This document shows positions 1 through 47,562 of a stretch of DNA of 47,562 nt, one piece after another; within the stretch, counting starts at the first letter, position 1, and each line of letters starts with the position of its first letter. The notes below the pieces were generated by a model. It was not told the origin of the DNA. It made no database searches and saw nothing but the letters and a program-made list of their open reading frames with translations. A program made the translations under genes and the position numbers. Source of the stretch: Pseudomonadota bacterium (lineage in GTDB: Bacteria; Desulfobacterota; Desulfovibrionia; Desulfovibrionales; Desulfovibrionaceae). The stretch lies in assembly GCA_018822105.1 (NCBI GenBank), contig JAHJLB010000003.1, positions 1 to 47,562 on the forward strand. Reading direction: 5' to 3'.

Positions 1-401
1 CCTGCGCCCCGGCGCCGGCCGGCGGCGAGGCCAGCCTGCCGCCTGCGCCCGAGAAGGCCTGGGAGTTTCTGCTGACGGAGCTTGCGCGGCGCGCGGGCGG
101 GCCGGTGCTGCTGGTCTACGCGCCCACCCTGCCCTACCTGGCGCGCGGCCAGGTGCGCACGGACGATTTCGCCGGCCCCCTGATGCAGGCCTTTGCCCGC
201 ACCTGCCAGCGGCTGGGGGTGCCCCTGGTGGACCTCGGGCCGGTCTTCATCAAACATTTCCAGGCCACGGGCCGCCTGCCGCGGGGCTTCCCCAACACCA
301 TGCCCGGCATCGGCCACCTGAACGCGGACGGCCACCGCCTGGCGGCCCAGGCCGTCCTGCAACACATCACGGAGCACCGGAATGCCCTTCTGGCGCCCTG
401 A
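1..401 (+). CDS. SGNH/GDSL-type hydrolase, C-terminal part (5' end outside window)
   Basis: The frame is open to the left edge, so only about 132 C-terminal residues are present. A beta strand (PVLLVYAPTLPYL) is followed by helices, and near the end comes GIGHLNADGHRLAAQ, which matches the last block of SGNH hydrolases, where an Asp and His complete the catalytic triad (here the His of the NADGH segment). The stop overlaps the start of the MBOAT gene by 20 bp, so the two are translationally coupled. SGNH proteins next to MBOAT acyltransferases commonly finish or remove O-acetylation of exported polysaccharides (AlgI with AlgJ/AlgX is the known example). The specific substrate cannot be read here because the nucleophile block lies outside the window. 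Confidence 0.75.
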   Translation, partial: CAPAPAGGEASLPPAPEKAWEFLLTELARRAGGPVLLVYAPTLPYLARGQVRTDDFAGPLMQAFARTCQRLGVPLVDLGPVFIKHFQATGRLPRGFPNTMPGIGHLNADGHRLAAQAVLQHITEHRNALLAP

Positions 402-1734
402 ATTCCTGCTGCTCCTGGTCCTGGTCCTGGCGCTGCTGCGCCTTGGGCCCGCGGCCTGGCGCAAGCCCCTGCTGACCCTGGCCGGGCTGTATTTCTACGC
501 CTGGTGGGATCTGCGCTTCCTGCCGCTGCTTGCCGGCGCGGCCCTGGCGGACTGGGCCCTGGCCCTCTGGATGGAGCGCTCCGAAAGGTCGCGCAAGCCC
601 CTGCTCCTGGCCGGGCTGGCCCTGCACCTCGGGCTGCTGGGGTTCTTCAAGTTCGCCGGCTTCTTCCCGGACGGGCAGGCCGGGACCCTGCGCATCCTCA
701 TGCCCCTGGGGCTGTCCTTCCAGACCTTCTCGGCCATCACCTACCTGGCGGCGGTGCATGGCCGGCGCCTGGCGGCGCGCAAAAATCCCCTGGACGTGCT
801 CTGCCTGGCCAGCTTCTTCCCGGTGCTCGCGGCCGGGCCCATAGTCCGGGCCGAGGAGCTTTTGCCCCAGCTGGACGCCCTGCCCAGGCCGGATGCCGAC
901 GCCCTGTACGACGGCTTCCGGCGCTTCAGCATGGGCCTGTTCAAGAAGCTGGTGCTGGCCGACCGCCTGGGCCTCTACGTGGCCGAGGTCTACGGCAACG
1001 CCGGGGTCTACGACGCGGCCTCCACCTGGGCCGCGGCCCTGGCTTACGCCCTGCAGATCTACCTGGACTTCTCCGCCTATTCGGACATGGCCCTGGGCGC
1101 GGCCAGGATCCTTGGCGTACGCCTGCCGGAGAACTTCAACTTCCCCTACGCGGCCCGAAACCCCTCGGAGTTCTGGCGGCGCTGGCACATGAGCCTGTCC
1201 TTCTGGTTCCGGGACTACGTGTACATCCCCCTGGGGGGCAGCAGGCAGGGCCAGGCGCGCACCCTGGCCAACCTGATGCTGGTCATGCTGCTTTGCGGCA
1301 TCTGGCACGGGTCGGGCTGGGTCTTCGTGCTCTGGGGGGCGCTGCACGGGCTTGGGCTCTGCGCGCACCGCCTGTGGCGCGGATGGCGCGGCCAGCGCGG
1401 CCCGGCGCCGTGGAGCGCGGCTCTGGCCTGGGCCGGGACGACCCTGTTCGTCGCCCTGTGCTGGATCCCCTTCCGGGCCGAGGACCTTGGGCACCTCCGG
1501 CGCATCCTCTCGGCCATGCTGGGCGGCGGAACGGTGCATTGGATACACCCGTTCGTCTGGGCTGCGCTTGCGCTCACGGCCCTGGCCCACGCCCTGCGAG
1601 GGCTGGGCTGCGAGGACCTGCTCCTGCTGCGCGGGCGGCGCTGGTACGCCCCGGCGGCGCTGCTGACCCTGGTCTGGTTCTCGCTGCTCTTCGCCACCGA
1701 GGGCTTCACGCCCTTTCTGTACGCGCGCTTCTGA
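382..1734 (+). CDS. MBOAT family membrane-bound O-acyltransferase (AlgI-like)
   Basis: This 450-residue polytopic inner-membrane protein has the MBOAT hallmarks: RNPSEFWRRWHMSLSFWFRDY, with His at residue 269, and CGIWHGSGWVFVLWG, with the presumed catalytic His at residue 309. The PLGG segment between them is also typical of AlgI/DltB-like proteins. The family passes an acyl group, usually acetyl, across the membrane to a periplasmic or surface acceptor. The length is close to the usual 450-500 residues. It overlaps the upstream SGNH gene by 20 bp, which suggests a two-gene acetylation unit. The acceptor glycan is unknown; the large glycan island starting at 15832 is one candidate, but nothing in the sequence links them. 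Confidence 0.9.
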   Translation: MPFWRPEFLLLLVLVLALLRLGPAAWRKPLLTLAGLYFYAWWDLRFLPLLAGAALADWALALWMERSERSRKPLLLAGLALHLGLLGFFKFAGFFPDGQAGTLRILMPLGLSFQTFSAITYLAAVHGRRLAARKNPLDVLCLASFFPVLAAGPIVRAEELLPQLDALPRPDADALYDGFRRFSMGLFKKLVLADRLGLYVAEVYGNAGVYDAASTWAAALAYALQIYLDFSAYSDMALGAARILGVRLPENFNFPYAARNPSEFWRRWHMSLSFWFRDYVYIPLGGSRQGQARTLANLMLVMLLCGIWHGSGWVFVLWGALHGLGLCAHRLWRGWRGQRGPAPWSAALAWAGTTLFVALCWIPFRAEDLGHLRRILSAMLGGGTVHWIHPFVWAALALTALAHALRGLGCEDLLLLRGRRWYAPAALLTLVWFSLLFATEGFTPFLYARF

Positions 1735-1761
1735 GCCGGCGGCGGCGAGCTCGGGGCGGAC

Positions 1762-3252
1762 CTACGCCGCGGGCGGCTTGTCCGTCTGCCCCTCAACGAC
1801 GCCTATTCCGAGGAGCAACAGCGCTGCATAGTACAACATGCCGAACACGAACCCGTAGCGGGGAACCGCGGCGGTGATGAACCCCACCAGCACAAGATGC
1901 ACCGCCCCGACAAGCAGGAGCGGGGCCAGCGCCGGCAGCTGCGCCACCCTGCGCGGGGCCGCCAGCAGGCACAGCACGGCGGCGGCAAAAACCGCCCCGG
2001 CAAGCCAGGCCGTGGTCACCTTGTGGAACGGGGCATACAGCGGGCTGGCGGCGATGGCGTCATATTCGTGCCCGTCGCTGGACAGGAAGGCCCCGTCCAC
2101 CAGGCCGACGGTGACGGGATATCTCTCGGAGACCTGGATAAAGCCCTTGCTGTTGTCTACAAAAGAGGACTGGTCCAGCGGAACGTCCTTGAACTGCCTG
2201 AACCGCTCCCAGCCCTGGATCCACGAGCGCGCCGGATTCGCCCGCACATAGCACCAGGTGAGCCTGTTGAGCACAATGTCCGTTCTGTCGTTGCGCTGGC
2301 GCTGCGTCAGAAGCTCAAAAAAAGAGTTCCGCTGCGCGAGGAGGTTCTGGACATTCATGTAGGTGTCGCCCTGAGGATACATGAGCATCTGCACAAACTC
2401 GGCCGCCCCGGGTACATCCAGCATGCATTCGGTCATGGCGGCGCGCAATTGTTCGATCTCCTCGCTGCTCATCCTGGGGGCGTTCGCCACATCGATCCTG
2501 TTGGAAGCCGTGCGGCCCGCAATGGAGTCCACCTCGGCCCCGATGACATGCAGGACCACCTTCTCCACGGTCATGGTGGCCAGCAGGACCGCCACGCCCA
2601 GGCCCAGGACAAGGGCGAAGCGCCGGGCCGCCGCGTGCAGCCCCGCTCTCGCCAGGAGATCTGCCGCCAGCACGGCCAGCGGCGCCAGGGCCAGCAGCAC
2701 CGCGAAGTCATGCCGGACATTGCAGGCCGCGAAGGACACCAGCGCCAGCAGGACCATATTCCGCCGGGAGAGGCCGTCCGGGCGGGAGATGCGCACCACC
2801 AGGCCCGCGAGGGTCAGCAGCAGCGCAGGCAGGAATCCCTCCAGCGCGATGAAGTGCGAGGACAGAAAGGTGATGGGGAACACGGAAAGCAGGACGGCGC
2901 AGAGCAGCCGTCCCCAGGTGGTGCGGGCCACGGTCCACGAGAAATACAGCACGGCGGCCATTGTGCACAGGTGCTGCACAACGGCTATGGCCAGCATTGC
3001 CGAACTGTTGACCGGCAGCATGTCAAAGAACCGGTCCAGGCCAGCGCCCGAGAACAGACCGTTCATGCCGCGCAGAAAAACGAGCGGCAGCCCCTTCCAG
3101 TGGGGGAAGTTGAAGGAGAAGATGCTCTGGAACATGACGCAGGTGTCGATGTGATTGAAAAACGGCGGAGTTGTGAGCATCAGGTAGGCCGGCACAAGCG
3201 ACACCACAAGGGCTGCGACGAGAAGATCCCTGACCTGCCGCACTTTCTGCAC
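1762..3252 (-). CDS. Polytopic membrane protein, possibly GT-C-type glycosyltransferase
   Basis: About 496 residues with a short basic N-terminus, a first membrane helix, then a loop with NHIDTCVMF, at least eight further hydrophobic segments, a soluble region of about 150 residues, and three C-terminal helices ending in VPRYGFVFGMLYYAALLLL. An acidic residue in the first extracytoplasmic loop and an R-Y motif before the last helix are typical of lipid-linked-sugar GT-C enzymes (the ArnT/PMT/RgtA type), but I see no diagnostic signature. I chose GTG at 3252 because AGGGGG lies six bases upstream; ATG codons at 3273 and 3267 are in frame but poorly preceded. It converges on the MBOAT gene with a 27 bp gap. 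Function remains unassigned. Confidence 0.7.
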   Translation of the reverse strand: MQKVRQVRDLLVAALVVSLVPAYLMLTTPPFFNHIDTCVMFQSIFSFNFPHWKGLPLVFLRGMNGLFSGAGLDRFFDMLPVNSSAMLAIAVVQHLCTMAAVLYFSWTVARTTWGRLLCAVLLSVFPITFLSSHFIALEGFLPALLLTLAGLVVRISRPDGLSRRNMVLLALVSFAACNVRHDFAVLLALAPLAVLAADLLARAGLHAAARRFALVLGLGVAVLLATMTVEKVVLHVIGAEVDSIAGRTASNRIDVANAPRMSSEEIEQLRAAMTECMLDVPGAAEFVQMLMYPQGDTYMNVQNLLAQRNSFFELLTQRQRNDRTDIVLNRLTWCYVRANPARSWIQGWERFRQFKDVPLDQSSFVDNSKGFIQVSERYPVTVGLVDGAFLSSDGHEYDAIAASPLYAPFHKVTTAWLAGAVFAAAVLCLLAAPRRVAQLPALAPLLLVGAVHLVLVGFITAAVPRYGFVFGMLYYAALLLLGIGVVEGQTDKPPAA

Positions 3253-4134
3253 AAAGCACCCCCTCATCGACATGGTCTTGGCCGGACCGCCGCAAGGCCG
3301 TGCGCCAGGACAGCTCCCTCTGGCCTCTGCCAAGGGATGCGGGCCGCACCAGACAAGCGGATCGTTCCGGCGGAGCGGCCGCAGGCGCCAGGAACATCCC
3401 CGACGCACCCCGGCCACATTGCTGACAGTATCCCCAGGCCAGGGCCTTGTCAAAAGGTCGAATGGCGCAGGGCACAGTCCTGGCGGGGTCCGGCGGCCCT
3501 GCAGGCCCCTAAGGTGTTTCGGCCCTGCAAAATGCCCTGCCCGCGAAGCCGGCGGGGGTGCCTTGGGCCCTTCCGCGCGCCGTTTTGTCCCCGGCCTCGC
3601 GCAAGCCACCAGCAACTGGTCAAGCCCTCTCGATATTCCTGGCCAGCGGGTCTCCGCTCCGGCCCGGGAACTGCGGACCGAACCCGCAGAGAGGAGAGCC
3701 GGAGCAAAAAACTTGCACAGATTCTCCTCCAAAGAGTGGACACGCGCCTGAATTCCGCGCATGATCATTTTGGACTCTTGCCTCGTTGCCAGTCTCTTGG
3801 CCCACGCCCCGGCACACGCAGGCAGGGCGCAGGCAAAGGCTTGCCGGTGCCCCCAAACTGGCGCCTAATGAATGGCGGCACAAGCGGGGTGTGGCCTGGC
3901 GCCGGCCTCTGGCAGGGGTGTTGACTTGGCAAAGGGTCTTGCGAGATTGATGAGCATCAGGTGCGGCCGGAAGCGCACCCCGATATCCATGGATTACTCC
4001 ACGGGATCGGCCCGCTGCCGGAACGGTTGGCACAGGAATTTTCACATCAGGCGGCCTGGGTGGCCTGAGCGAAGAGTATCGGATCTTCGGTGGCGGGAGG
4101 GCTTCCCGCCCCAACCTGCGGAGGGATGCGCGAC
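3253..4134. other. Long spacer with no convincing gene
   Basis: This stretch of about 880 bp lies between the divergent membrane-protein gene and the response regulator. Open frames here have no recognisable protein pattern and no good ribosome binding site. An inverted repeat (GGCGGGA at 4092-4098 with TCCCGCC at 4104-4110) sits just before the response-regulator ribosome binding site and could affect its expression. A TTGACT at 3921 is a possible -35 box but lacks a good -10. Unassigned leader RNA or decayed coding sequence is possible. Confidence 0.5.
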
Positions 4135-4500
4135 ATGGCCAAGATTCTCATCGCTGAAGACGACGCCCTGTCCCAGAAATTTGTGGCCACGGTGGTGGAC
4201 CAGATGGGCCACAGCTCCTTTGTGAGCCCCGATGGCCGCCACGCCTGGGAGGCGCTCAACTCGGCGAACACCTTCTCGATGCTCATCACGGACATCATGA
4301 TGCCGCGCATGGACGGCACCACCCTGATCCGCAGCATCCGCGGGGATCCGCGCTTCGCCACGCTGCCCATCGTCATCATGTCCGCCTTCATCGGCATCAA
4401 GGAAATCGCGGAACTGCTGGAAATCGGGGCCACCTGGTTCATGGCCAAGCCCGTGGACCGGGTCATGCTCGAAGACTACATCAACCGGGCCATCAAATAG
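4135..4500 (+). CDS. Single-domain response regulator (CheY-like receiver)
   Basis: The 121-residue protein is one receiver domain. Acid-pocket residues Asp9 and Asp10, phosphoacceptor Asp53 (in LITDIMMPRMDG), Ser83 and Lys105 (in MAKPVD) are all present, so it should be phosphorylatable. There is no output domain. ATG at 4135 is preceded by GGAGGG at 4120-4125. It opens a plus-strand cluster with a rubrerythrin-like protein, a methyltransferase-like protein and an atypical sensor kinase (5888-7306), which may be its partner. Its target could be protein interaction, as for CheY or phosphorelay shuttles. Confidence 0.9.
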   Translation: MAKILIAEDDALSQKFVATVVDQMGHSSFVSPDGRHAWEALNSANTFSMLITDIMMPRMDGTTLIRSIRGDPRFATLPIVIMSAFIGIKEIAELLEIGATWFMAKPVDRVMLEDYINRAIK

Positions 4501-4582
4501 CACGGCGCACGCCGTGCGGAGCAGCCCGCGCCAACACTTGACCCGAGGCGGACAGCGCGACGCCCAGGGGAGGACAAGACCC

Positions 4583-5101
4583 ATGAACCCTACACCAGAC
4601 TGCGGCGATGCCCTTTCTTCGGATCTGACGCCGCTGGCCCACGCCTTTGTGCACCAGTCCCTGGCCGCGGCCAAGAACCGCGTGCGCGCCCAGAAGGCCG
4701 CCCAGGACGGCCAGCCCGGCACGGCCATGGCCTTGCGCGCCCTGGCCGAGGCCCAGGAGATCCACGCCAAGAAAGCCCTGACCTTCTTGCGCGGGCGCAT
4801 CGGCTCCAGCACCGAGAATCTGGCCCTGGCCCTGCTGGAGGCCCGCGAGATGGCCGTGGACACCCTGGGCTGGACCGTGCAGTCCGAGGCGGAGTCCGAC
4901 AAGCCGGCCGGCTCGCTGCTGACCCAGATGGCCCGCGCCGTGGCCAGCCACCTGGCCCTGCTCGGCACCTCGAAGACCGGCTTCCGCGCGCGCTACCACG
5001 TCTGCAGCATCTGCGGATACGTCTACGCAGGCGACACGCCCGGCCGCTGCCCCGTGTGCCAGGCCGTGCCGGAGAAGTTCAGCGAGGTGCCGGTGGCGTA
5101 G
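4583..5101 (+). CDS. Rubrerythrin-like protein with degenerate diiron site
   Basis: A 172-residue protein with an N-terminal helical ferritin-like part and a C-terminal rubredoxin-like knuckle, with paired C-x-x-C motifs (CSICGYVY and CPVCQ) that should bind one iron. This order is that of rubrerythrins, peroxide-reducing proteins of anaerobes. Aligned by eye to the family pattern, however, most diiron carboxylates look replaced: Gln25 where helix A usually has Glu, Gln58 in place of the Glu of E-x-x-H (His61 kept), and small or neutral residues in helices C and D (AREM, VASH). It may therefore not hold a diiron centre and may act as an electron carrier or sensor. ATG at 4583 follows AGGGGAGG at 4566-4573. 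The next gene starts four bases after the stop. Confidence 0.7.
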   Translation: MNPTPDCGDALSSDLTPLAHAFVHQSLAAAKNRVRAQKAAQDGQPGTAMALRALAEAQEIHAKKALTFLRGRIGSSTENLALALLEAREMAVDTLGWTVQSEAESDKPAGSLLTQMARAVASHLALLGTSKTGFRARYHVCSICGYVYAGDTPGRCPVCQAVPEKFSEVPVA

Positions 5102-5104
5102 CGC

Positions 5105-5869
5105 ATGCTGGCGGAGGCCATCAAATACGCTGCGGCGCGGCTGCTGGGCCAGGGCGACCCCCACGGGCACCTGGCCCAGCAGGTGGCGCTCTGGGCCAGG
5201 CACAGGCGCCGCCGCGCGGCCTGGGAGCCGCACCTTTCGCGCTGCCGGGCCCTGACCCTGGCCGCGGCCAAAGCCTGCCCGCCTGAGGCCCGGCGCACGG
5301 CCCTGGTCATGGGCTCCGGGCTGCTGCTGGAAGTGCCGCTGGAGGAGCTGTCCGCCCTCTTCCAGAGGGTGGTTCTGGCTGATATGGCTTTTGTGCCGGA
5401 GGTGCGCGCCCGTGCCGCGCGCCAGGGCAATGTGGAGCTGCGGGAGACCGACCTCACCGGCTGCCTGGACCGGCTGTCCGGGGGCCTGCCCAGGCCCCTG
5501 CCGGACGCCCTGGCGCAGTTGGGCGCCGGGCTGCCAGGGCTGGACTTCGCGTATTCGGCGAACCTGCTTTCGCAGCTGCCGCTCTTCGCCCTGGGGAAGG
5601 CCGTGCGCCTGGAGGCGGCCGCTGCCCTGGTGCGCCAGCACCTGGACGGCCTGAAGGCCCTGGGCGTCCCGGCCTGCCTGGTCACCGACGTCGCCGAGCG
5701 GGGGCTGCGCCAGGGTCTGGTGGAATACGAGGCCGACCTGCTCTTCGGCGTGGACCCCGGCCTGAGCGGCGAGACGTGGACCTGGAGCATGGCCCCGGAC
5801 GGGGAGGCCGTGCGTGGCCTTGATGTGGAGCGGACGGTGCTGGGCGTGGCCGACGTCCGGAACGTCTGA
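5105..5869 (+). CDS. Conserved hypothetical protein, methyltransferase-like fold
   Basis: A 254-residue cytosolic protein. After a basic N-terminal helical region (ARHRRRRAAW), residues ~65-75 read TALVMGSGLLLEVPL, followed by VVLADMAF and a later ETDLTG. This order resembles a SAM-binding Rossmann fold (glycine-rich loop, then an acidic residue at the end of strand 2), but no catalytic signature is evident and I cannot name a substrate. It starts four bases after the stop of the rubrerythrin-like gene and is followed after 18 bp by the sensor kinase, so it belongs to the same operon. Confidence 0.6.
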   Translation: MLAEAIKYAAARLLGQGDPHGHLAQQVALWARHRRRRAAWEPHLSRCRALTLAAAKACPPEARRTALVMGSGLLLEVPLEELSALFQRVVLADMAFVPEVRARAARQGNVELRETDLTGCLDRLSGGLPRPLPDALAQLGAGLPGLDFAYSANLLSQLPLFALGKAVRLEAAAALVRQHLDGLKALGVPACLVTDVAERGLRQGLVEYEADLLFGVDPGLSGETWTWSMAPDGEAVRGLDVERTVLGVADVRNV

Positions 5870-5887
5870 GACGAGCCCGAGGTGCGG

Positions 5888-7306
5888 ATGAAACGTGGAG
5901 ACCGGACAGCCCATGCCCCAAAAGGGCCGGAAAAGGCGCAGACGCCGAACGCCCACCCCCCTCTTCCGCAGGACCCGGCCCAGTGCCTGGAAAGCGACCT
6001 GTTCCGCCGGGACGTTCTTGTGCGGCGGGTGCTCCAGAAGATCGAGGACTCCGAGGGCTACAGCTTCACGCAGGATGAGCTGCGCATGTTCACCGCGTTC
6101 TTCGACCTGTCGCTCGAATTCGACGCGCGCAGGGATTTTCTGACCCTCTGCGTGGTGCTGCCCATGATCTTCTTCGACCAGGACTGCCGCCTGTACCTGC
6201 GCACCGGCCCCGGGGCCTGGAAGCTCGCGCGCTGCCTCAGGCTTCCCGAAGCGCCCCTGGCCGTGGAGCCTCCGCCCCACCCGGCCATGCGCGGGTCGAA
6301 CTTCTTCGCCCCTGTTCCGGCCCGCAAGGACACCGGGGAGCTCATGGGCTTCGACCTGCCCGACAACGTCATGGGCTGGCTCGAGCTGTCCGGCGGGGTC
6401 TCCCTGTCCCGGCACAAGCAGATCTTCTTCGAAAAATTCGCCGTGCGCATCGGCCACCAGATGCACTACCGCCTGGCCCGGGCCAAGAACCGGGAACACC
6501 TGGCCTTCATCCAGAACCTGGTGGAGGACATCGGGCACAACGTCATCGTGCCCAACATGATCTTCAAGCTCTTCTTCAACCGCCTGAACGCCTCCATCAC
6601 GGCCCTGGCGCGCTGCGTGGCCGAGGCCCCGCCGGAGACCCCGGCGGACTTCACCTCCAGCCTGGATTTCCTCCAGGCCCGCCTGGGCGCCCAGTACGCG
6701 GAGATCAGCCGCCACTACTCCCAGACCAGCCTGTTCCTGGAGACCCTGCTGCGCCGCCGGCACTTCCAGGAAGGCCGCTACGTCCTGGAGAAGCGCCGCG
6801 TGAACCTGCTCAAGCAGGTGGTGGAGCCGCAGGTGGAGCGCTATCTTCCGCGCCTGGAGGACCGGGGCATCGCCATCGACCTGTCCATGGGCGGCATCCC
6901 CGACGAGCCCATCCTGCTCATGGCCGACCTGGGCCTCATCGCCCAGGTCTACGCCAACCTCTTCTCCAACGCCGTGAAGTACACCCGCACCGTCTCCGGC
7001 CCGAACGGTGAGCCGCTCAAGTTCATGGCCTACGGCTGGGAGATCCGGCCCGACGCCCTTGGCGAAGACCGGCCAGGGGCCAAGCTCAACGTCTTCACCA
7101 CCGGGCCCGTGGTGCCGGAATCCGAGCGCGCGGGCCTGTTCCTGCCGGGCTACCGCTCCAGTTCCGCCGAAGGCGAACACGGCACGGGCCACGGCCTGGC
7201 CTTCGTGCACCAGGTGGTGCAGCTGCACGGCGGTCGGGTCGGGTACGAGCCTTCGGAACTGGGCAACAACTTCTACATCGTGCTGCCGGTGGAGACAGGG
7301 GAATAA
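5888..7306 (+). CDS. Atypical sensor histidine kinase-like protein
   Basis: About 472 residues with no membrane segment, so cytosolic. The C-terminal third has kinase ATPase features: an N box (NLFSNAVKYT) and a glycine-rich G2 box (GEHGTGHGLAFVHQVVQLHGG). The likely H box reads EDIGHNVIVPNM, not the usual H-E/D-x-x-x-P form. Where the D-x-G-x-G G1 box is expected I read KLNVFTTGPVVPESE, without the Asp. Kinase activity is thus uncertain; it may be a divergent or pseudo-kinase. The N-terminal ~200 residues could be a sensory domain but I do not recognise it. ATG at 5888 follows GAGG at 5879-5882; GTG at 5882 is also in frame. The response regulator at 4135 in the same cluster is the natural partner. 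Confidence 0.75.
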   Translation: MKRGDRTAHAPKGPEKAQTPNAHPPLPQDPAQCLESDLFRRDVLVRRVLQKIEDSEGYSFTQDELRMFTAFFDLSLEFDARRDFLTLCVVLPMIFFDQDCRLYLRTGPGAWKLARCLRLPEAPLAVEPPPHPAMRGSNFFAPVPARKDTGELMGFDLPDNVMGWLELSGGVSLSRHKQIFFEKFAVRIGHQMHYRLARAKNREHLAFIQNLVEDIGHNVIVPNMIFKLFFNRLNASITALARCVAEAPPETPADFTSSLDFLQARLGAQYAEISRHYSQTSLFLETLLRRRHFQEGRYVLEKRRVNLLKQVVEPQVERYLPRLEDRGIAIDLSMGGIPDEPILLMADLGLIAQVYANLFSNAVKYTRTVSGPNGEPLKFMAYGWEIRPDALGEDRPGAKLNVFTTGPVVPESERAGLFLPGYRSSSAEGEHGTGHGLAFVHQVVQLHGGRVGYEPSELGNNFYIVLPVETGE

Positions 7307-7312
7307 GAGGGC

Positions 7313-7699
7313 TCAGGCCGGAAAGGACGAGAACTGGTCGGCCACGGCCCACCAGCGCCCCCCCTCGCGCACCAGGAAGAACAGGTCCCGGCCCTCCAGG
7401 GTCATGGCCGCGCCGCCCATCCGGCAGCGCAGCTCATAGAAATACGTGACCACGGCGGCGTCCCCGAACAGCTTCACCCGGTGCCCGCGCTCGGCCCAGG
7501 ACTGGATGCGCGCGCTCCTGGCAAACCCCGCCCAGCCCGCCACGCAGGCCTCGCGCCCCACGCGCGGTTCGCGGTCCACGGGCGTCACGGCCACCATGTC
7601 CTTGTGGAAATACTCGCCCAGATCCTCAGCATCGCCCCTGGTCCAGCAGGCGTTCAGGCTGGCGATGAAATCAAGCACTTCGGCTTCGGCTGGCGACAT
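7313..7699 (-). CDS. SnoaL-like / DUF4440-type NTF2-fold protein
   Basis: A 128-residue protein with the look of an NTF2-like fold: an N-terminal helix, NACWTRGDAEDLGEYFHKDM, then strands ending in GGRWWAVADQFSSFPA. Members include small isomerases, hydrolases and non-catalytic partner proteins, so function cannot be assigned. ATG at 7699 has GGAGG just upstream. It lies 26 bp downstream of the agmatine deiminase and is last in the polyamine operon; it ends six bases from the convergent kinase gene. Confidence 0.7.
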   Translation of the reverse strand: MSPAEAEVLDFIASLNACWTRGDAEDLGEYFHKDMVAVTPVDREPRVGREACVAGWAGFARSARIQSWAERGHRVKLFGDAAVVTYFYELRCRMGGAAMTLEGRDLFFLVREGGRWWAVADQFSSFPA

Positions 7700-7725
7700 G
7701 CGCACCTCCGTTTGGTCGGCGAAAC

Positions 7726-8787
7726 TCAGCCCCTGGGCTCCTGCCGGGTCAGGCAGTGGATGGTCCCCAGGCCCCAGACCAGGTCCACGGCGTGGATGCC
7801 CACCACCGGGCGGTCGAAGACTTCGGACAAGACGCCCAGGGCCAGGCGGTCGTTGGGGTCGTTGAAGGTGGGCACCAGCACGCAGGCGTTGGTGATAAGG
7901 AAATTGGCGTAGCTGGCGGGCAGGCGCAGGCCGTCGAAATGAAGCGGCGCGGGCATGGGCAGGCGGACGACCTCGGGCCGCGCGCCGTCCTCCAGCCGGG
8001 CCTGCTCCAGGCGCTCGCGGTTCTCCTCCAGGATGCCGTGGTTCGGGTCCGCCGGGTTCTTCTCCTCGCACAGCACCAGGGTGCGCGCGTCCACGAAGCG
8101 GCAGAAGTCATCCACGTGGCCGTGGGTGTCGTCGCCCGCGATGCCGTTGGCCAGCCAGAGGGTGTTGCCGACGCCGAGGGCGGCCTTGAACACGGCCTCG
8201 TAGTCCGCGTGCGTGAAGCCGGGATTGCGCACCTGGATGTCTGGGTGCAGGCAGCACTCCTCGGTGGTCACCAGGGTCCCGCGTCCGTTGATGTCCAGCG
8301 CGCCGCCCTCGAAGGTCACCTGGCGGCCCTCGTGAAGGACGGGGATGAGGGGCAGGCCGAGGCGCCGCGCCGCAAAGGCCGGGACTTCGGCGTCGAGGGC
8401 GAATTCCGGGTACTTGCTCCAGGCGTCGAAGCCGAAGCCGGCGATGGCGAGGGCTTCGCCCTGCTGGACAAAGCAGGGGCCGCAGTCGCGCATCCAGCCG
8501 CGGTCGGTGGGCAGGCGCAGGAAGTCGATGCGCGAGAGGTCCGCGCCGGCCTTCCTGAGCCGGCCGCGCGCGGCTTTCTCGACGCGCTCGTCGGCCACGG
8601 CCAGGCGCACGCGCTCATTGCCGTCGGCATTGGCTATCTTGCGGATGATCTCGGCAAAGGCCCAGGGGATGGGCTGGAACTTGCCCGGCCAGTCGCCCGG
8701 GGCCTGGGGCCAGGTGATCCAGGTGGCGGCGTGGGGCTCCCACTCCGCCGGCAGGCGCACGGGGTTCCGGGTCGCCTTGGCGCTCAT
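7726..8787 (-). CDS. aguA: Agmatine deiminase
   Basis: The 353-residue protein has the peptidyl-arginine-deiminase fold of agmatine deiminases. It shows AEWEPHAATWITWP near the start, RGWMRDCGPCFV with substrate- and catalysis-related residues, GGALDINGRGTLVTTEECC, the His of GDDTHGHVDDFCRF, and the nucleophile Cys345 in LGTIHCLTRQE. It hydrolyses agmatine to N-carbamoylputrescine and ammonia. The gene starts six bases after the stop of the DHS-like gene, and arginine decarboxylase lies upstream in the same operon, so substrate supply is encoded next door. No N-carbamoylputrescine amidase (AguB) is in the window, so it must lie elsewhere or the pathway differs. Confidence 0.93.
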   Translation of the reverse strand: MSAKATRNPVRLPAEWEPHAATWITWPQAPGDWPGKFQPIPWAFAEIIRKIANADGNERVRLAVADERVEKAARGRLRKAGADLSRIDFLRLPTDRGWMRDCGPCFVQQGEALAIAGFGFDAWSKYPEFALDAEVPAFAARRLGLPLIPVLHEGRQVTFEGGALDINGRGTLVTTEECCLHPDIQVRNPGFTHADYEAVFKAALGVGNTLWLANGIAGDDTHGHVDDFCRFVDARTLVLCEEKNPADPNHGILEENRERLEQARLEDGARPEVVRLPMPAPLHFDGLRLPASYANFLITNACVLVPTFNDPNDRLALGVLSEVFDRPVVGIHAVDLVWGLGTIHCLTRQEPRG

Positions 8788-8793
8788 GGCGGC

Positions 8794-9930
8794 CTACTTC
8801 TTGGCCTTGCCCGCGGGCGCCTTGGCCGGGGCCTTGGCGCCCTTGGCCTGCAGCCCCTTCTTGGCCAGGCGGTCCTGCAGGCCCTTGATGAGGATGGGCC
8901 AGGCCAGGGTGGCGTCGGCGTGGACCTCGGCGAACTGGCCGCCCTCGGCCGGGGGCACGAACTTGCCCCAGGAGATGCCCTCCTGGTAGGTGCAGCCGGA
9001 CAGGCCGCCCCAGTGCACGGGCTCCGGGCAGATGCGGATGGCGTAGGAGAAGCGGCGCGCGGGCAGGTCGCGCTCCAGGCGCTCGCCCATGACATCGAAG
9101 AACGGGCCGATCTGCTGGGCCCAGTTGCGCGGCACCCCGCCGCCGATGGTGAAGATGGCCATCTTCTTGGCGCCGAACATCTTCTTGGAATAGCTGAACA
9201 GGTCGAGGAAGGGGTTGAACTGGAAGGGCAGAGCCTCGGGGCCCTTCTCGCCCAGCAGGTGGCCGAAGTCCTTGGCCAGGATGGAGCAGGCCACGTCCAG
9301 GGCCAGCTCGGAGTCCGTGAAGGCCGGGATGTAGACCGGCACGCCCTTCTTGTAGGCGCTCTTCAGGATGCCGGGGCCGTTGTACTTCTCGCTCAGGTGC
9401 TTGCCGATGGCCTTGCAGATGAGCTCGCTTGAGAGGTGCGTGACCTTGTCCACATCCATGAGCTGGCGCATGACCTCGCGCACCACAAGCTCGGCCTGGG
9501 CGAAGTTGGCCTCCGGCTCGAGGGTGTCGTACACGCGGTTATAGCCGGCCTCGAACAGGGCCTTGTCGTTCATGCGCGCGGGCTCGTACTTGAAATGCTT
9601 GAGCCCGATGGACTCGATGAAGCCGTGGGCCATGAGCGCGCCGGTGCTGACGACCACGTCCAGCCAGCCCTCGTCGATCATCTTGATCAGGAGCTTGCTC
9701 TGCTTGGCCACGGTCATGGCGCCGGAGAAGGTGCCCACCACCACGCAGTCGGGATCAAGGACCATGGCCTCCAGCACGTCCAGGGCCTCGCCCAGGCAGC
9801 GCCCGCCGAAGGCCGTGCGGCCCATGGCGGTCAGGAGTTCGTCGAAGTCGCCGATCTTGTCCGGGTCCAGGGTGGAGAGCGGGGTCAGCTTGTCCTTGAC
9901 GCCGTCGTGCAGGGTGCGCTTGATGGACAT
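8794..9930 (-). CDS. Deoxyhypusine synthase family protein (bacterial, probably polyamine-forming)
   Basis: A 378-residue protein clearly of the deoxyhypusine synthase family: VVVGTFSGAMTVAKQ, DVVVSTGALMAHGF and, near the C-terminus, CTYQEGISWGKF with the presumed catalytic Lys323. Eukaryotic and archaeal members use NAD to move an aminobutyl group from spermidine to eIF5A. Bacteria lack eIF5A, and bacterial relatives are thought to use the same chemistry on free polyamines, for example to form homospermidine. The neighbours (arginine decarboxylase, agmatine deiminase) support a polyamine role. A Lys/Ala-rich tail (~354-378) looks unstructured. ATG at 9930 follows AAGGA. The exact donor and acceptor are not readable from sequence. 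Confidence 0.85.
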   Translation of the reverse strand: MSIKRTLHDGVKDKLTPLSTLDPDKIGDFDELLTAMGRTAFGGRCLGEALDVLEAMVLDPDCVVVGTFSGAMTVAKQSKLLIKMIDEGWLDVVVSTGALMAHGFIESIGLKHFKYEPARMNDKALFEAGYNRVYDTLEPEANFAQAELVVREVMRQLMDVDKVTHLSSELICKAIGKHLSEKYNGPGILKSAYKKGVPVYIPAFTDSELALDVACSILAKDFGHLLGEKGPEALPFQFNPFLDLFSYSKKMFGAKKMAIFTIGGGVPRNWAQQIGPFFDVMGERLERDLPARRFSYAIRICPEPVHWGGLSGCTYQEGISWGKFVPPAEGGQFAEVHADATLAWPILIKGLQDRLAKKGLQAKGAKAPAKAPAGKAKK

Positions 9931-9953
9931 GGGAGGGTTCCTTGTGCCGGAGC

Positions 9954-9979
9954 CCCCCGCCCCCCGAAAGGGGCGGGGG
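9954..9979. other. G+C-rich hairpin between pdaD and the DHS-like gene
   Basis: CCCCCGCCCC at 9954-9963 pairs perfectly with GGGGCGGGGG at 9970-9979 across a six-base loop. No U-run follows on the minus-strand transcript, so it is more likely an mRNA processing or stability element, or a partial attenuator, than an intrinsic terminator. Confidence 0.6.
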
Positions 9980-10008
9980 AGGCCCAGGCCTTGGTTCGGC
10001 GGATGGGC

Positions 10009-10563
10009 TTAGAGCAGGAAGACCACGGCGGAAACCGTGGTGGTCCACATGTTGGACGTGCCGATGGAGGACACGGCGGCGGAGAAGGAGTCGATGATCT
10101 TGCCGCTCATGAGGTACACTTCACGGCGCTCGTCGTAGCCGATCTCGGGGTCGAAATCCACGCCCAGGGTCGTGGCCAGCATGGTGGAGGCCAGGTCCTC
10201 GGCGAAATCGCCCAGTTCCTTCTCCTCTTCGCCGAAGCTGTGGTGCTCGGAGATGTATCCGTAGTGCTCCTTGTCCGCCGGAATGGCCATGCCCACGGCG
10301 GAGCCCACCAGGCGGCCCTTCTCGTTGGTCTGGTTGCGGGCCATGACGCAGAAGGTGATCTGGCCGGGATGCAGGGCCTTGACGCCCTCTTCGAGGCTCA
10401 GGAGCTCGCAGTTGGGCGGATAGATGCTGGAGACATAGACCAGGTTCTGTTTTTCGATTCCAGCGGCGCGCAGGGCCAGCTCGAAGGATTGCAGCTTGTT
10501 TTTGTGGACGCCCACGCCCTTGGTGAAAAAGGCGCGGGTGGGAACCATGGGGAAGTTGGTCAT
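10009..10563 (-). CDS. pdaD: Pyruvoyl-dependent arginine decarboxylase
   Basis: A 184-residue proenzyme. The family self-cleaves at a Ser-Ser bond, and the second Ser becomes the pyruvoyl cofactor; here [12 protein letters not shown] places the pair at Ser45-Ser46. The remaining family motifs ([24 protein letters not shown]) follow. It decarboxylates arginine to agmatine, the substrate of the deiminase encoded two genes downstream. ATG at 10563 is preceded by AGGAGG eight bases upstream; an in-frame TTG directly before it (10566) is less likely. The gene begins the polyamine operon 107 bp after rlmN on the same strand, with an AT-rich promoter-like spacer between them. Confidence 0.93.
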
Positions 10564-10590
10564 CAATGGACCCTCCTGGGCTTGAAATAG

Positions 10591-10606
10591 CGTCGGTGTC
10601 CCGACG
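10591..10606. promoter_or_regulatory. Inverted repeat in pdaD leader
   Basis: CGTCGG and CCGACG are perfect 6-bp arms with a four-base spacer, about 28-43 bases upstream of the pdaD start. It could be an operator or a small leader hairpin. This is seen in the sequence; the function is inference. Confidence 0.35.
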
Positions 10607-10608
10607 AA

Positions 10609-10670
10609 TGACGCAATATAATTTTTTGGAAGGGCTGGCTAGTATAAAATTGGCGCGGCCTTGGCAAGCG
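10609..10670 (-). promoter_or_regulatory. Putative promoter region of the polyamine operon
   Basis: An island of A+T-rich sequence in otherwise very G+C-rich DNA, between rlmN and pdaD. On the minus strand TTGCCA (10662-10667) is followed after only 15 bases by TATACT, a shorter than ideal spacing. A further TATATT lies nearer the gene. Low-confidence vegetative promoter. Confidence 0.35.
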
Positions 10671-11777
10671 CTAATTTCCGGCCGTCACGCCTTCCTGCCC
10701 CGGTGGCCCGGCCAGAAGCTTGAGCTGCCCGCAGGCGGCGGCGATGTCCTGGCCCATGCTGCGCCGGATGAAGGTGGTGATGCGCTTGGAGCGCAGGTAG
10801 GCCTCGAAGGCCAGCACGTCGTCCTGCTCCGGCGCGCGGTACGGCGCTGTTGCGCCCGCGTCCGCCGGCGGCGGGTTGTAGCCGATGAGGTTGACCTTGC
10901 ATCTGCGCTGGCCCAGGAGCTTCACCAGCTGTTTGGCGTGGGCGATGCTGTCGTTGACCCCGCCGAGCAGGATGTACTCGTAGGTCACCCGCTCCCTGGG
11001 CTTGATGGGGTAGCGGTCCAGGCAGGCCAGAAGCTCGTCCAGGGGCACGCGGGCGGCCTTGGGCATGAGCTTCTCGCGCAGCTCCTGGGTGGGCGCGTGG
11101 AGCGAGATGGCCGGCACGGCCAGGCCGGAATCGCCCAGGATCTTCAACCCCTGCGGGATGCCCACGCTGGACACCGTGGCGCGGCGCGAGGCGATGGAGA
11201 TGCCCTCGGCGCTGCCCAGGGTCTCCAGGCTGCGCAACAGCTCCGTCAGGTTCATGAGCGGCTCGCCCATGCCCATGAACACGAGGTTCCTGACCGTGGG
11301 CAGCCCCTTTTCGGCCAGGTGGGCGCGGCCCACGAGGACCTGGCCCAGGATCTCGCCCATGCTCATGTTGCGCGTGAAGCCCAGCTCGCCCGTGGAGCAG
11401 AAGGTGCAGGCCATGGCGCAGCCCACCTGGGTGCTCAGGCACTGGGTGTAGTGCTCGCCCATGGGGATGAGCACGGTCTCGATGCGCTCGCCGTCGGCCA
11501 GGCGCAGCAAAAGCTTGATGGTGCCGTCGCGGCTGGTGCGGACCACGTCCACCTCGGGCCAGGGGAGCATGGCGCGCCGGGCCAGGGTGGCCTTGAACTC
11601 GCGCGAGAGGTTGGTCATGGCTGCAAAGTCCCGCACGCCGCGCTGCCAGACCCAGTGCCAGAGCTGGTCGGCCCGGAAGCGCGGCAGGCGCAGCCCGTCC
11701 GTCACGAACGCCTCCAGCCCGGAGCGCGTCAGGTTCAGGAGGTCCACCTTGGACGGGGTTTCTGCGGCGTCTGTCAT
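10671..11777 (-). CDS. rlmN: 23S rRNA (A2503-C2) / tRNA methyltransferase RlmN
   Basis: A 368-residue radical SAM methylsynthase. The cluster-binding motif C-x3-C-x2-C is at Cys120, Cys124 and Cys127 (GCAMACTFCSTG). FMGMGEPLMN binds SAM, and the second catalytic cysteine is near the end in DIAAACGQL (Cys349). The enzyme methylates C2 of A2503 in 23S rRNA and A37 in some tRNAs. Length and motifs are canonical. ATG at 11777 lacks a strong ribosome binding site. It is divergent from yggS across 300 bp containing strong hairpins. Confidence 0.97.
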   Translation of the reverse strand: MTDAAETPSKVDLLNLTRSGLEAFVTDGLRLPRFRADQLWHWVWQRGVRDFAAMTNLSREFKATLARRAMLPWPEVDVVRTSRDGTIKLLLRLADGERIETVLIPMGEHYTQCLSTQVGCAMACTFCSTGELGFTRNMSMGEILGQVLVGRAHLAEKGLPTVRNLVFMGMGEPLMNLTELLRSLETLGSAEGISIASRRATVSSVGIPQGLKILGDSGLAVPAISLHAPTQELREKLMPKAARVPLDELLACLDRYPIKPRERVTYEYILLGGVNDSIAHAKQLVKLLGQRRCKVNLIGYNPPPADAGATAPYRAPEQDDVLAFEAYLRSKRITTFIRRSMGQDIAAACGQLKLLAGPPGQEGVTAGN

Positions 11778-12077
11778 CGACCAAGCATCTACCAGCCCGG
11801 GGGCGGATGCACAAGCACAGGGAGGGAAGGCTCCCCCCTGGCCCCTCCTCCTAGGCCTGCCGAGGCTTTGCGGCGCTCCACGCCGCAAAGCCTCGGCCAA
11901 ACGGGGATCCCAAAGGGCCTTGAGGCCCTTTGGCGGGGTCCCAAGGGGCAGCGCCCCTTGGCCGGGGAGCGGGAGCAGAGCCCCTGCCGGTGGCCAGGGG
12001 GCCCGTCCCAGGCCTGCATAGCGCACCACCTGCCCCCGCTCTTCCCTGCCGGAAGCTTTTGGCGTAGACACCGGGGC
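11778..12077. other. Divergent spacer rlmN-yggS, hairpin-rich
   Basis: No gene is supported here. The spacer separates the rlmN start from the yggS start and so should hold two divergent promoters, but no clear -35/-10 pair stands out. It is dominated by the palindromes listed at 11860-11961. Confidence 0.6.
11860..11961. repeat. Cluster of three perfect hairpins
   Basis: Three consecutive perfect inverted repeats: 16-bp arms at 11860-11875 and 11881-11896 (loop CTCCA); 10-bp arms at 11910-11919 and 11924-11933 (loop TTGA); 9-bp arms at 11941-11949 and 11953-11961 (loop AGC). The second and third units share a GGGG-(A)T-CCCAA lead-in and so look like diverged copies of one unit. Such blocks resemble REP-like intergenic palindromes. 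They lie upstream of both flanking genes, so they are not simple terminators for either. Confidence 0.75.
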
Positions 12078-12812
12078 ATGAAGCCCGCCACCAACATTGC
12101 CCGCGCCCGGGAACTCGCGCAGCGCCTGGCCGAGGTCCGGGGCCGCATGGCCCTGGCCTGCGCCCGTTGCGGACGCGCGGCCGACAGCGTGCGCCTGGTG
12201 GCGGTGAGCAAGTTTCATCCGGCCAGCGACATCCTGGCCCTGGCCGCGGCCGGCCAGCGCGAATTCGGCGAGTCCTACGTGCAGGAGGCCCTGGCCAAGC
12301 AGGATGCGCTGGTGGGCCAGGACATCCTCTGGCATTTCGTGGGCGGTCTGCAGACCAAGAAGGCCAGGGCGGTGGCCGGGCGCTTCGTGCTGGTGCACAG
12401 CCTGGACAGCGAGAAGCTGGCCCGGGAGCTGGCCCGCCGCGCGGCGGACGCGGGCGTGCTCCAGCCCGTGCTCCTGGAGGTCAACATCGGCCAGGAGGAG
12501 CAGAAGTCCGGCGTGGACGAAACGGAGCTGACGGAATTCGCCGAGCTGGTTCTTTCCCTGCATGAGGACGGCCTGGGGCTGGACCTGCAGGGCCTCATGT
12601 GCCTGCCGCCGGATTTCGACGCCCCGGAGGCCGCGCGGCCCTTCTTCGCGCACCTCAGGGAGCTGAGGGACGGCCTGGAGAGCAGCCTGGGCGTTCGCCT
12701 GCCGCAGTTGTCCATGGGCATGACCGGCGATTTCGAGGCCGCCATCGAGGAAGGCGCGACCATCATCCGGGTGGGCACGTCCATCTTCGGCCCGCGCCCT
12801 CCGAAGGCCTAG
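12078..12812 (+). CDS. yggS: YggS family pyridoxal-phosphate homeostasis protein
   Basis: A 244-residue cytosolic PLP-binding protein with the alanine-racemase-like barrel. Lys45 in VAVSKFHP is the PLP Schiff-base lysine, GESYVQEA and WHFVGGLQTKKA match family positions, and the C-terminal signature LSMGMTGDFEAAIEEGAT is intact. The family buffers PLP and has no strong catalytic activity. ATG at 12078 is the first codon consistent with family length. A hairpin directly follows its stop. Confidence 0.95.
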   Translation: MKPATNIARARELAQRLAEVRGRMALACARCGRAADSVRLVAVSKFHPASDILALAAAGQREFGESYVQEALAKQDALVGQDILWHFVGGLQTKKARAVAGRFVLVHSLDSEKLARELARRAADAGVLQPVLLEVNIGQEEQKSGVDETELTEFAELVLSLHEDGLGLDLQGLMCLPPDFDAPEAARPFFAHLRELRDGLESSLGVRLPQLSMGMTGDFEAAIEEGATIIRVGTSIFGPRPPKA

Positions 12813-12817
12813 CGGTC

Positions 12818-12899
12818 CGGGGCCGGAGAGCCCCGCCAGGCCTTGCGCATCACTGGGCCGAATGCTAACCTGTCCGGTGCGGAGGCGCTTCGGCCTCCG
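12818..12899. other. Two hairpins downstream of yggS
   Basis: CGGGGC (12818-12823) pairs with GCCCCG (12830-12835) immediately after the yggS stop, and CGGAGGC (12880-12886) with GCCTCCG (12893-12899) just before the next gene. Neither is followed by a U-run, so Rho-independent termination is uncertain. Confidence 0.4.
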
Positions 12900-12927
12900 G
12901 CCATGCGCCAACATCTGACCCTGGACC

Positions 12928-13503
12928 ATGCCGCCCATGCACCGCGCCCCCACCACGCCCCTGGCCGCAGCAGCGGCCCTCGCCATAGTCCTCTGGGCCT
13001 CGGCGGCGGCGGCGCAGTCCCTTGTGCTCTCCAACCTCGTGGTGGACAACCAGGCCGGCAGCCTCATGGCCCGCTTCGGCGTTGCCGTGGACGGGGTGGC
13101 CGAGATCAGCGAGGCCCTGCAGAACGGGGCCACCCTCGGGCTCACCTGCAAGGCCTCCCTCGGCAAGGCTAGCGGGCTGTTCGGCGGCTCGAGGCTGGCT
13201 GCGGCGGAGATGAGCAGCCGCCTGAAATACGACTCCCTGACCAAGGAATATTCGCTGCTGCTGCCCGGACACGAGGCCCCGCTGAAAAACACCCGGCTGG
13301 ACGAGCTGCTGCGCGCCGGCTGGGGCGAGCTGACCCTGGACATGGGCTCCTGGCGCGTCCTGGAGCGGGGCCAGGATTACTCCCTGTCCCTAAGCATCCG
13401 CCTGCACCAGACCGACATCCCCAACTGGTTCCGGCGCACCCTGTTCTTCTGGTCCTGGGACGTGGCGCCCTCCTCCTCCTACCAGCTGCATTTCAAGATC
13501 TGA
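12928..13503 (+). CDS. DUF4390 domain protein, exported
   Basis: A 191-residue protein with an N-terminal signal peptide (PLAAAAALAIVLWASAAAAQ, cleavage probably after AAAA). The mature part follows the DUF4390 pattern: VDGVAEISEALQNG, KYDSLTKEYSL, and the C-terminal NWFRRTLFFWSWDVAPSSSY segment. DUF4390 genes very often precede an NtrY-like kinase, as here (14 bp gap to the next gene), so the periplasmic protein may act with that sensor. Molecular function is unknown. An in-frame ATG at 12937 is an alternative start. Confidence 0.85.
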   Translation: MPPMHRAPTTPLAAAAALAIVLWASAAAAQSLVLSNLVVDNQAGSLMARFGVAVDGVAEISEALQNGATLGLTCKASLGKASGLFGGSRLAAAEMSSRLKYDSLTKEYSLLLPGHEAPLKNTRLDELLRAGWGELTLDMGSWRVLERGQDYSLSLSIRLHQTDIPNWFRRTLFFWSWDVAPSSSYQLHFKI

Positions 13504-13517
13504 GCCGGGCCAGGCAG

Positions 13518-15755
13518 ATGAGCACCATGGACCAGAAGCAGCCCGCCGCCGGCCAGACCGCGCCCAAGCTTCCGCACCTGGACGCGCGCGAACGCGCCCG
13601 GCGCAAGCGCGAGGCCGGCATCGCCCTGGCCGGGGTGCTGCTCATCGTGGTGCTCACCTGGGTGGAGCTGAAGCTCCTGGGCGTGAACTCCTACCTCTTC
13701 CTCGGCCTGTTCAACCTGAACTTCATCCTGCTCCTGGTGGTGCTCTTCGTGGTGGCCAGAAACGGGGTCAAGCTCATGCTGGAGCGCCGCCGCAACGTGC
13801 TGGGCTCGCGCCTGCGCACGCGCCTGGTCATGGCCTTCATCTTCCTGTCCCTGGTGCCTGTGGCGCTCATGTTCTACGTCTCGGCCAAGTTCGTGCAGAC
13901 CAGCGTGGACTATTGGTTCAAGGCCCAGGTGGAGGACTCCATGGAGCAGTCCCTGGAGATCGGCCGGGCCTTCTACCAGTCCGCCCAGGCCAGGGTGGAG
14001 CTGCGCGGCCGCGAGGTGCTGACCCAGGTCGCGGCCAACCACTACACCTGGGGCGGCAAGGCCATGGACGCCCATCTGGTGCAGTCCCTGGGGGAGTATG
14101 GCCTGACGGTCATCGGCGTCATCAGCCCCGAGGGCCGCGACCAGAACAAGCACCCGCCCCAGGTCTTTGAACGCGTCTGGGCCGAGGCCAGGGGCAAGGT
14201 CGACCTGGAGGACCTGAAGAGGAAGCCCCGCAACGTCACGGTGATGCTCTCCAGCGCCGGCAATGACCTCATCATCGGCATTCTGCCCGTGGATGACGGG
14301 AAAAGCGGCTTTCTCATCCTGGGCGAGAGCATCGGCAGCGGGCTCATGTACAAGCTCGACCAGGTGGTGCGCGGCCTGGACGAATACAAGAAGCTCAGAA
14401 AGCTCAAATATCCCTGGAAGATGAACCTTTATTTGACCCTCGGGGTCATGAGCCTGCTGATCGTCCTCGGGGCCTCCTGGTTCGGCTTCCGCCTGGCCAA
14501 GGAGATCAGCGCGCCCGTGCAGGCCCTGGCCGACGGCACCGAGCGCATCGCCAAGGGCGACCTCTCCGTGCGCCTGGAGGACACCAGCAACGACGAGCTG
14601 GGCTCCCTGGTGCGCTCCTTCAACCGCATGGCCGAGGACCTGGACGCCGGGCAGACGCGCCTCATGAGCGCCAACGAGCGCATGGCCCAGCAGTACGAGG
14701 AGCTGGAGCGCCGGGGCCGCTATATCGAGGCCGTGCTCGACAACATCACCTCCGGGGTCATCTCCACCGACGCCCAGGGGCGCATCGGCACCGTGAACAA
14801 GGCTGCGGAGGCCATGCTCGGCATCCGCGCCGACCAGATCCTGGGGCTCAAGTCCCAGCACCTGGTGCAGGGCGAGTTCTCGGAACTGCTCAAGGAGGCC
14901 TTGAGCCAGATCACCAGGAACCCCACGGCCCAGTGGACCCGGCAGATCGAGCTGGCCCTGCGCGACCGCAGCGCCCGCTTCCTGGTCAACGTGGTGGGCC
15001 TGGCCTCAGGCCAATCCGGACAGGGGGTCGAGGGCACGGGCCTGGTGGCCGTGTTCGAGGACATCACCGAATTGGAGAAGACCCAGCGCCTGGCCGCCTG
15101 GCGCGAGGTGGCCCAGCGGATCGCGCACGAGATCAAGAATCCGCTGACGCCCATCAAGCTCTCGGCCCAGCGCCTGCTGCGCAAGTTCGGCCCGCAGACC
15201 AAGGACCCGGCCTTCGAGGAGTGCGGCCAGCTCATCGTGCGCGAGGCCGAGCGCCTGCAGCAGATGGTGGCCGAGTTCTCGAGCTACGCCAAGCTGCCCG
15301 AGCCGGAGATGCTCCCCGGCGACCTGAACGCGCTCCTGGAGGAGGTCGTGGGCACCTTCGCCACGGCCCACCGCGACATCCGCTGGACCTTTGCGCCCGA
15401 CCCGGGCCTGCCAAATTTTCCCTTTGATTCAGAAGGCCTGCGCAAGGTCTTCATCAACCTGCTGACCAACGCCGCCGAGGCCCTGGAAGGCGCGGACGAG
15501 GGGGCCGTGGCCGTGCGCGCCGAGCTGTCGGCCCCTGCCGGCCGGGCGCGGGTCTCCGTGAGCGACAACGGGCCGGGGTTTTCGCCGGAGGAGCATGCGC
15601 GCATGTTCGAGCCCTACTATTCGCGCAAGAAATCCGGCACGGGCCTGGGCCTGACCATCGTGCGCTCCATCATCACCGACCACAAGGGCAGCGTGCGTGT
15701 GGAGGCCGCCAGGCCGCGCGGCTCCGTGTTCGTGGTGGAGCTGCCCCTGGCCTGA
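13518..15755 (+). CDS. NtrY-like transmembrane sensor histidine kinase
   Basis: 745 residues in the NtrY order: two or three N-terminal membrane helices (~35-120), a periplasmic sensor region (~120-300), another helix (~305-325), HAMP (FRLAKEISAPVQALADGTER onward), PAS (~405-510), HisKA with His537 in HEIKNPLTPIKLSAQRLL, and an HATPase domain with NLLTNAAEAL, VSDNGPGFSPEE and GTGLGLTIVRSI. All catalytic boxes are intact. NtrY kinases usually phosphorylate the sigma-54 activator NtrX, but no NtrX gene follows; the next gene is convergent. It probably forms a unit with the DUF4390 gene. Confidence 0.93.
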   Translation: MSTMDQKQPAAGQTAPKLPHLDARERARRKREAGIALAGVLLIVVLTWVELKLLGVNSYLFLGLFNLNFILLLVVLFVVARNGVKLMLERRRNVLGSRLRTRLVMAFIFLSLVPVALMFYVSAKFVQTSVDYWFKAQVEDSMEQSLEIGRAFYQSAQARVELRGREVLTQVAANHYTWGGKAMDAHLVQSLGEYGLTVIGVISPEGRDQNKHPPQVFERVWAEARGKVDLEDLKRKPRNVTVMLSSAGNDLIIGILPVDDGKSGFLILGESIGSGLMYKLDQVVRGLDEYKKLRKLKYPWKMNLYLTLGVMSLLIVLGASWFGFRLAKEISAPVQALADGTERIAKGDLSVRLEDTSNDELGSLVRSFNRMAEDLDAGQTRLMSANERMAQQYEELERRGRYIEAVLDNITSGVISTDAQGRIGTVNKAAEAMLGIRADQILGLKSQHLVQGEFSELLKEALSQITRNPTAQWTRQIELALRDRSARFLVNVVGLASGQSGQGVEGTGLVAVFEDITELEKTQRLAAWREVAQRIAHEIKNPLTPIKLSAQRLLRKFGPQTKDPAFEECGQLIVREAERLQQMVAEFSSYAKLPEPEMLPGDLNALLEEVVGTFATAHRDIRWTFAPDPGLPNFPFDSEGLRKVFINLLTNAAEALEGADEGAVAVRAELSAPAGRARVSVSDNGPGFSPEEHARMFEPYYSRKKSGTGLGLTIVRSIITDHKGSVRVEAARPRGSVFVVELPLA

Positions 15756-15831
15756 GGCCCGCCAGACAGCACGGCACGGCTCCCCCCGTCGCACAAGGCG
15801 GGACCTCTACGCATCTTTGCGCCAAAGGCGG

Positions 15832-16638
15832 CTAGCCCTGGCGCGCCGCCTGCAGCACGGTGCGGATGACCTCTGTGGTGATCTCCTCGCGCTTTGCGGC
15901 GCGGGCCACCAGGGCCACGCGGACGCGCTCGTAGGTCACTTCCGGGTCGTCGGCGTTGATGCCGTGGCTGGGCGGCTGCGCCACCAGGGAGAGGGTCTCC
16001 AGCTGGGGCATGAGCCCGGCCAGCAGCAGCATCTCCAGCAGGCAGGACAGGGTGGGGGCCCACTGGGGGTGCGCGCCCTTGTAAAGCCGCCACCAGTAGC
16101 CCGACTCGTGGTCGCTGGGCATGACGCCGTTGAAGACCATGCAGGACATGGGGATGTTCTGGATGGCGAGGGTCTCCACCACGAGGCTGCCGCCCTCGTT
16201 CAGGAGCGCCCGGCACTGGGAGAGGGAGACGAAGGGATCGGGCAGGTGGTAGAGCACGCCCAGATGCTGGATGATGTCGTGGCTGCCGAGAAAGCTCCTG
16301 CCCTCCACCAGCCGCTCCACATGGACGTTGAAGAACGGCACCACCCTGCTGCCCAGGGCCTCGCGGCAGAACAGCAGCCTGTTGGCGCAGGTCGCGGTGA
16401 TGTCCGAGCTGACGACGTAGGCGGCCCCGCGCTGCTCGGCCTCAAAGGCCCAGAGCCCGTCCATGGAGCCGAGGTCCAGCACGCTTTTGCCCTGATAGTC
16501 CAGCCCCTTGGTGGCGTTGCGGATATTGTCCCAGAGGGGCTCCCAGTTGTTGCCCGGGGTGACGATGCCGCCGGGCAGGGCGATTTTGTGGTACCAGGGG
16601 CCGAGGCTGTGTATGCGCTCCATCAATTCAGCGGACAT
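15832..16638 (-). CDS. SAM-dependent methyltransferase, DUF1698/CmoB-like
   Basis: A 268-residue class I methyltransferase. The N-terminus has LGPWYHKIALPGGIVTPG, the signature shared with DUF1698/CmoB-like proteins, followed by SVLDLGSMDGLWAFEAEQRG (SAM loop), SSDI and HDIIQHLGVLYHLPDPF. Relatives outside tRNA modification are common in glycan clusters, and the location at the edge of a glycan island favours a sugar or cell-surface substrate. ATG at 16638 has AGGAGT upstream. It is divergent from the Maf-like gene, with which it shares a ~180 bp control region. Confidence 0.85.
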   Translation of the reverse strand: MSAELMERIHSLGPWYHKIALPGGIVTPGNNWEPLWDNIRNATKGLDYQGKSVLDLGSMDGLWAFEAEQRGAAYVVSSDITATCANRLLFCREALGSRVVPFFNVHVERLVEGRSFLGSHDIIQHLGVLYHLPDPFVSLSQCRALLNEGGSLVVETLAIQNIPMSCMVFNGVMPSDHESGYWWRLYKGAHPQWAPTLSCLLEMLLLAGLMPQLETLSLVAQPPSHGINADDPEVTYERVRVALVARAAKREEITTEVIRTVLQAARQG

Positions 16639-16779
16639 GATGAACTCCTGTTTCGGGCGGAATCTCCGCGCGCTGGCATCCGACATGCATAGATTGCGGG
16701 CAGGCTTGTCGTAGCCCAGGGGCCCGGACTTGGCAATGCCCCGGACCGCCTGGACAAGCTCGCCAAGATGGGTTCTAGT

Positions 16780-16796
16780 GTGGCAATTATTTGGCG
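16780..16796 (+). promoter_or_regulatory. Weak sigma-54-like (-24/-12) promoter before the Maf operon
   Basis: TGGCA at 16781-16785 and GC at 16794-16795 have the obligatory 10-base spacing between GG and GC, but the rest matches the consensus only partly (8 of 14 defined positions by eye). The predicted transcript start near 16807 would fall at the ribosome binding site of the GTG 16817 start, so either the motif is fortuitous or translation begins further down. Confidence 0.25.
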
Positions 16797-16816
16797 CTTT
16801 GCGCAGGGGGAAGGCA

Positions 16817-18631
16817 GTGGGCACAGCGGGCAGGGCCAGGGCGCACTTCCAGGTGCTGAAGGACATGGGCGTGCTCATCAGCGCGGCGGACAGCCCGGAC
16901 CTGGACGCTGGCGGGGCAGACGTCCCTGTCCTGGAGCACGTGTTCTCCGGCCACACCCCGCTCTGGGCCTACGAGCAGCCCTTCTACGCCCACCCCGTGC
17001 CCGGCCAGCCCCCGGTGTTCCAGCTGCTGGATCCGAATCTGACGCTGGACGAAGTCCTGGCCCAGACCCGCTTCGTGACCGTGGTCGGGGCGTCCCGGAC
17101 TCCAGTGCTGCAGCGCCTCTTGGCCGAACCGGGCGTGTTCGTGCTCATCTTTGAACACGACCCGTCGCGCCTGGGCCGGTTCCTGGCTTTGACGCCGCCC
17201 GCGGAGCTGGCCAACAAGGCCTTCGTCTTCCTGGGCCGCCCCCAGGCCTTCACTCCGCCGCTCTCGGCCATGCTCGGGCGCGAGGCCTTCCGCTTCGGCT
17301 TTCCGGTGTTCTACGCCCCACAGGGGGCCGATGGGACTGACGAGGCCTTTGCCCGCGAGGTGGCCGAGTACGTGGAGAACCTGTTTTTCCGGGAATGCGT
17401 GTACCCGCTGTCCAGCCAGTCCTTCGGCCGCAGCATCCCCTTCCGCGACATCGCCCAGGAACTGTTTTACGACCAGCTGGTGCATGCCTACGAGAACCTC
17501 CCGGACTACGCCGCCTGCCCGGACATCGACGCCATCAAGGGCCAGTTCCCGGGCGAGACGGCCATCCTGGTGGCCGCAGGGGCGGACCTGGCCGGGAAGC
17601 TGGACTATCTGCGGGCCAACCAGGACCGCGCAGTGGTCATCGCCGTGAACTCGGCCCTCAAGACCCTGGTGGCCGCAGGCATCAAGCCTCAATTCTGCGT
17701 GGTCAACGACACCTCCCTGCAGGTCTCCAGGACCTTCGAAGGCCTGCCCCTGCTGCGCCCGGTGATGCTGGTGGCCCACAGCCTCTCGCACCTGGGGGGG
17801 GCGGTGTTCCCCCAGAAGTTCCTTTTCGGCGCCTTCCGGCCCGATGTCTTCGGCCCCAAGCCGAACCTGCGGCTGCACGGCTCGGTGCTCACCACGGCCT
17901 TCTCCCTGGCGCGGCACCTGGGCTGCAAGGGCGCCGTGCTTGTGGGCGCGCAGCTCTCCTCCAGCGACCCCTGGTCCCTGAGCTATGTCTCCGGCGAAAG
18001 CGGCCGGGGCGTGACCCCGGATTCCCTCCAGCTCACCCAGCGCTGGCCCCAGCTCTATCCCGTGCGCAACCGCTTCGGCCAGCAGCGCTACACCAGCCTC
18101 AACTTCCTGGACGTGAAGCACTGGCTGGCCGAGGAAATCCGCCAAAGCGGGCTGCGCGTGGTGAATACCACCAGGGAAACCATCATCGACATGGAGCCGG
18201 TGGAGTACGACGAGGCGCCAGCCATCACGCCCACGGGCAGGCTGGCACAGGCCCTGCGCCAGGCCTACTCCGCGCGCAGGCGCGCCGCCGCCTTCCCCGC
18301 CGCCCTGGGCTTCGCCCGGGCCGAGGCCGCGCGCCACAGGGCCTGCCTGGGCCTGCTGGACAGCCTGGAAGGCCTTGAGGAAGCCGCGTTCCTGCGCAAG
18401 GGGGGCGAGGCCCTGGCCGTGTTCGACGCCAACAACGTCTCCTACCTTGTGCAGCGCTTTGAGGACTTCAACCAGGCCCAGTTCCACTTCATGATCACGG
18501 CGCAGGACCCCGCCGAAGTGGTCCGGGGGCTGCGCTACCATTTTTCGTACGCCAGGCGGATGCTCTGCTCCCTGGTGGGACTGCTGGACCGGCAGGAAGC
18601 GCTGCTGCGCCGCATGGCCGCAGCGGGCTGA
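16817..18631 (+). CDS. Maf/DUF115 (MptE-like) family glycosyltransferase
   Basis: About 604 residues. The central region carries the MAF_flag10/DUF115 pattern: AILVAAGADLAGKLDYL, AVNSALKTLVAAGIKPQFCV, VVNDTSLQVSRTF, then GSVLTTAFSLARHLGC and VLVGAQLSSSDPW. Maf proteins transfer nonulosonic acids (pseudaminic, legionaminic, sialic-like) to flagellin or other surface proteins; the same fold is used by archaeal MptE. The N-terminal ~230 residues hold another Rossmann-like region. GTG at 16817 follows AGGGGG at 16805-16810; GTG 16871 with AAGGA is an alternative. It heads a seven-gene operon that includes a CMP-acyl-sugar synthetase, the expected donor supplier. Confidence 0.85.
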   Translation: MGTAGRARAHFQVLKDMGVLISAADSPDLDAGGADVPVLEHVFSGHTPLWAYEQPFYAHPVPGQPPVFQLLDPNLTLDEVLAQTRFVTVVGASRTPVLQRLLAEPGVFVLIFEHDPSRLGRFLALTPPAELANKAFVFLGRPQAFTPPLSAMLGREAFRFGFPVFYAPQGADGTDEAFAREVAEYVENLFFRECVYPLSSQSFGRSIPFRDIAQELFYDQLVHAYENLPDYAACPDIDAIKGQFPGETAILVAAGADLAGKLDYLRANQDRAVVIAVNSALKTLVAAGIKPQFCVVNDTSLQVSRTFEGLPLLRPVMLVAHSLSHLGGAVFPQKFLFGAFRPDVFGPKPNLRLHGSVLTTAFSLARHLGCKGAVLVGAQLSSSDPWSLSYVSGESGRGVTPDSLQLTQRWPQLYPVRNRFGQQRYTSLNFLDVKHWLAEEIRQSGLRVVNTTRETIIDMEPVEYDEAPAITPTGRLAQALRQAYSARRRAAAFPAALGFARAEAARHRACLGLLDSLEGLEEAAFLRKGGEALAVFDANNVSYLVQRFEDFNQAQFHFMITAQDPAEVVRGLRYHFSYARRMLCSLVGLLDRQEALLRRMAAAG

Positions 18632-18655
18632 CCGCGCCGGAAGACAGGAGGAAGG

Positions 18656-19792
18656 ATGCTCGACCCTGCACAATACCGCCGCGAGGAGTCCCGGGCCAAG
18701 GCCCTGCTCCCGAACTGGCGTCTGGCCAGCCGCCACGGGGCCACCCTGTTCCAGCGGGTGGGCTTTCCCGTGCGCGTGGACTGCCTGGACGAACTGGGCA
18801 TGCTGCTCGACACCATGCAGGAGGGCCGCTTCGAGGCCATCCAGCAGGAGTTGGGCGGGCTCACCGAGGCCGAGCAGGAGCTGCTCATCCAGGCCCTGGC
18901 CGAGGCCGTGCGCTTCCAGCTGGCCCAGTTCGGCGGGCGCGCGCCCGTGCTGCCCCTGGACACGGTGACGGCCATGCTGGCCGGCTACCTCAAGCTGCAG
19001 GCCCTGGCCCCGGACTTCCGGCGCGTGCTGGAGGTGGGCCCAGGCTGCGGCTATCTGGCCCTGTTCCTGGCCCGGCACAAGCCCCTTGCCCGCTACGCCT
19101 CGGTGGAGGCCTGTGAGAGCTTCTACCTGCTGCAGCACCACCTGCTGGCGCACCTCTTCGGCGCGGGCTTCCGCGAGGAGCTGGCCTTGCGCGCCGCCTC
19201 AGCCCATTTCGACGCCGGCGCCTCCCCTGGCGAGGCGCTGCCGCTGCCCGAGGCCAAGGCCACGCACCACCCCTGGTGGCGGCTGGGCGACCTTGCTGCC
19301 CAGGCCGGGCAGTTCGACCTGGCGGTGTGCAACGCGGCCATGCTGGAATTCGAGCCCGAGGCCCTGCGCGACTACCTCGCCCTGTTCACCCGCGCCCTGG
19401 CCCCCGGCGGCCTGGTCGTGGCCCAGTGCTTCGGCTTCGAAACCCCGGAGCGCGACCGCGGCTACCTGCTGGCCGCCCTGCGCGAGGCCAGGCTGGCCCC
19501 GGCCTTCATCGCCTGGGGCGGACACCCAAAGGCGCGCGGATTCTGGCAGCAGCACTCGTCCGGCGACTGCCCTGATTGCGTATCGATAAGCGACGATAGG
19601 CGCTTCACCACGGCCCAGGGCGTGTTCGTGGCCGAAGGGCATCCCCTGTGGGAGCCGCTGTACAGGCCCGAGCACTACAGCATCCACCACCTTTCCGGCT
19701 TCGCGCCCCTGGCGCACTATTTTGCCCGGCCCCAAGGCGCGCGCATGCTCACCCGCCAGGAGGCGGCCCAGAGGGTGGCCCGTGCCCTCTAG
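18656..19792 (+). CDS. SAM-dependent methyltransferase, paralogue of the 28977-30146 product
   Basis: 378 residues; helical N-terminus, then the SAM-binding loop VLEVGPGCGYLALFLARHK, ASVEACESFYLLQHHLL, THHPWWRLGDL, FDLAVCNAAMLEFEPEAL and a C-terminal extension. The F-Y-L-x-Q-x-H-L and H-x-P-W-W motifs recur in the methyltransferase at 28977-30146, so the two form a family within the island. Likely a sugar O- or C-methyltransferase; the substrate is unknown. ATG at 18656 follows AGGAGG. The 3' end overlaps the next gene by 11 bp. Confidence 0.8.
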   Translation: MLDPAQYRREESRAKALLPNWRLASRHGATLFQRVGFPVRVDCLDELGMLLDTMQEGRFEAIQQELGGLTEAEQELLIQALAEAVRFQLAQFGGRAPVLPLDTVTAMLAGYLKLQALAPDFRRVLEVGPGCGYLALFLARHKPLARYASVEACESFYLLQHHLLAHLFGAGFREELALRAASAHFDAGASPGEALPLPEAKATHHPWWRLGDLAAQAGQFDLAVCNAAMLEFEPEALRDYLALFTRALAPGGLVVAQCFGFETPERDRGYLLAALREARLAPAFIAWGGHPKARGFWQQHSSGDCPDCVSISDDRRFTTAQGVFVAEGHPLWEPLYRPEHYSIHHLSGFAPLAHYFARPQGARMLTRQEAAQRVARAL

Positions 19793-21485
19793 CCCGGACC
19801 TCGCCACTGCGGCCCGGCGGGCGGACCTGCTGGCGCTCTTGGCCGTGGACCCGCGCTTCGAGGCCGAGCGCGCGGCCTGCGTTGCCCGCTGGCTGGACGC
19901 CCGGCCCCGGGGCGAGGTCGTGGCCCTGTTCGGCTGCGGCGGCCTGGGCCGCAGGCTGGCCCGCAGCCATGCCCCAAGCCTGCGCCGGCTTGCGCCCGTG
20001 TTCGTGTCCACCAAGGTCGAGAGCGGCGGATTCGAGGGCTTTCCCGCAACCGACGCCGCGGACCTGGCCCGGCGCCCGCCCCCGGCCGTGCTCCTGCTCT
20101 CCGCCACCTATGAGGACGAGATGCGCAGGGCCCTGCCCGGCATGCCCCCGGAACGCATCCTCTCCCTGCGCCAGGTGCTGCCCCTGGCGGCCCTGGACAC
20201 CGACCTGCCGCCCCTGTGGCGGGCCATGCAGGCCCGCGCCGGGGAGCTGTCCCAGCGCCTGGAGCGTGAGCTGCCGCCCGGCGCGCCGGCTGTCTGCTTC
20301 CTGCTGTCCAATTTCGGCAACCACGCCCTGGAGGTGCTGGCCCAGGTGCGCCAGGCCGGGTGGACGGTGGTCGCCGCGACCCACGCCGCCCCCCCCGGGC
20401 CCGAGGCTGCATTGCGCGCCCGCGGCCAGCTGGACCTGCTGCACGCCGAGCCCTCGCCCGAGGCCCTGCGCCTGGTGCTGGCCGCCCTCCTGGCCCAGGC
20501 CGCGCCCTTCCGGGCCGTGCACGCCTGGACGAGCTTCTCCAACCACGGCTTCCTGGCCGACCTGGTGCGCGCAGGCACGCCCCTGGTGGCCGCCGTGGAC
20601 GCCGCCCTGCCCCCCGTCATGGACAGCGCGGCCTTTGCTGAAACCTTGTGCGCCGAGCTCGGCGTGGACCGCGAGACGCTTCTGGCCGACTGGCGCACGG
20701 TGTACACCGGGGCGGCGGGCGTCATCAGCAAGGACTCCCCGGCCCTGGCCGAGCATTTCCAGCGCGAGCGCGGCGCGGTTCCGCGCCGCATGCTGCACCA
20801 GCTGCCCCCGGTGGGCCCGGCCCCAGGCCCCGACCCGGCCAGGGCGCGGCGGCAGGGGCCGGTGCGTTTGGCCTGCATCGCCAGCCTGCACCGCACGGCG
20901 CGCCGCGCCGGCCTGTTCAACATCCCGGACTTCCTGGACATGGTGCGCGGCTTCACCACACGCGGGTTCTCCCTCACGGCCATCAACAACCTGGACTCCG
21001 GCACGGGCGGCTGGGCCGACCTGGAAGACCTCGCCCGAACCGAGCCCCTGTTCGACTACCGGCCCCGCGTGGCCTTTGAGGACCTGCCCCGCGTGCTGGC
21101 GGACTTCGACTTCGGGCTGCTCTGGCACCATCCCCGGCTCTCGGCGCGGCTGCCCCTCGTCCACGCCACCAACCTGCAGACCAAGCTCCTGGTCCACGTC
21201 CAGGCGGACCTGCCCTCCCTGGTGCCTGCGGAGCTCTCCTGGTGCGCTGAGGTCGCGCGCGCGATGGGCCTGGGCCTGGTGTTCAGCCACGCGGACATGG
21301 ACAACCTCGGCACCATGCTTGCATCTTTCGACAGGGAGCGCTGTCTGGCCGCCCTTGCCGCCGCGCGCGCGCGCCTCGGCGTCAAAGCCCACGCGGCCCG
21401 GCTGGCCGCCTTCCTGCGCGAGGCCACGGATGATTTTGCCCCGCCCGGCCCGGACGGGCAGGGCACAGGAGCAGCACCCCGGTGA
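19782..21485 (+). CDS. Modular glycosyltransferase-like protein with N-terminal Rossmann module
   Basis: 567 residues. Residues ~35-140 form a nucleotide-binding-like module (VVALFGCGGLGRRLARSH, then AVLLLSATYEDEMRRALPG and ILSLRQVL). The remainder looks like a GT-B glycosyltransferase: VCFLLSNFGNHALEVLAQV opens one half-domain, and LACIASLHRTARRAGLFN, LFDYRPRVAFEDLPRVLADFDF and the later AMGLGLVFSHADMDNLG open and close the second. The product of 30791-32506 has the same order with matching motifs and is a paralogue. GTG at 19782 has GAGGG six bases upstream and overlaps the previous gene by 11 bp. Sugar and acceptor are unknown; the assignment rests on fold-like patterns, not a diagnostic motif. 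Confidence 0.65.
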   Translation: MPSSPDLATAARRADLLALLAVDPRFEAERAACVARWLDARPRGEVVALFGCGGLGRRLARSHAPSLRRLAPVFVSTKVESGGFEGFPATDAADLARRPPPAVLLLSATYEDEMRRALPGMPPERILSLRQVLPLAALDTDLPPLWRAMQARAGELSQRLERELPPGAPAVCFLLSNFGNHALEVLAQVRQAGWTVVAATHAAPPGPEAALRARGQLDLLHAEPSPEALRLVLAALLAQAAPFRAVHAWTSFSNHGFLADLVRAGTPLVAAVDAALPPVMDSAAFAETLCAELGVDRETLLADWRTVYTGAAGVISKDSPALAEHFQRERGAVPRRMLHQLPPVGPAPGPDPARARRQGPVRLACIASLHRTARRAGLFNIPDFLDMVRGFTTRGFSLTAINNLDSGTGGWADLEDLARTEPLFDYRPRVAFEDLPRVLADFDFGLLWHHPRLSARLPLVHATNLQTKLLVHVQADLPSLVPAELSWCAEVARAMGLGLVFSHADMDNLGTMLASFDRERCLAALAAARARLGVKAHAARLAAFLREATDDFAPPGPDGQGTGAAPR

Positions 21486-22813
21486 TCCACGACGTTCGAC
21501 AGATACCCCGCAGCGGCAGGGCCGCCATCTACGGCACCGGCGGCCGGGCCGCCAAGCTGCTGACGCTGCTGCGCCGACACCGGCCGGACATCGAGCCCGT
21601 GGCATTTCTGGACAGCGCACCCAGAAGCGCGGCCCACCTGGGGCTGCCCGTGTTCGCCGGAGCGGAGGCGGCACGCGCCGGGCACGACTTCGTCATCATC
21701 GCCGCCTATTGCTACGACCAGATCGCCCAGGTGCTGCGCGAGCACGGCGGGGCCAGACCGGTGCACATCTTTCTGGACCTGGAGGCCGCCACCCGGCCCA
21801 ATCCCCCCCGCGAGCCGGCCGACACGGCTCTGACCGGCGCCGTGCTGGCCCGCTGCGGCAGCCTGGCCGAGTTTCGGGCCGGTCTGCGCCGCCTGCCGGA
21901 CAAGCTCAACTTCACCCTGTCCAGCGACTGCAACTGCGCCTGCATCTTCTGCCCCTGCAGCAGCAGACCCCGCGGCGGGCAGTTTCTGGACCCGGCCCTG
22001 TTCCGGCGCATCGCGGCGCAAATGGCCGCCCTGGGCATTCTCGGCGCGGACTTCTCGCCCATCATGGGCGAAGGCCTGCTGCACCCGCGGTTCATGGATC
22101 TGCTTGAGGCCGCGCGCGAGACGGGCATGCGGGACATCCGCATCACCACCAACGGCACCCTGCTTCCGGCCGAGCCGGCCCAGGCCCGCAGGCTGCTCGA
22201 CCTGGCCGACGGCATTTCCGTCAGCAGCCCCGGCCTGGCGCCCGAGGCCTACCTGAAGGTCTTCCGCTCCGGCCGCTATGAAGCCGTCATGGCCGGGCTG
22301 GAGGCCCTGGGCCGGGCGAAGCTCGACGGGGCACTGGGCCGGGTGAACATCTGCCTGCGCACCTACCGGCCCTTCGAAGAAACCTTCGAGGACCAGGGGT
22401 TCCTTCGCCTGCTGCCGCTGTTCAAGGCGGGCGGCCTGTTTTTCGACCCGGCGGACGGGAGCATCGAGTTCGACACCTGGGCCGGGGCGGTGGACGCCGA
22501 AGCCTTCAGCGGCTCCATGCGCGTTGCCACCGGGGGCGCAAGGCCCGGCGAGCCGCCCTGCTGCATGCTCCTGGCCCCTGCCGCAACGGTGCTCCCGGAC
22601 GGCTTTTTGCGCCTGTGCCCCTGCCGCTACCAGGACGATCCGCACGACGAGCTGGTGCTGGGCAATCTGGCCGACGAACCCCTGGACGCCCTGCTCTTCG
22701 GCGAGGCCCACCGGGCCCTGGTGGAGCGCTGGTGCCGGGGCGAGCTGCCCCGCGTGTGCCGGGCCTGCGCCCTGTACGCCCCTCCCAACCCCGCCTGGAC
22801 CGGCGGCGCATAG
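21482..22813 (+). CDS. Radical SAM protein with N-terminal Rossmann module and SPASM-like end
   Basis: 443 residues. Residues ~1-100 are the island's Rossmann module (AAIYGTGGRAAKLL, AFLDSAPRS, GLPVF, DFVIIAAYCYDQI). The radical SAM core binds its cluster through Cys150, Cys154 and Cys157 (DCNCACIFCPC), followed by IMGEGLLHP and IRITTNGTLLP. The C-terminus has further cysteines (CCMLL, LCPC, CRACALYAP) as in SPASM/Twitch domains holding extra iron-sulfur clusters. GTG at 21482 overlaps the previous stop in GTGA. Context suggests radical chemistry on a sugar, lipid or peptide of the glycan pathway; the substrate cannot be read from sequence. Confidence 0.85.
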   Translation: MIHDVRQIPRSGRAAIYGTGGRAAKLLTLLRRHRPDIEPVAFLDSAPRSAAHLGLPVFAGAEAARAGHDFVIIAAYCYDQIAQVLREHGGARPVHIFLDLEAATRPNPPREPADTALTGAVLARCGSLAEFRAGLRRLPDKLNFTLSSDCNCACIFCPCSSRPRGGQFLDPALFRRIAAQMAALGILGADFSPIMGEGLLHPRFMDLLEAARETGMRDIRITTNGTLLPAEPAQARRLLDLADGISVSSPGLAPEAYLKVFRSGRYEAVMAGLEALGRAKLDGALGRVNICLRTYRPFEETFEDQGFLRLLPLFKAGGLFFDPADGSIEFDTWAGAVDAEAFSGSMRVATGGARPGEPPCCMLLAPAATVLPDGFLRLCPCRYQDDPHDELVLGNLADEPLDALLFGEAHRALVERWCRGELPRVCRACALYAPPNPAWTGGA

Positions 22814-22822
22814 GCAGGCCCC

Positions 22823-24127
22823 ATGCCCCTACCGAACCTGCGCGGCAAGACCATCAACGAGCCCCGGCTGCGGAGCTTCATGGACGAGCTGGACGCCCTG
22901 CGCCGGGCCAACCCCGGCCGGGCGCTGATCCTGTACTCGACCTTCAGCTTCAGCCACAACTACCTGAAGCTTCTGAAGCAGCTGCGCGCGGGCGGGGCGC
23001 TCATCGCCCTGCACCTGGCCGACGGCTTCATGTGCGGCACCGTGCCCCTGGCCAGCCTCTCCGGGCAGGGCTATTTCGACGCGCTTCTGGTGAGCAACCC
23101 CTACGTGCTGGAGCTGCCGTTCCTCGCCGAGCACTACCCCTTCGACGCCGTGCACGCCTCGGTGGGCACGGGCAGCCCCTACGCCTTCGCCGAGCTGACG
23201 CGCCGGGCCAACTGCCCGGTGATCATCGACTATTTCGACTTCCGCGAGGTCATGCACGGCGGGGACGAGGCCATCGGCAGGAACTTCGGCATCACGGACA
23301 TGGCCCTGGAGCTTTCGCTCTGGCGGCAGGTGTTCACCCAGGCCTCAGGCATCATATACCTGGACTCGCCCGAGGTGGTGGCCGACCTTGCCCGCGCCCA
23401 CGGCCACGAGCCCAAGGCCCTGCACTTCCAGTCCTACGTGCTCGACGAATGGCTGGCCCCGGACCCTGCGGCCCTGCGCGGCCAAGAGGACAGGCTGCCC
23501 CGCAGTATCGTCTTTGCCGGGGGGCTGCACAAACCAAAACAGCACGGCTTCGCCTGCCACGGCTCGTTCTTCGAGGGCATCCGGCGCGTGCTTGACCAGG
23601 GCTTCCCCTTCTGCGTCATCAACGGCTGCGACCCCGGCCACGGCGAGGGCTTCGCCTGCTACCTGGACCTGGCCCGCCAGCGCCCGGACTTCACCTACGA
23701 GCCCGCCCTGCCCAACGACCGCCTGGTCCCGCGCCTGGCGGGCTTCGAGCTCGGCTGGAACGCCCAGAACCTAGGCGAGGGCGCGGAGAAGCCCTACTAC
23801 TTCCGCACCCTCATGGGCTCCAAGCTCTACAACTACCTGGAGGCCGGGCTGCCCTGCGTGGTGGCCACGGAATCGGCCTATGTGGCGGACTTCGTGCGCC
23901 GGAAGAACATCGGCCTGGCCCTGGGCTGGGCCGACTGGGACCGCTTCGGCGAGATCGCCCGCCGGGCGGACTGGGCGGCCATCCGCGCCGGCGTGGCCCG
24001 CGTGCGCCGCGAGAGCACCATGGCCCGCCACGCCCCGCGCCTGTATTCCTTCTACAACGAGGTGGCCGGGCGGCGGCTCTTCGCGGCCCCGGACGGCCTG
24101 TGGCGGCAGGAGGGCGAGAGCCTGTGA
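22823..24127 (+). CDS. Glycosyltransferase, GT-B fold (GT4-like)
   Basis: 434 residues. N-terminal half: ALILYSTFSFSHNYLKLL and PVIIDYFDFREVMHGG. C-terminal half starts at SIVFAGGLHKPK and ends with SKLYNYLEAGLPCVVATESAY followed by NIGLALGW. That last motif is the donor-binding E-x(n)-G-x-P region of retaining GT-B enzymes. It is similar in layout to the 44783-46024 product, which has FSYLEAGLPVIVHTEAPY, so the two are probably paralogues. Starts nine bases after the radical SAM gene; its stop overlaps the next start in GTGA. Confidence 0.8.
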   Translation: MPLPNLRGKTINEPRLRSFMDELDALRRANPGRALILYSTFSFSHNYLKLLKQLRAGGALIALHLADGFMCGTVPLASLSGQGYFDALLVSNPYVLELPFLAEHYPFDAVHASVGTGSPYAFAELTRRANCPVIIDYFDFREVMHGGDEAIGRNFGITDMALELSLWRQVFTQASGIIYLDSPEVVADLARAHGHEPKALHFQSYVLDEWLAPDPAALRGQEDRLPRSIVFAGGLHKPKQHGFACHGSFFEGIRRVLDQGFPFCVINGCDPGHGEGFACYLDLARQRPDFTYEPALPNDRLVPRLAGFELGWNAQNLGEGAEKPYYFRTLMGSKLYNYLEAGLPCVVATESAYVADFVRRKNIGLALGWADWDRFGEIARRADWAAIRAGVARVRRESTMARHAPRLYSFYNEVAGRRLFAAPDGLWRQEGESL

Positions 24128-25293
24128 TCCGCATCGACGGACAGGACCGCACCGTGCTGGCCTGGATACCCGCCCGCGGCGGGTCCAAGGGCCTGCCCCG
24201 CAAGGCTTTGCTCGACCTCTGCGGGCGTCCCGTGCTGGCCTACACCATCGAGGCGGCCCTGGCCGCGCCGGGCATGGACCGGGTGCTGGTGAACACCGAC
24301 GACGAGGAGATCCGCGCGCTGGCCCTGGCCCTGGGCGCGGAGGTCCCCTTTCTGCGGCCCGCGCACCTGGCCCAGGACGACTCCGGCCTGGAGGGCGCGC
24401 TGGACTACCAGTGGGCCTGGCTTAAGCAGCACGAGGATTTCGCTCCGGACATCCACGTCGGCATGAGCCCCACCCACCCCTACCGCCTGCCCGGCAGCCT
24501 GGCAGAGGCTTTGCAGCTGGCGGCGGCCGATGAACTGGTGGTCAACGTGCGCAGCGTGGCGCCCACCCGGCTCGACCCGGCCAACTGCTGGCAGCGCGGC
24601 GCGGAGGGTCTGCGACGTTTTTTGCCTGCGGACGCGGCGGGCGGCCTGGGCGGTGTCCTGCAAAACCTTTTCGCCTTCAACGTGGTGCTGGAGTGCCGCC
24701 GCCACCTGTTCTATTCCGAGCGGCACCGCCGCCCCCTGCCCCTGGTGCTGTCTCCGCTGGAGGGCCTGGACCTGGACGAGCCCCAGGACCTGGACTTGGC
24801 CCGGCTGGCCCTGGCAGGACAGCGCCCGTCGGCTGCCCGCGCCTGCGGAGCCGAAGCCCAGGGCTGCCTGGTCGTGCTGGGCAAGGCCTTCCCCGCGCCG
24901 CAGGGGCCGGGACCACACCTGCTGCGCCACCCGGACTTTCCCGCCATCGGCGAAGCGGAGGTCGCGGCCTTTGCCCTTGAGTTGGCGCGCTCCGAGCGCG
25001 TGCTGGTGAGCGGCTGCCGCATTCAGGAGGACGCGCACCCCTACCGGCTGTTCCGCCAGGCCGAGGACGGCCGGCTGGACTATCTGCTAGACGTTCCGCA
25101 GGAGATCCGCGGGGCGCGCCAGCGCTACCCCGAGCTCTTGCGCTTCGTGCCCGGCCTCGTGGGCCTGCCCGAGGGCCTGCCGCTCGGCGTCCTGGACCAC
25201 CCCGAAGACTTCACCCTGTTCGAGCTGCCGCGCGAGCGCCTGCTGGACGCGGGCGACCCGCTGGAGCGGCTGGAGCTGCCCGGCCAGCGCTGA
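24124..25293 (+). CDS. CMP-acyl-sugar synthetase (acylneuraminate cytidylyltransferase family) with C-terminal extension
   Basis: 389 residues, against about 230 for a usual NeuA/PseF/LegF enzyme. Residues ~10-230 are a complete cytidylyltransferase: LAWIPARGGSKGLPRKAL (CTP-binding P-loop-like), TDDEEIRALA, MSPTHPYRLPGSL and LEGLDLDEPQDLDLA. They activate a nonulosonic acid as its CMP derivative, the donor for the Maf-type transferase in the same operon. The extra ~160 residues contain DAHPYRLFRQAEDGRLDYLL and RGARQRYPELLRF, which resemble the middle of the same family, suggesting a partial duplication. GTG at 24124 overlaps the previous stop. Which nonulosonic acid is used cannot be told. 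Confidence 0.88.
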   Translation: MIRIDGQDRTVLAWIPARGGSKGLPRKALLDLCGRPVLAYTIEAALAAPGMDRVLVNTDDEEIRALALALGAEVPFLRPAHLAQDDSGLEGALDYQWAWLKQHEDFAPDIHVGMSPTHPYRLPGSLAEALQLAAADELVVNVRSVAPTRLDPANCWQRGAEGLRRFLPADAAGGLGGVLQNLFAFNVVLECRRHLFYSERHRRPLPLVLSPLEGLDLDEPQDLDLARLALAGQRPSAARACGAEAQGCLVVLGKAFPAPQGPGPHLLRHPDFPAIGEAEVAAFALELARSERVLVSGCRIQEDAHPYRLFRQAEDGRLDYLLDVPQEIRGARQRYPELLRFVPGLVGLPEGLPLGVLDHPEDFTLFELPRERLLDAGDPLERLELPGQR

Positions 25294-25327
25294 TTTCCAC
25301 CACCCCATGCACCGCAGCGAGGAAAAC

Positions 25328-26401
25328 ATGCTTTCATCCGACCTGGACCGCATTGCCGACCGGGGCATCACCCTGGAACAGACCAGCTTTCCCTTCCAGC
25401 GCATCGCCATTTACGGCGCCGGGGGCCGGGGACGCGCCGTGGCCCGGCGGCTCCTGTCCCAGGGGGTGGCCGTGGAGTGCTTCTTCGACGGCGACCCGGC
25501 CAAGCGCGGCTTGCGCATCGACGGCCTGGAGGTGCTGGGGCGCGAGGACCTGCGGGGTCGGCCGGAGCTGCCGGTGCTCATCGCCAGCTTCTGGCGCGAG
25601 GACATCCTCTTTGAGCTGCGGGAGGGCGGCTTCCCCAACGAACTCTACTGGATGCGCCTGAGCAATTCCTACGTGCCGGATTTTCTGGAGCTCTACGGCA
25701 CGGAGGCCGAGAGGTTCCACAATCTCCTGGCTGACGAGGAGTCGCGCCTGGTGTACGCCTCCATCGTCAAGTCCGTGGCCCTGGGCAACGCGGGCTACCA
25801 CCGGGTTTCGCCCTACCCTCAGTATCGCCACCCCCTTGCGCTGCCCGCTCCGGGCGATGTGGTGGTGGACGGGGGCGCATTTTCCGGCGACACGGCGCAG
25901 ATGTTCCTGGGCGTCTGCCCGGACTGCCAGATCCACGCCTTTGAACCGGACCCGGTGGTGCATGCGCTGCTTGAGGCCAACATCGCCGCCAAGGGTCTTT
26001 CCGAGCGCGTGACCCCGCACCGGCTGGGGCTCTGGGAATCCAGCACCCGGCTCTCCTTCAGCCTGTCCGACAGCCAGGGCTCCCACATCACCGCCCAGGG
26101 CGGCGAGGCCGACGGCACCGTCATCGAGACCGTGGCCCTGGATGATTTCGCCACGCAGACAGGGAGCCGCATAGACTTCATCAAGCTCGACATCGAGGGT
26201 GCGGAGCTGGCCGCCCTGCGCGGGGCCGCCGGGGTCATCCGGAAGTTCCGCCCCAAGCTCCAGGTCTGCCTGTACCACAAGGCCCTGGACTGCGTGGAGC
26301 TGCCGCTCTTCCTCCTCGAGCTTGCCCAGGGCTACCGCTTCTACGTCGGCCACCATGGCTCCGCAGAAACGGACTCCGTGCTTTACGCCGTGCCGGAATA
26401 G
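25328..26401 (+). CDS. FkbM family methyltransferase with N-terminal Rossmann module
   Basis: 357 residues. Residues ~24-120 are the island's Rossmann module: RIAIYGAGGRGRAVARRLL, ECFFDGDPAKRG, GLEVLGREDL, PVLIASFWREDI, close to the PglD N-terminal pattern. Residues ~170-357 are an FkbM methyltransferase: VVVDGGAFSGDTAQMF (SAM loop), IHAFEPDP, IDFIKLDIEGAELAAL. FkbM enzymes are O-methyltransferases of polyketides and sugars. ATG at 25328 follows GAGGA; ATG 25307 is an alternative without a good binding site. Last gene of the plus-strand operon, followed by the bidirectional terminator. Confidence 0.88.
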   Translation: MLSSDLDRIADRGITLEQTSFPFQRIAIYGAGGRGRAVARRLLSQGVAVECFFDGDPAKRGLRIDGLEVLGREDLRGRPELPVLIASFWREDILFELREGGFPNELYWMRLSNSYVPDFLELYGTEAERFHNLLADEESRLVYASIVKSVALGNAGYHRVSPYPQYRHPLALPAPGDVVVDGGAFSGDTAQMFLGVCPDCQIHAFEPDPVVHALLEANIAAKGLSERVTPHRLGLWESSTRLSFSLSDSQGSHITAQGGEADGTVIETVALDDFATQTGSRIDFIKLDIEGAELAALRGAAGVIRKFRPKLQVCLYHKALDCVELPLFLLELAQGYRFYVGHHGSAETDSVLYAVPE

Positions 26402-26416
26402 CCTGCCCACGCTCAC

Positions 26417-26464
26417 CACGAAACAGCGCGGGCCATGTCTTTCGGCATGGCCCGCGCTTTCGTG
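26417..26464. terminator. Bidirectional Rho-independent terminator between converging operons
   Basis: Thirteen-bp perfect arms (26425-26437, AGCGCGGGCCATG; 26446-26458) around an eight-base loop, extended by outer CACGAA/TTCGTG pairing. Short T/A runs flank the stem. It lies in the 82 bp between the stops of the two converging operons, where a shared terminator is expected. Confidence 0.85.
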
Positions 26465-26483
26465 CGTGGATGCGGCGTGAATT

Positions 26484-27692
26484 CTACCGGGCGTACCAGG
26501 CCTCGACCTTCGCTATTGCCGCCAGCACGTCCGATATCTCCTGCTCGCCGTAGCGCTCGTTGACGTACAGGTTGAAGGAGCGGTCACGCATGGACAGGGC
26601 GTTCTTCGTCACGAAGTCGTCAGCGAAATAGCTCTTGGCGAAATCCCAGGAGTTGACCACGCAGCCGTAGTGCTCGCCCAGGCCGATGCCCTCCGCGGCC
26701 ACGGCGCGGGCGAACTCGGTCTTGGTGCAGGTGATGGCGCCCTCGTCCACCAGGATGGGGAAGTAGAAGGGCGAGCAGCCGGGGTCGGCCTTGGACGGAC
26801 GGCAGACGCGGCTGGCCCTGGGCAGCTCTGCGCACAGCCGCCGCAAAAACTCGCGCCGGGCGGCCACGGCCTCGTCCAGCCGCGCCAGGGACGCGATGCC
26901 GATGGCGCAGGACAACTCGTCGGTGTTGAAGTTCAAGGCCGGGAACAGGGCATGGCCGGGATCGCGCAGGTCCAGGTCCTTGCGCCAGGAGGGCTTGCCG
27001 CGGTCGGCGTGGGCCAGGGCCTGGCGGTACGTCTCCTCTGTGGGCGAATAGACAAGGCCCCCGCTGGCTCCGGCGGTGAGGGACTTGCGGTACATGGTGG
27101 AGAAGGCCGCGATGTCGCCGTAGACGCCCACGCGCCGGCCCTTCCACAACGCGCCCGGGGCCTGGCTGCAGTCCTCCAGCACCTTGATGCCGCGCGCGTG
27201 CGCCGCCTCCACCATCTCGTCGATGGCCAGGGGCTGGCCCGCGCTGTGCACGGCCAGCACGCCCGTGGTGCGGCTGGTGAAGCGGCTGGTCAGCTGCTCC
27301 AGGCCCATGTTGTAGTCGTCCGGGGCGGAGTCGGCCAGGACGGGCACCAGGCCGAGCATGATGATGCAGTTCAGCGGGCCGGAGTCCGTCACCGGGGAGA
27401 TGATGACCTCGCTGCCCTTGGGCAGGCCCAATGCGGCCAGGGCCACGAACACCGAGGCCGTGCCCGAGGACACGGCGTCGGCGAAACCGCCGCCCTGGAA
27501 CTCGGCGAAGCGGCGGCAGAACTCCTCCTCATAGCGGCCCTGGTAGGGCGGGTCCTCCTGGCGCGCGGCGTAGTGGTCCGCCGCCTCCAGAAGGGCCTGG
27601 CGCTCGGCCGGGCCAAAGGCCAGGCGCGGCGGCATGGGGGTCTTCCGGAGCTTTTCTCCGCCGTGGAGGGCGAGGGTCTGGCGGGTGGTCAT
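26484..27692 (-). CDS. DegT/DnrJ/EryC1/StrS family sugar aminotransferase
   Basis: 402 residues, typical length. PLP-site residues are visible: SSGTASVFVALAALG (phosphate loop), EDCSQAPGA with Asp174, and the Schiff-base Lys203 in FSTMYRKSLTAGASGG, a variant of the usual F-S-x-x-x-x-K motif. These enzymes transaminate keto-sugar nucleotides, for example on the way to amino sugars or nonulosonic acids. The formyltransferase at 30168 could act on the resulting amine. Last gene of the 18-gene minus-strand operon; its start overlaps the previous stop by 4 bp (ATGA). Confidence 0.92.
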   Translation of the reverse strand: MTTRQTLALHGGEKLRKTPMPPRLAFGPAERQALLEAADHYAARQEDPPYQGRYEEEFCRRFAEFQGGGFADAVSSGTASVFVALAALGLPKGSEVIISPVTDSGPLNCIIMLGLVPVLADSAPDDYNMGLEQLTSRFTSRTTGVLAVHSAGQPLAIDEMVEAAHARGIKVLEDCSQAPGALWKGRRVGVYGDIAAFSTMYRKSLTAGASGGLVYSPTEETYRQALAHADRGKPSWRKDLDLRDPGHALFPALNFNTDELSCAIGIASLARLDEAVAARREFLRRLCAELPRASRVCRPSKADPGCSPFYFPILVDEGAITCTKTEFARAVAAEGIGLGEHYGCVVNSWDFAKSYFADDFVTKNALSMRDRSFNLYVNERYGEQEISDVLAAIAKVEAWYAR

Positions 27693-28966
27693 GCGTTCTC
27701 CTTGGGCTCTGCCAGGGCCGCGTAGTCCGCGGCGGCGGCGTTGAAGATCTCGCGCAGGGCGGCGGCGTGCCCTGCGTAGGCCGGAACCCCGGCGGCCCAG
27801 CCCAGCACCTCGAAGGCGTATTCCTGCTGGTGCGCGGCCTCGGCCAGCACCACGAGCCGGAGCAGCCGCTCCAGGGGAGGGGCCTCGGAGGCGGGCGCGG
27901 CCAGGGGGTCGCGGAAATAGTAGGCGTCGGAGGCCACCAGCTGGCCCATGTGGTCGGCGCAGCGGGGGATGGTCGCCACATCCACCGGGCAGGCCGTGCG
28001 GCCCACCCCGCGCGCGCCAAAGGCGCTCAGGCCGAAGAAGCTCAAGCCCTCGGCGCGCAGGAACCGGTCGACCTCGGAAAAGAGCGGGATGCCCTTGTGG
28101 TACGGCGCGAACCAGACCTCGACCTTGGCCGCCAGCAGCCCCGGCAACAGCGAGCGGGCGCCCTTGAGCACCTCCAGCTCCGCGCCCTGCACGTCGAGCT
28201 TGGCAAAGTCCACCTCGCCCAGGCCCAGTTTGGGGGCCAGGTTGTCCAAGCAGTCCACCCGCACGGTGGTTTCAACAAAGCCCGCAAGCGTGTCCAGCAG
28301 GCCGGTGGTGCCCTCCGGGGTCTGATAGCGCAGGCGCCCGAGAAGCTCCGTGTTGAAGGGGAAGCAGGAACAGGCCAGCAGCGGGTCTGTGGTGTGAAAG
28401 GGAATAGTCCCCGGCGCGCTCCACAACCCCACCGGGGTCATGACGCAGCGCGCGCCCAGGAGCCTGGCCTTCTCCTCCACCCGGCGGCACTCCTCGGCGT
28501 CGGGGTCGAAGCCGTAGATGTCCAGCCGCTCCGGGTCCAGGTGCTCCCATTCCTGCGGCGCCGCTTCGGCCAACTCCTCTCGGGCGCCTATGTCCAGAAT
28601 GGTGATGCGCCCCGGCGCAAGGCCGCTGGCGAAGACGCGCCCGGCCAGGATGCGCACGGGCGAGGGGTCAAAGACAAGGAGGCGCTCCACCCCGGCCCGG
28701 GCCAGATCCGGCACGATGGCCCGGTAGTGCGTGGAGCAGACCACCACGGTTTGGCCCGCAGGGGCGAAGCCGCGCAGGAACTCCTCGCGCGTGAGCACCG
28801 GCAGGCCACGGAACTCCCCGGACTTGAAGCTGTCCACCAGGACCTTCACCTGCGCCAGGCGCCCGGCGGCGTCCAGGGCGTCCAGCAGTTCCCCGGCGCG
28901 GCCCCCGGCCCCGTAGATGCTGATCTCCCCGGCGGGGATCTCCTGTGCGGTGTTGATGAAACGCAT
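27689..28966 (-). CDS. FkbM family methyltransferase with Rossmann module and C-terminal helical domain
   Basis: 425 residues in three parts. Residues 1-105: MRFINTAQEIPAGEISIYG, GAGGRAGELLDAL, VLVDSFKSGEFRGLPVLTRE, TVVVCSTHY (Rossmann module). Residues ~115-350: ITILDIGAREEL, DIYGFDPDAEE, DFAKLDVQGAELEVLKGA (FkbM core). The end, ~370-420 (ERLLRLVVLAEAAHQQEYAF), is helical and has a clear counterpart in the 36798-38072 product. The SAM loop reads LDIGARE, as in that paralogue and unlike the DGGAFSG of the 25328 gene. Probably a sugar O-methyltransferase. Confidence 0.85.
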   Translation of the reverse strand: MRFINTAQEIPAGEISIYGAGGRAGELLDALDAAGRLAQVKVLVDSFKSGEFRGLPVLTREEFLRGFAPAGQTVVVCSTHYRAIVPDLARAGVERLLVFDPSPVRILAGRVFASGLAPGRITILDIGAREELAEAAPQEWEHLDPERLDIYGFDPDAEECRRVEEKARLLGARCVMTPVGLWSAPGTIPFHTTDPLLACSCFPFNTELLGRLRYQTPEGTTGLLDTLAGFVETTVRVDCLDNLAPKLGLGEVDFAKLDVQGAELEVLKGARSLLPGLLAAKVEVWFAPYHKGIPLFSEVDRFLRAEGLSFFGLSAFGARGVGRTACPVDVATIPRCADHMGQLVASDAYYFRDPLAAPASEAPPLERLLRLVVLAEAAHQQEYAFEVLGWAAGVPAYAGHAAALREIFNAAAADYAALAEPKENA

Positions 28967-28976
28967 CGACTGCCCC

Positions 28977-30146
28977 CTATTTGGCCGAGAGGCCGTCCTC
29001 TTCGCCGCGCCAGAGCAGGTGGCTCCAGGCGGTCTGCATGCCCGTGTTCAAAAAGCCCAGGAAACGCTCGTCGTCGTTGTCCGCTTCTCCACAAAGCCCC
29101 TCATAGGCCGCGGCCACCTCCTCGAAGCCCACGCGCGGCTGCCCGGCCAGGTTGGCCCGGCTGGACTCCAGGCGCGCCTGGAACAGGTTGTCCGAGGCGA
29201 AGGTGCGCGTGTCCGTGTTGCCGGGGCGGGCCGTGCGCGCGCGGTAGGCGTCGCAGACCGCATTGGCGCGGGTGGTGTAGACCGTGATCCGGGCGTCGCC
29301 ATAGGCGATGACAAAGGACAGGCGCTTGCGCGTGGCCTCCAGCCGCTCGTAGCCGCCCACGGGGTCCGGCGCGCCCAGGCAGTGGCAGAACAGCGCGCAG
29401 GGCCTGCCCGCCGCATCAAACAGCCTGCGCCAGAGCTGGAGGTTGTAGACCAGGCCGTTGTGCGCCATCTCGGCGAGCACGCCGTTGGCCACAACGCAGT
29501 CAATCTCCGGCTGGAAATCCGGACTGGGCAGCATGTACTTCCACCAGGGCACATGGACCACGCTGCCCGGCGCGATGGAGCCGAAAGCCGAGAGCGGGCG
29601 CGGGTCCGTGGCCAGCTCGGCCACGGGCAGGCCAAAGGCGTGGAACAGGTGGTTCTGGGCCAGGTAAAAGCCCTGGGTGATGTCCACGGCCATGACCCCG
29701 TACCCGGCCTGGGCCAGCAGGGCCGAGGTCAGCCCGCTGCCCGGCCCGGCCTCCAGGATGGTGCCGCCCTCTGGGAACAGGGCCTGAATGGAGCGCAGAT
29801 GGAATACCGCGCCGATGAGGGTGCCCAGCGAGGCCTGGCGGCAGCCGTAGCGCTTCCCGGTCAGATCCAGGGTGCGGCTGGCGGCCTGGCGAAGCAGCTC
29901 GAATTCGGCCCTGGTGAAGCCGCCCAGGGCCTCGTCGTAATAGAGCCGGGCGCGGCCGGTGTTCATGCCGCAGATGAAGCGCACCAGCTCGCGCTCTTCG
30001 CGCACGCACACGGGGTACGACCCGCCGGTGAAGGTCACGGGCATGGCCGCCTGGAGCAGATAGTTGGAGCGGCAGGAAGCCTGGGCCTCGGCCTGGGCCT
30101 CGTCATAGTCCTGGATGGTCAATGTCTGGGCCACCTTTTTGGTCAT
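28977..30146 (-). CDS. SAM-dependent methyltransferase, paralogue of the 18656-19792 product
   Basis: 389 residues. SAM loop TILEAGPGSGLTSALLAQAG, then VMAVDITQGFYLAQNHLFHAFG, VVHVPWWKYMLP and IDCVVANGVLAEM. The F-Y-L-x-Q-x-H-L and P-W-W-K/R motifs match those of the 18656 gene in the other operon. The N-terminal ~120 residues (with RARLYYDEALGGFTRAEFELL) do not match a domain I recognise. ATG at 30146 has GGAGGG upstream. Likely acts on the island's glycan; the substrate is unknown. Confidence 0.78.
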   Translation of the reverse strand: MTKKVAQTLTIQDYDEAQAEAQASCRSNYLLQAAMPVTFTGGSYPVCVREERELVRFICGMNTGRARLYYDEALGGFTRAEFELLRQAASRTLDLTGKRYGCRQASLGTLIGAVFHLRSIQALFPEGGTILEAGPGSGLTSALLAQAGYGVMAVDITQGFYLAQNHLFHAFGLPVAELATDPRPLSAFGSIAPGSVVHVPWWKYMLPSPDFQPEIDCVVANGVLAEMAHNGLVYNLQLWRRLFDAAGRPCALFCHCLGAPDPVGGYERLEATRKRLSFVIAYGDARITVYTTRANAVCDAYRARTARPGNTDTRTFASDNLFQARLESSRANLAGQPRVGFEEVAAAYEGLCGEADNDDERFLGFLNTGMQTAWSHLLWRGEEDGLSAK

Positions 30147-30167
30147 GGGCGCAACCCTCCGTCGGTT

Positions 30168-30809
30168 CTATTCGTAAAGCTTGGTGCCGTACCGGGCGGC
30201 AAAGGCCACCGGATCCGCGCGGTACTCGCGCCCCAGTTCGGCCACAAAGGCCACCGGGGTCTGCCAGCGCTGGGGGCACAGGGCCAGGAGCCGGTCGCTC
30301 ATGCGCCTGTTGTGGAAGGAGCCCGCACCCTCAAGGCTCGACTGCGGAACGCGCGGCGCCGTTCCGGCGGCTATGGCCTCCCACCACTCCATGAACAATC
30401 GCTCCAAGGCGTCCATGAGAACATCCCAGGAGCTTTGCAGGGTCTCGTCCAGGCCAAGGGGCACCGCCTGGCGCACGATGACCTCGCCGGTGTCCACCCC
30501 GGCGTCTATGCTGTGCAGGGAAACCCCCTTGGGGGTGTCCTCGAAGAAGCTCCAGACGTTGCCCATGAGCCCGCGGCCCCAGGGCAGGTAGGTGTTGTGC
30601 AGGTTGATGATCCGGCCCGCGAAGGCGTCCACCACCGGGGGCTTGATGATGGGCCCGTAGCCGTGGATGACCATGAAGTCTGGCGCCAGCTCCTGCGTCA
30701 GCTCCGGGGTCAGCGGGCCGGAATATTCCGAAACCCTGCCGGCGCAGGACGTGAGAAAATCCTTGATGCGGCTGGTGCGCGGGGCTCCGGTCAAAAGCAG
30801 GACATGCAT
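30168..30809 (-). CDS. Formyltransferase family protein (probable sugar N-formyltransferase)
   Basis: 213 residues with the formyltransferase catalytic triad: Asn69 and His71 in INLHNTYLPWGRG and Asp106 in SIDAGVDTGEV. Family members use N10-formyltetrahydrofolate to formylate an amine. The short length, without the C-terminal tRNA-binding domain of Fmt, and the glycan context favour an amino sugar as acceptor, perhaps made by the aminotransferase at 26484. ATG at 30809 has AGGAGG seven bases upstream and overlaps the previous gene by 19 bp. Confidence 0.85.
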   Translation of the reverse strand: MHVLLLTGAPRTSRIKDFLTSCAGRVSEYSGPLTPELTQELAPDFMVIHGYGPIIKPPVVDAFAGRIINLHNTYLPWGRGLMGNVWSFFEDTPKGVSLHSIDAGVDTGEVIVRQAVPLGLDETLQSSWDVLMDALERLFMEWWEAIAAGTAPRVPQSSLEGAGSFHNRRMSDRLLALCPQRWQTPVAFVAELGREYRADPVAFAARYGTKLYE

Positions 30810-32506
30810 CGGCGCTCCTCCTGTTGGGCCGGGCTGGTGCGGTCCCCGGACCTGATCTCGTCGAAGAAGGCTGCCATGCGCCCGGCCAACCGCGCGGTGG
30901 AAAGCTCCTCGGCAAAGGCATCGGCGGCCCGGTGGTAGGCCGAGCGGTCGAAATTCCGCAGCAACTCCCCGGCCCGGGGCCACTGGTCCGTGGGCAGCGC
31001 CAGGCCGATGCCGTTGTCGGCGACAATGGATGCCAGGTACTCGGTTTCCGGCGAGGCCAGCACCGGCACCCGGGCCTCCAGAAAGGCGAAGACGGCGAAG
31101 GGCAGGTGGGTGCGCGTGTACTCCACCTCCACGCGGTCGATGCGCCGGCACATCCAGCCGAAATCGTAGGCCGGCAGACGCTCCATGAGCGTGTCATAGG
31201 GCGTCAGGCCGTGGTACTCGAAGAGCGGGTTGGCCGCTGCCAGCTCCCGCAGTTGGTCGAAATCGTGGCCGCTGCCCAGGTCCATGGGGTTGATCACCGT
31301 GAAGTGCACGCCCTGGGCCGTGAGCCGCTCGATGGGCTCCAGGATGCAGGACAGGGGATAGCCCATGTGCACGGTCACCAGCGGATCGGTGTACAGGGAT
31401 ACAATGCTGACCACGTGCGGCCTGCCCGAGCGGACGGAGTAGCGCTCCGGCAGCGGCTCTTGCACGGGGTCGATGGGGTGCAGCACCTTGAGGGCCTTGA
31501 TGCGGCAGCCGTGGCGCGCGCCGTAGCGCTCGTTCAGGTGCTCCGGGTGGCGGTGGAGCATGCCCGCCGCGCCGGTGAGCACCACATGCTCCAGCGGCTC
31601 CACCCGCTCTTCGTCCAGGCCGTAGCGCGCCAGGAAGACCTCGGCGAAACCCCGATCCTCAAGTATCTGCGACAGGAAAGTGTCGTGCATGGTGACCACC
31701 GGCCCGGCCGAGACCCCCACGCAGCGGGCCACGAAGCCAAGCGTCACATGGAACACAGGGACAAGGGCCAGGCCGAAGGCGTACCGGGCCAGCAGGCGCG
31801 GGGCCAGGAGCCGCAGCGCCTCGAAGGACGGGGCCTGATGCAGCCAGTCCACAAAGCCTTCCGGCGCCAGCCTTTCGATGGGCCGGGAGATCTGGGCGTT
31901 CCTGCGGGCCAGAAGAGCCACGCGCCAGCCCTGGCGGCGCAGCTCCTTGAGCAGGCTCAGGTTCGCGCCGCAGAGGTCCGGTTCGATGAGGCAGAGGGTC
32001 TTGTCGCCGGGCGCAAAACATCTCTCCAGCTCCGGAACCAAACGGTCGGCCTCGGCCTGTATGCGCCGCATGGCCTCCAGGCGGTCCGCATCGTCCGCAT
32101 AATCGCGCACAATCTGGCGCAGGGCGCTGATGCGCCCGCCCGGCAGGCCGGACAAACGCCCGCGCATGGCCGACTCATAGGTGCAGGTCATGAGCAGGGC
32201 GTGCTGCGGGTCAGCGGCCACGGCCTGGGGTGCGGGCAGCAGCGCATGGCCATGGAACCCGCCTGGGGCCTGGGCCGAGCCGTCGGTGAAGACCACCCGG
32301 TGCCGGGCCAGGCTCGCGCCATGCTCAACGGCCAGACGGCGCGACACGGAGCCGCACCCGGACAGCAGCACGCGGCGGCCAGGGGGAAGCCCGTCCAGGT
32401 GCCGCGCAACGATGCGCGCGCGGATGTCCTCGAACTCGGCGTCCACGGCCAGGGCCACGGCCAGGTCGGCCCGGACGTCAGGCTCGGCGATCATTTCCCT
32501 GAGCAC
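30791..32506 (-). CDS. Modular glycosyltransferase-like protein with N-terminal Rossmann module
   Basis: 571 residues, same plan as the 19782 product. N-terminal module: RRVLLSGCGSVSRRLAVEHG, VVFTDGS, ALLMTCTYESAMRGRLSG, RISALRQIV. Then a GT-B-like body: TLCLIEPDLCGANLSLLKEL, HVVSIVSLYTDPLV, HFTVINPMDLGSGHDF, LPAYDFGWMCRR, FAFLEARVPVLASPETEY and DNGIGLALPTD, the last resembling donor-site motifs of glycosyltransferases. GTG at 32506 has AAGGAG five bases upstream and overlaps the upstream gene by 16 bp; ATG at 32494 is poorly preceded. Donor and acceptor are unknown. Confidence 0.7.
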   Translation of the reverse strand: MLREMIAEPDVRADLAVALAVDAEFEDIRARIVARHLDGLPPGRRVLLSGCGSVSRRLAVEHGASLARHRVVFTDGSAQAPGGFHGHALLPAPQAVAADPQHALLMTCTYESAMRGRLSGLPGGRISALRQIVRDYADDADRLEAMRRIQAEADRLVPELERCFAPGDKTLCLIEPDLCGANLSLLKELRRQGWRVALLARRNAQISRPIERLAPEGFVDWLHQAPSFEALRLLAPRLLARYAFGLALVPVFHVTLGFVARCVGVSAGPVVTMHDTFLSQILEDRGFAEVFLARYGLDEERVEPLEHVVLTGAAGMLHRHPEHLNERYGARHGCRIKALKVLHPIDPVQEPLPERYSVRSGRPHVVSIVSLYTDPLVTVHMGYPLSCILEPIERLTAQGVHFTVINPMDLGSGHDFDQLRELAAANPLFEYHGLTPYDTLMERLPAYDFGWMCRRIDRVEVEYTRTHLPFAVFAFLEARVPVLASPETEYLASIVADNGIGLALPTDQWPRAGELLRNFDRSAYHRAADAFAEELSTARLAGRMAAFFDEIRSGDRTSPAQQEERRCMSCF

Positions 32507-34110
32507 GCCAGCTCCTTCAGCGGTTTCGCGCCCGGACGCTTGTCGCGCGGGACATAGCCCCTGCGCCCGGCCAGGGCGTCGGCCAGGGCGGTCTGGAGAT
32601 ACAGGGCGTAGTGCTTGAACGAGAGCCCCAGGAAGCGCAGGGTGCGCGCGGGCTGGCCCAGCCACTTGGCCGCTTCCAGGAAGCAGGCCAGGAAGGCCAC
32701 CCAGTGCATGGAGAACTTGACGTAGTGGGCCAGGGCCGTGCGCGAGGAGAACTCGCTCATGTTGATCTCCCCCGCCTCCTGGGCGAGCGAGATCTTGAAG
32801 GTGCTGCCGCGGGCCAGCTGCATGAAGCGCTCGTCGGACAGGGAGGCCAGGTAGGCCGCCTCGTCGGTGATGAGCCCCTCCTCGCGCGCCTCGCGGTACA
32901 GGGCCGAGGTGGGCGAGAGCAAAAGCACGGTCCAGCCGTAGCCCGAGGTGTTCATCCAGCCCTTTTCCCTGAAGCGCCTGCGCTGTCCGGCGTACTGGCG
33001 CTCGATGTCGAACATGAAGTCGCGGGTGGCCTTGATGGTTTGCCGGTTCTCCCCTGGTATGCCGAAGATGAAGTTGCCGTGGATCATCAGGTCCGCGTCC
33101 AGGGTCTCCCGGATGATACGGCGGCAGGTGGGCATGCTCGTGCCCTTGCCCATGCGGTCCAGGATGTCCTGGCTGCCGGACTCCAGCCCGTAGTTGACGA
33201 TCTTGACCCCGTGCTCGCCGAGCTTGCGGAACAGGGCCAGGTCGCCAAAGGTCAGGCGCAGTTCGGCCACGATGAGAAAGCTCGCCCCGCGCCGCCTGTA
33301 CTCCTCGCAGTAGTCGTGGGCATCGCGCTCGTTCAGGAACATGTTCGTGTCGTTGCTGAAAAACCCGGTGTAGCCATAGCGCTCCACCAGGAACAGCACC
33401 TCGTCGAAGAACAGCTTCCAGCTCTTGCGCAGGATGCGGTGGCCGTACATGTGGCCGCAGAAGCTGCACCGGAACGGACAGCCGCGCATGGTCAGAAGCG
33501 CGAAGGCCTGGATGGGCACGTCGGTGCGGGTCTTCAGGTTGGCCGCCATCTCGTGCATCTGCGCGTCGAAATGCTCGTAGGCCGGCATCTCCTGGAGCTG
33601 GAATTCCTCGCGGGTCATGAGGCGGCGCTTCTTCGTGCGCACCACGGCCCCGGAGGCGTCGCGGAAGCTGACGCCCTCCACCTGACCCAGGCCCTCAAGC
33701 CCCCGGTCCACGCAGTCCAAGAGCTCCGGCAGGATGTTTTCGCCCTCGGCCCCGGTGGACACGATGTCCACCTCGGTGGTGGTGAGCACGGCCTCGTCGT
33801 TGCCGGAGAGGATGCCGCCGACCACGATGACGGCCTCCGGATGATGCGCGCGGATCTTGGCCGAGAGCTCCTTCACCTGCAGATAGTTGTGCGACCAGGC
33901 GCTGATGCCGTAGACCTGCCGCTTCTTCTCCAGCACGCGCTCCGCCAGTTCCTGGAAGGTCAGCTTGTGCAGGTGGGTGTCCAGGTGCTCGAAGGTATGC
34001 GCGGTCTTCTGGAGCTGCCGGATGATGATGGGGAAGGCGTAGGGCAGCTTCCAGACCTTGTTGTCCGGGCTTTTGGGTTCGGTGATGCCGAGCAGGATGA
34101 TGTGCGCCAT
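32491..34110 (-). CDS. B12-binding-domain radical SAM protein
   Basis: 539 residues. N-terminal ~150 residues look like a cobalamin-binding Rossmann domain (AVIVVGGILSGNDEAVL, DIVSTGAEGE), although the D-x-H-x-x-G motif reads DTHLHK, with Lys where Gly is usual. The radical SAM core has Cys211, Cys215 and Cys218 (RGCPFRCSFCGHMYG), NYGLESGSQDIL and FIFGIPGENRQT. Class B relatives carry out C- or P-methylation, ring contraction and similar steps. In this context, methylation or rearrangement of a glycan or lipid part is plausible. Starts one base after the SGNH gene stop. Confidence 0.88.
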   Translation of the reverse strand: MAHIILLGITEPKSPDNKVWKLPYAFPIIIRQLQKTAHTFEHLDTHLHKLTFQELAERVLEKKRQVYGISAWSHNYLQVKELSAKIRAHHPEAVIVVGGILSGNDEAVLTTTEVDIVSTGAEGENILPELLDCVDRGLEGLGQVEGVSFRDASGAVVRTKKRRLMTREEFQLQEMPAYEHFDAQMHEMAANLKTRTDVPIQAFALLTMRGCPFRCSFCGHMYGHRILRKSWKLFFDEVLFLVERYGYTGFFSNDTNMFLNERDAHDYCEEYRRRGASFLIVAELRLTFGDLALFRKLGEHGVKIVNYGLESGSQDILDRMGKGTSMPTCRRIIRETLDADLMIHGNFIFGIPGENRQTIKATRDFMFDIERQYAGQRRRFREKGWMNTSGYGWTVLLLSPTSALYREAREEGLITDEAAYLASLSDERFMQLARGSTFKISLAQEAGEINMSEFSSRTALAHYVKFSMHWVAFLACFLEAAKWLGQPARTLRFLGLSFKHYALYLQTALADALAGRRGYVPRDKRPGAKPLKELACSGK

Positions 34111-34111
34111 G

Positions 34112-35386
34112 TCAGTTCCTTTGGCCGGGCCGGGTCAGGTCCGGGCGGGAGAGAAGGTGCTCCGCCAGGCGCCGGGCGATGTGCGCCGAGAAGTGCGCCG
34201 TATAGTGCGCCTCGTCCAGGTACAGGTTCTCGCGCAGGCGCTCCTGCATGTCCGAGAGGTCGAGCAGGGCCTCGGGCGCATAGTCCGCAGCGGCCAGCGC
34301 CCGCCGCAGGCCGGGATAGACCTCCCCGGCGCGCTCGTTGCCGCGCAGGCCCAGCTCCGCGACGTGGGCCCTGTGCAGGGAGAGGTCGTACTTGTACGCC
34401 GGGTGCGGCTGCAGGGCGAACAGGCAGCGCACCCCGGACAGTCTGGCCACCTCCAGGATCTGGCGGTGGTTCAGGAGCAGCCGCCCCACCACGGCTTCGC
34501 ATTGCGCAGCGGACAGGCCAGGGGCGAAGTCGCGCCCCGTCTGGGCCAGGCGGGCCAGGGGCGTCTCGTCCCGGCCCGCCAGGTGGCGGCCCAGGTCCTC
34601 GGCCAGGCGCAACAGCGGCAGGGAGGACGCGAACAGCCACAGCCGGATCCATTTGACCCGCGCCTTCAGGCGGTTTTGGGCGAACTCCCGGTGCATGCTG
34701 TTGTGCGCGCGCAGGGCCTCGGTGTAGATGCCCGCCACGGCGGTGCCGCCCTCGGCGCGCACACAGTCGTTCAGCCCGTGGAAGAACAGCGCCAGGTCTG
34801 GCCGGAAGCCCTCGGTGAGCAGGCGGGTGAAGAGCGTCTTCTCCTGGGACGAATAATAGGCGAAGCGGCCGAAGTTGTAGCAGCGCACCGGCCGACCCTG
34901 GGGGCCATCCAGGCGACCGTCCAGGGCTTCTTGCAACAGGGAGGGCACCGTGTGCCAGTCCGCGCCCACGCCAAAGGCCGTGGACCCGCCGAAGACGAAG
35001 ATGTTGCAGTTGGCCGGGTCCGGGGGCCAGGGGCCCTGGTGCGCGCCCAGGCGGAAGCCGTGCTCCGAGACGTTCAGGTAGCGGCCCTGGTGCGTGTTGT
35101 GCCGATACTCGCAGAACGGGTCGTAGGCGTACTCGTAGTTGTGGGCCGTGATCTCGGCCAGGTACTCCTCGAATTCCCGCTCGGACAGGCCATACCATTG
35201 GTGCACCGGCTCGGCCGCGAAATGCGTGCGGTACCAGACCCCGGGGTCGTAGTGCATGCGGCTCTCCAGGGACACGAAGAAGCCCGGCGCGCACTTGATC
35301 GCTGCCCAGGCCGCCAGGTTCAGGGCCAAAAAGACCCAGAACAGGTTGGCCAGAAAGGCCAGGGCGTCGGGATACCACAGGGGCAT
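34112..35386 (-). CDS. Membrane-anchored SGNH/GDSL hydrolase-like protein
   Basis: 424 residues with an N-terminal membrane helix (FLANLFWVFLALNLAAWAAI), so the catalytic part is probably periplasmic. SGNH blocks: IFVFGGSTAFGVGAD with nucleophile Ser135, LFFHGLNDC with the Asn, and near the end LYLDEAHYTAHFS with the Asp and His. Such proteins esterify or de-esterify glycans, often O-acetylation. It lies 23 bp after the 38-residue membrane protein gene. No MBOAT is in the island, but one is at 382-1734. Confidence 0.85.
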   Translation of the reverse strand: MPLWYPDALAFLANLFWVFLALNLAAWAAIKCAPGFFVSLESRMHYDPGVWYRTHFAAEPVHQWYGLSEREFEEYLAEITAHNYEYAYDPFCEYRHNTHQGRYLNVSEHGFRLGAHQGPWPPDPANCNIFVFGGSTAFGVGADWHTVPSLLQEALDGRLDGPQGRPVRCYNFGRFAYYSSQEKTLFTRLLTEGFRPDLALFFHGLNDCVRAEGGTAVAGIYTEALRAHNSMHREFAQNRLKARVKWIRLWLFASSLPLLRLAEDLGRHLAGRDETPLARLAQTGRDFAPGLSAAQCEAVVGRLLLNHRQILEVARLSGVRCLFALQPHPAYKYDLSLHRAHVAELGLRGNERAGEVYPGLRRALAAADYAPEALLDLSDMQERLRENLYLDEAHYTAHFSAHIARRLAEHLLSRPDLTRPGQRN

Positions 35387-35409
35387 GGGTCGTTCCTTCC
35401 GGGGCTCGT

Positions 35410-35526
35410 CTAGAACAGAGGATAGAGGTCTTTCGGGTTGGCCTTGCGCTTGCGCCGCTGGACCACGGTGTATCCGATGACTGCTGCGACAAATCCTGCA
35501 ATGCAGACGATGATGGCGATATACAT
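35410..35526 (-). CDS. 38-residue single-span membrane protein
   Basis: A short frame that a length cutoff would miss. It has a well-placed ribosome binding site (AGGAG eight bases upstream of ATG 35526), one hydrophobic helix (IAIIVCIAGFVAAVIGYTVV) and a basic tail (QRRKRKANPKDLYPLF), giving a predicted N-out, C-in topology. It sits in line with its operon neighbours, 23 bp before the SGNH gene. Tiny proteins of this kind can stabilise membrane complexes; the function is unknown. The match of start, binding site, helix and charge makes chance unlikely but not excluded. Confidence 0.6.
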   Translation of the reverse strand: MYIAIIVCIAGFVAAVIGYTVVQRRKRKANPKDLYPLF

Positions 35527-35628
35527 GGCCCCTTCTCCTGAATGAATCTATTTGACCTCTTCTCCAAACACGCTTTCCCGGAGGGCTTCCCCGTCAACTC
35601 GCCTCGGAAGCGCCCCGCATGATGCCCG

Positions 35629-36453
35629 CTACGCCTTGCGCGCAAGAAACACAAAGAACCCGGGGAAATACTCTCCCTTCGCAAGCCGTTTCTGCGCAAG
35701 GGCCGTGTAGCCGGGCTCCAAGGCATCCAAGTCTGTCGGCCTGTCAAAGGGCTTGAACCCGTTGATAGAAGAGGAGACAAGCTCTAACCCCTCTTCCTGA
35801 AGAAGGGCTGTCATTTCCCTCTGGGTATGTTGCGTCTCGTGTGGGTGACAGACCTGATCCCGGAACCAGGACAAGAGCATTGTTTCATCATCTTTGAGCG
35901 CCCGGTGCAGCTTCTTGTATTCCCGAAGCAGCTCTCCCTCAGAACGCCCCGCCTCTTTCAACATTTGGAAATGCGCGAGAAACGGCTGTCTGCCGTAACT
36001 ATGGTACAGGCCAATAAAGGCGTAGCCTCCCGAGCTTAAACAATTTCGCGAAAGATGGCGCACTGCCTCATGGCAGTCGTGGGTATGGTGCAAAACACCG
36101 AGAGACACCACCAGGTCGTAGGGCTGTTCCGCTGAATAGGCGAAGAGGTCGGCAACCTGGAACTCCACTGAAAGCCCAAGGATAGCCGCCGCGGCCTTGG
36201 CTTGGCGGATCGCTTCCGGGTTGAAATCTATTGCGGTTACCTTGGCGCCATAATGATAGGCCATGCGGTTGGCGATCCTCCCCACTCCACACCCGATTTC
36301 CAGGACGCGGAGGTTGGGCTTGAGCAGCGCAGCCAAAGGTCCATACGCCTCTATCGAATTGGACTCGGAAATCTCGCGCGCCAGCACTTCCGGTGAATCC
36401 GCGGAGTTGAATGGGAGCGTTTGATAAAACTCCAGCACACGCTTTGCAATCAA
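35629..36453 (-). CDS. SAM-dependent methyltransferase, low G+C, probably acquired
   Basis: About 274 residues. VLEFYQTLPFNSAD begins the protein much like other small glycan-cluster methyltransferases; the SAM loop is RVLEIGCGVGRIANRMAYHYG, followed by AIDFNPEAI, DLVVSLGVLHHTHDCHEAV and a C-terminal lobe with GFKPFDRPTD. I chose TTG at 36453 because AAGGAGG lies eight bases upstream and no ATG fits. By hand count G+C over 35821-36060 is 53%, clearly below the neighbours (for example ~65% around 37021). Together with the truncated gene directly upstream this suggests a recombination junction near 36500. Confidence 0.8.
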   Translation of the reverse strand: MIAKRVLEFYQTLPFNSADSPEVLAREISESNSIEAYGPLAALLKPNLRVLEIGCGVGRIANRMAYHYGAKVTAIDFNPEAIRQAKAAAAILGLSVEFQVADLFAYSAEQPYDLVVSLGVLHHTHDCHEAVRHLSRNCLSSGGYAFIGLYHSYGRQPFLAHFQMLKEAGRSEGELLREYKKLHRALKDDETMLLSWFRDQVCHPHETQHTQREMTALLQEEGLELVSSSINGFKPFDRPTDLDALEPGYTALAQKRLAKGEYFPGFFVFLARKA

Positions 36454-36488
36454 CTTTCCTGCCTCCTTTCCACCGCACTCTGGCAATA

Positions 36489-36758
36489 TCAGGTCTGCGC
36501 CGGTCCAACCACACAACGGTCCCCGCCCCAGGAGAGCAGCTCGCGCCCCAGGTCGAAGCTGACCACCAGTTCGTCCAGGGACACCACAGGCAGGCCGCGG
36601 AACTCGCCGCACTTGTAGGTGTCGGCGAAGCGGCGCACCCGCGCGCGCTGGGCCAGAGCTTCGAACTTCGACAGCAGATAGGCTCCGGCCCCGCCTGCGC
36701 CGTCGATGCAGACGTCCAGGCCTGCCGGCAGTTGTTCTGGTCTGGTGATGTTGGCCAT
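36489..36758 (-). pseudogene. Truncated stand-alone Rossmann module (remnant of a modular gene)
   Basis: An 89-residue frame with a good start (ATG 36758, AAGGGA upstream). MANITRPEQLPAGLDVCIDG, AGGAGAYLL and FADTYKCGEFRGLPVVSLDE align with the first ~75 residues of the FkbM fusions at 27689 and 36798 (compare MRFINTAQEIPAG and MRHITSVGQLPQG). After that, identity is lost and the frame stops at 36489 without the second half of the module or any catalytic domain. It is best read as the 5' remnant of a third such gene cut by import of the low-G+C methyltransferase. A functional small protein cannot be excluded. Confidence 0.65.
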
Positions 36759-36797
36759 GATTGTCCCTTGGCGTTGGTTGCAGCAAATGCGGGCGCG

Positions 36798-38072
36798 TCA
36801 ACGCCCGAAAGTCTCCTGATAGCCCTGCGCCGCGCTGTCGATGACCCCGCGCAAGGCGTCGGCGCGGGCGGTGTCGCCCTGGCCCCGGAAGCGGGCCTCG
36901 GCCCAGGCCAGGACCTCGAAGGCGAACTCCACCTGGAAGTAGCGCTCCGCCAGGGCGGCCAGCTTGAGCACCTTCTCGAAGCTGAAGACCGCCAGGTCCT
37001 GTCCTTGCAACTCCAGGGCCACGGGGTCGCGCAGATACAGCGCGTGGGACTCCACCAGCTGGCCGTGCCAATGGTGGAAGCCGGGCAGAAGCCGCGTGCT
37101 CACCGGAGAGGCGTTGCGGCCCACGGTGAGCGGGCTGATGAACTCGAAAAACGTGAAGCCCCGGCTGCGCAGCCACCGGTCCACCTCGGAAAACAGCGGC
37201 CGGCCCTGGTAGTTCTCCACAAAGGCCACCTCGGCGAGCAGGCCCACCACCTCGGGCAGCACGCTCTCGCCCGCGCGCAGGATCTCGAGCTCCGCACCCT
37301 GCACGTTGAGCTTCATGAAGTCCACCGAGGCCACGGCCTGCTCGACCCGCCAGTGGTCCAGGGTGGAGAGCTCCACCGTCATATCGCGCACCGGGCGGAT
37401 GAACCGGCCCTCGTGGCGCACGGCCTGGTCGGCGGAGATCTTCCAGCGGTCGAAGACCTCGAAGTTGAAGGGGTAGAACGAGCTGCTGCCGGGGTGGCCC
37501 TGGCTGAAATGAAAGGTCCGCCGCCCGCGCGCGCCCCACAGGCCGTAGGGGAAAAACCGGGCCTCCATGCCGCTTAAGCTCATCGCACGGGCCATCTCCG
37601 CGCAGCCCTCCTCGTCCAGCTCAAAGCCGTAGAGACGCATGCGCTCCGGCGGAATGCCCAGCCAGCGGGGATCGCTGGTGGCGTCGCGCGCGCCGATGTC
37701 CAGCAGGGTGAAGCGCTCGCCCTCGGGCAGGAGTTCGCAGAGCAGGTTGCAGAGGATGTAGCGGCTGCTGTCCTTGAACGAGCAGAAATCCGTCAGTCCG
37801 GCCTGGCGCAGGGCCCAGGAGATCTCGTCGTCGTGGGTGGAGGCGATGACGATGGGGCCGTCGCCGCCGGGATGCGCGGCCAGAAAGTCCGCGAAACGCT
37901 CCACGGGCAGGCCGTCCAACTCGCCGCTCTTTGTGGAGTCCAGAAAGCGCAGGGCGCGCACCCGGGTCGAGGCGCGCACCTGGCGCAACAGCTCGCGCCC
38001 GGCCCCGCCTGCGCCGTAGATGCTGATGCTGGCGCCCTGGGGCAGTTGTCCGACGCTGGTGATATGGCGCAT
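36798..38072 (-). CDS. FkbM family methyltransferase with Rossmann module and C-terminal helical domain
   Basis: 424 residues, same three-part plan as the 27689 product. Module: SISIYGAGGAGRELLRQV, LRFLDSTKSGELDGLPVE, PIVIASTHDDEISWALRQAG. FkbM core: FTLLDIGARDATSD, MRLYGFELDEEG, VDFMKLNVQGAELEIL and GQLVESHALYLRDPVAL. C-terminal helices: VLKLAALAERYFQVEFAFEV onward. ATG at 38072 has GGAG nine bases upstream. Probably a sugar O-methyltransferase; the pair may act on successive or alternative positions. Confidence 0.87.
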   Translation of the reverse strand: MRHITSVGQLPQGASISIYGAGGAGRELLRQVRASTRVRALRFLDSTKSGELDGLPVERFADFLAAHPGGDGPIVIASTHDDEISWALRQAGLTDFCSFKDSSRYILCNLLCELLPEGERFTLLDIGARDATSDPRWLGIPPERMRLYGFELDEEGCAEMARAMSLSGMEARFFPYGLWGARGRRTFHFSQGHPGSSSFYPFNFEVFDRWKISADQAVRHEGRFIRPVRDMTVELSTLDHWRVEQAVASVDFMKLNVQGAELEILRAGESVLPEVVGLLAEVAFVENYQGRPLFSEVDRWLRSRGFTFFEFISPLTVGRNASPVSTRLLPGFHHWHGQLVESHALYLRDPVALELQGQDLAVFSFEKVLKLAALAERYFQVEFAFEVLAWAEARFRGQGDTARADALRGVIDSAAQGYQETFGR

Positions 38073-38100
38073 ATGTCCGTGCTCCGTGGCTGCGGCGGCC

Positions 38101-39288
38101 CTAGTCGAGGTTGTAGCATTCCCGGCAAAAGGACGGGATATTGCCGTCCAGATGCGCGCGGCGGAAGGCCTTGTACGTGGGCGAATTCCAGTTCTCGCGG
38201 AAGCTGAGGGCATGGCCGAAGTTGATGTCGTCGTAGTGCCCGATGGTGCCGCAGGGCAGGATGCGCAGATCCGAGCCGATGAAGGCGCGGGCGAAGGGCA
38301 CCTGGCAGAGGGTCTCCGGGCTGCCGATGCGGAAGCGGTCCGTGCAGTTCCACACCGACACGTCCACGCCCTCCAGCCTGGCCAGGGCCAGGATGCGCTC
38401 CTCCTCCTCCTCGCTGAAGGGGCCGACCTTGAGGTCGCTGAAGCTGTTCTCCTCGCCCCAGCCGGTGAGCACCACGGAGTAGGTCATGCGCCGGAAGCCC
38501 ATGCGCGCCGCAATGCGCACGAAATCCAGGAGCTGGTGGCGGTTGTGGCTCTGCAGGAGCACCCACATGCGCGTGTAGTCGCGGCCCTTGGTGGCCACAT
38601 AGGCGTTGAGCGCGGTCAGATTCTTGACGATCTGGTCGAAGTCCGCGCCGGTGCGGATCATCTCGAAGACCTCGCTTGTGGCCCCGTCAAAGGAGGTCTG
38701 CACCTCGCCTATGCCGGAGTCCACCAGGCGCTTGTAGTTGTCGTCCACATGCAGCAGCGACCCGTTCACCGTGGTGCGCACCCAGGTGTCGCGCGCCGTG
38801 GCGTACTCGATCATGCCGAAGAGCTCGCGGTTCAAAAGCGGCTCGCCCACGCCCTGGATCTTCACCTCCACGAACTGGGGGTTCAGGTCCATGAAGCGCT
38901 TGAAGTCCGCCAGGGACAGGTCCGGCTTGGGCTTGCCCTCGCGCTTGACGTTGGCGCACATGATGCACCGGAAGTTGCACCGGGAGACGGGCTCCACGTC
39001 CATCATGAACGGCAGGGACAGGCACTGCTCCGTGCGCGACTCGTTGCGCGCCAGGATGTAGTTCTTGAGCCGCTCCGGGAAACGCACGAAGCCCCGGTAG
39101 TTCATCATGCGGTAGGTGTACTGGTCGGGCTTGGGCACCACCAGGCGCGTGGGGTCGGCCTTGGCCGCCTGCTCGTCCACCTCGCGGCGCAGGATGCCGG
39201 GATCGTCCACGTAGCGCCGGGCCTCGGCCAGGGCGGCGTCGTACTGGTCCTGGTACAGGCGCAGGAATTCCTCGTCGCTCATGAGCAT
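38101..39288 (-). CDS. Radical SAM protein with SPASM-like C-terminus
   Basis: 395 residues. An N-terminal helical region (~1-90) precedes the radical SAM core with Cys104, Cys108 and Cys111 (SRCNFRCIMCANVKREG), VKIQGVGEPLLNREL, and TTVNGSLLHVDD. The C-terminus has LPCGTIGHYDDINFG and CRECYNLD, cysteines typical of a SPASM/Twitch auxiliary cluster. ATG at 39288 has GGAG seven bases upstream and overlaps the previous stop by 10 bp. The reaction is unknown; SPASM proteins in glycan clusters include sugar dehydrogenases, epimerases and aminosugar-modifying enzymes. Confidence 0.87.
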   Translation of the reverse strand: MLMSDEEFLRLYQDQYDAALAEARRYVDDPGILRREVDEQAAKADPTRLVVPKPDQYTYRMMNYRGFVRFPERLKNYILARNESRTEQCLSLPFMMDVEPVSRCNFRCIMCANVKREGKPKPDLSLADFKRFMDLNPQFVEVKIQGVGEPLLNRELFGMIEYATARDTWVRTTVNGSLLHVDDNYKRLVDSGIGEVQTSFDGATSEVFEMIRTGADFDQIVKNLTALNAYVATKGRDYTRMWVLLQSHNRHQLLDFVRIAARMGFRRMTYSVVLTGWGEENSFSDLKVGPFSEEEEERILALARLEGVDVSVWNCTDRFRIGSPETLCQVPFARAFIGSDLRILPCGTIGHYDDINFGHALSFRENWNSPTYKAFRRAHLDGNIPSFCRECYNLD

Positions 39289-40745
39289 GGCGCATCTCCG
39301 GTGTTTGCAGGCTGTGCGCGCCGGGCCAGGAGCACGGCGTTGTAGCAGTAGAGGTCCTCGTCGGCATAGCCCGACCAGCAGGGGTGCAGCGCTGGCGGCG
39401 GCACGCGGCGGCACAAGCGCTCGCGAGCCTCCACGCAGAGCCCCAGGCCCCGCCACAGCTCCAGAAAATCGTTGACGCGCAGCAGGTTGGTGTCCCGCCC
39501 AAGGCTCCGCCACTCCCCTGGGCTGTGGCGCAAAAAGTCGAAGTGGATGGCCAGCTTCTCGCCCGCGCCCGTGTGGTCGCGGAAGTCCACCCGGTGCAGC
39601 ATGACCCCGCCGGGAGCCAGCACCCGCTCCATCTCGCGCGAGAGCCCCGCAGGATCGTCCACATGCTCCAGGGTCATGCGCGAAAAGATCAGGTCCACCG
39701 AGGCGTCGGGCAGGGCCAGCTCCTCCAGGCGCCGGGCCTCGCAGGCCAGCTTGCCCTCCTCCTGGCAGCCGTCGGGCAGCAGCGCGGGCCAGGCCGTGCG
39801 CAGGGCGTGCGCCAGGGCCAGGGTCTGGACCAGGCTGGCCTCGTCCCCCGCGAGGGGCTCCAGGGCCAGGCCCTGGGCGAAGAGGCCGGAGAGCAGGGCC
39901 GAGCACAGGGGCACGGAGCCCGCGCCCAGCTCCACGAAGCGCCCGCGCCGTTCGGGCAGATGCGGCAAAAGGGCGTCCAGCAGGCGCACCTGCCCGGCCA
40001 GGCGCTCCAGGGCATTCTCGTGCAGCGGGGCCAGGACCCTTTCCAGGGCCTCCCAGTGGGCCACCCCGGCATGCCGGCGCAGGGCCTCGCGCCCGGCCTC
40101 CGGGTCGAACCAGGCCTCCGGGCGGTCCGGGTCCAGAATCAGCGCCGCGAGCTTGGGCGCCAGGGGCCTGCCCTCGCCCGCCAGCCGCGCCCCGGTGACG
40201 AAGCGCTCGGCCGGGGTCTCCAGGCCGCGCAGGGGCAGGGTCGCCAGGCCCAGGTTTGACAGCGCCGCAGGGAAGGCCGTGGGCGGCAGCGGGGGCCCGC
40301 CAAGGGCCTCCAGGGCCAGGGCCGCCTGACGCGACAGGGCGCAGAAGAACCGCTCCGGCCCCACGCCCTCGGCCCAGGCGGCCTGGACCTGGCCCGTGGC
40401 CACGGCGTGGGCGGCCAGGGCCAGGGCCGGGCCGTCCAGCAGGGCCGCGTAGGACGAGATGACCACGGCCCCCGGCCAGCCCCGGGCCTCCAGAAGCCGG
40501 GCCAGGCGCGCCTGCGGGGCCTCCGGGCCGTCGAAGACCTCGATGCCGGCCTGGGTGAGCACGGCGCGCAGCTCTTGCGCCGCTGGCGTGTCCAGCCCGC
40601 CCGGAAGCGCCGCCGCGATCGGAGCGCAGAGCCCGGCGGCCCCCAGCCCGGCCAGGAGCGCGGGCAGCAGCGCCCGGCCCTGGAACCGGGCCAGGGCGGG
40701 ATCTCCGAACGCCTCGGGGCGCACAAGGGCAACGCAGGGCAGCAC
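39279..40745 (-). CDS. Fusion: degenerate nucleotidyltransferase-like domain plus SAM methyltransferase
   Basis: 488 residues. Residues ~1-200 follow the layout of SpsF-like cytidylyltransferases (FQGRALLPALLAGL where R-x-x-G-K-x-L-x-P-L is usual, IEVFDGPEAPQARLARLL, VVISSYAALLDGPAL) but lack the basic CTP-binding residues and the Asp of the metal site, so this half may be inactive. Residues ~270-488 are a class I methyltransferase: GRFVELGAGSVPLCSALL, VDLIFSRMTLEHVDDPAGL, ERVLAPGGVMLHRVDF. GTG at 40745 follows GAGG five bases upstream. The fold call for the first half is inference. Confidence 0.65.
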   Translation of the reverse strand: MLPCVALVRPEAFGDPALARFQGRALLPALLAGLGAAGLCAPIAAALPGGLDTPAAQELRAVLTQAGIEVFDGPEAPQARLARLLEARGWPGAVVISSYAALLDGPALALAAHAVATGQVQAAWAEGVGPERFFCALSRQAALALEALGGPPLPPTAFPAALSNLGLATLPLRGLETPAERFVTGARLAGEGRPLAPKLAALILDPDRPEAWFDPEAGREALRRHAGVAHWEALERVLAPLHENALERLAGQVRLLDALLPHLPERRGRFVELGAGSVPLCSALLSGLFAQGLALEPLAGDEASLVQTLALAHALRTAWPALLPDGCQEEGKLACEARRLEELALPDASVDLIFSRMTLEHVDDPAGLSREMERVLAPGGVMLHRVDFRDHTGAGEKLAIHFDFLRHSPGEWRSLGRDTNLLRVNDFLELWRGLGLCVEARERLCRRVPPPALHPCWSGYADEDLYCYNAVLLARRAQPANTGDAPCS

Positions 40746-40759
40746 GGCGGCCTCAGCTC

Positions 40760-41869
40760 CTACAGGGTTTCCATGAGCGCGAAGCAGTCCTTGATGACCT
40801 CGGCCATGTTGTCGTAGCGGTAGCGGCCCATGCGCCCGACGGTGTAGCAGTCCTTGGGGAACAGCTCCATGTAGCGCCGGGCCTTGTCCATGTCCGCCTT
40901 CACCGGATAGGGATACATCTTGTTGTCAAAGGTGGGGATCTCGATGCCCAGCAGGGTGTCCGGGGACTTGTGGCCCGTGAGCAGCTTGTACTCCACCACC
41001 CGGGTGAAGGGCTCGTCGCCCGCGTAGTACATGAAGTAGTAGGGCTCCGGGGTCACCCGCTCGCAGGGCAGGATGAGCTTCAAAAAATGCCGCCCGATGT
41101 AGCGCAGTTCGCCGAAGCAGTTGTCGAAAACCAGGTCGAGGGACGCGGTGTTGATGACCACGTCGCCGCTGTGCCACTCCCCGCCCGCGAAGACGCGCTT
41201 TTTCTCCAGGTCGAAACGCGTCACCGGGGTGTTCAGGAGGACCCGGCAGCCCTCGGCGCAGACCGTGTCGAAAAAGGAGTTGAAGGCGTCGGGCTCGTTG
41301 GGGTAGCCGATGACCTTGGAGCCCTCGAAGCTGACCTTGTCGCCGTCCTTCAGGGCCACGCCCTTGGGCGAGAAGCCGAACTCGTCGATCTCCTTGTTGT
41401 TCTTCACCCCCCACATCTTCTTGGAGTAGGTGTTCACGAACTTGTCGTACAGGGTCTGGCCCACGGAGTTGACCCAGTATTCCTCGAAGTTCCTGGACCC
41501 GGCCACATCGCCGCGCGCGGCCAGCTCCGCATGGATCTTCTCGCGGTCCGGCATCTCCTCGATCTCGCTCGTGTGGATGGGGTAGGTATAGAAGCGCTGG
41601 TCCTGCTGCACGTAGGTCAGGCTGTGGTGCTTGAGCTCGCGCATGTCCAGGAACTGGGCCATGTAGTCCCAGACGAACATCTCGTTCGTGTTCACCAGGA
41701 TGTGCCGGGGGCCGACGGTGTACGGATGCCCGTTGTAGAAGAAGGTCCGGCAGCCGCCGCCCAGCACGGGCCCGGCCTCGATGATGGTGGGCGCAAACCC
41801 CTTGCGCTTGAGCATCTCCGCAATGACGCAGCCGGAAAACCCGCCGCCGGCAATGATCGCTGTTTTCAC
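40760..41869 (-). CDS. glf: UDP-galactopyranose mutase
   Basis: 369 residues, family length. FAD-binding N-terminus TAIIAGGGFSGCVIAEML, LGGGCRTFFYNGHPYTVGPR, FVNTYSKKMWGV, and near the end YPYPVKADMDKARRY and CYTVGRMGRYRYDNM are the family signature segments. The enzyme converts UDP-galactopyranose to UDP-galactofuranose, so the glycan made here probably holds galactofuranose or a close relative. GTG at 41869 has GGAGG six bases upstream. It lies 16 bp after the epimerase gene. Confidence 0.93.
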   Translation of the reverse strand: MKTAIIAGGGFSGCVIAEMLKRKGFAPTIIEAGPVLGGGCRTFFYNGHPYTVGPRHILVNTNEMFVWDYMAQFLDMRELKHHSLTYVQQDQRFYTYPIHTSEIEEMPDREKIHAELAARGDVAGSRNFEEYWVNSVGQTLYDKFVNTYSKKMWGVKNNKEIDEFGFSPKGVALKDGDKVSFEGSKVIGYPNEPDAFNSFFDTVCAEGCRVLLNTPVTRFDLEKKRVFAGGEWHSGDVVINTASLDLVFDNCFGELRYIGRHFLKLILPCERVTPEPYYFMYYAGDEPFTRVVEYKLLTGHKSPDTLLGIEIPTFDNKMYPYPVKADMDKARRYMELFPKDCYTVGRMGRYRYDNMAEVIKDCFALMETL

Positions 41870-41885
41870 GTGGTTCCTCCCGGAA

Positions 41886-42779
41886 TCAGGCTTTAGCCCC
41901 GTTGGCCGCAATCTCGGCCTGGAGCGAGTCGATGAGTATCCTGGCCCCTTCGGCCAGGGGAGTCATGGTCAGATCGTCCCCCACGGCGGACCGCAGGGCC
42001 GCGGTGTCGAACACCAGGTCGTGGGAGCGCGCCCCGGCCGGCGCGTGGCGCAGGTTCAGCTCGCGGCCAGCCGTGGCGGCCAGAAGGTTCAGAATGTCCA
42101 GGAGCCTCATGCTTTTGCCCGTGGCCACGTTGAGCACGCCGTGGTGCGGCCGCCCAAGGAGCCGCTCCATGACGGCGCAGAGGTCCGTCACCAGCACGAA
42201 GTCGCGCAGGGTGCCTCCGTCGCCGAACACCGTCAGCTCCTGCCCACGCAGCACCCGCCGGGCGAACATGCCCAGCATGCTGTGCCCCTGGTCCGTGGGC
42301 CCGTAAATGCCCGGCAGGCGCAGGGCGGCCACGGGGAAGTCGGCCAGCCCGGAGCGCAGCAGCAGCATCTCGTTGGTCAGCTTGGAGGCTCCGTAGTAGA
42401 ACTCCGGCAGGGCCGCCGTGGCCTCGGTGACGGGCACGGCCGGGCGGTTGCCGTAGATGTCCGTGGAGCTCAGGTAGACGCAGGACTCCACCTGGCCGGG
42501 TTTGACCGCGCGCAGGAAGTTCTCCACCATGGCCACGTTCTTGACCAGGGTGCCGAAGGTGTCCTCGAAGTGCCGGCTCACGCAGCCGCAGAGCAGCACC
42601 CGGCAGGGGCTCCGGCGCTGCGCGAAGACGCGGGCCACGGCCTCGGCGTCGGTGAGGTCGCAGTCCTGGCGGGAGAGCGCCGTGACGTTCCAGCCGGCCG
42701 CGCGCAGGTGCCGCGCCGCCGTGGACCCGATGAAGCCGCCGGCTCCGAAGACCAGCACATCTCTGCCCTGTGCGCTCAT
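41886..42779 (-). CDS. NAD-dependent sugar epimerase/dehydratase (extended SDR)
   Basis: 297 residues. NAD site DVLVFGAGGFIGSTAARHL, Asp of DCDLTD, LSSTDIYGN, catalytic Tyr/Lys in FYYGASK, then RLPGIYGPTDQG and GDGGTLRDFVLVTDLC, all in the order of extended short-chain dehydrogenases acting on nucleotide sugars. Epimerase, dehydratase and reductase activities are not separable by sequence alone here. It sits 3 bp after the 42783 methyltransferase gene and 16 bp before glf. Confidence 0.9.
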   Translation of the reverse strand: MSAQGRDVLVFGAGGFIGSTAARHLRAAGWNVTALSRQDCDLTDAEAVARVFAQRRSPCRVLLCGCVSRHFEDTFGTLVKNVAMVENFLRAVKPGQVESCVYLSSTDIYGNRPAVPVTEATAALPEFYYGASKLTNEMLLLRSGLADFPVAALRLPGIYGPTDQGHSMLGMFARRVLRGQELTVFGDGGTLRDFVLVTDLCAVMERLLGRPHHGVLNVATGKSMRLLDILNLLAATAGRELNLRHAPAGARSHDLVFDTAALRSAVGDDLTMTPLAEGARILIDSLQAEIAANGAKA

Positions 42780-42782
42780 GTC

Positions 42783-43973
42783 TTATGCTCCCAGGTCGGA
42801 CGTGGTGCCGTCCGCGCGCAAGATTGTTGACCAGGGCCGCAACACCGCAAAACCGCTGCCGGCACCCAGCGCCCGCAGCCTGGCCTCCATGCGGCCCAGC
42901 ACGCAGGCATTGTTGGAGCACAAAAGCACCAGGTCGCCGGCCTGCGGGACGGCAATGCGCTCGAGCCCGAACACGGGCTCGCGCTCCGCCTCCAGGGCGT
43001 CGTCCAGCACCGCGCGCGGGCAATCGTCCAGGAGCCGCGACAGCTCGCGGTACAGGGCGCGGAAACAGTTGTAGGCGCCAAAAAACACCACCCGGCCCCT
43101 GGCCTGGGCGTGCGCGGCCAGAATCCTTTGGCCCCGCTCCCGGCCCCGGACCAGGCGCGCCAGGCCGCTGACGGCCTCGGCGGCGGCGATTTCCCCGCCC
43201 GCAGGCAAGGCGAACCCGTCCGGCCCCGGCAGCTTGCGCGCCGCCACGCGCAGGGAGCCCGCCTCCTGCGCCTCCAGGATCTCGTAGCCCGCCAGCACGC
43301 CTTGCAGGGTCGAAAGCGTGTAGTAGGCCGCGTGCTCCAGGAGAAAGGCGTCGGTGCGGCCCTCCAGAATCCGCGCGAGATTCGGCACGTCGAGGTACAG
43401 CGTGCCGCCGTCCTTCAGCACCTGGCGCGCGCCCGCGAGCATGGGCCTGGGGTCGGCGTAGTGCTCCAGCACCTGCTTGAGGATGACCGTGTCAAAGGAT
43501 GAGGCGAAGAGCTCCGGCGCGAAGAAGGCCCGCAGGGTCGGCACGGCCAGGCCGCTGTGCGCCGCCGGGTCCACGCCCAGGACGCTGGCCTGGGGCAGCA
43601 GCTCCTTGACCAGGGCCAGGACGTCGCCCCGGTTGGAGCCGATCTCCAGCACGCTGGCGTCGGGCCGGGAATGCCGGGCGATCATGGCCGCGGCGGCCAG
43701 GTTGTCCTCGCTCTTGCGCGGAAAGGCGAACAGGGGCTGATCGTCCCAGGACTCGTAGGCGTGGCGCATGAACGCCGCGTAGCCGGGGTCCAGCGCGCCC
43801 TGCTGGAACACGAACCCGCAGGACCCGCAGACGGCGATCTCCAGGGCGCGGCTGGCGTCAGACGAGGCCAGGCGCGCCTCGGGGAGGCTCAGGGCCGTGC
43901 GGCACCCCGCCGCCCCGCACAGGGGGCAGGGGTGGGCGGTGAGCCCCGGTGTCCTGTGCGCCGCGTCGGCCAT
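42783..43973 (-). CDS. Sugar C-methyltransferase-like protein with zinc-binding N-terminus and C-terminal Rossmann domain
   Basis: 396 residues in three parts, as in TylC3/NovU-type sugar C-methyltransferases. N-terminal zinc-binding part: Cys16, Cys19 (PCPLCGAAG) and Cys49, Cys52 (VCGSCGFVF). Middle: ASVLEIGSNRGDVLALVKEL, FDTVILKQVLEHYADPRPM, GGTLYLDVPN. C-terminal: VVFFGAYNCFRALYRELS, VLDDALEAEREPVFGLERI, DLVLLCSNNACVLGRMEARL. That last part has the same strand order as the Rossmann modules fused to other island enzymes. ATG at 43973 has AGGAG eight bases upstream. It probably makes a branched or C-methylated deoxysugar. Confidence 0.85.
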   Translation of the reverse strand: MADAAHRTPGLTAHPCPLCGAAGCRTALSLPEARLASSDASRALEIAVCGSCGFVFQQGALDPGYAAFMRHAYESWDDQPLFAFPRKSEDNLAAAAMIARHSRPDASVLEIGSNRGDVLALVKELLPQASVLGVDPAAHSGLAVPTLRAFFAPELFASSFDTVILKQVLEHYADPRPMLAGARQVLKDGGTLYLDVPNLARILEGRTDAFLLEHAAYYTLSTLQGVLAGYEILEAQEAGSLRVAARKLPGPDGFALPAGGEIAAAEAVSGLARLVRGRERGQRILAAHAQARGRVVFFGAYNCFRALYRELSRLLDDCPRAVLDDALEAEREPVFGLERIAVPQAGDLVLLCSNNACVLGRMEARLRALGAGSGFAVLRPWSTILRADGTTSDLGA

Positions 43974-43978
43974 AGGCC

Positions 43979-44752
43979 CTACTCCTGGTCCCGGCTGCAG
44001 GTCACGAAGGACCGGCCAGCCCAGCCCACCTGCATGTGCGGCTCGAAATGGAAGGCCGAGGCGGCGGCGAACTCGCGGAAAGCCTTGTACACGCCGCGCA
44101 AGGGCGAGCCCTTGTACCCGGCAAACATGTCGTCCAGGTAGATGAGGGTCCCGGGTTGCAGCAGCGGCTCCAGGAAGCCCAGCACGCTCACCGCGCTCTC
44201 GTAGAGGTCGCAGTCCACGCAGACCAGGGCCGGGCGGCCTTGCTGCGCCAGCAGCTCCTGCTGCAGCGCGGGCGAAAGCGAGACGTCGAAGAAGCCGGGC
44301 ACCGTGCGCACGCGGTCCGTGTAGATCCCGTGACTGCGGACGATTCCCAGAAACTCGTCCTCCCCGGTCTTGAGCGCGCCCGTGGTCCAGGTCTTGGTCC
44401 AGACGCGCTCCGGATCGCACTGCGGCAGCCCGGCAAAACTGTCAAAGGCCACGAAGCGCATGGCGTCCATGTTCTGCCGCCGGGCCTCGGTGAGGGCCAT
44501 GCGGAAGGTGCGCGCCCGGTGGCAGCCGAACTCGAAATAATCGCCCTGGATGTCGTTGTCGTGCAGGAAGTCGAAGGCGGCCACGAAGAAGGCGTGCTTG
44601 GCGGCCTGGCGGTTCTGCTGGTTGTAGCGCACCTGATCGGCCTTGGACCAGTCGGCCAGGCCAGGGCCGCCGGGCAGCTGCACCCAGGGCTCTCTGTCCA
44701 GACGCGTTACAGGGCCAGGTACGTTGGACGGGGTTGTGTCGTCTGCCGCCAT
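43979..44752 (-). CDS. TylF/MycF family O-methyltransferase
   Basis: 257 residues. GDYFEFGCHRARTFRMAL, FVAFDSFAGLPQCDPER, ALVCVDCDLYESA (metal-binding acidic cluster of the family), PGTLIYLDDMFAGYKGSPL and the C-terminal VGWAGRSFVTC are the TylF signature segments. The family methylates sugar hydroxyls, as in macrocin O-methylation, using a metal ion. The stop lies 5 bp before the next start, and the previous gene ends 30 bp upstream, so it is in the main minus-strand operon. Confidence 0.92.
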   Translation of the reverse strand: MAADDTTPSNVPGPVTRLDREPWVQLPGGPGLADWSKADQVRYNQQNRQAAKHAFFVAAFDFLHDNDIQGDYFEFGCHRARTFRMALTEARRQNMDAMRFVAFDSFAGLPQCDPERVWTKTWTTGALKTGEDEFLGIVRSHGIYTDRVRTVPGFFDVSLSPALQQELLAQQGRPALVCVDCDLYESAVSVLGFLEPLLQPGTLIYLDDMFAGYKGSPLRGVYKAFREFAAASAFHFEPHMQVGWAGRSFVTCSRDQE

Positions 44753-44782
44753 GCAGCGCTCCCTTTTGCGGCCCGCGCGGCC

Positions 44783-46024
44783 TCAGGCCGCGAAGGCCGC
44801 CTCCAGCGGGCCCACGGCTCCGCTGTTGTCGTGTGTTTCGCGGAAGGCGCGCACGCCCGCGCGCAGGGCCTCGTGGTCGCAGGAGGCCACCAGGTCCGGG
44901 ATCAGGTCCATGCGGTCCAGCTCGTAGACCAGGCCGCAGCCCGCATCCGCCGTGAACTCGCGGATGTAGGGGGCCTCGGTGTGCACGATGACCGGCAGCC
45001 CGGCCTCCAGGTAGCTGAAGACCTTTGTGGCCATGTTGATGGCGAAATGCTTGCTGTTGTAAGTGCTGGCGCGCACGTTCTCCCAGTAGACGGCGAAATT
45101 GTGCCGGCTGATCTTCCCCGGCAGCTCGAAGAACGGCACCCCCGGCTCGAAGCTGAAGCGCGGGTACTGGCGCTGGAAGTCGATGTAGTGGGCGTGCTCG
45201 TCCCAGAACATGTTGCGCGCGTTCTGGTTGACCACGAAGCCCAGGCCCAGGCCCGCCCCGCAGATGGTCTCGATGAGCGGGTCCATGATGTGGTTCTCGT
45301 GCCCGCGGGTGCTGGCTATGCGGTAGGGCACGATGCCCCCGGCGAAGACCAGGCTGGCCGGAAGCCCCGGGGTCAGCGCCGCGCACTCGGTAAAATACTC
45401 GCGTACGGGCAGGGAGTGCACCAGGAAGTCCGGCCGGGCCAGGCCCCAGGCCGCGCGCATCTCCCCCACGGCCCAGGCGGGCATCTTGTGCAGAAAGCTC
45501 GTGGCGCGCTCCAGGATCTCGCGCTCGGCGCGGCAGTCCGGGGCATGGGGGTCGGTGCGCATGTAGTAGAGCGAATCGTTGATGTCGATGAGGGCCGGGG
45601 TGCCGTGGCGGAGGCGCGCCTCCACCACGCAGGCCCCGTTGAGCAGCGGCTGGATGACGGCCGAGAGGGCGTGCACCCGCGCGTTGGACAGCAGCTCGTA
45701 CATCTCCAGGTAGTCATGGGCCTCGTAATACTCGTCGAAGAACAGCTCGGGCCGCTGCTCCTCGCGGATGCAGCAGCCGATGAAGGTCAGGTGGTAGCGC
45801 CCGGTCTGGCGCAGGGCCAGGGCCTTTTTGCACACCGCGGGCTGCAGGTAGTAGGAATTCATCACCACATGGAGCCTGCCGTCCACCAGGGCCCGGTCCA
45901 GGTGCTTGGGCCGGACGCGGTATGCAAGCTCCTCGCGGCCGCGCGGCATGGGCCCGTGCAGCTGGTCCAGCAGCGGCTGGCGCAGCTCCGGCGCGAGCCA
46001 GGCGAAGGCTTGCTGTGAAGACAT
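44783..46024 (-). CDS. Glycosyltransferase, GT-B fold (GT4-like), first gene of the 18-gene operon
   Basis: 413 residues. The N-terminal half has LHVVMNSYYLQPAVCKKAL, TPALIDINDSLYYMR and FLVHSLPVREYFTEC; the second opens at SLVFAGGIVPYRIAST and has LGLGFVVNQNARN, MATKVFSYLEAGLPVIVHTE and CGLVYELDRMDL, a donor-site pattern of retaining GT-B enzymes. The C-terminal part parallels the 22823 product. ATG at 46024 has GGAGG six bases upstream. A sigma-54-like promoter precedes it by about 100 bp. Confidence 0.83.
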   Translation of the reverse strand: MSSQQAFAWLAPELRQPLLDQLHGPMPRGREELAYRVRPKHLDRALVDGRLHVVMNSYYLQPAVCKKALALRQTGRYHLTFIGCCIREEQRPELFFDEYYEAHDYLEMYELLSNARVHALSAVIQPLLNGACVVEARLRHGTPALIDINDSLYYMRTDPHAPDCRAEREILERATSFLHKMPAWAVGEMRAAWGLARPDFLVHSLPVREYFTECAALTPGLPASLVFAGGIVPYRIASTRGHENHIMDPLIETICGAGLGLGFVVNQNARNMFWDEHAHYIDFQRQYPRFSFEPGVPFFELPGKISRHNFAVYWENVRASTYNSKHFAINMATKVFSYLEAGLPVIVHTEAPYIREFTADAGCGLVYELDRMDLIPDLVASCDHEALRAGVRAFRETHDNSGAVGPLEAAFAA

Positions 46025-46138
46025 GAGGCACCTCCCTCGCGGCCGGGGGGCCTGTCCGGGGTTGCTGTCAACGTTCCGGGCAGGCAAGCCCTGGGAATGA
46101 TTCGGCGGGCAAATAATTCCGGGTCGCGGCAAGAGTGA

Positions 46139-46155
46139 TGCAGATTCTGTTCCAG
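46139..46155 (-). promoter_or_regulatory. Sigma-54-type (-24/-12) promoter of the 18-gene operon
   Basis: Minus strand CTGGAACAGAATCTGCA: GG and GC are exactly 10 bases apart, and 11 of 14 defined consensus positions match by eye (C-T-G-G-x-A-C at -24; C-T-G-C-A at -12). Predicted start near 46128, about 104 bases before ATG 46024. Confidence 0.5.
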
Positions 46156-46224
46156 CGGTGGGCCGAGGCGCGGCGCACCCCTGAAATTCCGCAACCCTCA
46201 AGAGCTTCCGGGCGGTTCCCGCAT

Positions 46225-46245
46225 GGTCTAGCAGAAGTCTAGACC
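46225..46245. promoter_or_regulatory. Inverted repeat, candidate enhancer-binding site
   Basis: GGTCTAG (46225-46231) and CTAGACC (46239-46245) are perfect 7-bp arms around a seven-base spacer. The centre is about 107 bp upstream of the predicted sigma-54 start, a typical distance for the binding site of a sigma-54 activator. Confidence 0.4.
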
Positions 46246-46363
46246 TGGAGTCAATGCGCGGCGCACCCGAGGCCCCGTTCCAGGGCCGGGGCCAAAACCG
46301 CTCGACTGCTGAACGGAGGGTCTGGCGGCTTGCCAGACGGGAGGTTCGGCGGAGGACCGGCGG

Positions 46364-47149
46364 CTAGCCGCCCTGCCCGCGCAGGTGCTCGCGGGCCTGG
46401 AAGGCCAGCCGCCTGGACTCGTCCAGGCTGGCGAAGCCGTGGAAGCGCACGGAGTACAGGACCTTGGGCACATGCACGAAGCGCGCGCCGGCCTTGGCCA
46501 TGCGCAGGTAGTAGGCATAGTCGTTGGCCACCTGCCAGGCCTCGTCCATGAGACCCAGCCGCGTCAGCCATTCGGCCCGGTGCAGGCAGGACACGCCCAG
46601 GTGGAACCAGTCGGCGAAACAGGCCTTGAAGTCATAGTCCGGCTTGCGCACCAGGCGCATGATGCTCCCGGAGTCCTGGACAATGGTGAAGTCCGAGTAG
46701 GCCAGGTCCGCGCCGGTGTCCTCCAGGGCCCGGACCAGCTCCTCGATCATCTGCGGGTGGGGCAGGTCGTCGCCCACGACATAGGTGCAGTAGGTGCCCG
46801 TCACCTGGGCAAAGCCCGCGTTGTAGGTCCCCGTGCGGCCCAGGTCCTTCTCCGAGCTGATGATCTTGAGCTCGCGGGGCGGGTGCGCGGCGTGGGTGTC
46901 CTCCTGGTAGGACAGGCAGCGCTTGTGCACCAGCCCGCCCTCCTCGTCCATGCGCAAAAGGGGGTTGGACTCGCGGGTGGCCAGGAGCTTCGGCAGTTCG
47001 GCCAGATATTCCTTGGTGCCGTCGGTGCTGCCCCCGTCGACGATGATCAGCTCCAGGGCCGGGTAGGACTGGAACCAGCAGTGGTCCACGCAGGCGGGCA
47101 GGTATTTGACCTGGTTGAAATTCGGGATGACGATGCTGACTTTGTCCAC
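46364..47149 (-). CDS. Family 2 (GT-A) glycosyltransferase
   Basis: 261 residues. DKVSIVIPNFNQVKYLPACV opens the GT2 fold, ELIIVDGGSTDGTKEYL gives the nucleotide-binding Asp, TYCTYVVGDDLPHPQ the D-x-D-like metal site, and later HLGVSCLHRAEWL and DYAYYLRMAKAG fit the acceptor side. GTG at 47149 has GAGGA seven bases upstream. It is about 340 bp upstream of the 18-gene operon start, with hairpins between, so it is probably a separate unit but part of the same island by function. Confidence 0.9.
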   Translation of the reverse strand: MDKVSIVIPNFNQVKYLPACVDHCWFQSYPALELIIVDGGSTDGTKEYLAELPKLLATRESNPLLRMDEEGGLVHKRCLSYQEDTHAAHPPRELKIISSEKDLGRTGTYNAGFAQVTGTYCTYVVGDDLPHPQMIEELVRALEDTGADLAYSDFTIVQDSGSIMRLVRKPDYDFKACFADWFHLGVSCLHRAEWLTRLGLMDEAWQVANDYAYYLRMAKAGARFVHVPKVLYSVRFHGFASLDESRRLAFQAREHLRGQGG

Positions 47150-47276
47150 TGGCGGGTCCTCGCAGGGGTTCCGGGCGGCTGCCCGCGGTCTGGATGTCAA
47201 GGGCTCTCGCGGCCCGTCCGGGTGCCGGCCCGGGGAACCGGGCCACGGGGTCTCATCGGCCCCCGGCGCGCGATGT
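47150..47276. other. Spacer with hairpin between the GspC-like and GT2 genes
   Basis: GGCCCGG (47227-47233) pairs with CCGGGCC (47238-47244) across a GGAA loop, 33 bases downstream of the GspC-like stop; no U-run follows. A TTGACA on the minus strand nearer the GT2 gene lacks a good -10. Confidence 0.4.
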
Positions 47277-47562
47277 TTAGGGCCGGGCGGCGCCCAGGAC
47301 GACCCGGCGCAGGGCGTTGCCCTGGCGCAGGAGCACCTGCCCCGGCTCCACGGCCACAAGGGTCCAGCCCCGCACCTGCTCGCCGGGGCGCAGGGACGCG
47401 GCCTCCCCGTCCACCTGAAGCATGGCCAGGGGCCGTTCGCCCCCGGCGATGACGCCCACCAGGCGGAAGCCCTCGATGCCCAGCCCCGGCGCCGCAGGCG
47501 CGGGCGCGGGCGCGGGCGTCTGGGCCGCAGGGGCGGGGCGGGGCTGCGGCATGGGCACGGAG
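47277..47562 (-). CDS. GspC-like (type II secretion / pilus-associated) protein, C-terminal part
   Basis: The frame runs off the right edge, leaving about 94 residues. A Pro/Ala-rich linker (PAPAPAPAAPG) leads into GFRLVGVIAGGERPLAMLQV, LRPGEQVRGWTLVAVE and VLLRQGNALRRVVLG, the strand pattern of the periplasmic homology region of GspC proteins; PilP has a similar fold. In type II secretion this domain contacts the secretin. An in-frame GTG at 47558 could be a start but would leave no membrane anchor, so the true start is probably outside the window. Confidence 0.6.
   Translation of the reverse strand, partial: SVPMPQPRPAPAAQTPAPAPAPAAPGLGIEGFRLVGVIAGGERPLAMLQVDGEAASLRPGEQVRGWTLVAVEPGQVLLRQGNALRRVVLGAARP

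Follow-up and report, generated by a model that had tools for sequence, protein, structure and literature searches.

The window analysed here, a stretch of 47,562 nucleotides (G000:C44:1-47562; GC 0.687) from a 3.17-Mb genome in 63 contigs, carries from about position 16730 an island that is, by its gene content, of the flagellin-glycosylation type (Table 1). A Pfam-type domain search finds in it an MptE-like (MAF-type) protein, methyltransferases, glycosyltransferase (GT)-like proteins and radical SAM enzymes, together with a cytidylyltransferase, a DegT aminotransferase, a formyltransferase, a GLF protein, an epimerase, a TylF-type methyltransferase and a GT2 protein; MAF proteins act on flagellin. 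A groundwater Desulfovibrio sp. MAG (L060; FkbM 80% identical) is the closest relative that has a name, and the closest relative used in the comparisons is G014, a genome of the window's genus. Best matches to 22 island proteins lie there in conserved order, on the other strand, the exceptions among the 25 being G, O and P. Three FkbM genes were found in the window's genome, all of them within the island and all carrying the N-terminal module that is the subject of this study. Four GT-B-like proteins (19782-21485, 22823-24127, 30791-32494 and 44783-46024) are mutually related, two with the module and two without, and none matches a Pfam family at E ≤ 0.01. The proteins B (18656-19792) and J (28977-30146), one per island half, are likewise paralogues (E about 1e-16); B has weak methyltransferase matches and J has none. 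The formyltransferase (30168-30809) is 213 aa long and its counterpart in the groundwater MAG (L060:15412-16587) 391 aa, the extra C-terminal part of which, in our reading of the sequence, may be an acetyltransferase.

Table 1. Features of the glycosylation island, in window coordinates
Feature	Position	Strand	Basis or remark
A, MptE-like (MAF-type) protein, first gene of island	16730..18631	+	domain search
C, GT-B-like; paralogous to L and, outside the module, to E and X	19782..21485	+	pairwise phmmer, Pfam search
Module of C; strand-2 Asp absent (FVSTK)	19899..20192	+	pairwise phmmer, profiles, alignment
D, radical SAM/SPASM enzyme, N-terminal module	21482..22813	+	PF04055 58.3 bits, PF13186 24.7 bits
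Module of D	21500..21796	+	pairwise phmmer, profiles
F, cytidylyltransferase (CTP_transf_3)	24100..25293	+	domain search
G, FkbM methyltransferase, N-terminal module	25328..26401	+	PF05050 70.2 bits; solved relative 2py6
Module of G	25385..25693	+	pairwise phmmer, profiles, sub-cut-off PglD_N
I, FkbM methyltransferase, N-terminal module	27689..28966	-	PF05050 36.2 bits
Module of I	28631..28945	-	pairwise phmmer, profiles, sub-cut-off PglD_N
L, GT-B-like protein, N-terminal module	30791..32494	-	pairwise phmmer, Pfam search
Module of L; missed if training excludes GT rows	32075..32377	-	phmmer, own-module profile, alignment
Stretch without DNA match at the corresponding G014 place	35476..36552	-	flanks 80% and 77% identical
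O, class I methyltransferase	35629..36453	-	GC 0.558; TTG start behind GGAGG; Pfam search
P, stub gene	36489..36758	-	first 75 residues 75% identical to start of intact G014 module-FkbM gene
Q, FkbM methyltransferase, N-terminal module	36798..38072	-	full-length model pLDDT 86.3, pTM 0.85
Module of Q	37737..38051	-	pairwise phmmer, profiles, predicted structure
V, C-methyltransferase-like protein	42783..43973	-	solved relative D-mycarose 3-C-methyltransferase 4rv9 (match confined to residues 41-227)
C-terminal domain of V, distant module relative	42786..43181	-	profile-profile comparison

A common pattern had been predicted at the start of six proteins (three FkbM methyltransferases, a radical SAM enzyme and two GT-B-like proteins), and pairwise and held-out profile searches agree that it is there. 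When the 25 island proteins are compared pairwise by phmmer, with no profile used, modules on different enzymes find each other (D-Q, E = 9e-8; C-Q, 1.4e-7; G-Q, 3e-6), I matches the stub P (2e-12), and L is linked through its paralogue C over the whole length (4e-65). For a less circular test, profiles were built from 25-26 of 41 module segments, with the window and G014 excluded and one enzyme class omitted per run (unclassified rows were kept), and were searched against the 298 six-frame ORFs of the window. Profiles without FkbM rows recover the window's FkbM modules at 61.6, 56.7 and 53.3 bits, the profile without radical SAM rows recovers the radical SAM module at 56.1 bits, and the one without GT rows recovers C at 21.7 bits (E = 2.6e-6), with L not recovered among these ORFs. 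The stub scores 34-40 bits in all four runs; besides modules and stub, no window ORF exceeds 12.5 bits, the next best in each run being an epimerase at 9.6-12.5 bits. The scores therefore reflect real homology, with the GT copies the most diverged, and these comparisons confirm that the six proteins share one homologous N-terminal domain of ~85-100 residues, predicted to be Rossmann-like.

The original prediction had regarded a profile that matches every Rossmann protein equally well as an argument against itself. Searched against the window's genome, a profile of the island's own modules, which is circular, gives 108-121 bits for the six modules and 32 for P, followed by 23.8, 23.2, 14.9 and 13.9 bits. 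A broad profile of 40 of the 41 segments (one long-insert GT copy of G014 was omitted) gives 64-108 bits for the modules and 51 for P, followed by a 206-aa frame elsewhere in the genome that we read as Rex (47.2 bits) and a 628-aa CapD-like frame (39.0 bits, and 23 with the own-module profile). Because the Rex- and CapD-like frames fall below the modules, the profile prefers modules but grades into the superfamily; it does not match all Rossmann proteins alike, though such frames reach 47 bits.

Two of the eight places first named as modules require comment. At 36489 the module had been thought to stand alone as a truncated gene; the gene is indeed truncated, but it covers only the beginning of the module (positions 1-56 in a model of 100 positions, or 3-63 in one of 112). 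DNA homology to G014 stops at window position 36553 and resumes at 35475, with 1,077 bases between, and O occupies the place of the remaining part of the FkbM gene in G014, where the gene is intact. The GC content of O is low compared with the 0.65-0.75 of nine other genes measured. As judged from these alignments, the low-GC methyltransferase O appears to have replaced the FkbM catalytic part, leaving the module stub P; O looks foreign, and from its composition we infer a probable foreign origin. We also considered, and set aside, a P-O fusion broken by a frameshift, since O starts independently at a TTG behind GGAGG and sits in the stretch that has no match at that place in G014. A swap of O for FkbM may alter the glycan.

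The other place is the end of V, which had been likened to the module. In profile-profile comparison it matches the module at 88.8% over 76 columns, whereas the best of 15 control regions reaches 65.9% over 31 columns, the next 29.6% and the others under 3%; the kinship is distant, and visible at profile-profile level only. It has no pairwise phmmer match among the 25 island proteins, is absent from the 86 members of the iterated module search described below, gives no match at E ≤ 10 to the class-omitted profiles, and has no line at E ≤ 1 for Methyltransf_14 (PF08484), whose gathering score it does not reach. Seven of the eight places accordingly hold, one of them as a remnant, and the eighth is a distant relative.

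Modelled alone, the module of Q is predicted to adopt a nucleotide-binding-type Rossmann fold (pLDDT 89.3), and a fold search with this model returns seven PDB matches at E ≤ 0.001 with TM scores to the query of about 0.5-0.6. The original prediction had also counted unrelated folds against itself; the one module modelled, alone and inside its protein, is predicted to be Rossmann, and for the others sequence homology stands in. The best fold matches are NAD(H) proteins (biliverdin reductase and Rex), and CapD/WbaP-type domains and 3nkl, named as a UDP-D-quinovosamine 4-dehydrogenase, rank high in fold and in sequence alike, but these are parts of other enzymes; the full-length model of Q has no full-length PDB match among the 50 Foldseek matches listed. 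When the 40-row profile is compared with the PDB, Rex (5zz5) is the best match at E = 1.7e-8, closely followed by 3nkl at 2.1e-8, the PglD-type chains 4m9c (2e-6) and 4m98 (7e-5), and VioB (0.006). Rex is a transcriptional repressor, unlike the glycan enzymes that carry the module.

Kinship to the N-terminal domain of PglD, as first suggested, is borne out by these PglD-type chains and by sub-cut-off scores for PglD_N (PF17836; NeuD/PglB/VioB acetyltransferases), which is found in the three window FkbM proteins at 15.1-20.7 bits, below its gathering score of 23.4, and is not listed at E ≤ 1 for C, D, L, P and V. The two domains have in common the fold type, the glycine-rich loop and the strand-2 Asp, but the second Asp and the loop Ser of PglD are not kept in the module; and where PglD continues with a left-handed beta-helix (hexapeptide) acetyltransferase, the window modules are followed instead by FkbM, radical SAM or GT-B-like parts. 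PMC8040287 describes the N-terminal domain of a PglD-type enzyme as a platform for UDP, with one Asp contacting the ribose and the next the uracil. In the 4m9c alignment, the module Asp falls on the ribose-contact Asp.

A second relative is Methyltransf_14, the C-terminal domain of C-methyltransferases, which overlaps C-terminal modules of C-methyltransferases in other genomes (at L048:17759-19084 it scores 33.6 bits against a cut-off of 23.5 over residues 320-421, with the module at 343-428); the window modules, in contrast, are N-terminal and sit on other enzymes. The C-methyltransferase TcaB9 reportedly has its sugar-nucleotide site in the C-terminal domain. In addition, database lines and alignments for PDB 2py6 ("Methyltransferase FkbM") indicate a match of its FkbM part to G at E = 2e-17 and of residues 52-117 to the module profile at E = 4e-4, so that the FkbM-plus-module layout already exists in a solved structure, in one protein. 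We conclude that the module belongs with the PglD_N, Methyltransf_14, CapD and Rex domains, and is an unannotated branch of the PglD_N/Methyltransf_14/CapD-type Rossmann superfamily.

The module is not confined to this island; it is also present in islands of related genomes. A profile of the six window modules has a match at E ≤ 0.01 in 38 of the 59 genomes searched (its own included), the weak ones of which may be CapD-like. Iterated searching of fetched, hit-rich loci yields 44 of 2345 ORFs; a larger set of loci raises this to 93 of 3583, and an E-value and length filter keeps 86 of these. The loci were picked for good matches, so the counts of clusters and partners describe a selected sample, and the last iteration lets in one true PglD and one WbsX protein. 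A broad count over the phylum (136 of 395 genomes, E ≤ 1e-6) is not taken as a module count, because many of the weaker matches are 600-700-aa (CapD-like) or ~206-aa (Rex) frames, as read by length alone. A single-sequence search within the fetched stretches finds MAF-like ORFs in 8 of the 33 contig regions listed (G002, G004, G006, G009, G012, G014, G034 and, weakly, G021) and none in the 20 loci of the second selection.

The 86 ORFs carry the module at the N or C terminus of FkbM proteins, radical SAM proteins, other methyltransferases, DUF268 proteins, sulfotransferases, GTs, WbsX and others, a spread over enzyme classes that is established; in the C-methyltransferases, the module lies at the C end. 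Among the 25 of 41 Pfam families shown (E ≤ 0.001), FkbM accounts for 19 ORFs, radical SAM for 18, Methyltransf_11 for 17, Methyltransf_14 and PglD_N for 6 each (at least one of the latter a true hexapeptide PglD), DUF268 for 3, and Glycos_transf_1 and GT9 for 2 each, with single WbsX, citrate-lyase-ligase and hexapeptide proteins. Two module proteins are sulfotransferases, and an SGNH-type partner is weaker, below cut-off. The partners are thus mainly enzyme families common in glycan clusters, although some (citrate-lyase-ligase-like, TPR, HTH) are not glycan enzymes by name. The module is optional on FkbM, being absent from 27 of the 31 FkbM ORFs in 30 loci that represent the best FkbM matches of 99 genomes across the phylum (one of the four with module is the window's G), and the window's own paralogues E and X (GT-B-like) and R (radical SAM) are without it. 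Module-radical SAM ORFs, identified with a local profile (23-40 bits; one also by Pfam at 24.5 bits, sub-cut-off), also stand in runs, with four ORFs in G335:C38 (L095), three in G258:C4 (L101), and three adjacent with a fourth nearby in G281:C89 (L098), in each case near a C-methyltransferase-type ORF with a C-end module. There are also two seemingly complete free-standing module frames, G203C108:42176-42562 (L096:14176-14562) and G381C1:2054818-2055219 (L108:10821-11222); the latter has a hydrophobic tail and precedes an ORF that, as we read it, resembles a flagellin.

In an alignment of 84 modules, whose classes rest partly on seed profiles and 11 of which are unclassified, the strand-2 Asp is kept in 91%: 19 of 19 FkbM, 17 of 18 radical SAM, 9 of 9 C-methyltransferase, 5 of 5 methyltransferase and 3 of 3 DUF268 copies. 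The GT-type modules have it in 2 of 8, with a loop Cys common to all eight. Most copies combine a GxGxx[GA] loop with the Asp, and most FkbM and radical SAM copies have Gly or Ala in the last position; GT and C-methyltransferase copies often depart from the pattern of a GxGxxG-type loop plus acidic residue. Outside the GT class, the Gly and Asp are nearly invariant. At the position of the second PglD Asp the modules mostly have Ser, Thr, Gly or Asn, and at that of the loop Ser mostly Gly; window copies with the Asp have Ser, Thr or Gly and Gly, respectively. The Asp is present in six of the seven window modules (P counted), C being the exception, and is also missing from the G014 counterpart of the window's radical SAM module. 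The presumed nucleotide loops of the window differ: Q and I have DS.KSG, G has DGDPAKRG, D has DSAPRS and L has DGSAQA.

A module tree of 82 rows (two with too few columns were dropped) and 78 columns leaves 39 of its 79 inner branches open. The enzyme-class labels require 34 changes on it compared with 55 in shuffles, a clustering that near-copies alone can produce; FkbM alone needs 10 changes for its 18 rows, and a single group with support 100/99 holds all eight GT copies. Two starred sister pairs unite different enzymes of one genome, a sulfotransferase and a TPR protein in G336 and a DUF268 protein and a methyltransferase in G001. From the clustering of labels with few such pairs it follows that swaps happen but are not the rule at the tree's resolution, and the modules tend, as far as their sequences tell, to follow enzyme class rather than island. 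Identity to the copy on the same enzyme type in G014 is 87, 71 and 66% for three window copies, and recent duplication among the window modules was rejected for the resolved copies, whose nearest kin are in G014; the module of G has no counterpart in the G014 region compared, and its placement on the tree is unresolved. Same-genome pairs from different classes are more alike than permutations, with values as high in 36 of 1000 for the loop and 7 of 1000 for the other columns. The comparison does not show a ligand loop common to each island: likeness of the loop (columns chosen by us) beyond that of the rest of the domain is not clearly raised within genomes (68 of 1000).

What does the module do? 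We give an even chance to the reading that the copies are substrate-recognition domains, each holding the nucleotide of the activated sugar on which its enzyme works. With its glycine-rich loop and strand-2 Asp the module would bind ribose and phosphates of this nucleotide, and the sugar part would be left for modification by the enzyme joined to it, be that a methyltransferase, a radical SAM enzyme, a sulfotransferase or another; every enzyme would have a separate copy, adapted to the substrate of that enzyme and passed on with the enzyme more than with the island, and the GT copies, having diverged, may now be mainly structural. We infer nucleotide binding, a sugar on that nucleotide and its access to the active site because homologous domains act in nucleotide-sugar enzymes (PglD-type, VioB, Methyltransf_14), because the conserved Asp falls on the ribose-contact Asp of PglD, and because the partners are mainly glycan-cluster families on which the module is optional. 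Counting against the activated-sugar reading are the loss in most copies of the base-contact Asp and loop Ser of PglD, as aligned; the NAD(H) proteins at the top of the fold and sequence matches, with moderate TM scores; and the scarcity of the Asp in GT copies, its absence from the G014 radical SAM copy and the presence of some non-glycan partners.

Those NAD(H) matches, together with the loop and Asp of most copies and the 47-bit frame read as Rex in the window's genome, are what a domain that binds NAD(H) in the manner of Rex, for redox sensing or to stabilise its enzyme and with no role for a sugar, would lead one to expect. The near-equal match to a UDP-D-quinovosamine 4-dehydrogenase and the PglD-type chains argue against it, as does the fact that no named partner class is an NAD enzyme (among the 25 of 41 families shown, with 11 of 84 modules unclassified), and we consider it unlikely. 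Loss of the Asp in six of eight GT copies, and the FkbM ORFs and island paralogues that do without the module, would also suit a domain with a structural or dimerisation role and, in many copies, a relict ligand site; the near invariance of Gly and Asp outside the GT class makes this improbable.

The adapter of the original prediction, taken as a protein- or carrier-binding module that gathers the island's enzymes around one intermediate, likewise draws on real features: several copies per island, recurring elsewhere, the raised likeness of modules on different enzymes of one genome, the two sister pairs and the free-standing frames. A single shared intermediate is not supported, given the differing loops within the window, the rarity of the Asp in GT copies and the grouping by enzyme class, with three window copies close to same-enzyme copies in G014 and no clear excess of likeness in the loop; we therefore regard an adapter of this kind as quite unlikely. 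Preferring the activated-sugar reading, we consider the first interpretation sensible but over-specific: this is a known superfamily in new use across many glycan-type enzymes.

In the open-access full-text literature searched, no account of such reuse of a module was found. Two surveys of flagellin-glycosylation islands (PMC4875605, PMC5109656) name FkbM methyltransferases, and the main text of neither contains any of the terms "Rossmann", "PglD", "N-terminal domain", "radical SAM" or "fusion". It is conceivable, if on balance doubtful, that the module is an unnamed mobile grip for nucleotide sugars, used on at least eight catalytic families, at either protein end, in the glycan islands of one phylum, with new sugar-modifying enzymes arising by its pairing with a fresh catalytic domain and free-standing copies perhaps acting in trans. 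Pfam cut-offs leave the window copies unannotated, and the profile lists module proteins easily. If the module grips activated sugars, such enzymes would act on nucleotide sugars before transfer, and the stage at which many unassigned methyltransferases, radical SAM enzymes and sulfotransferases of glycan clusters meet their substrate could be read from sequence; if true, this would show how glycan islands assemble new tailoring enzymes.
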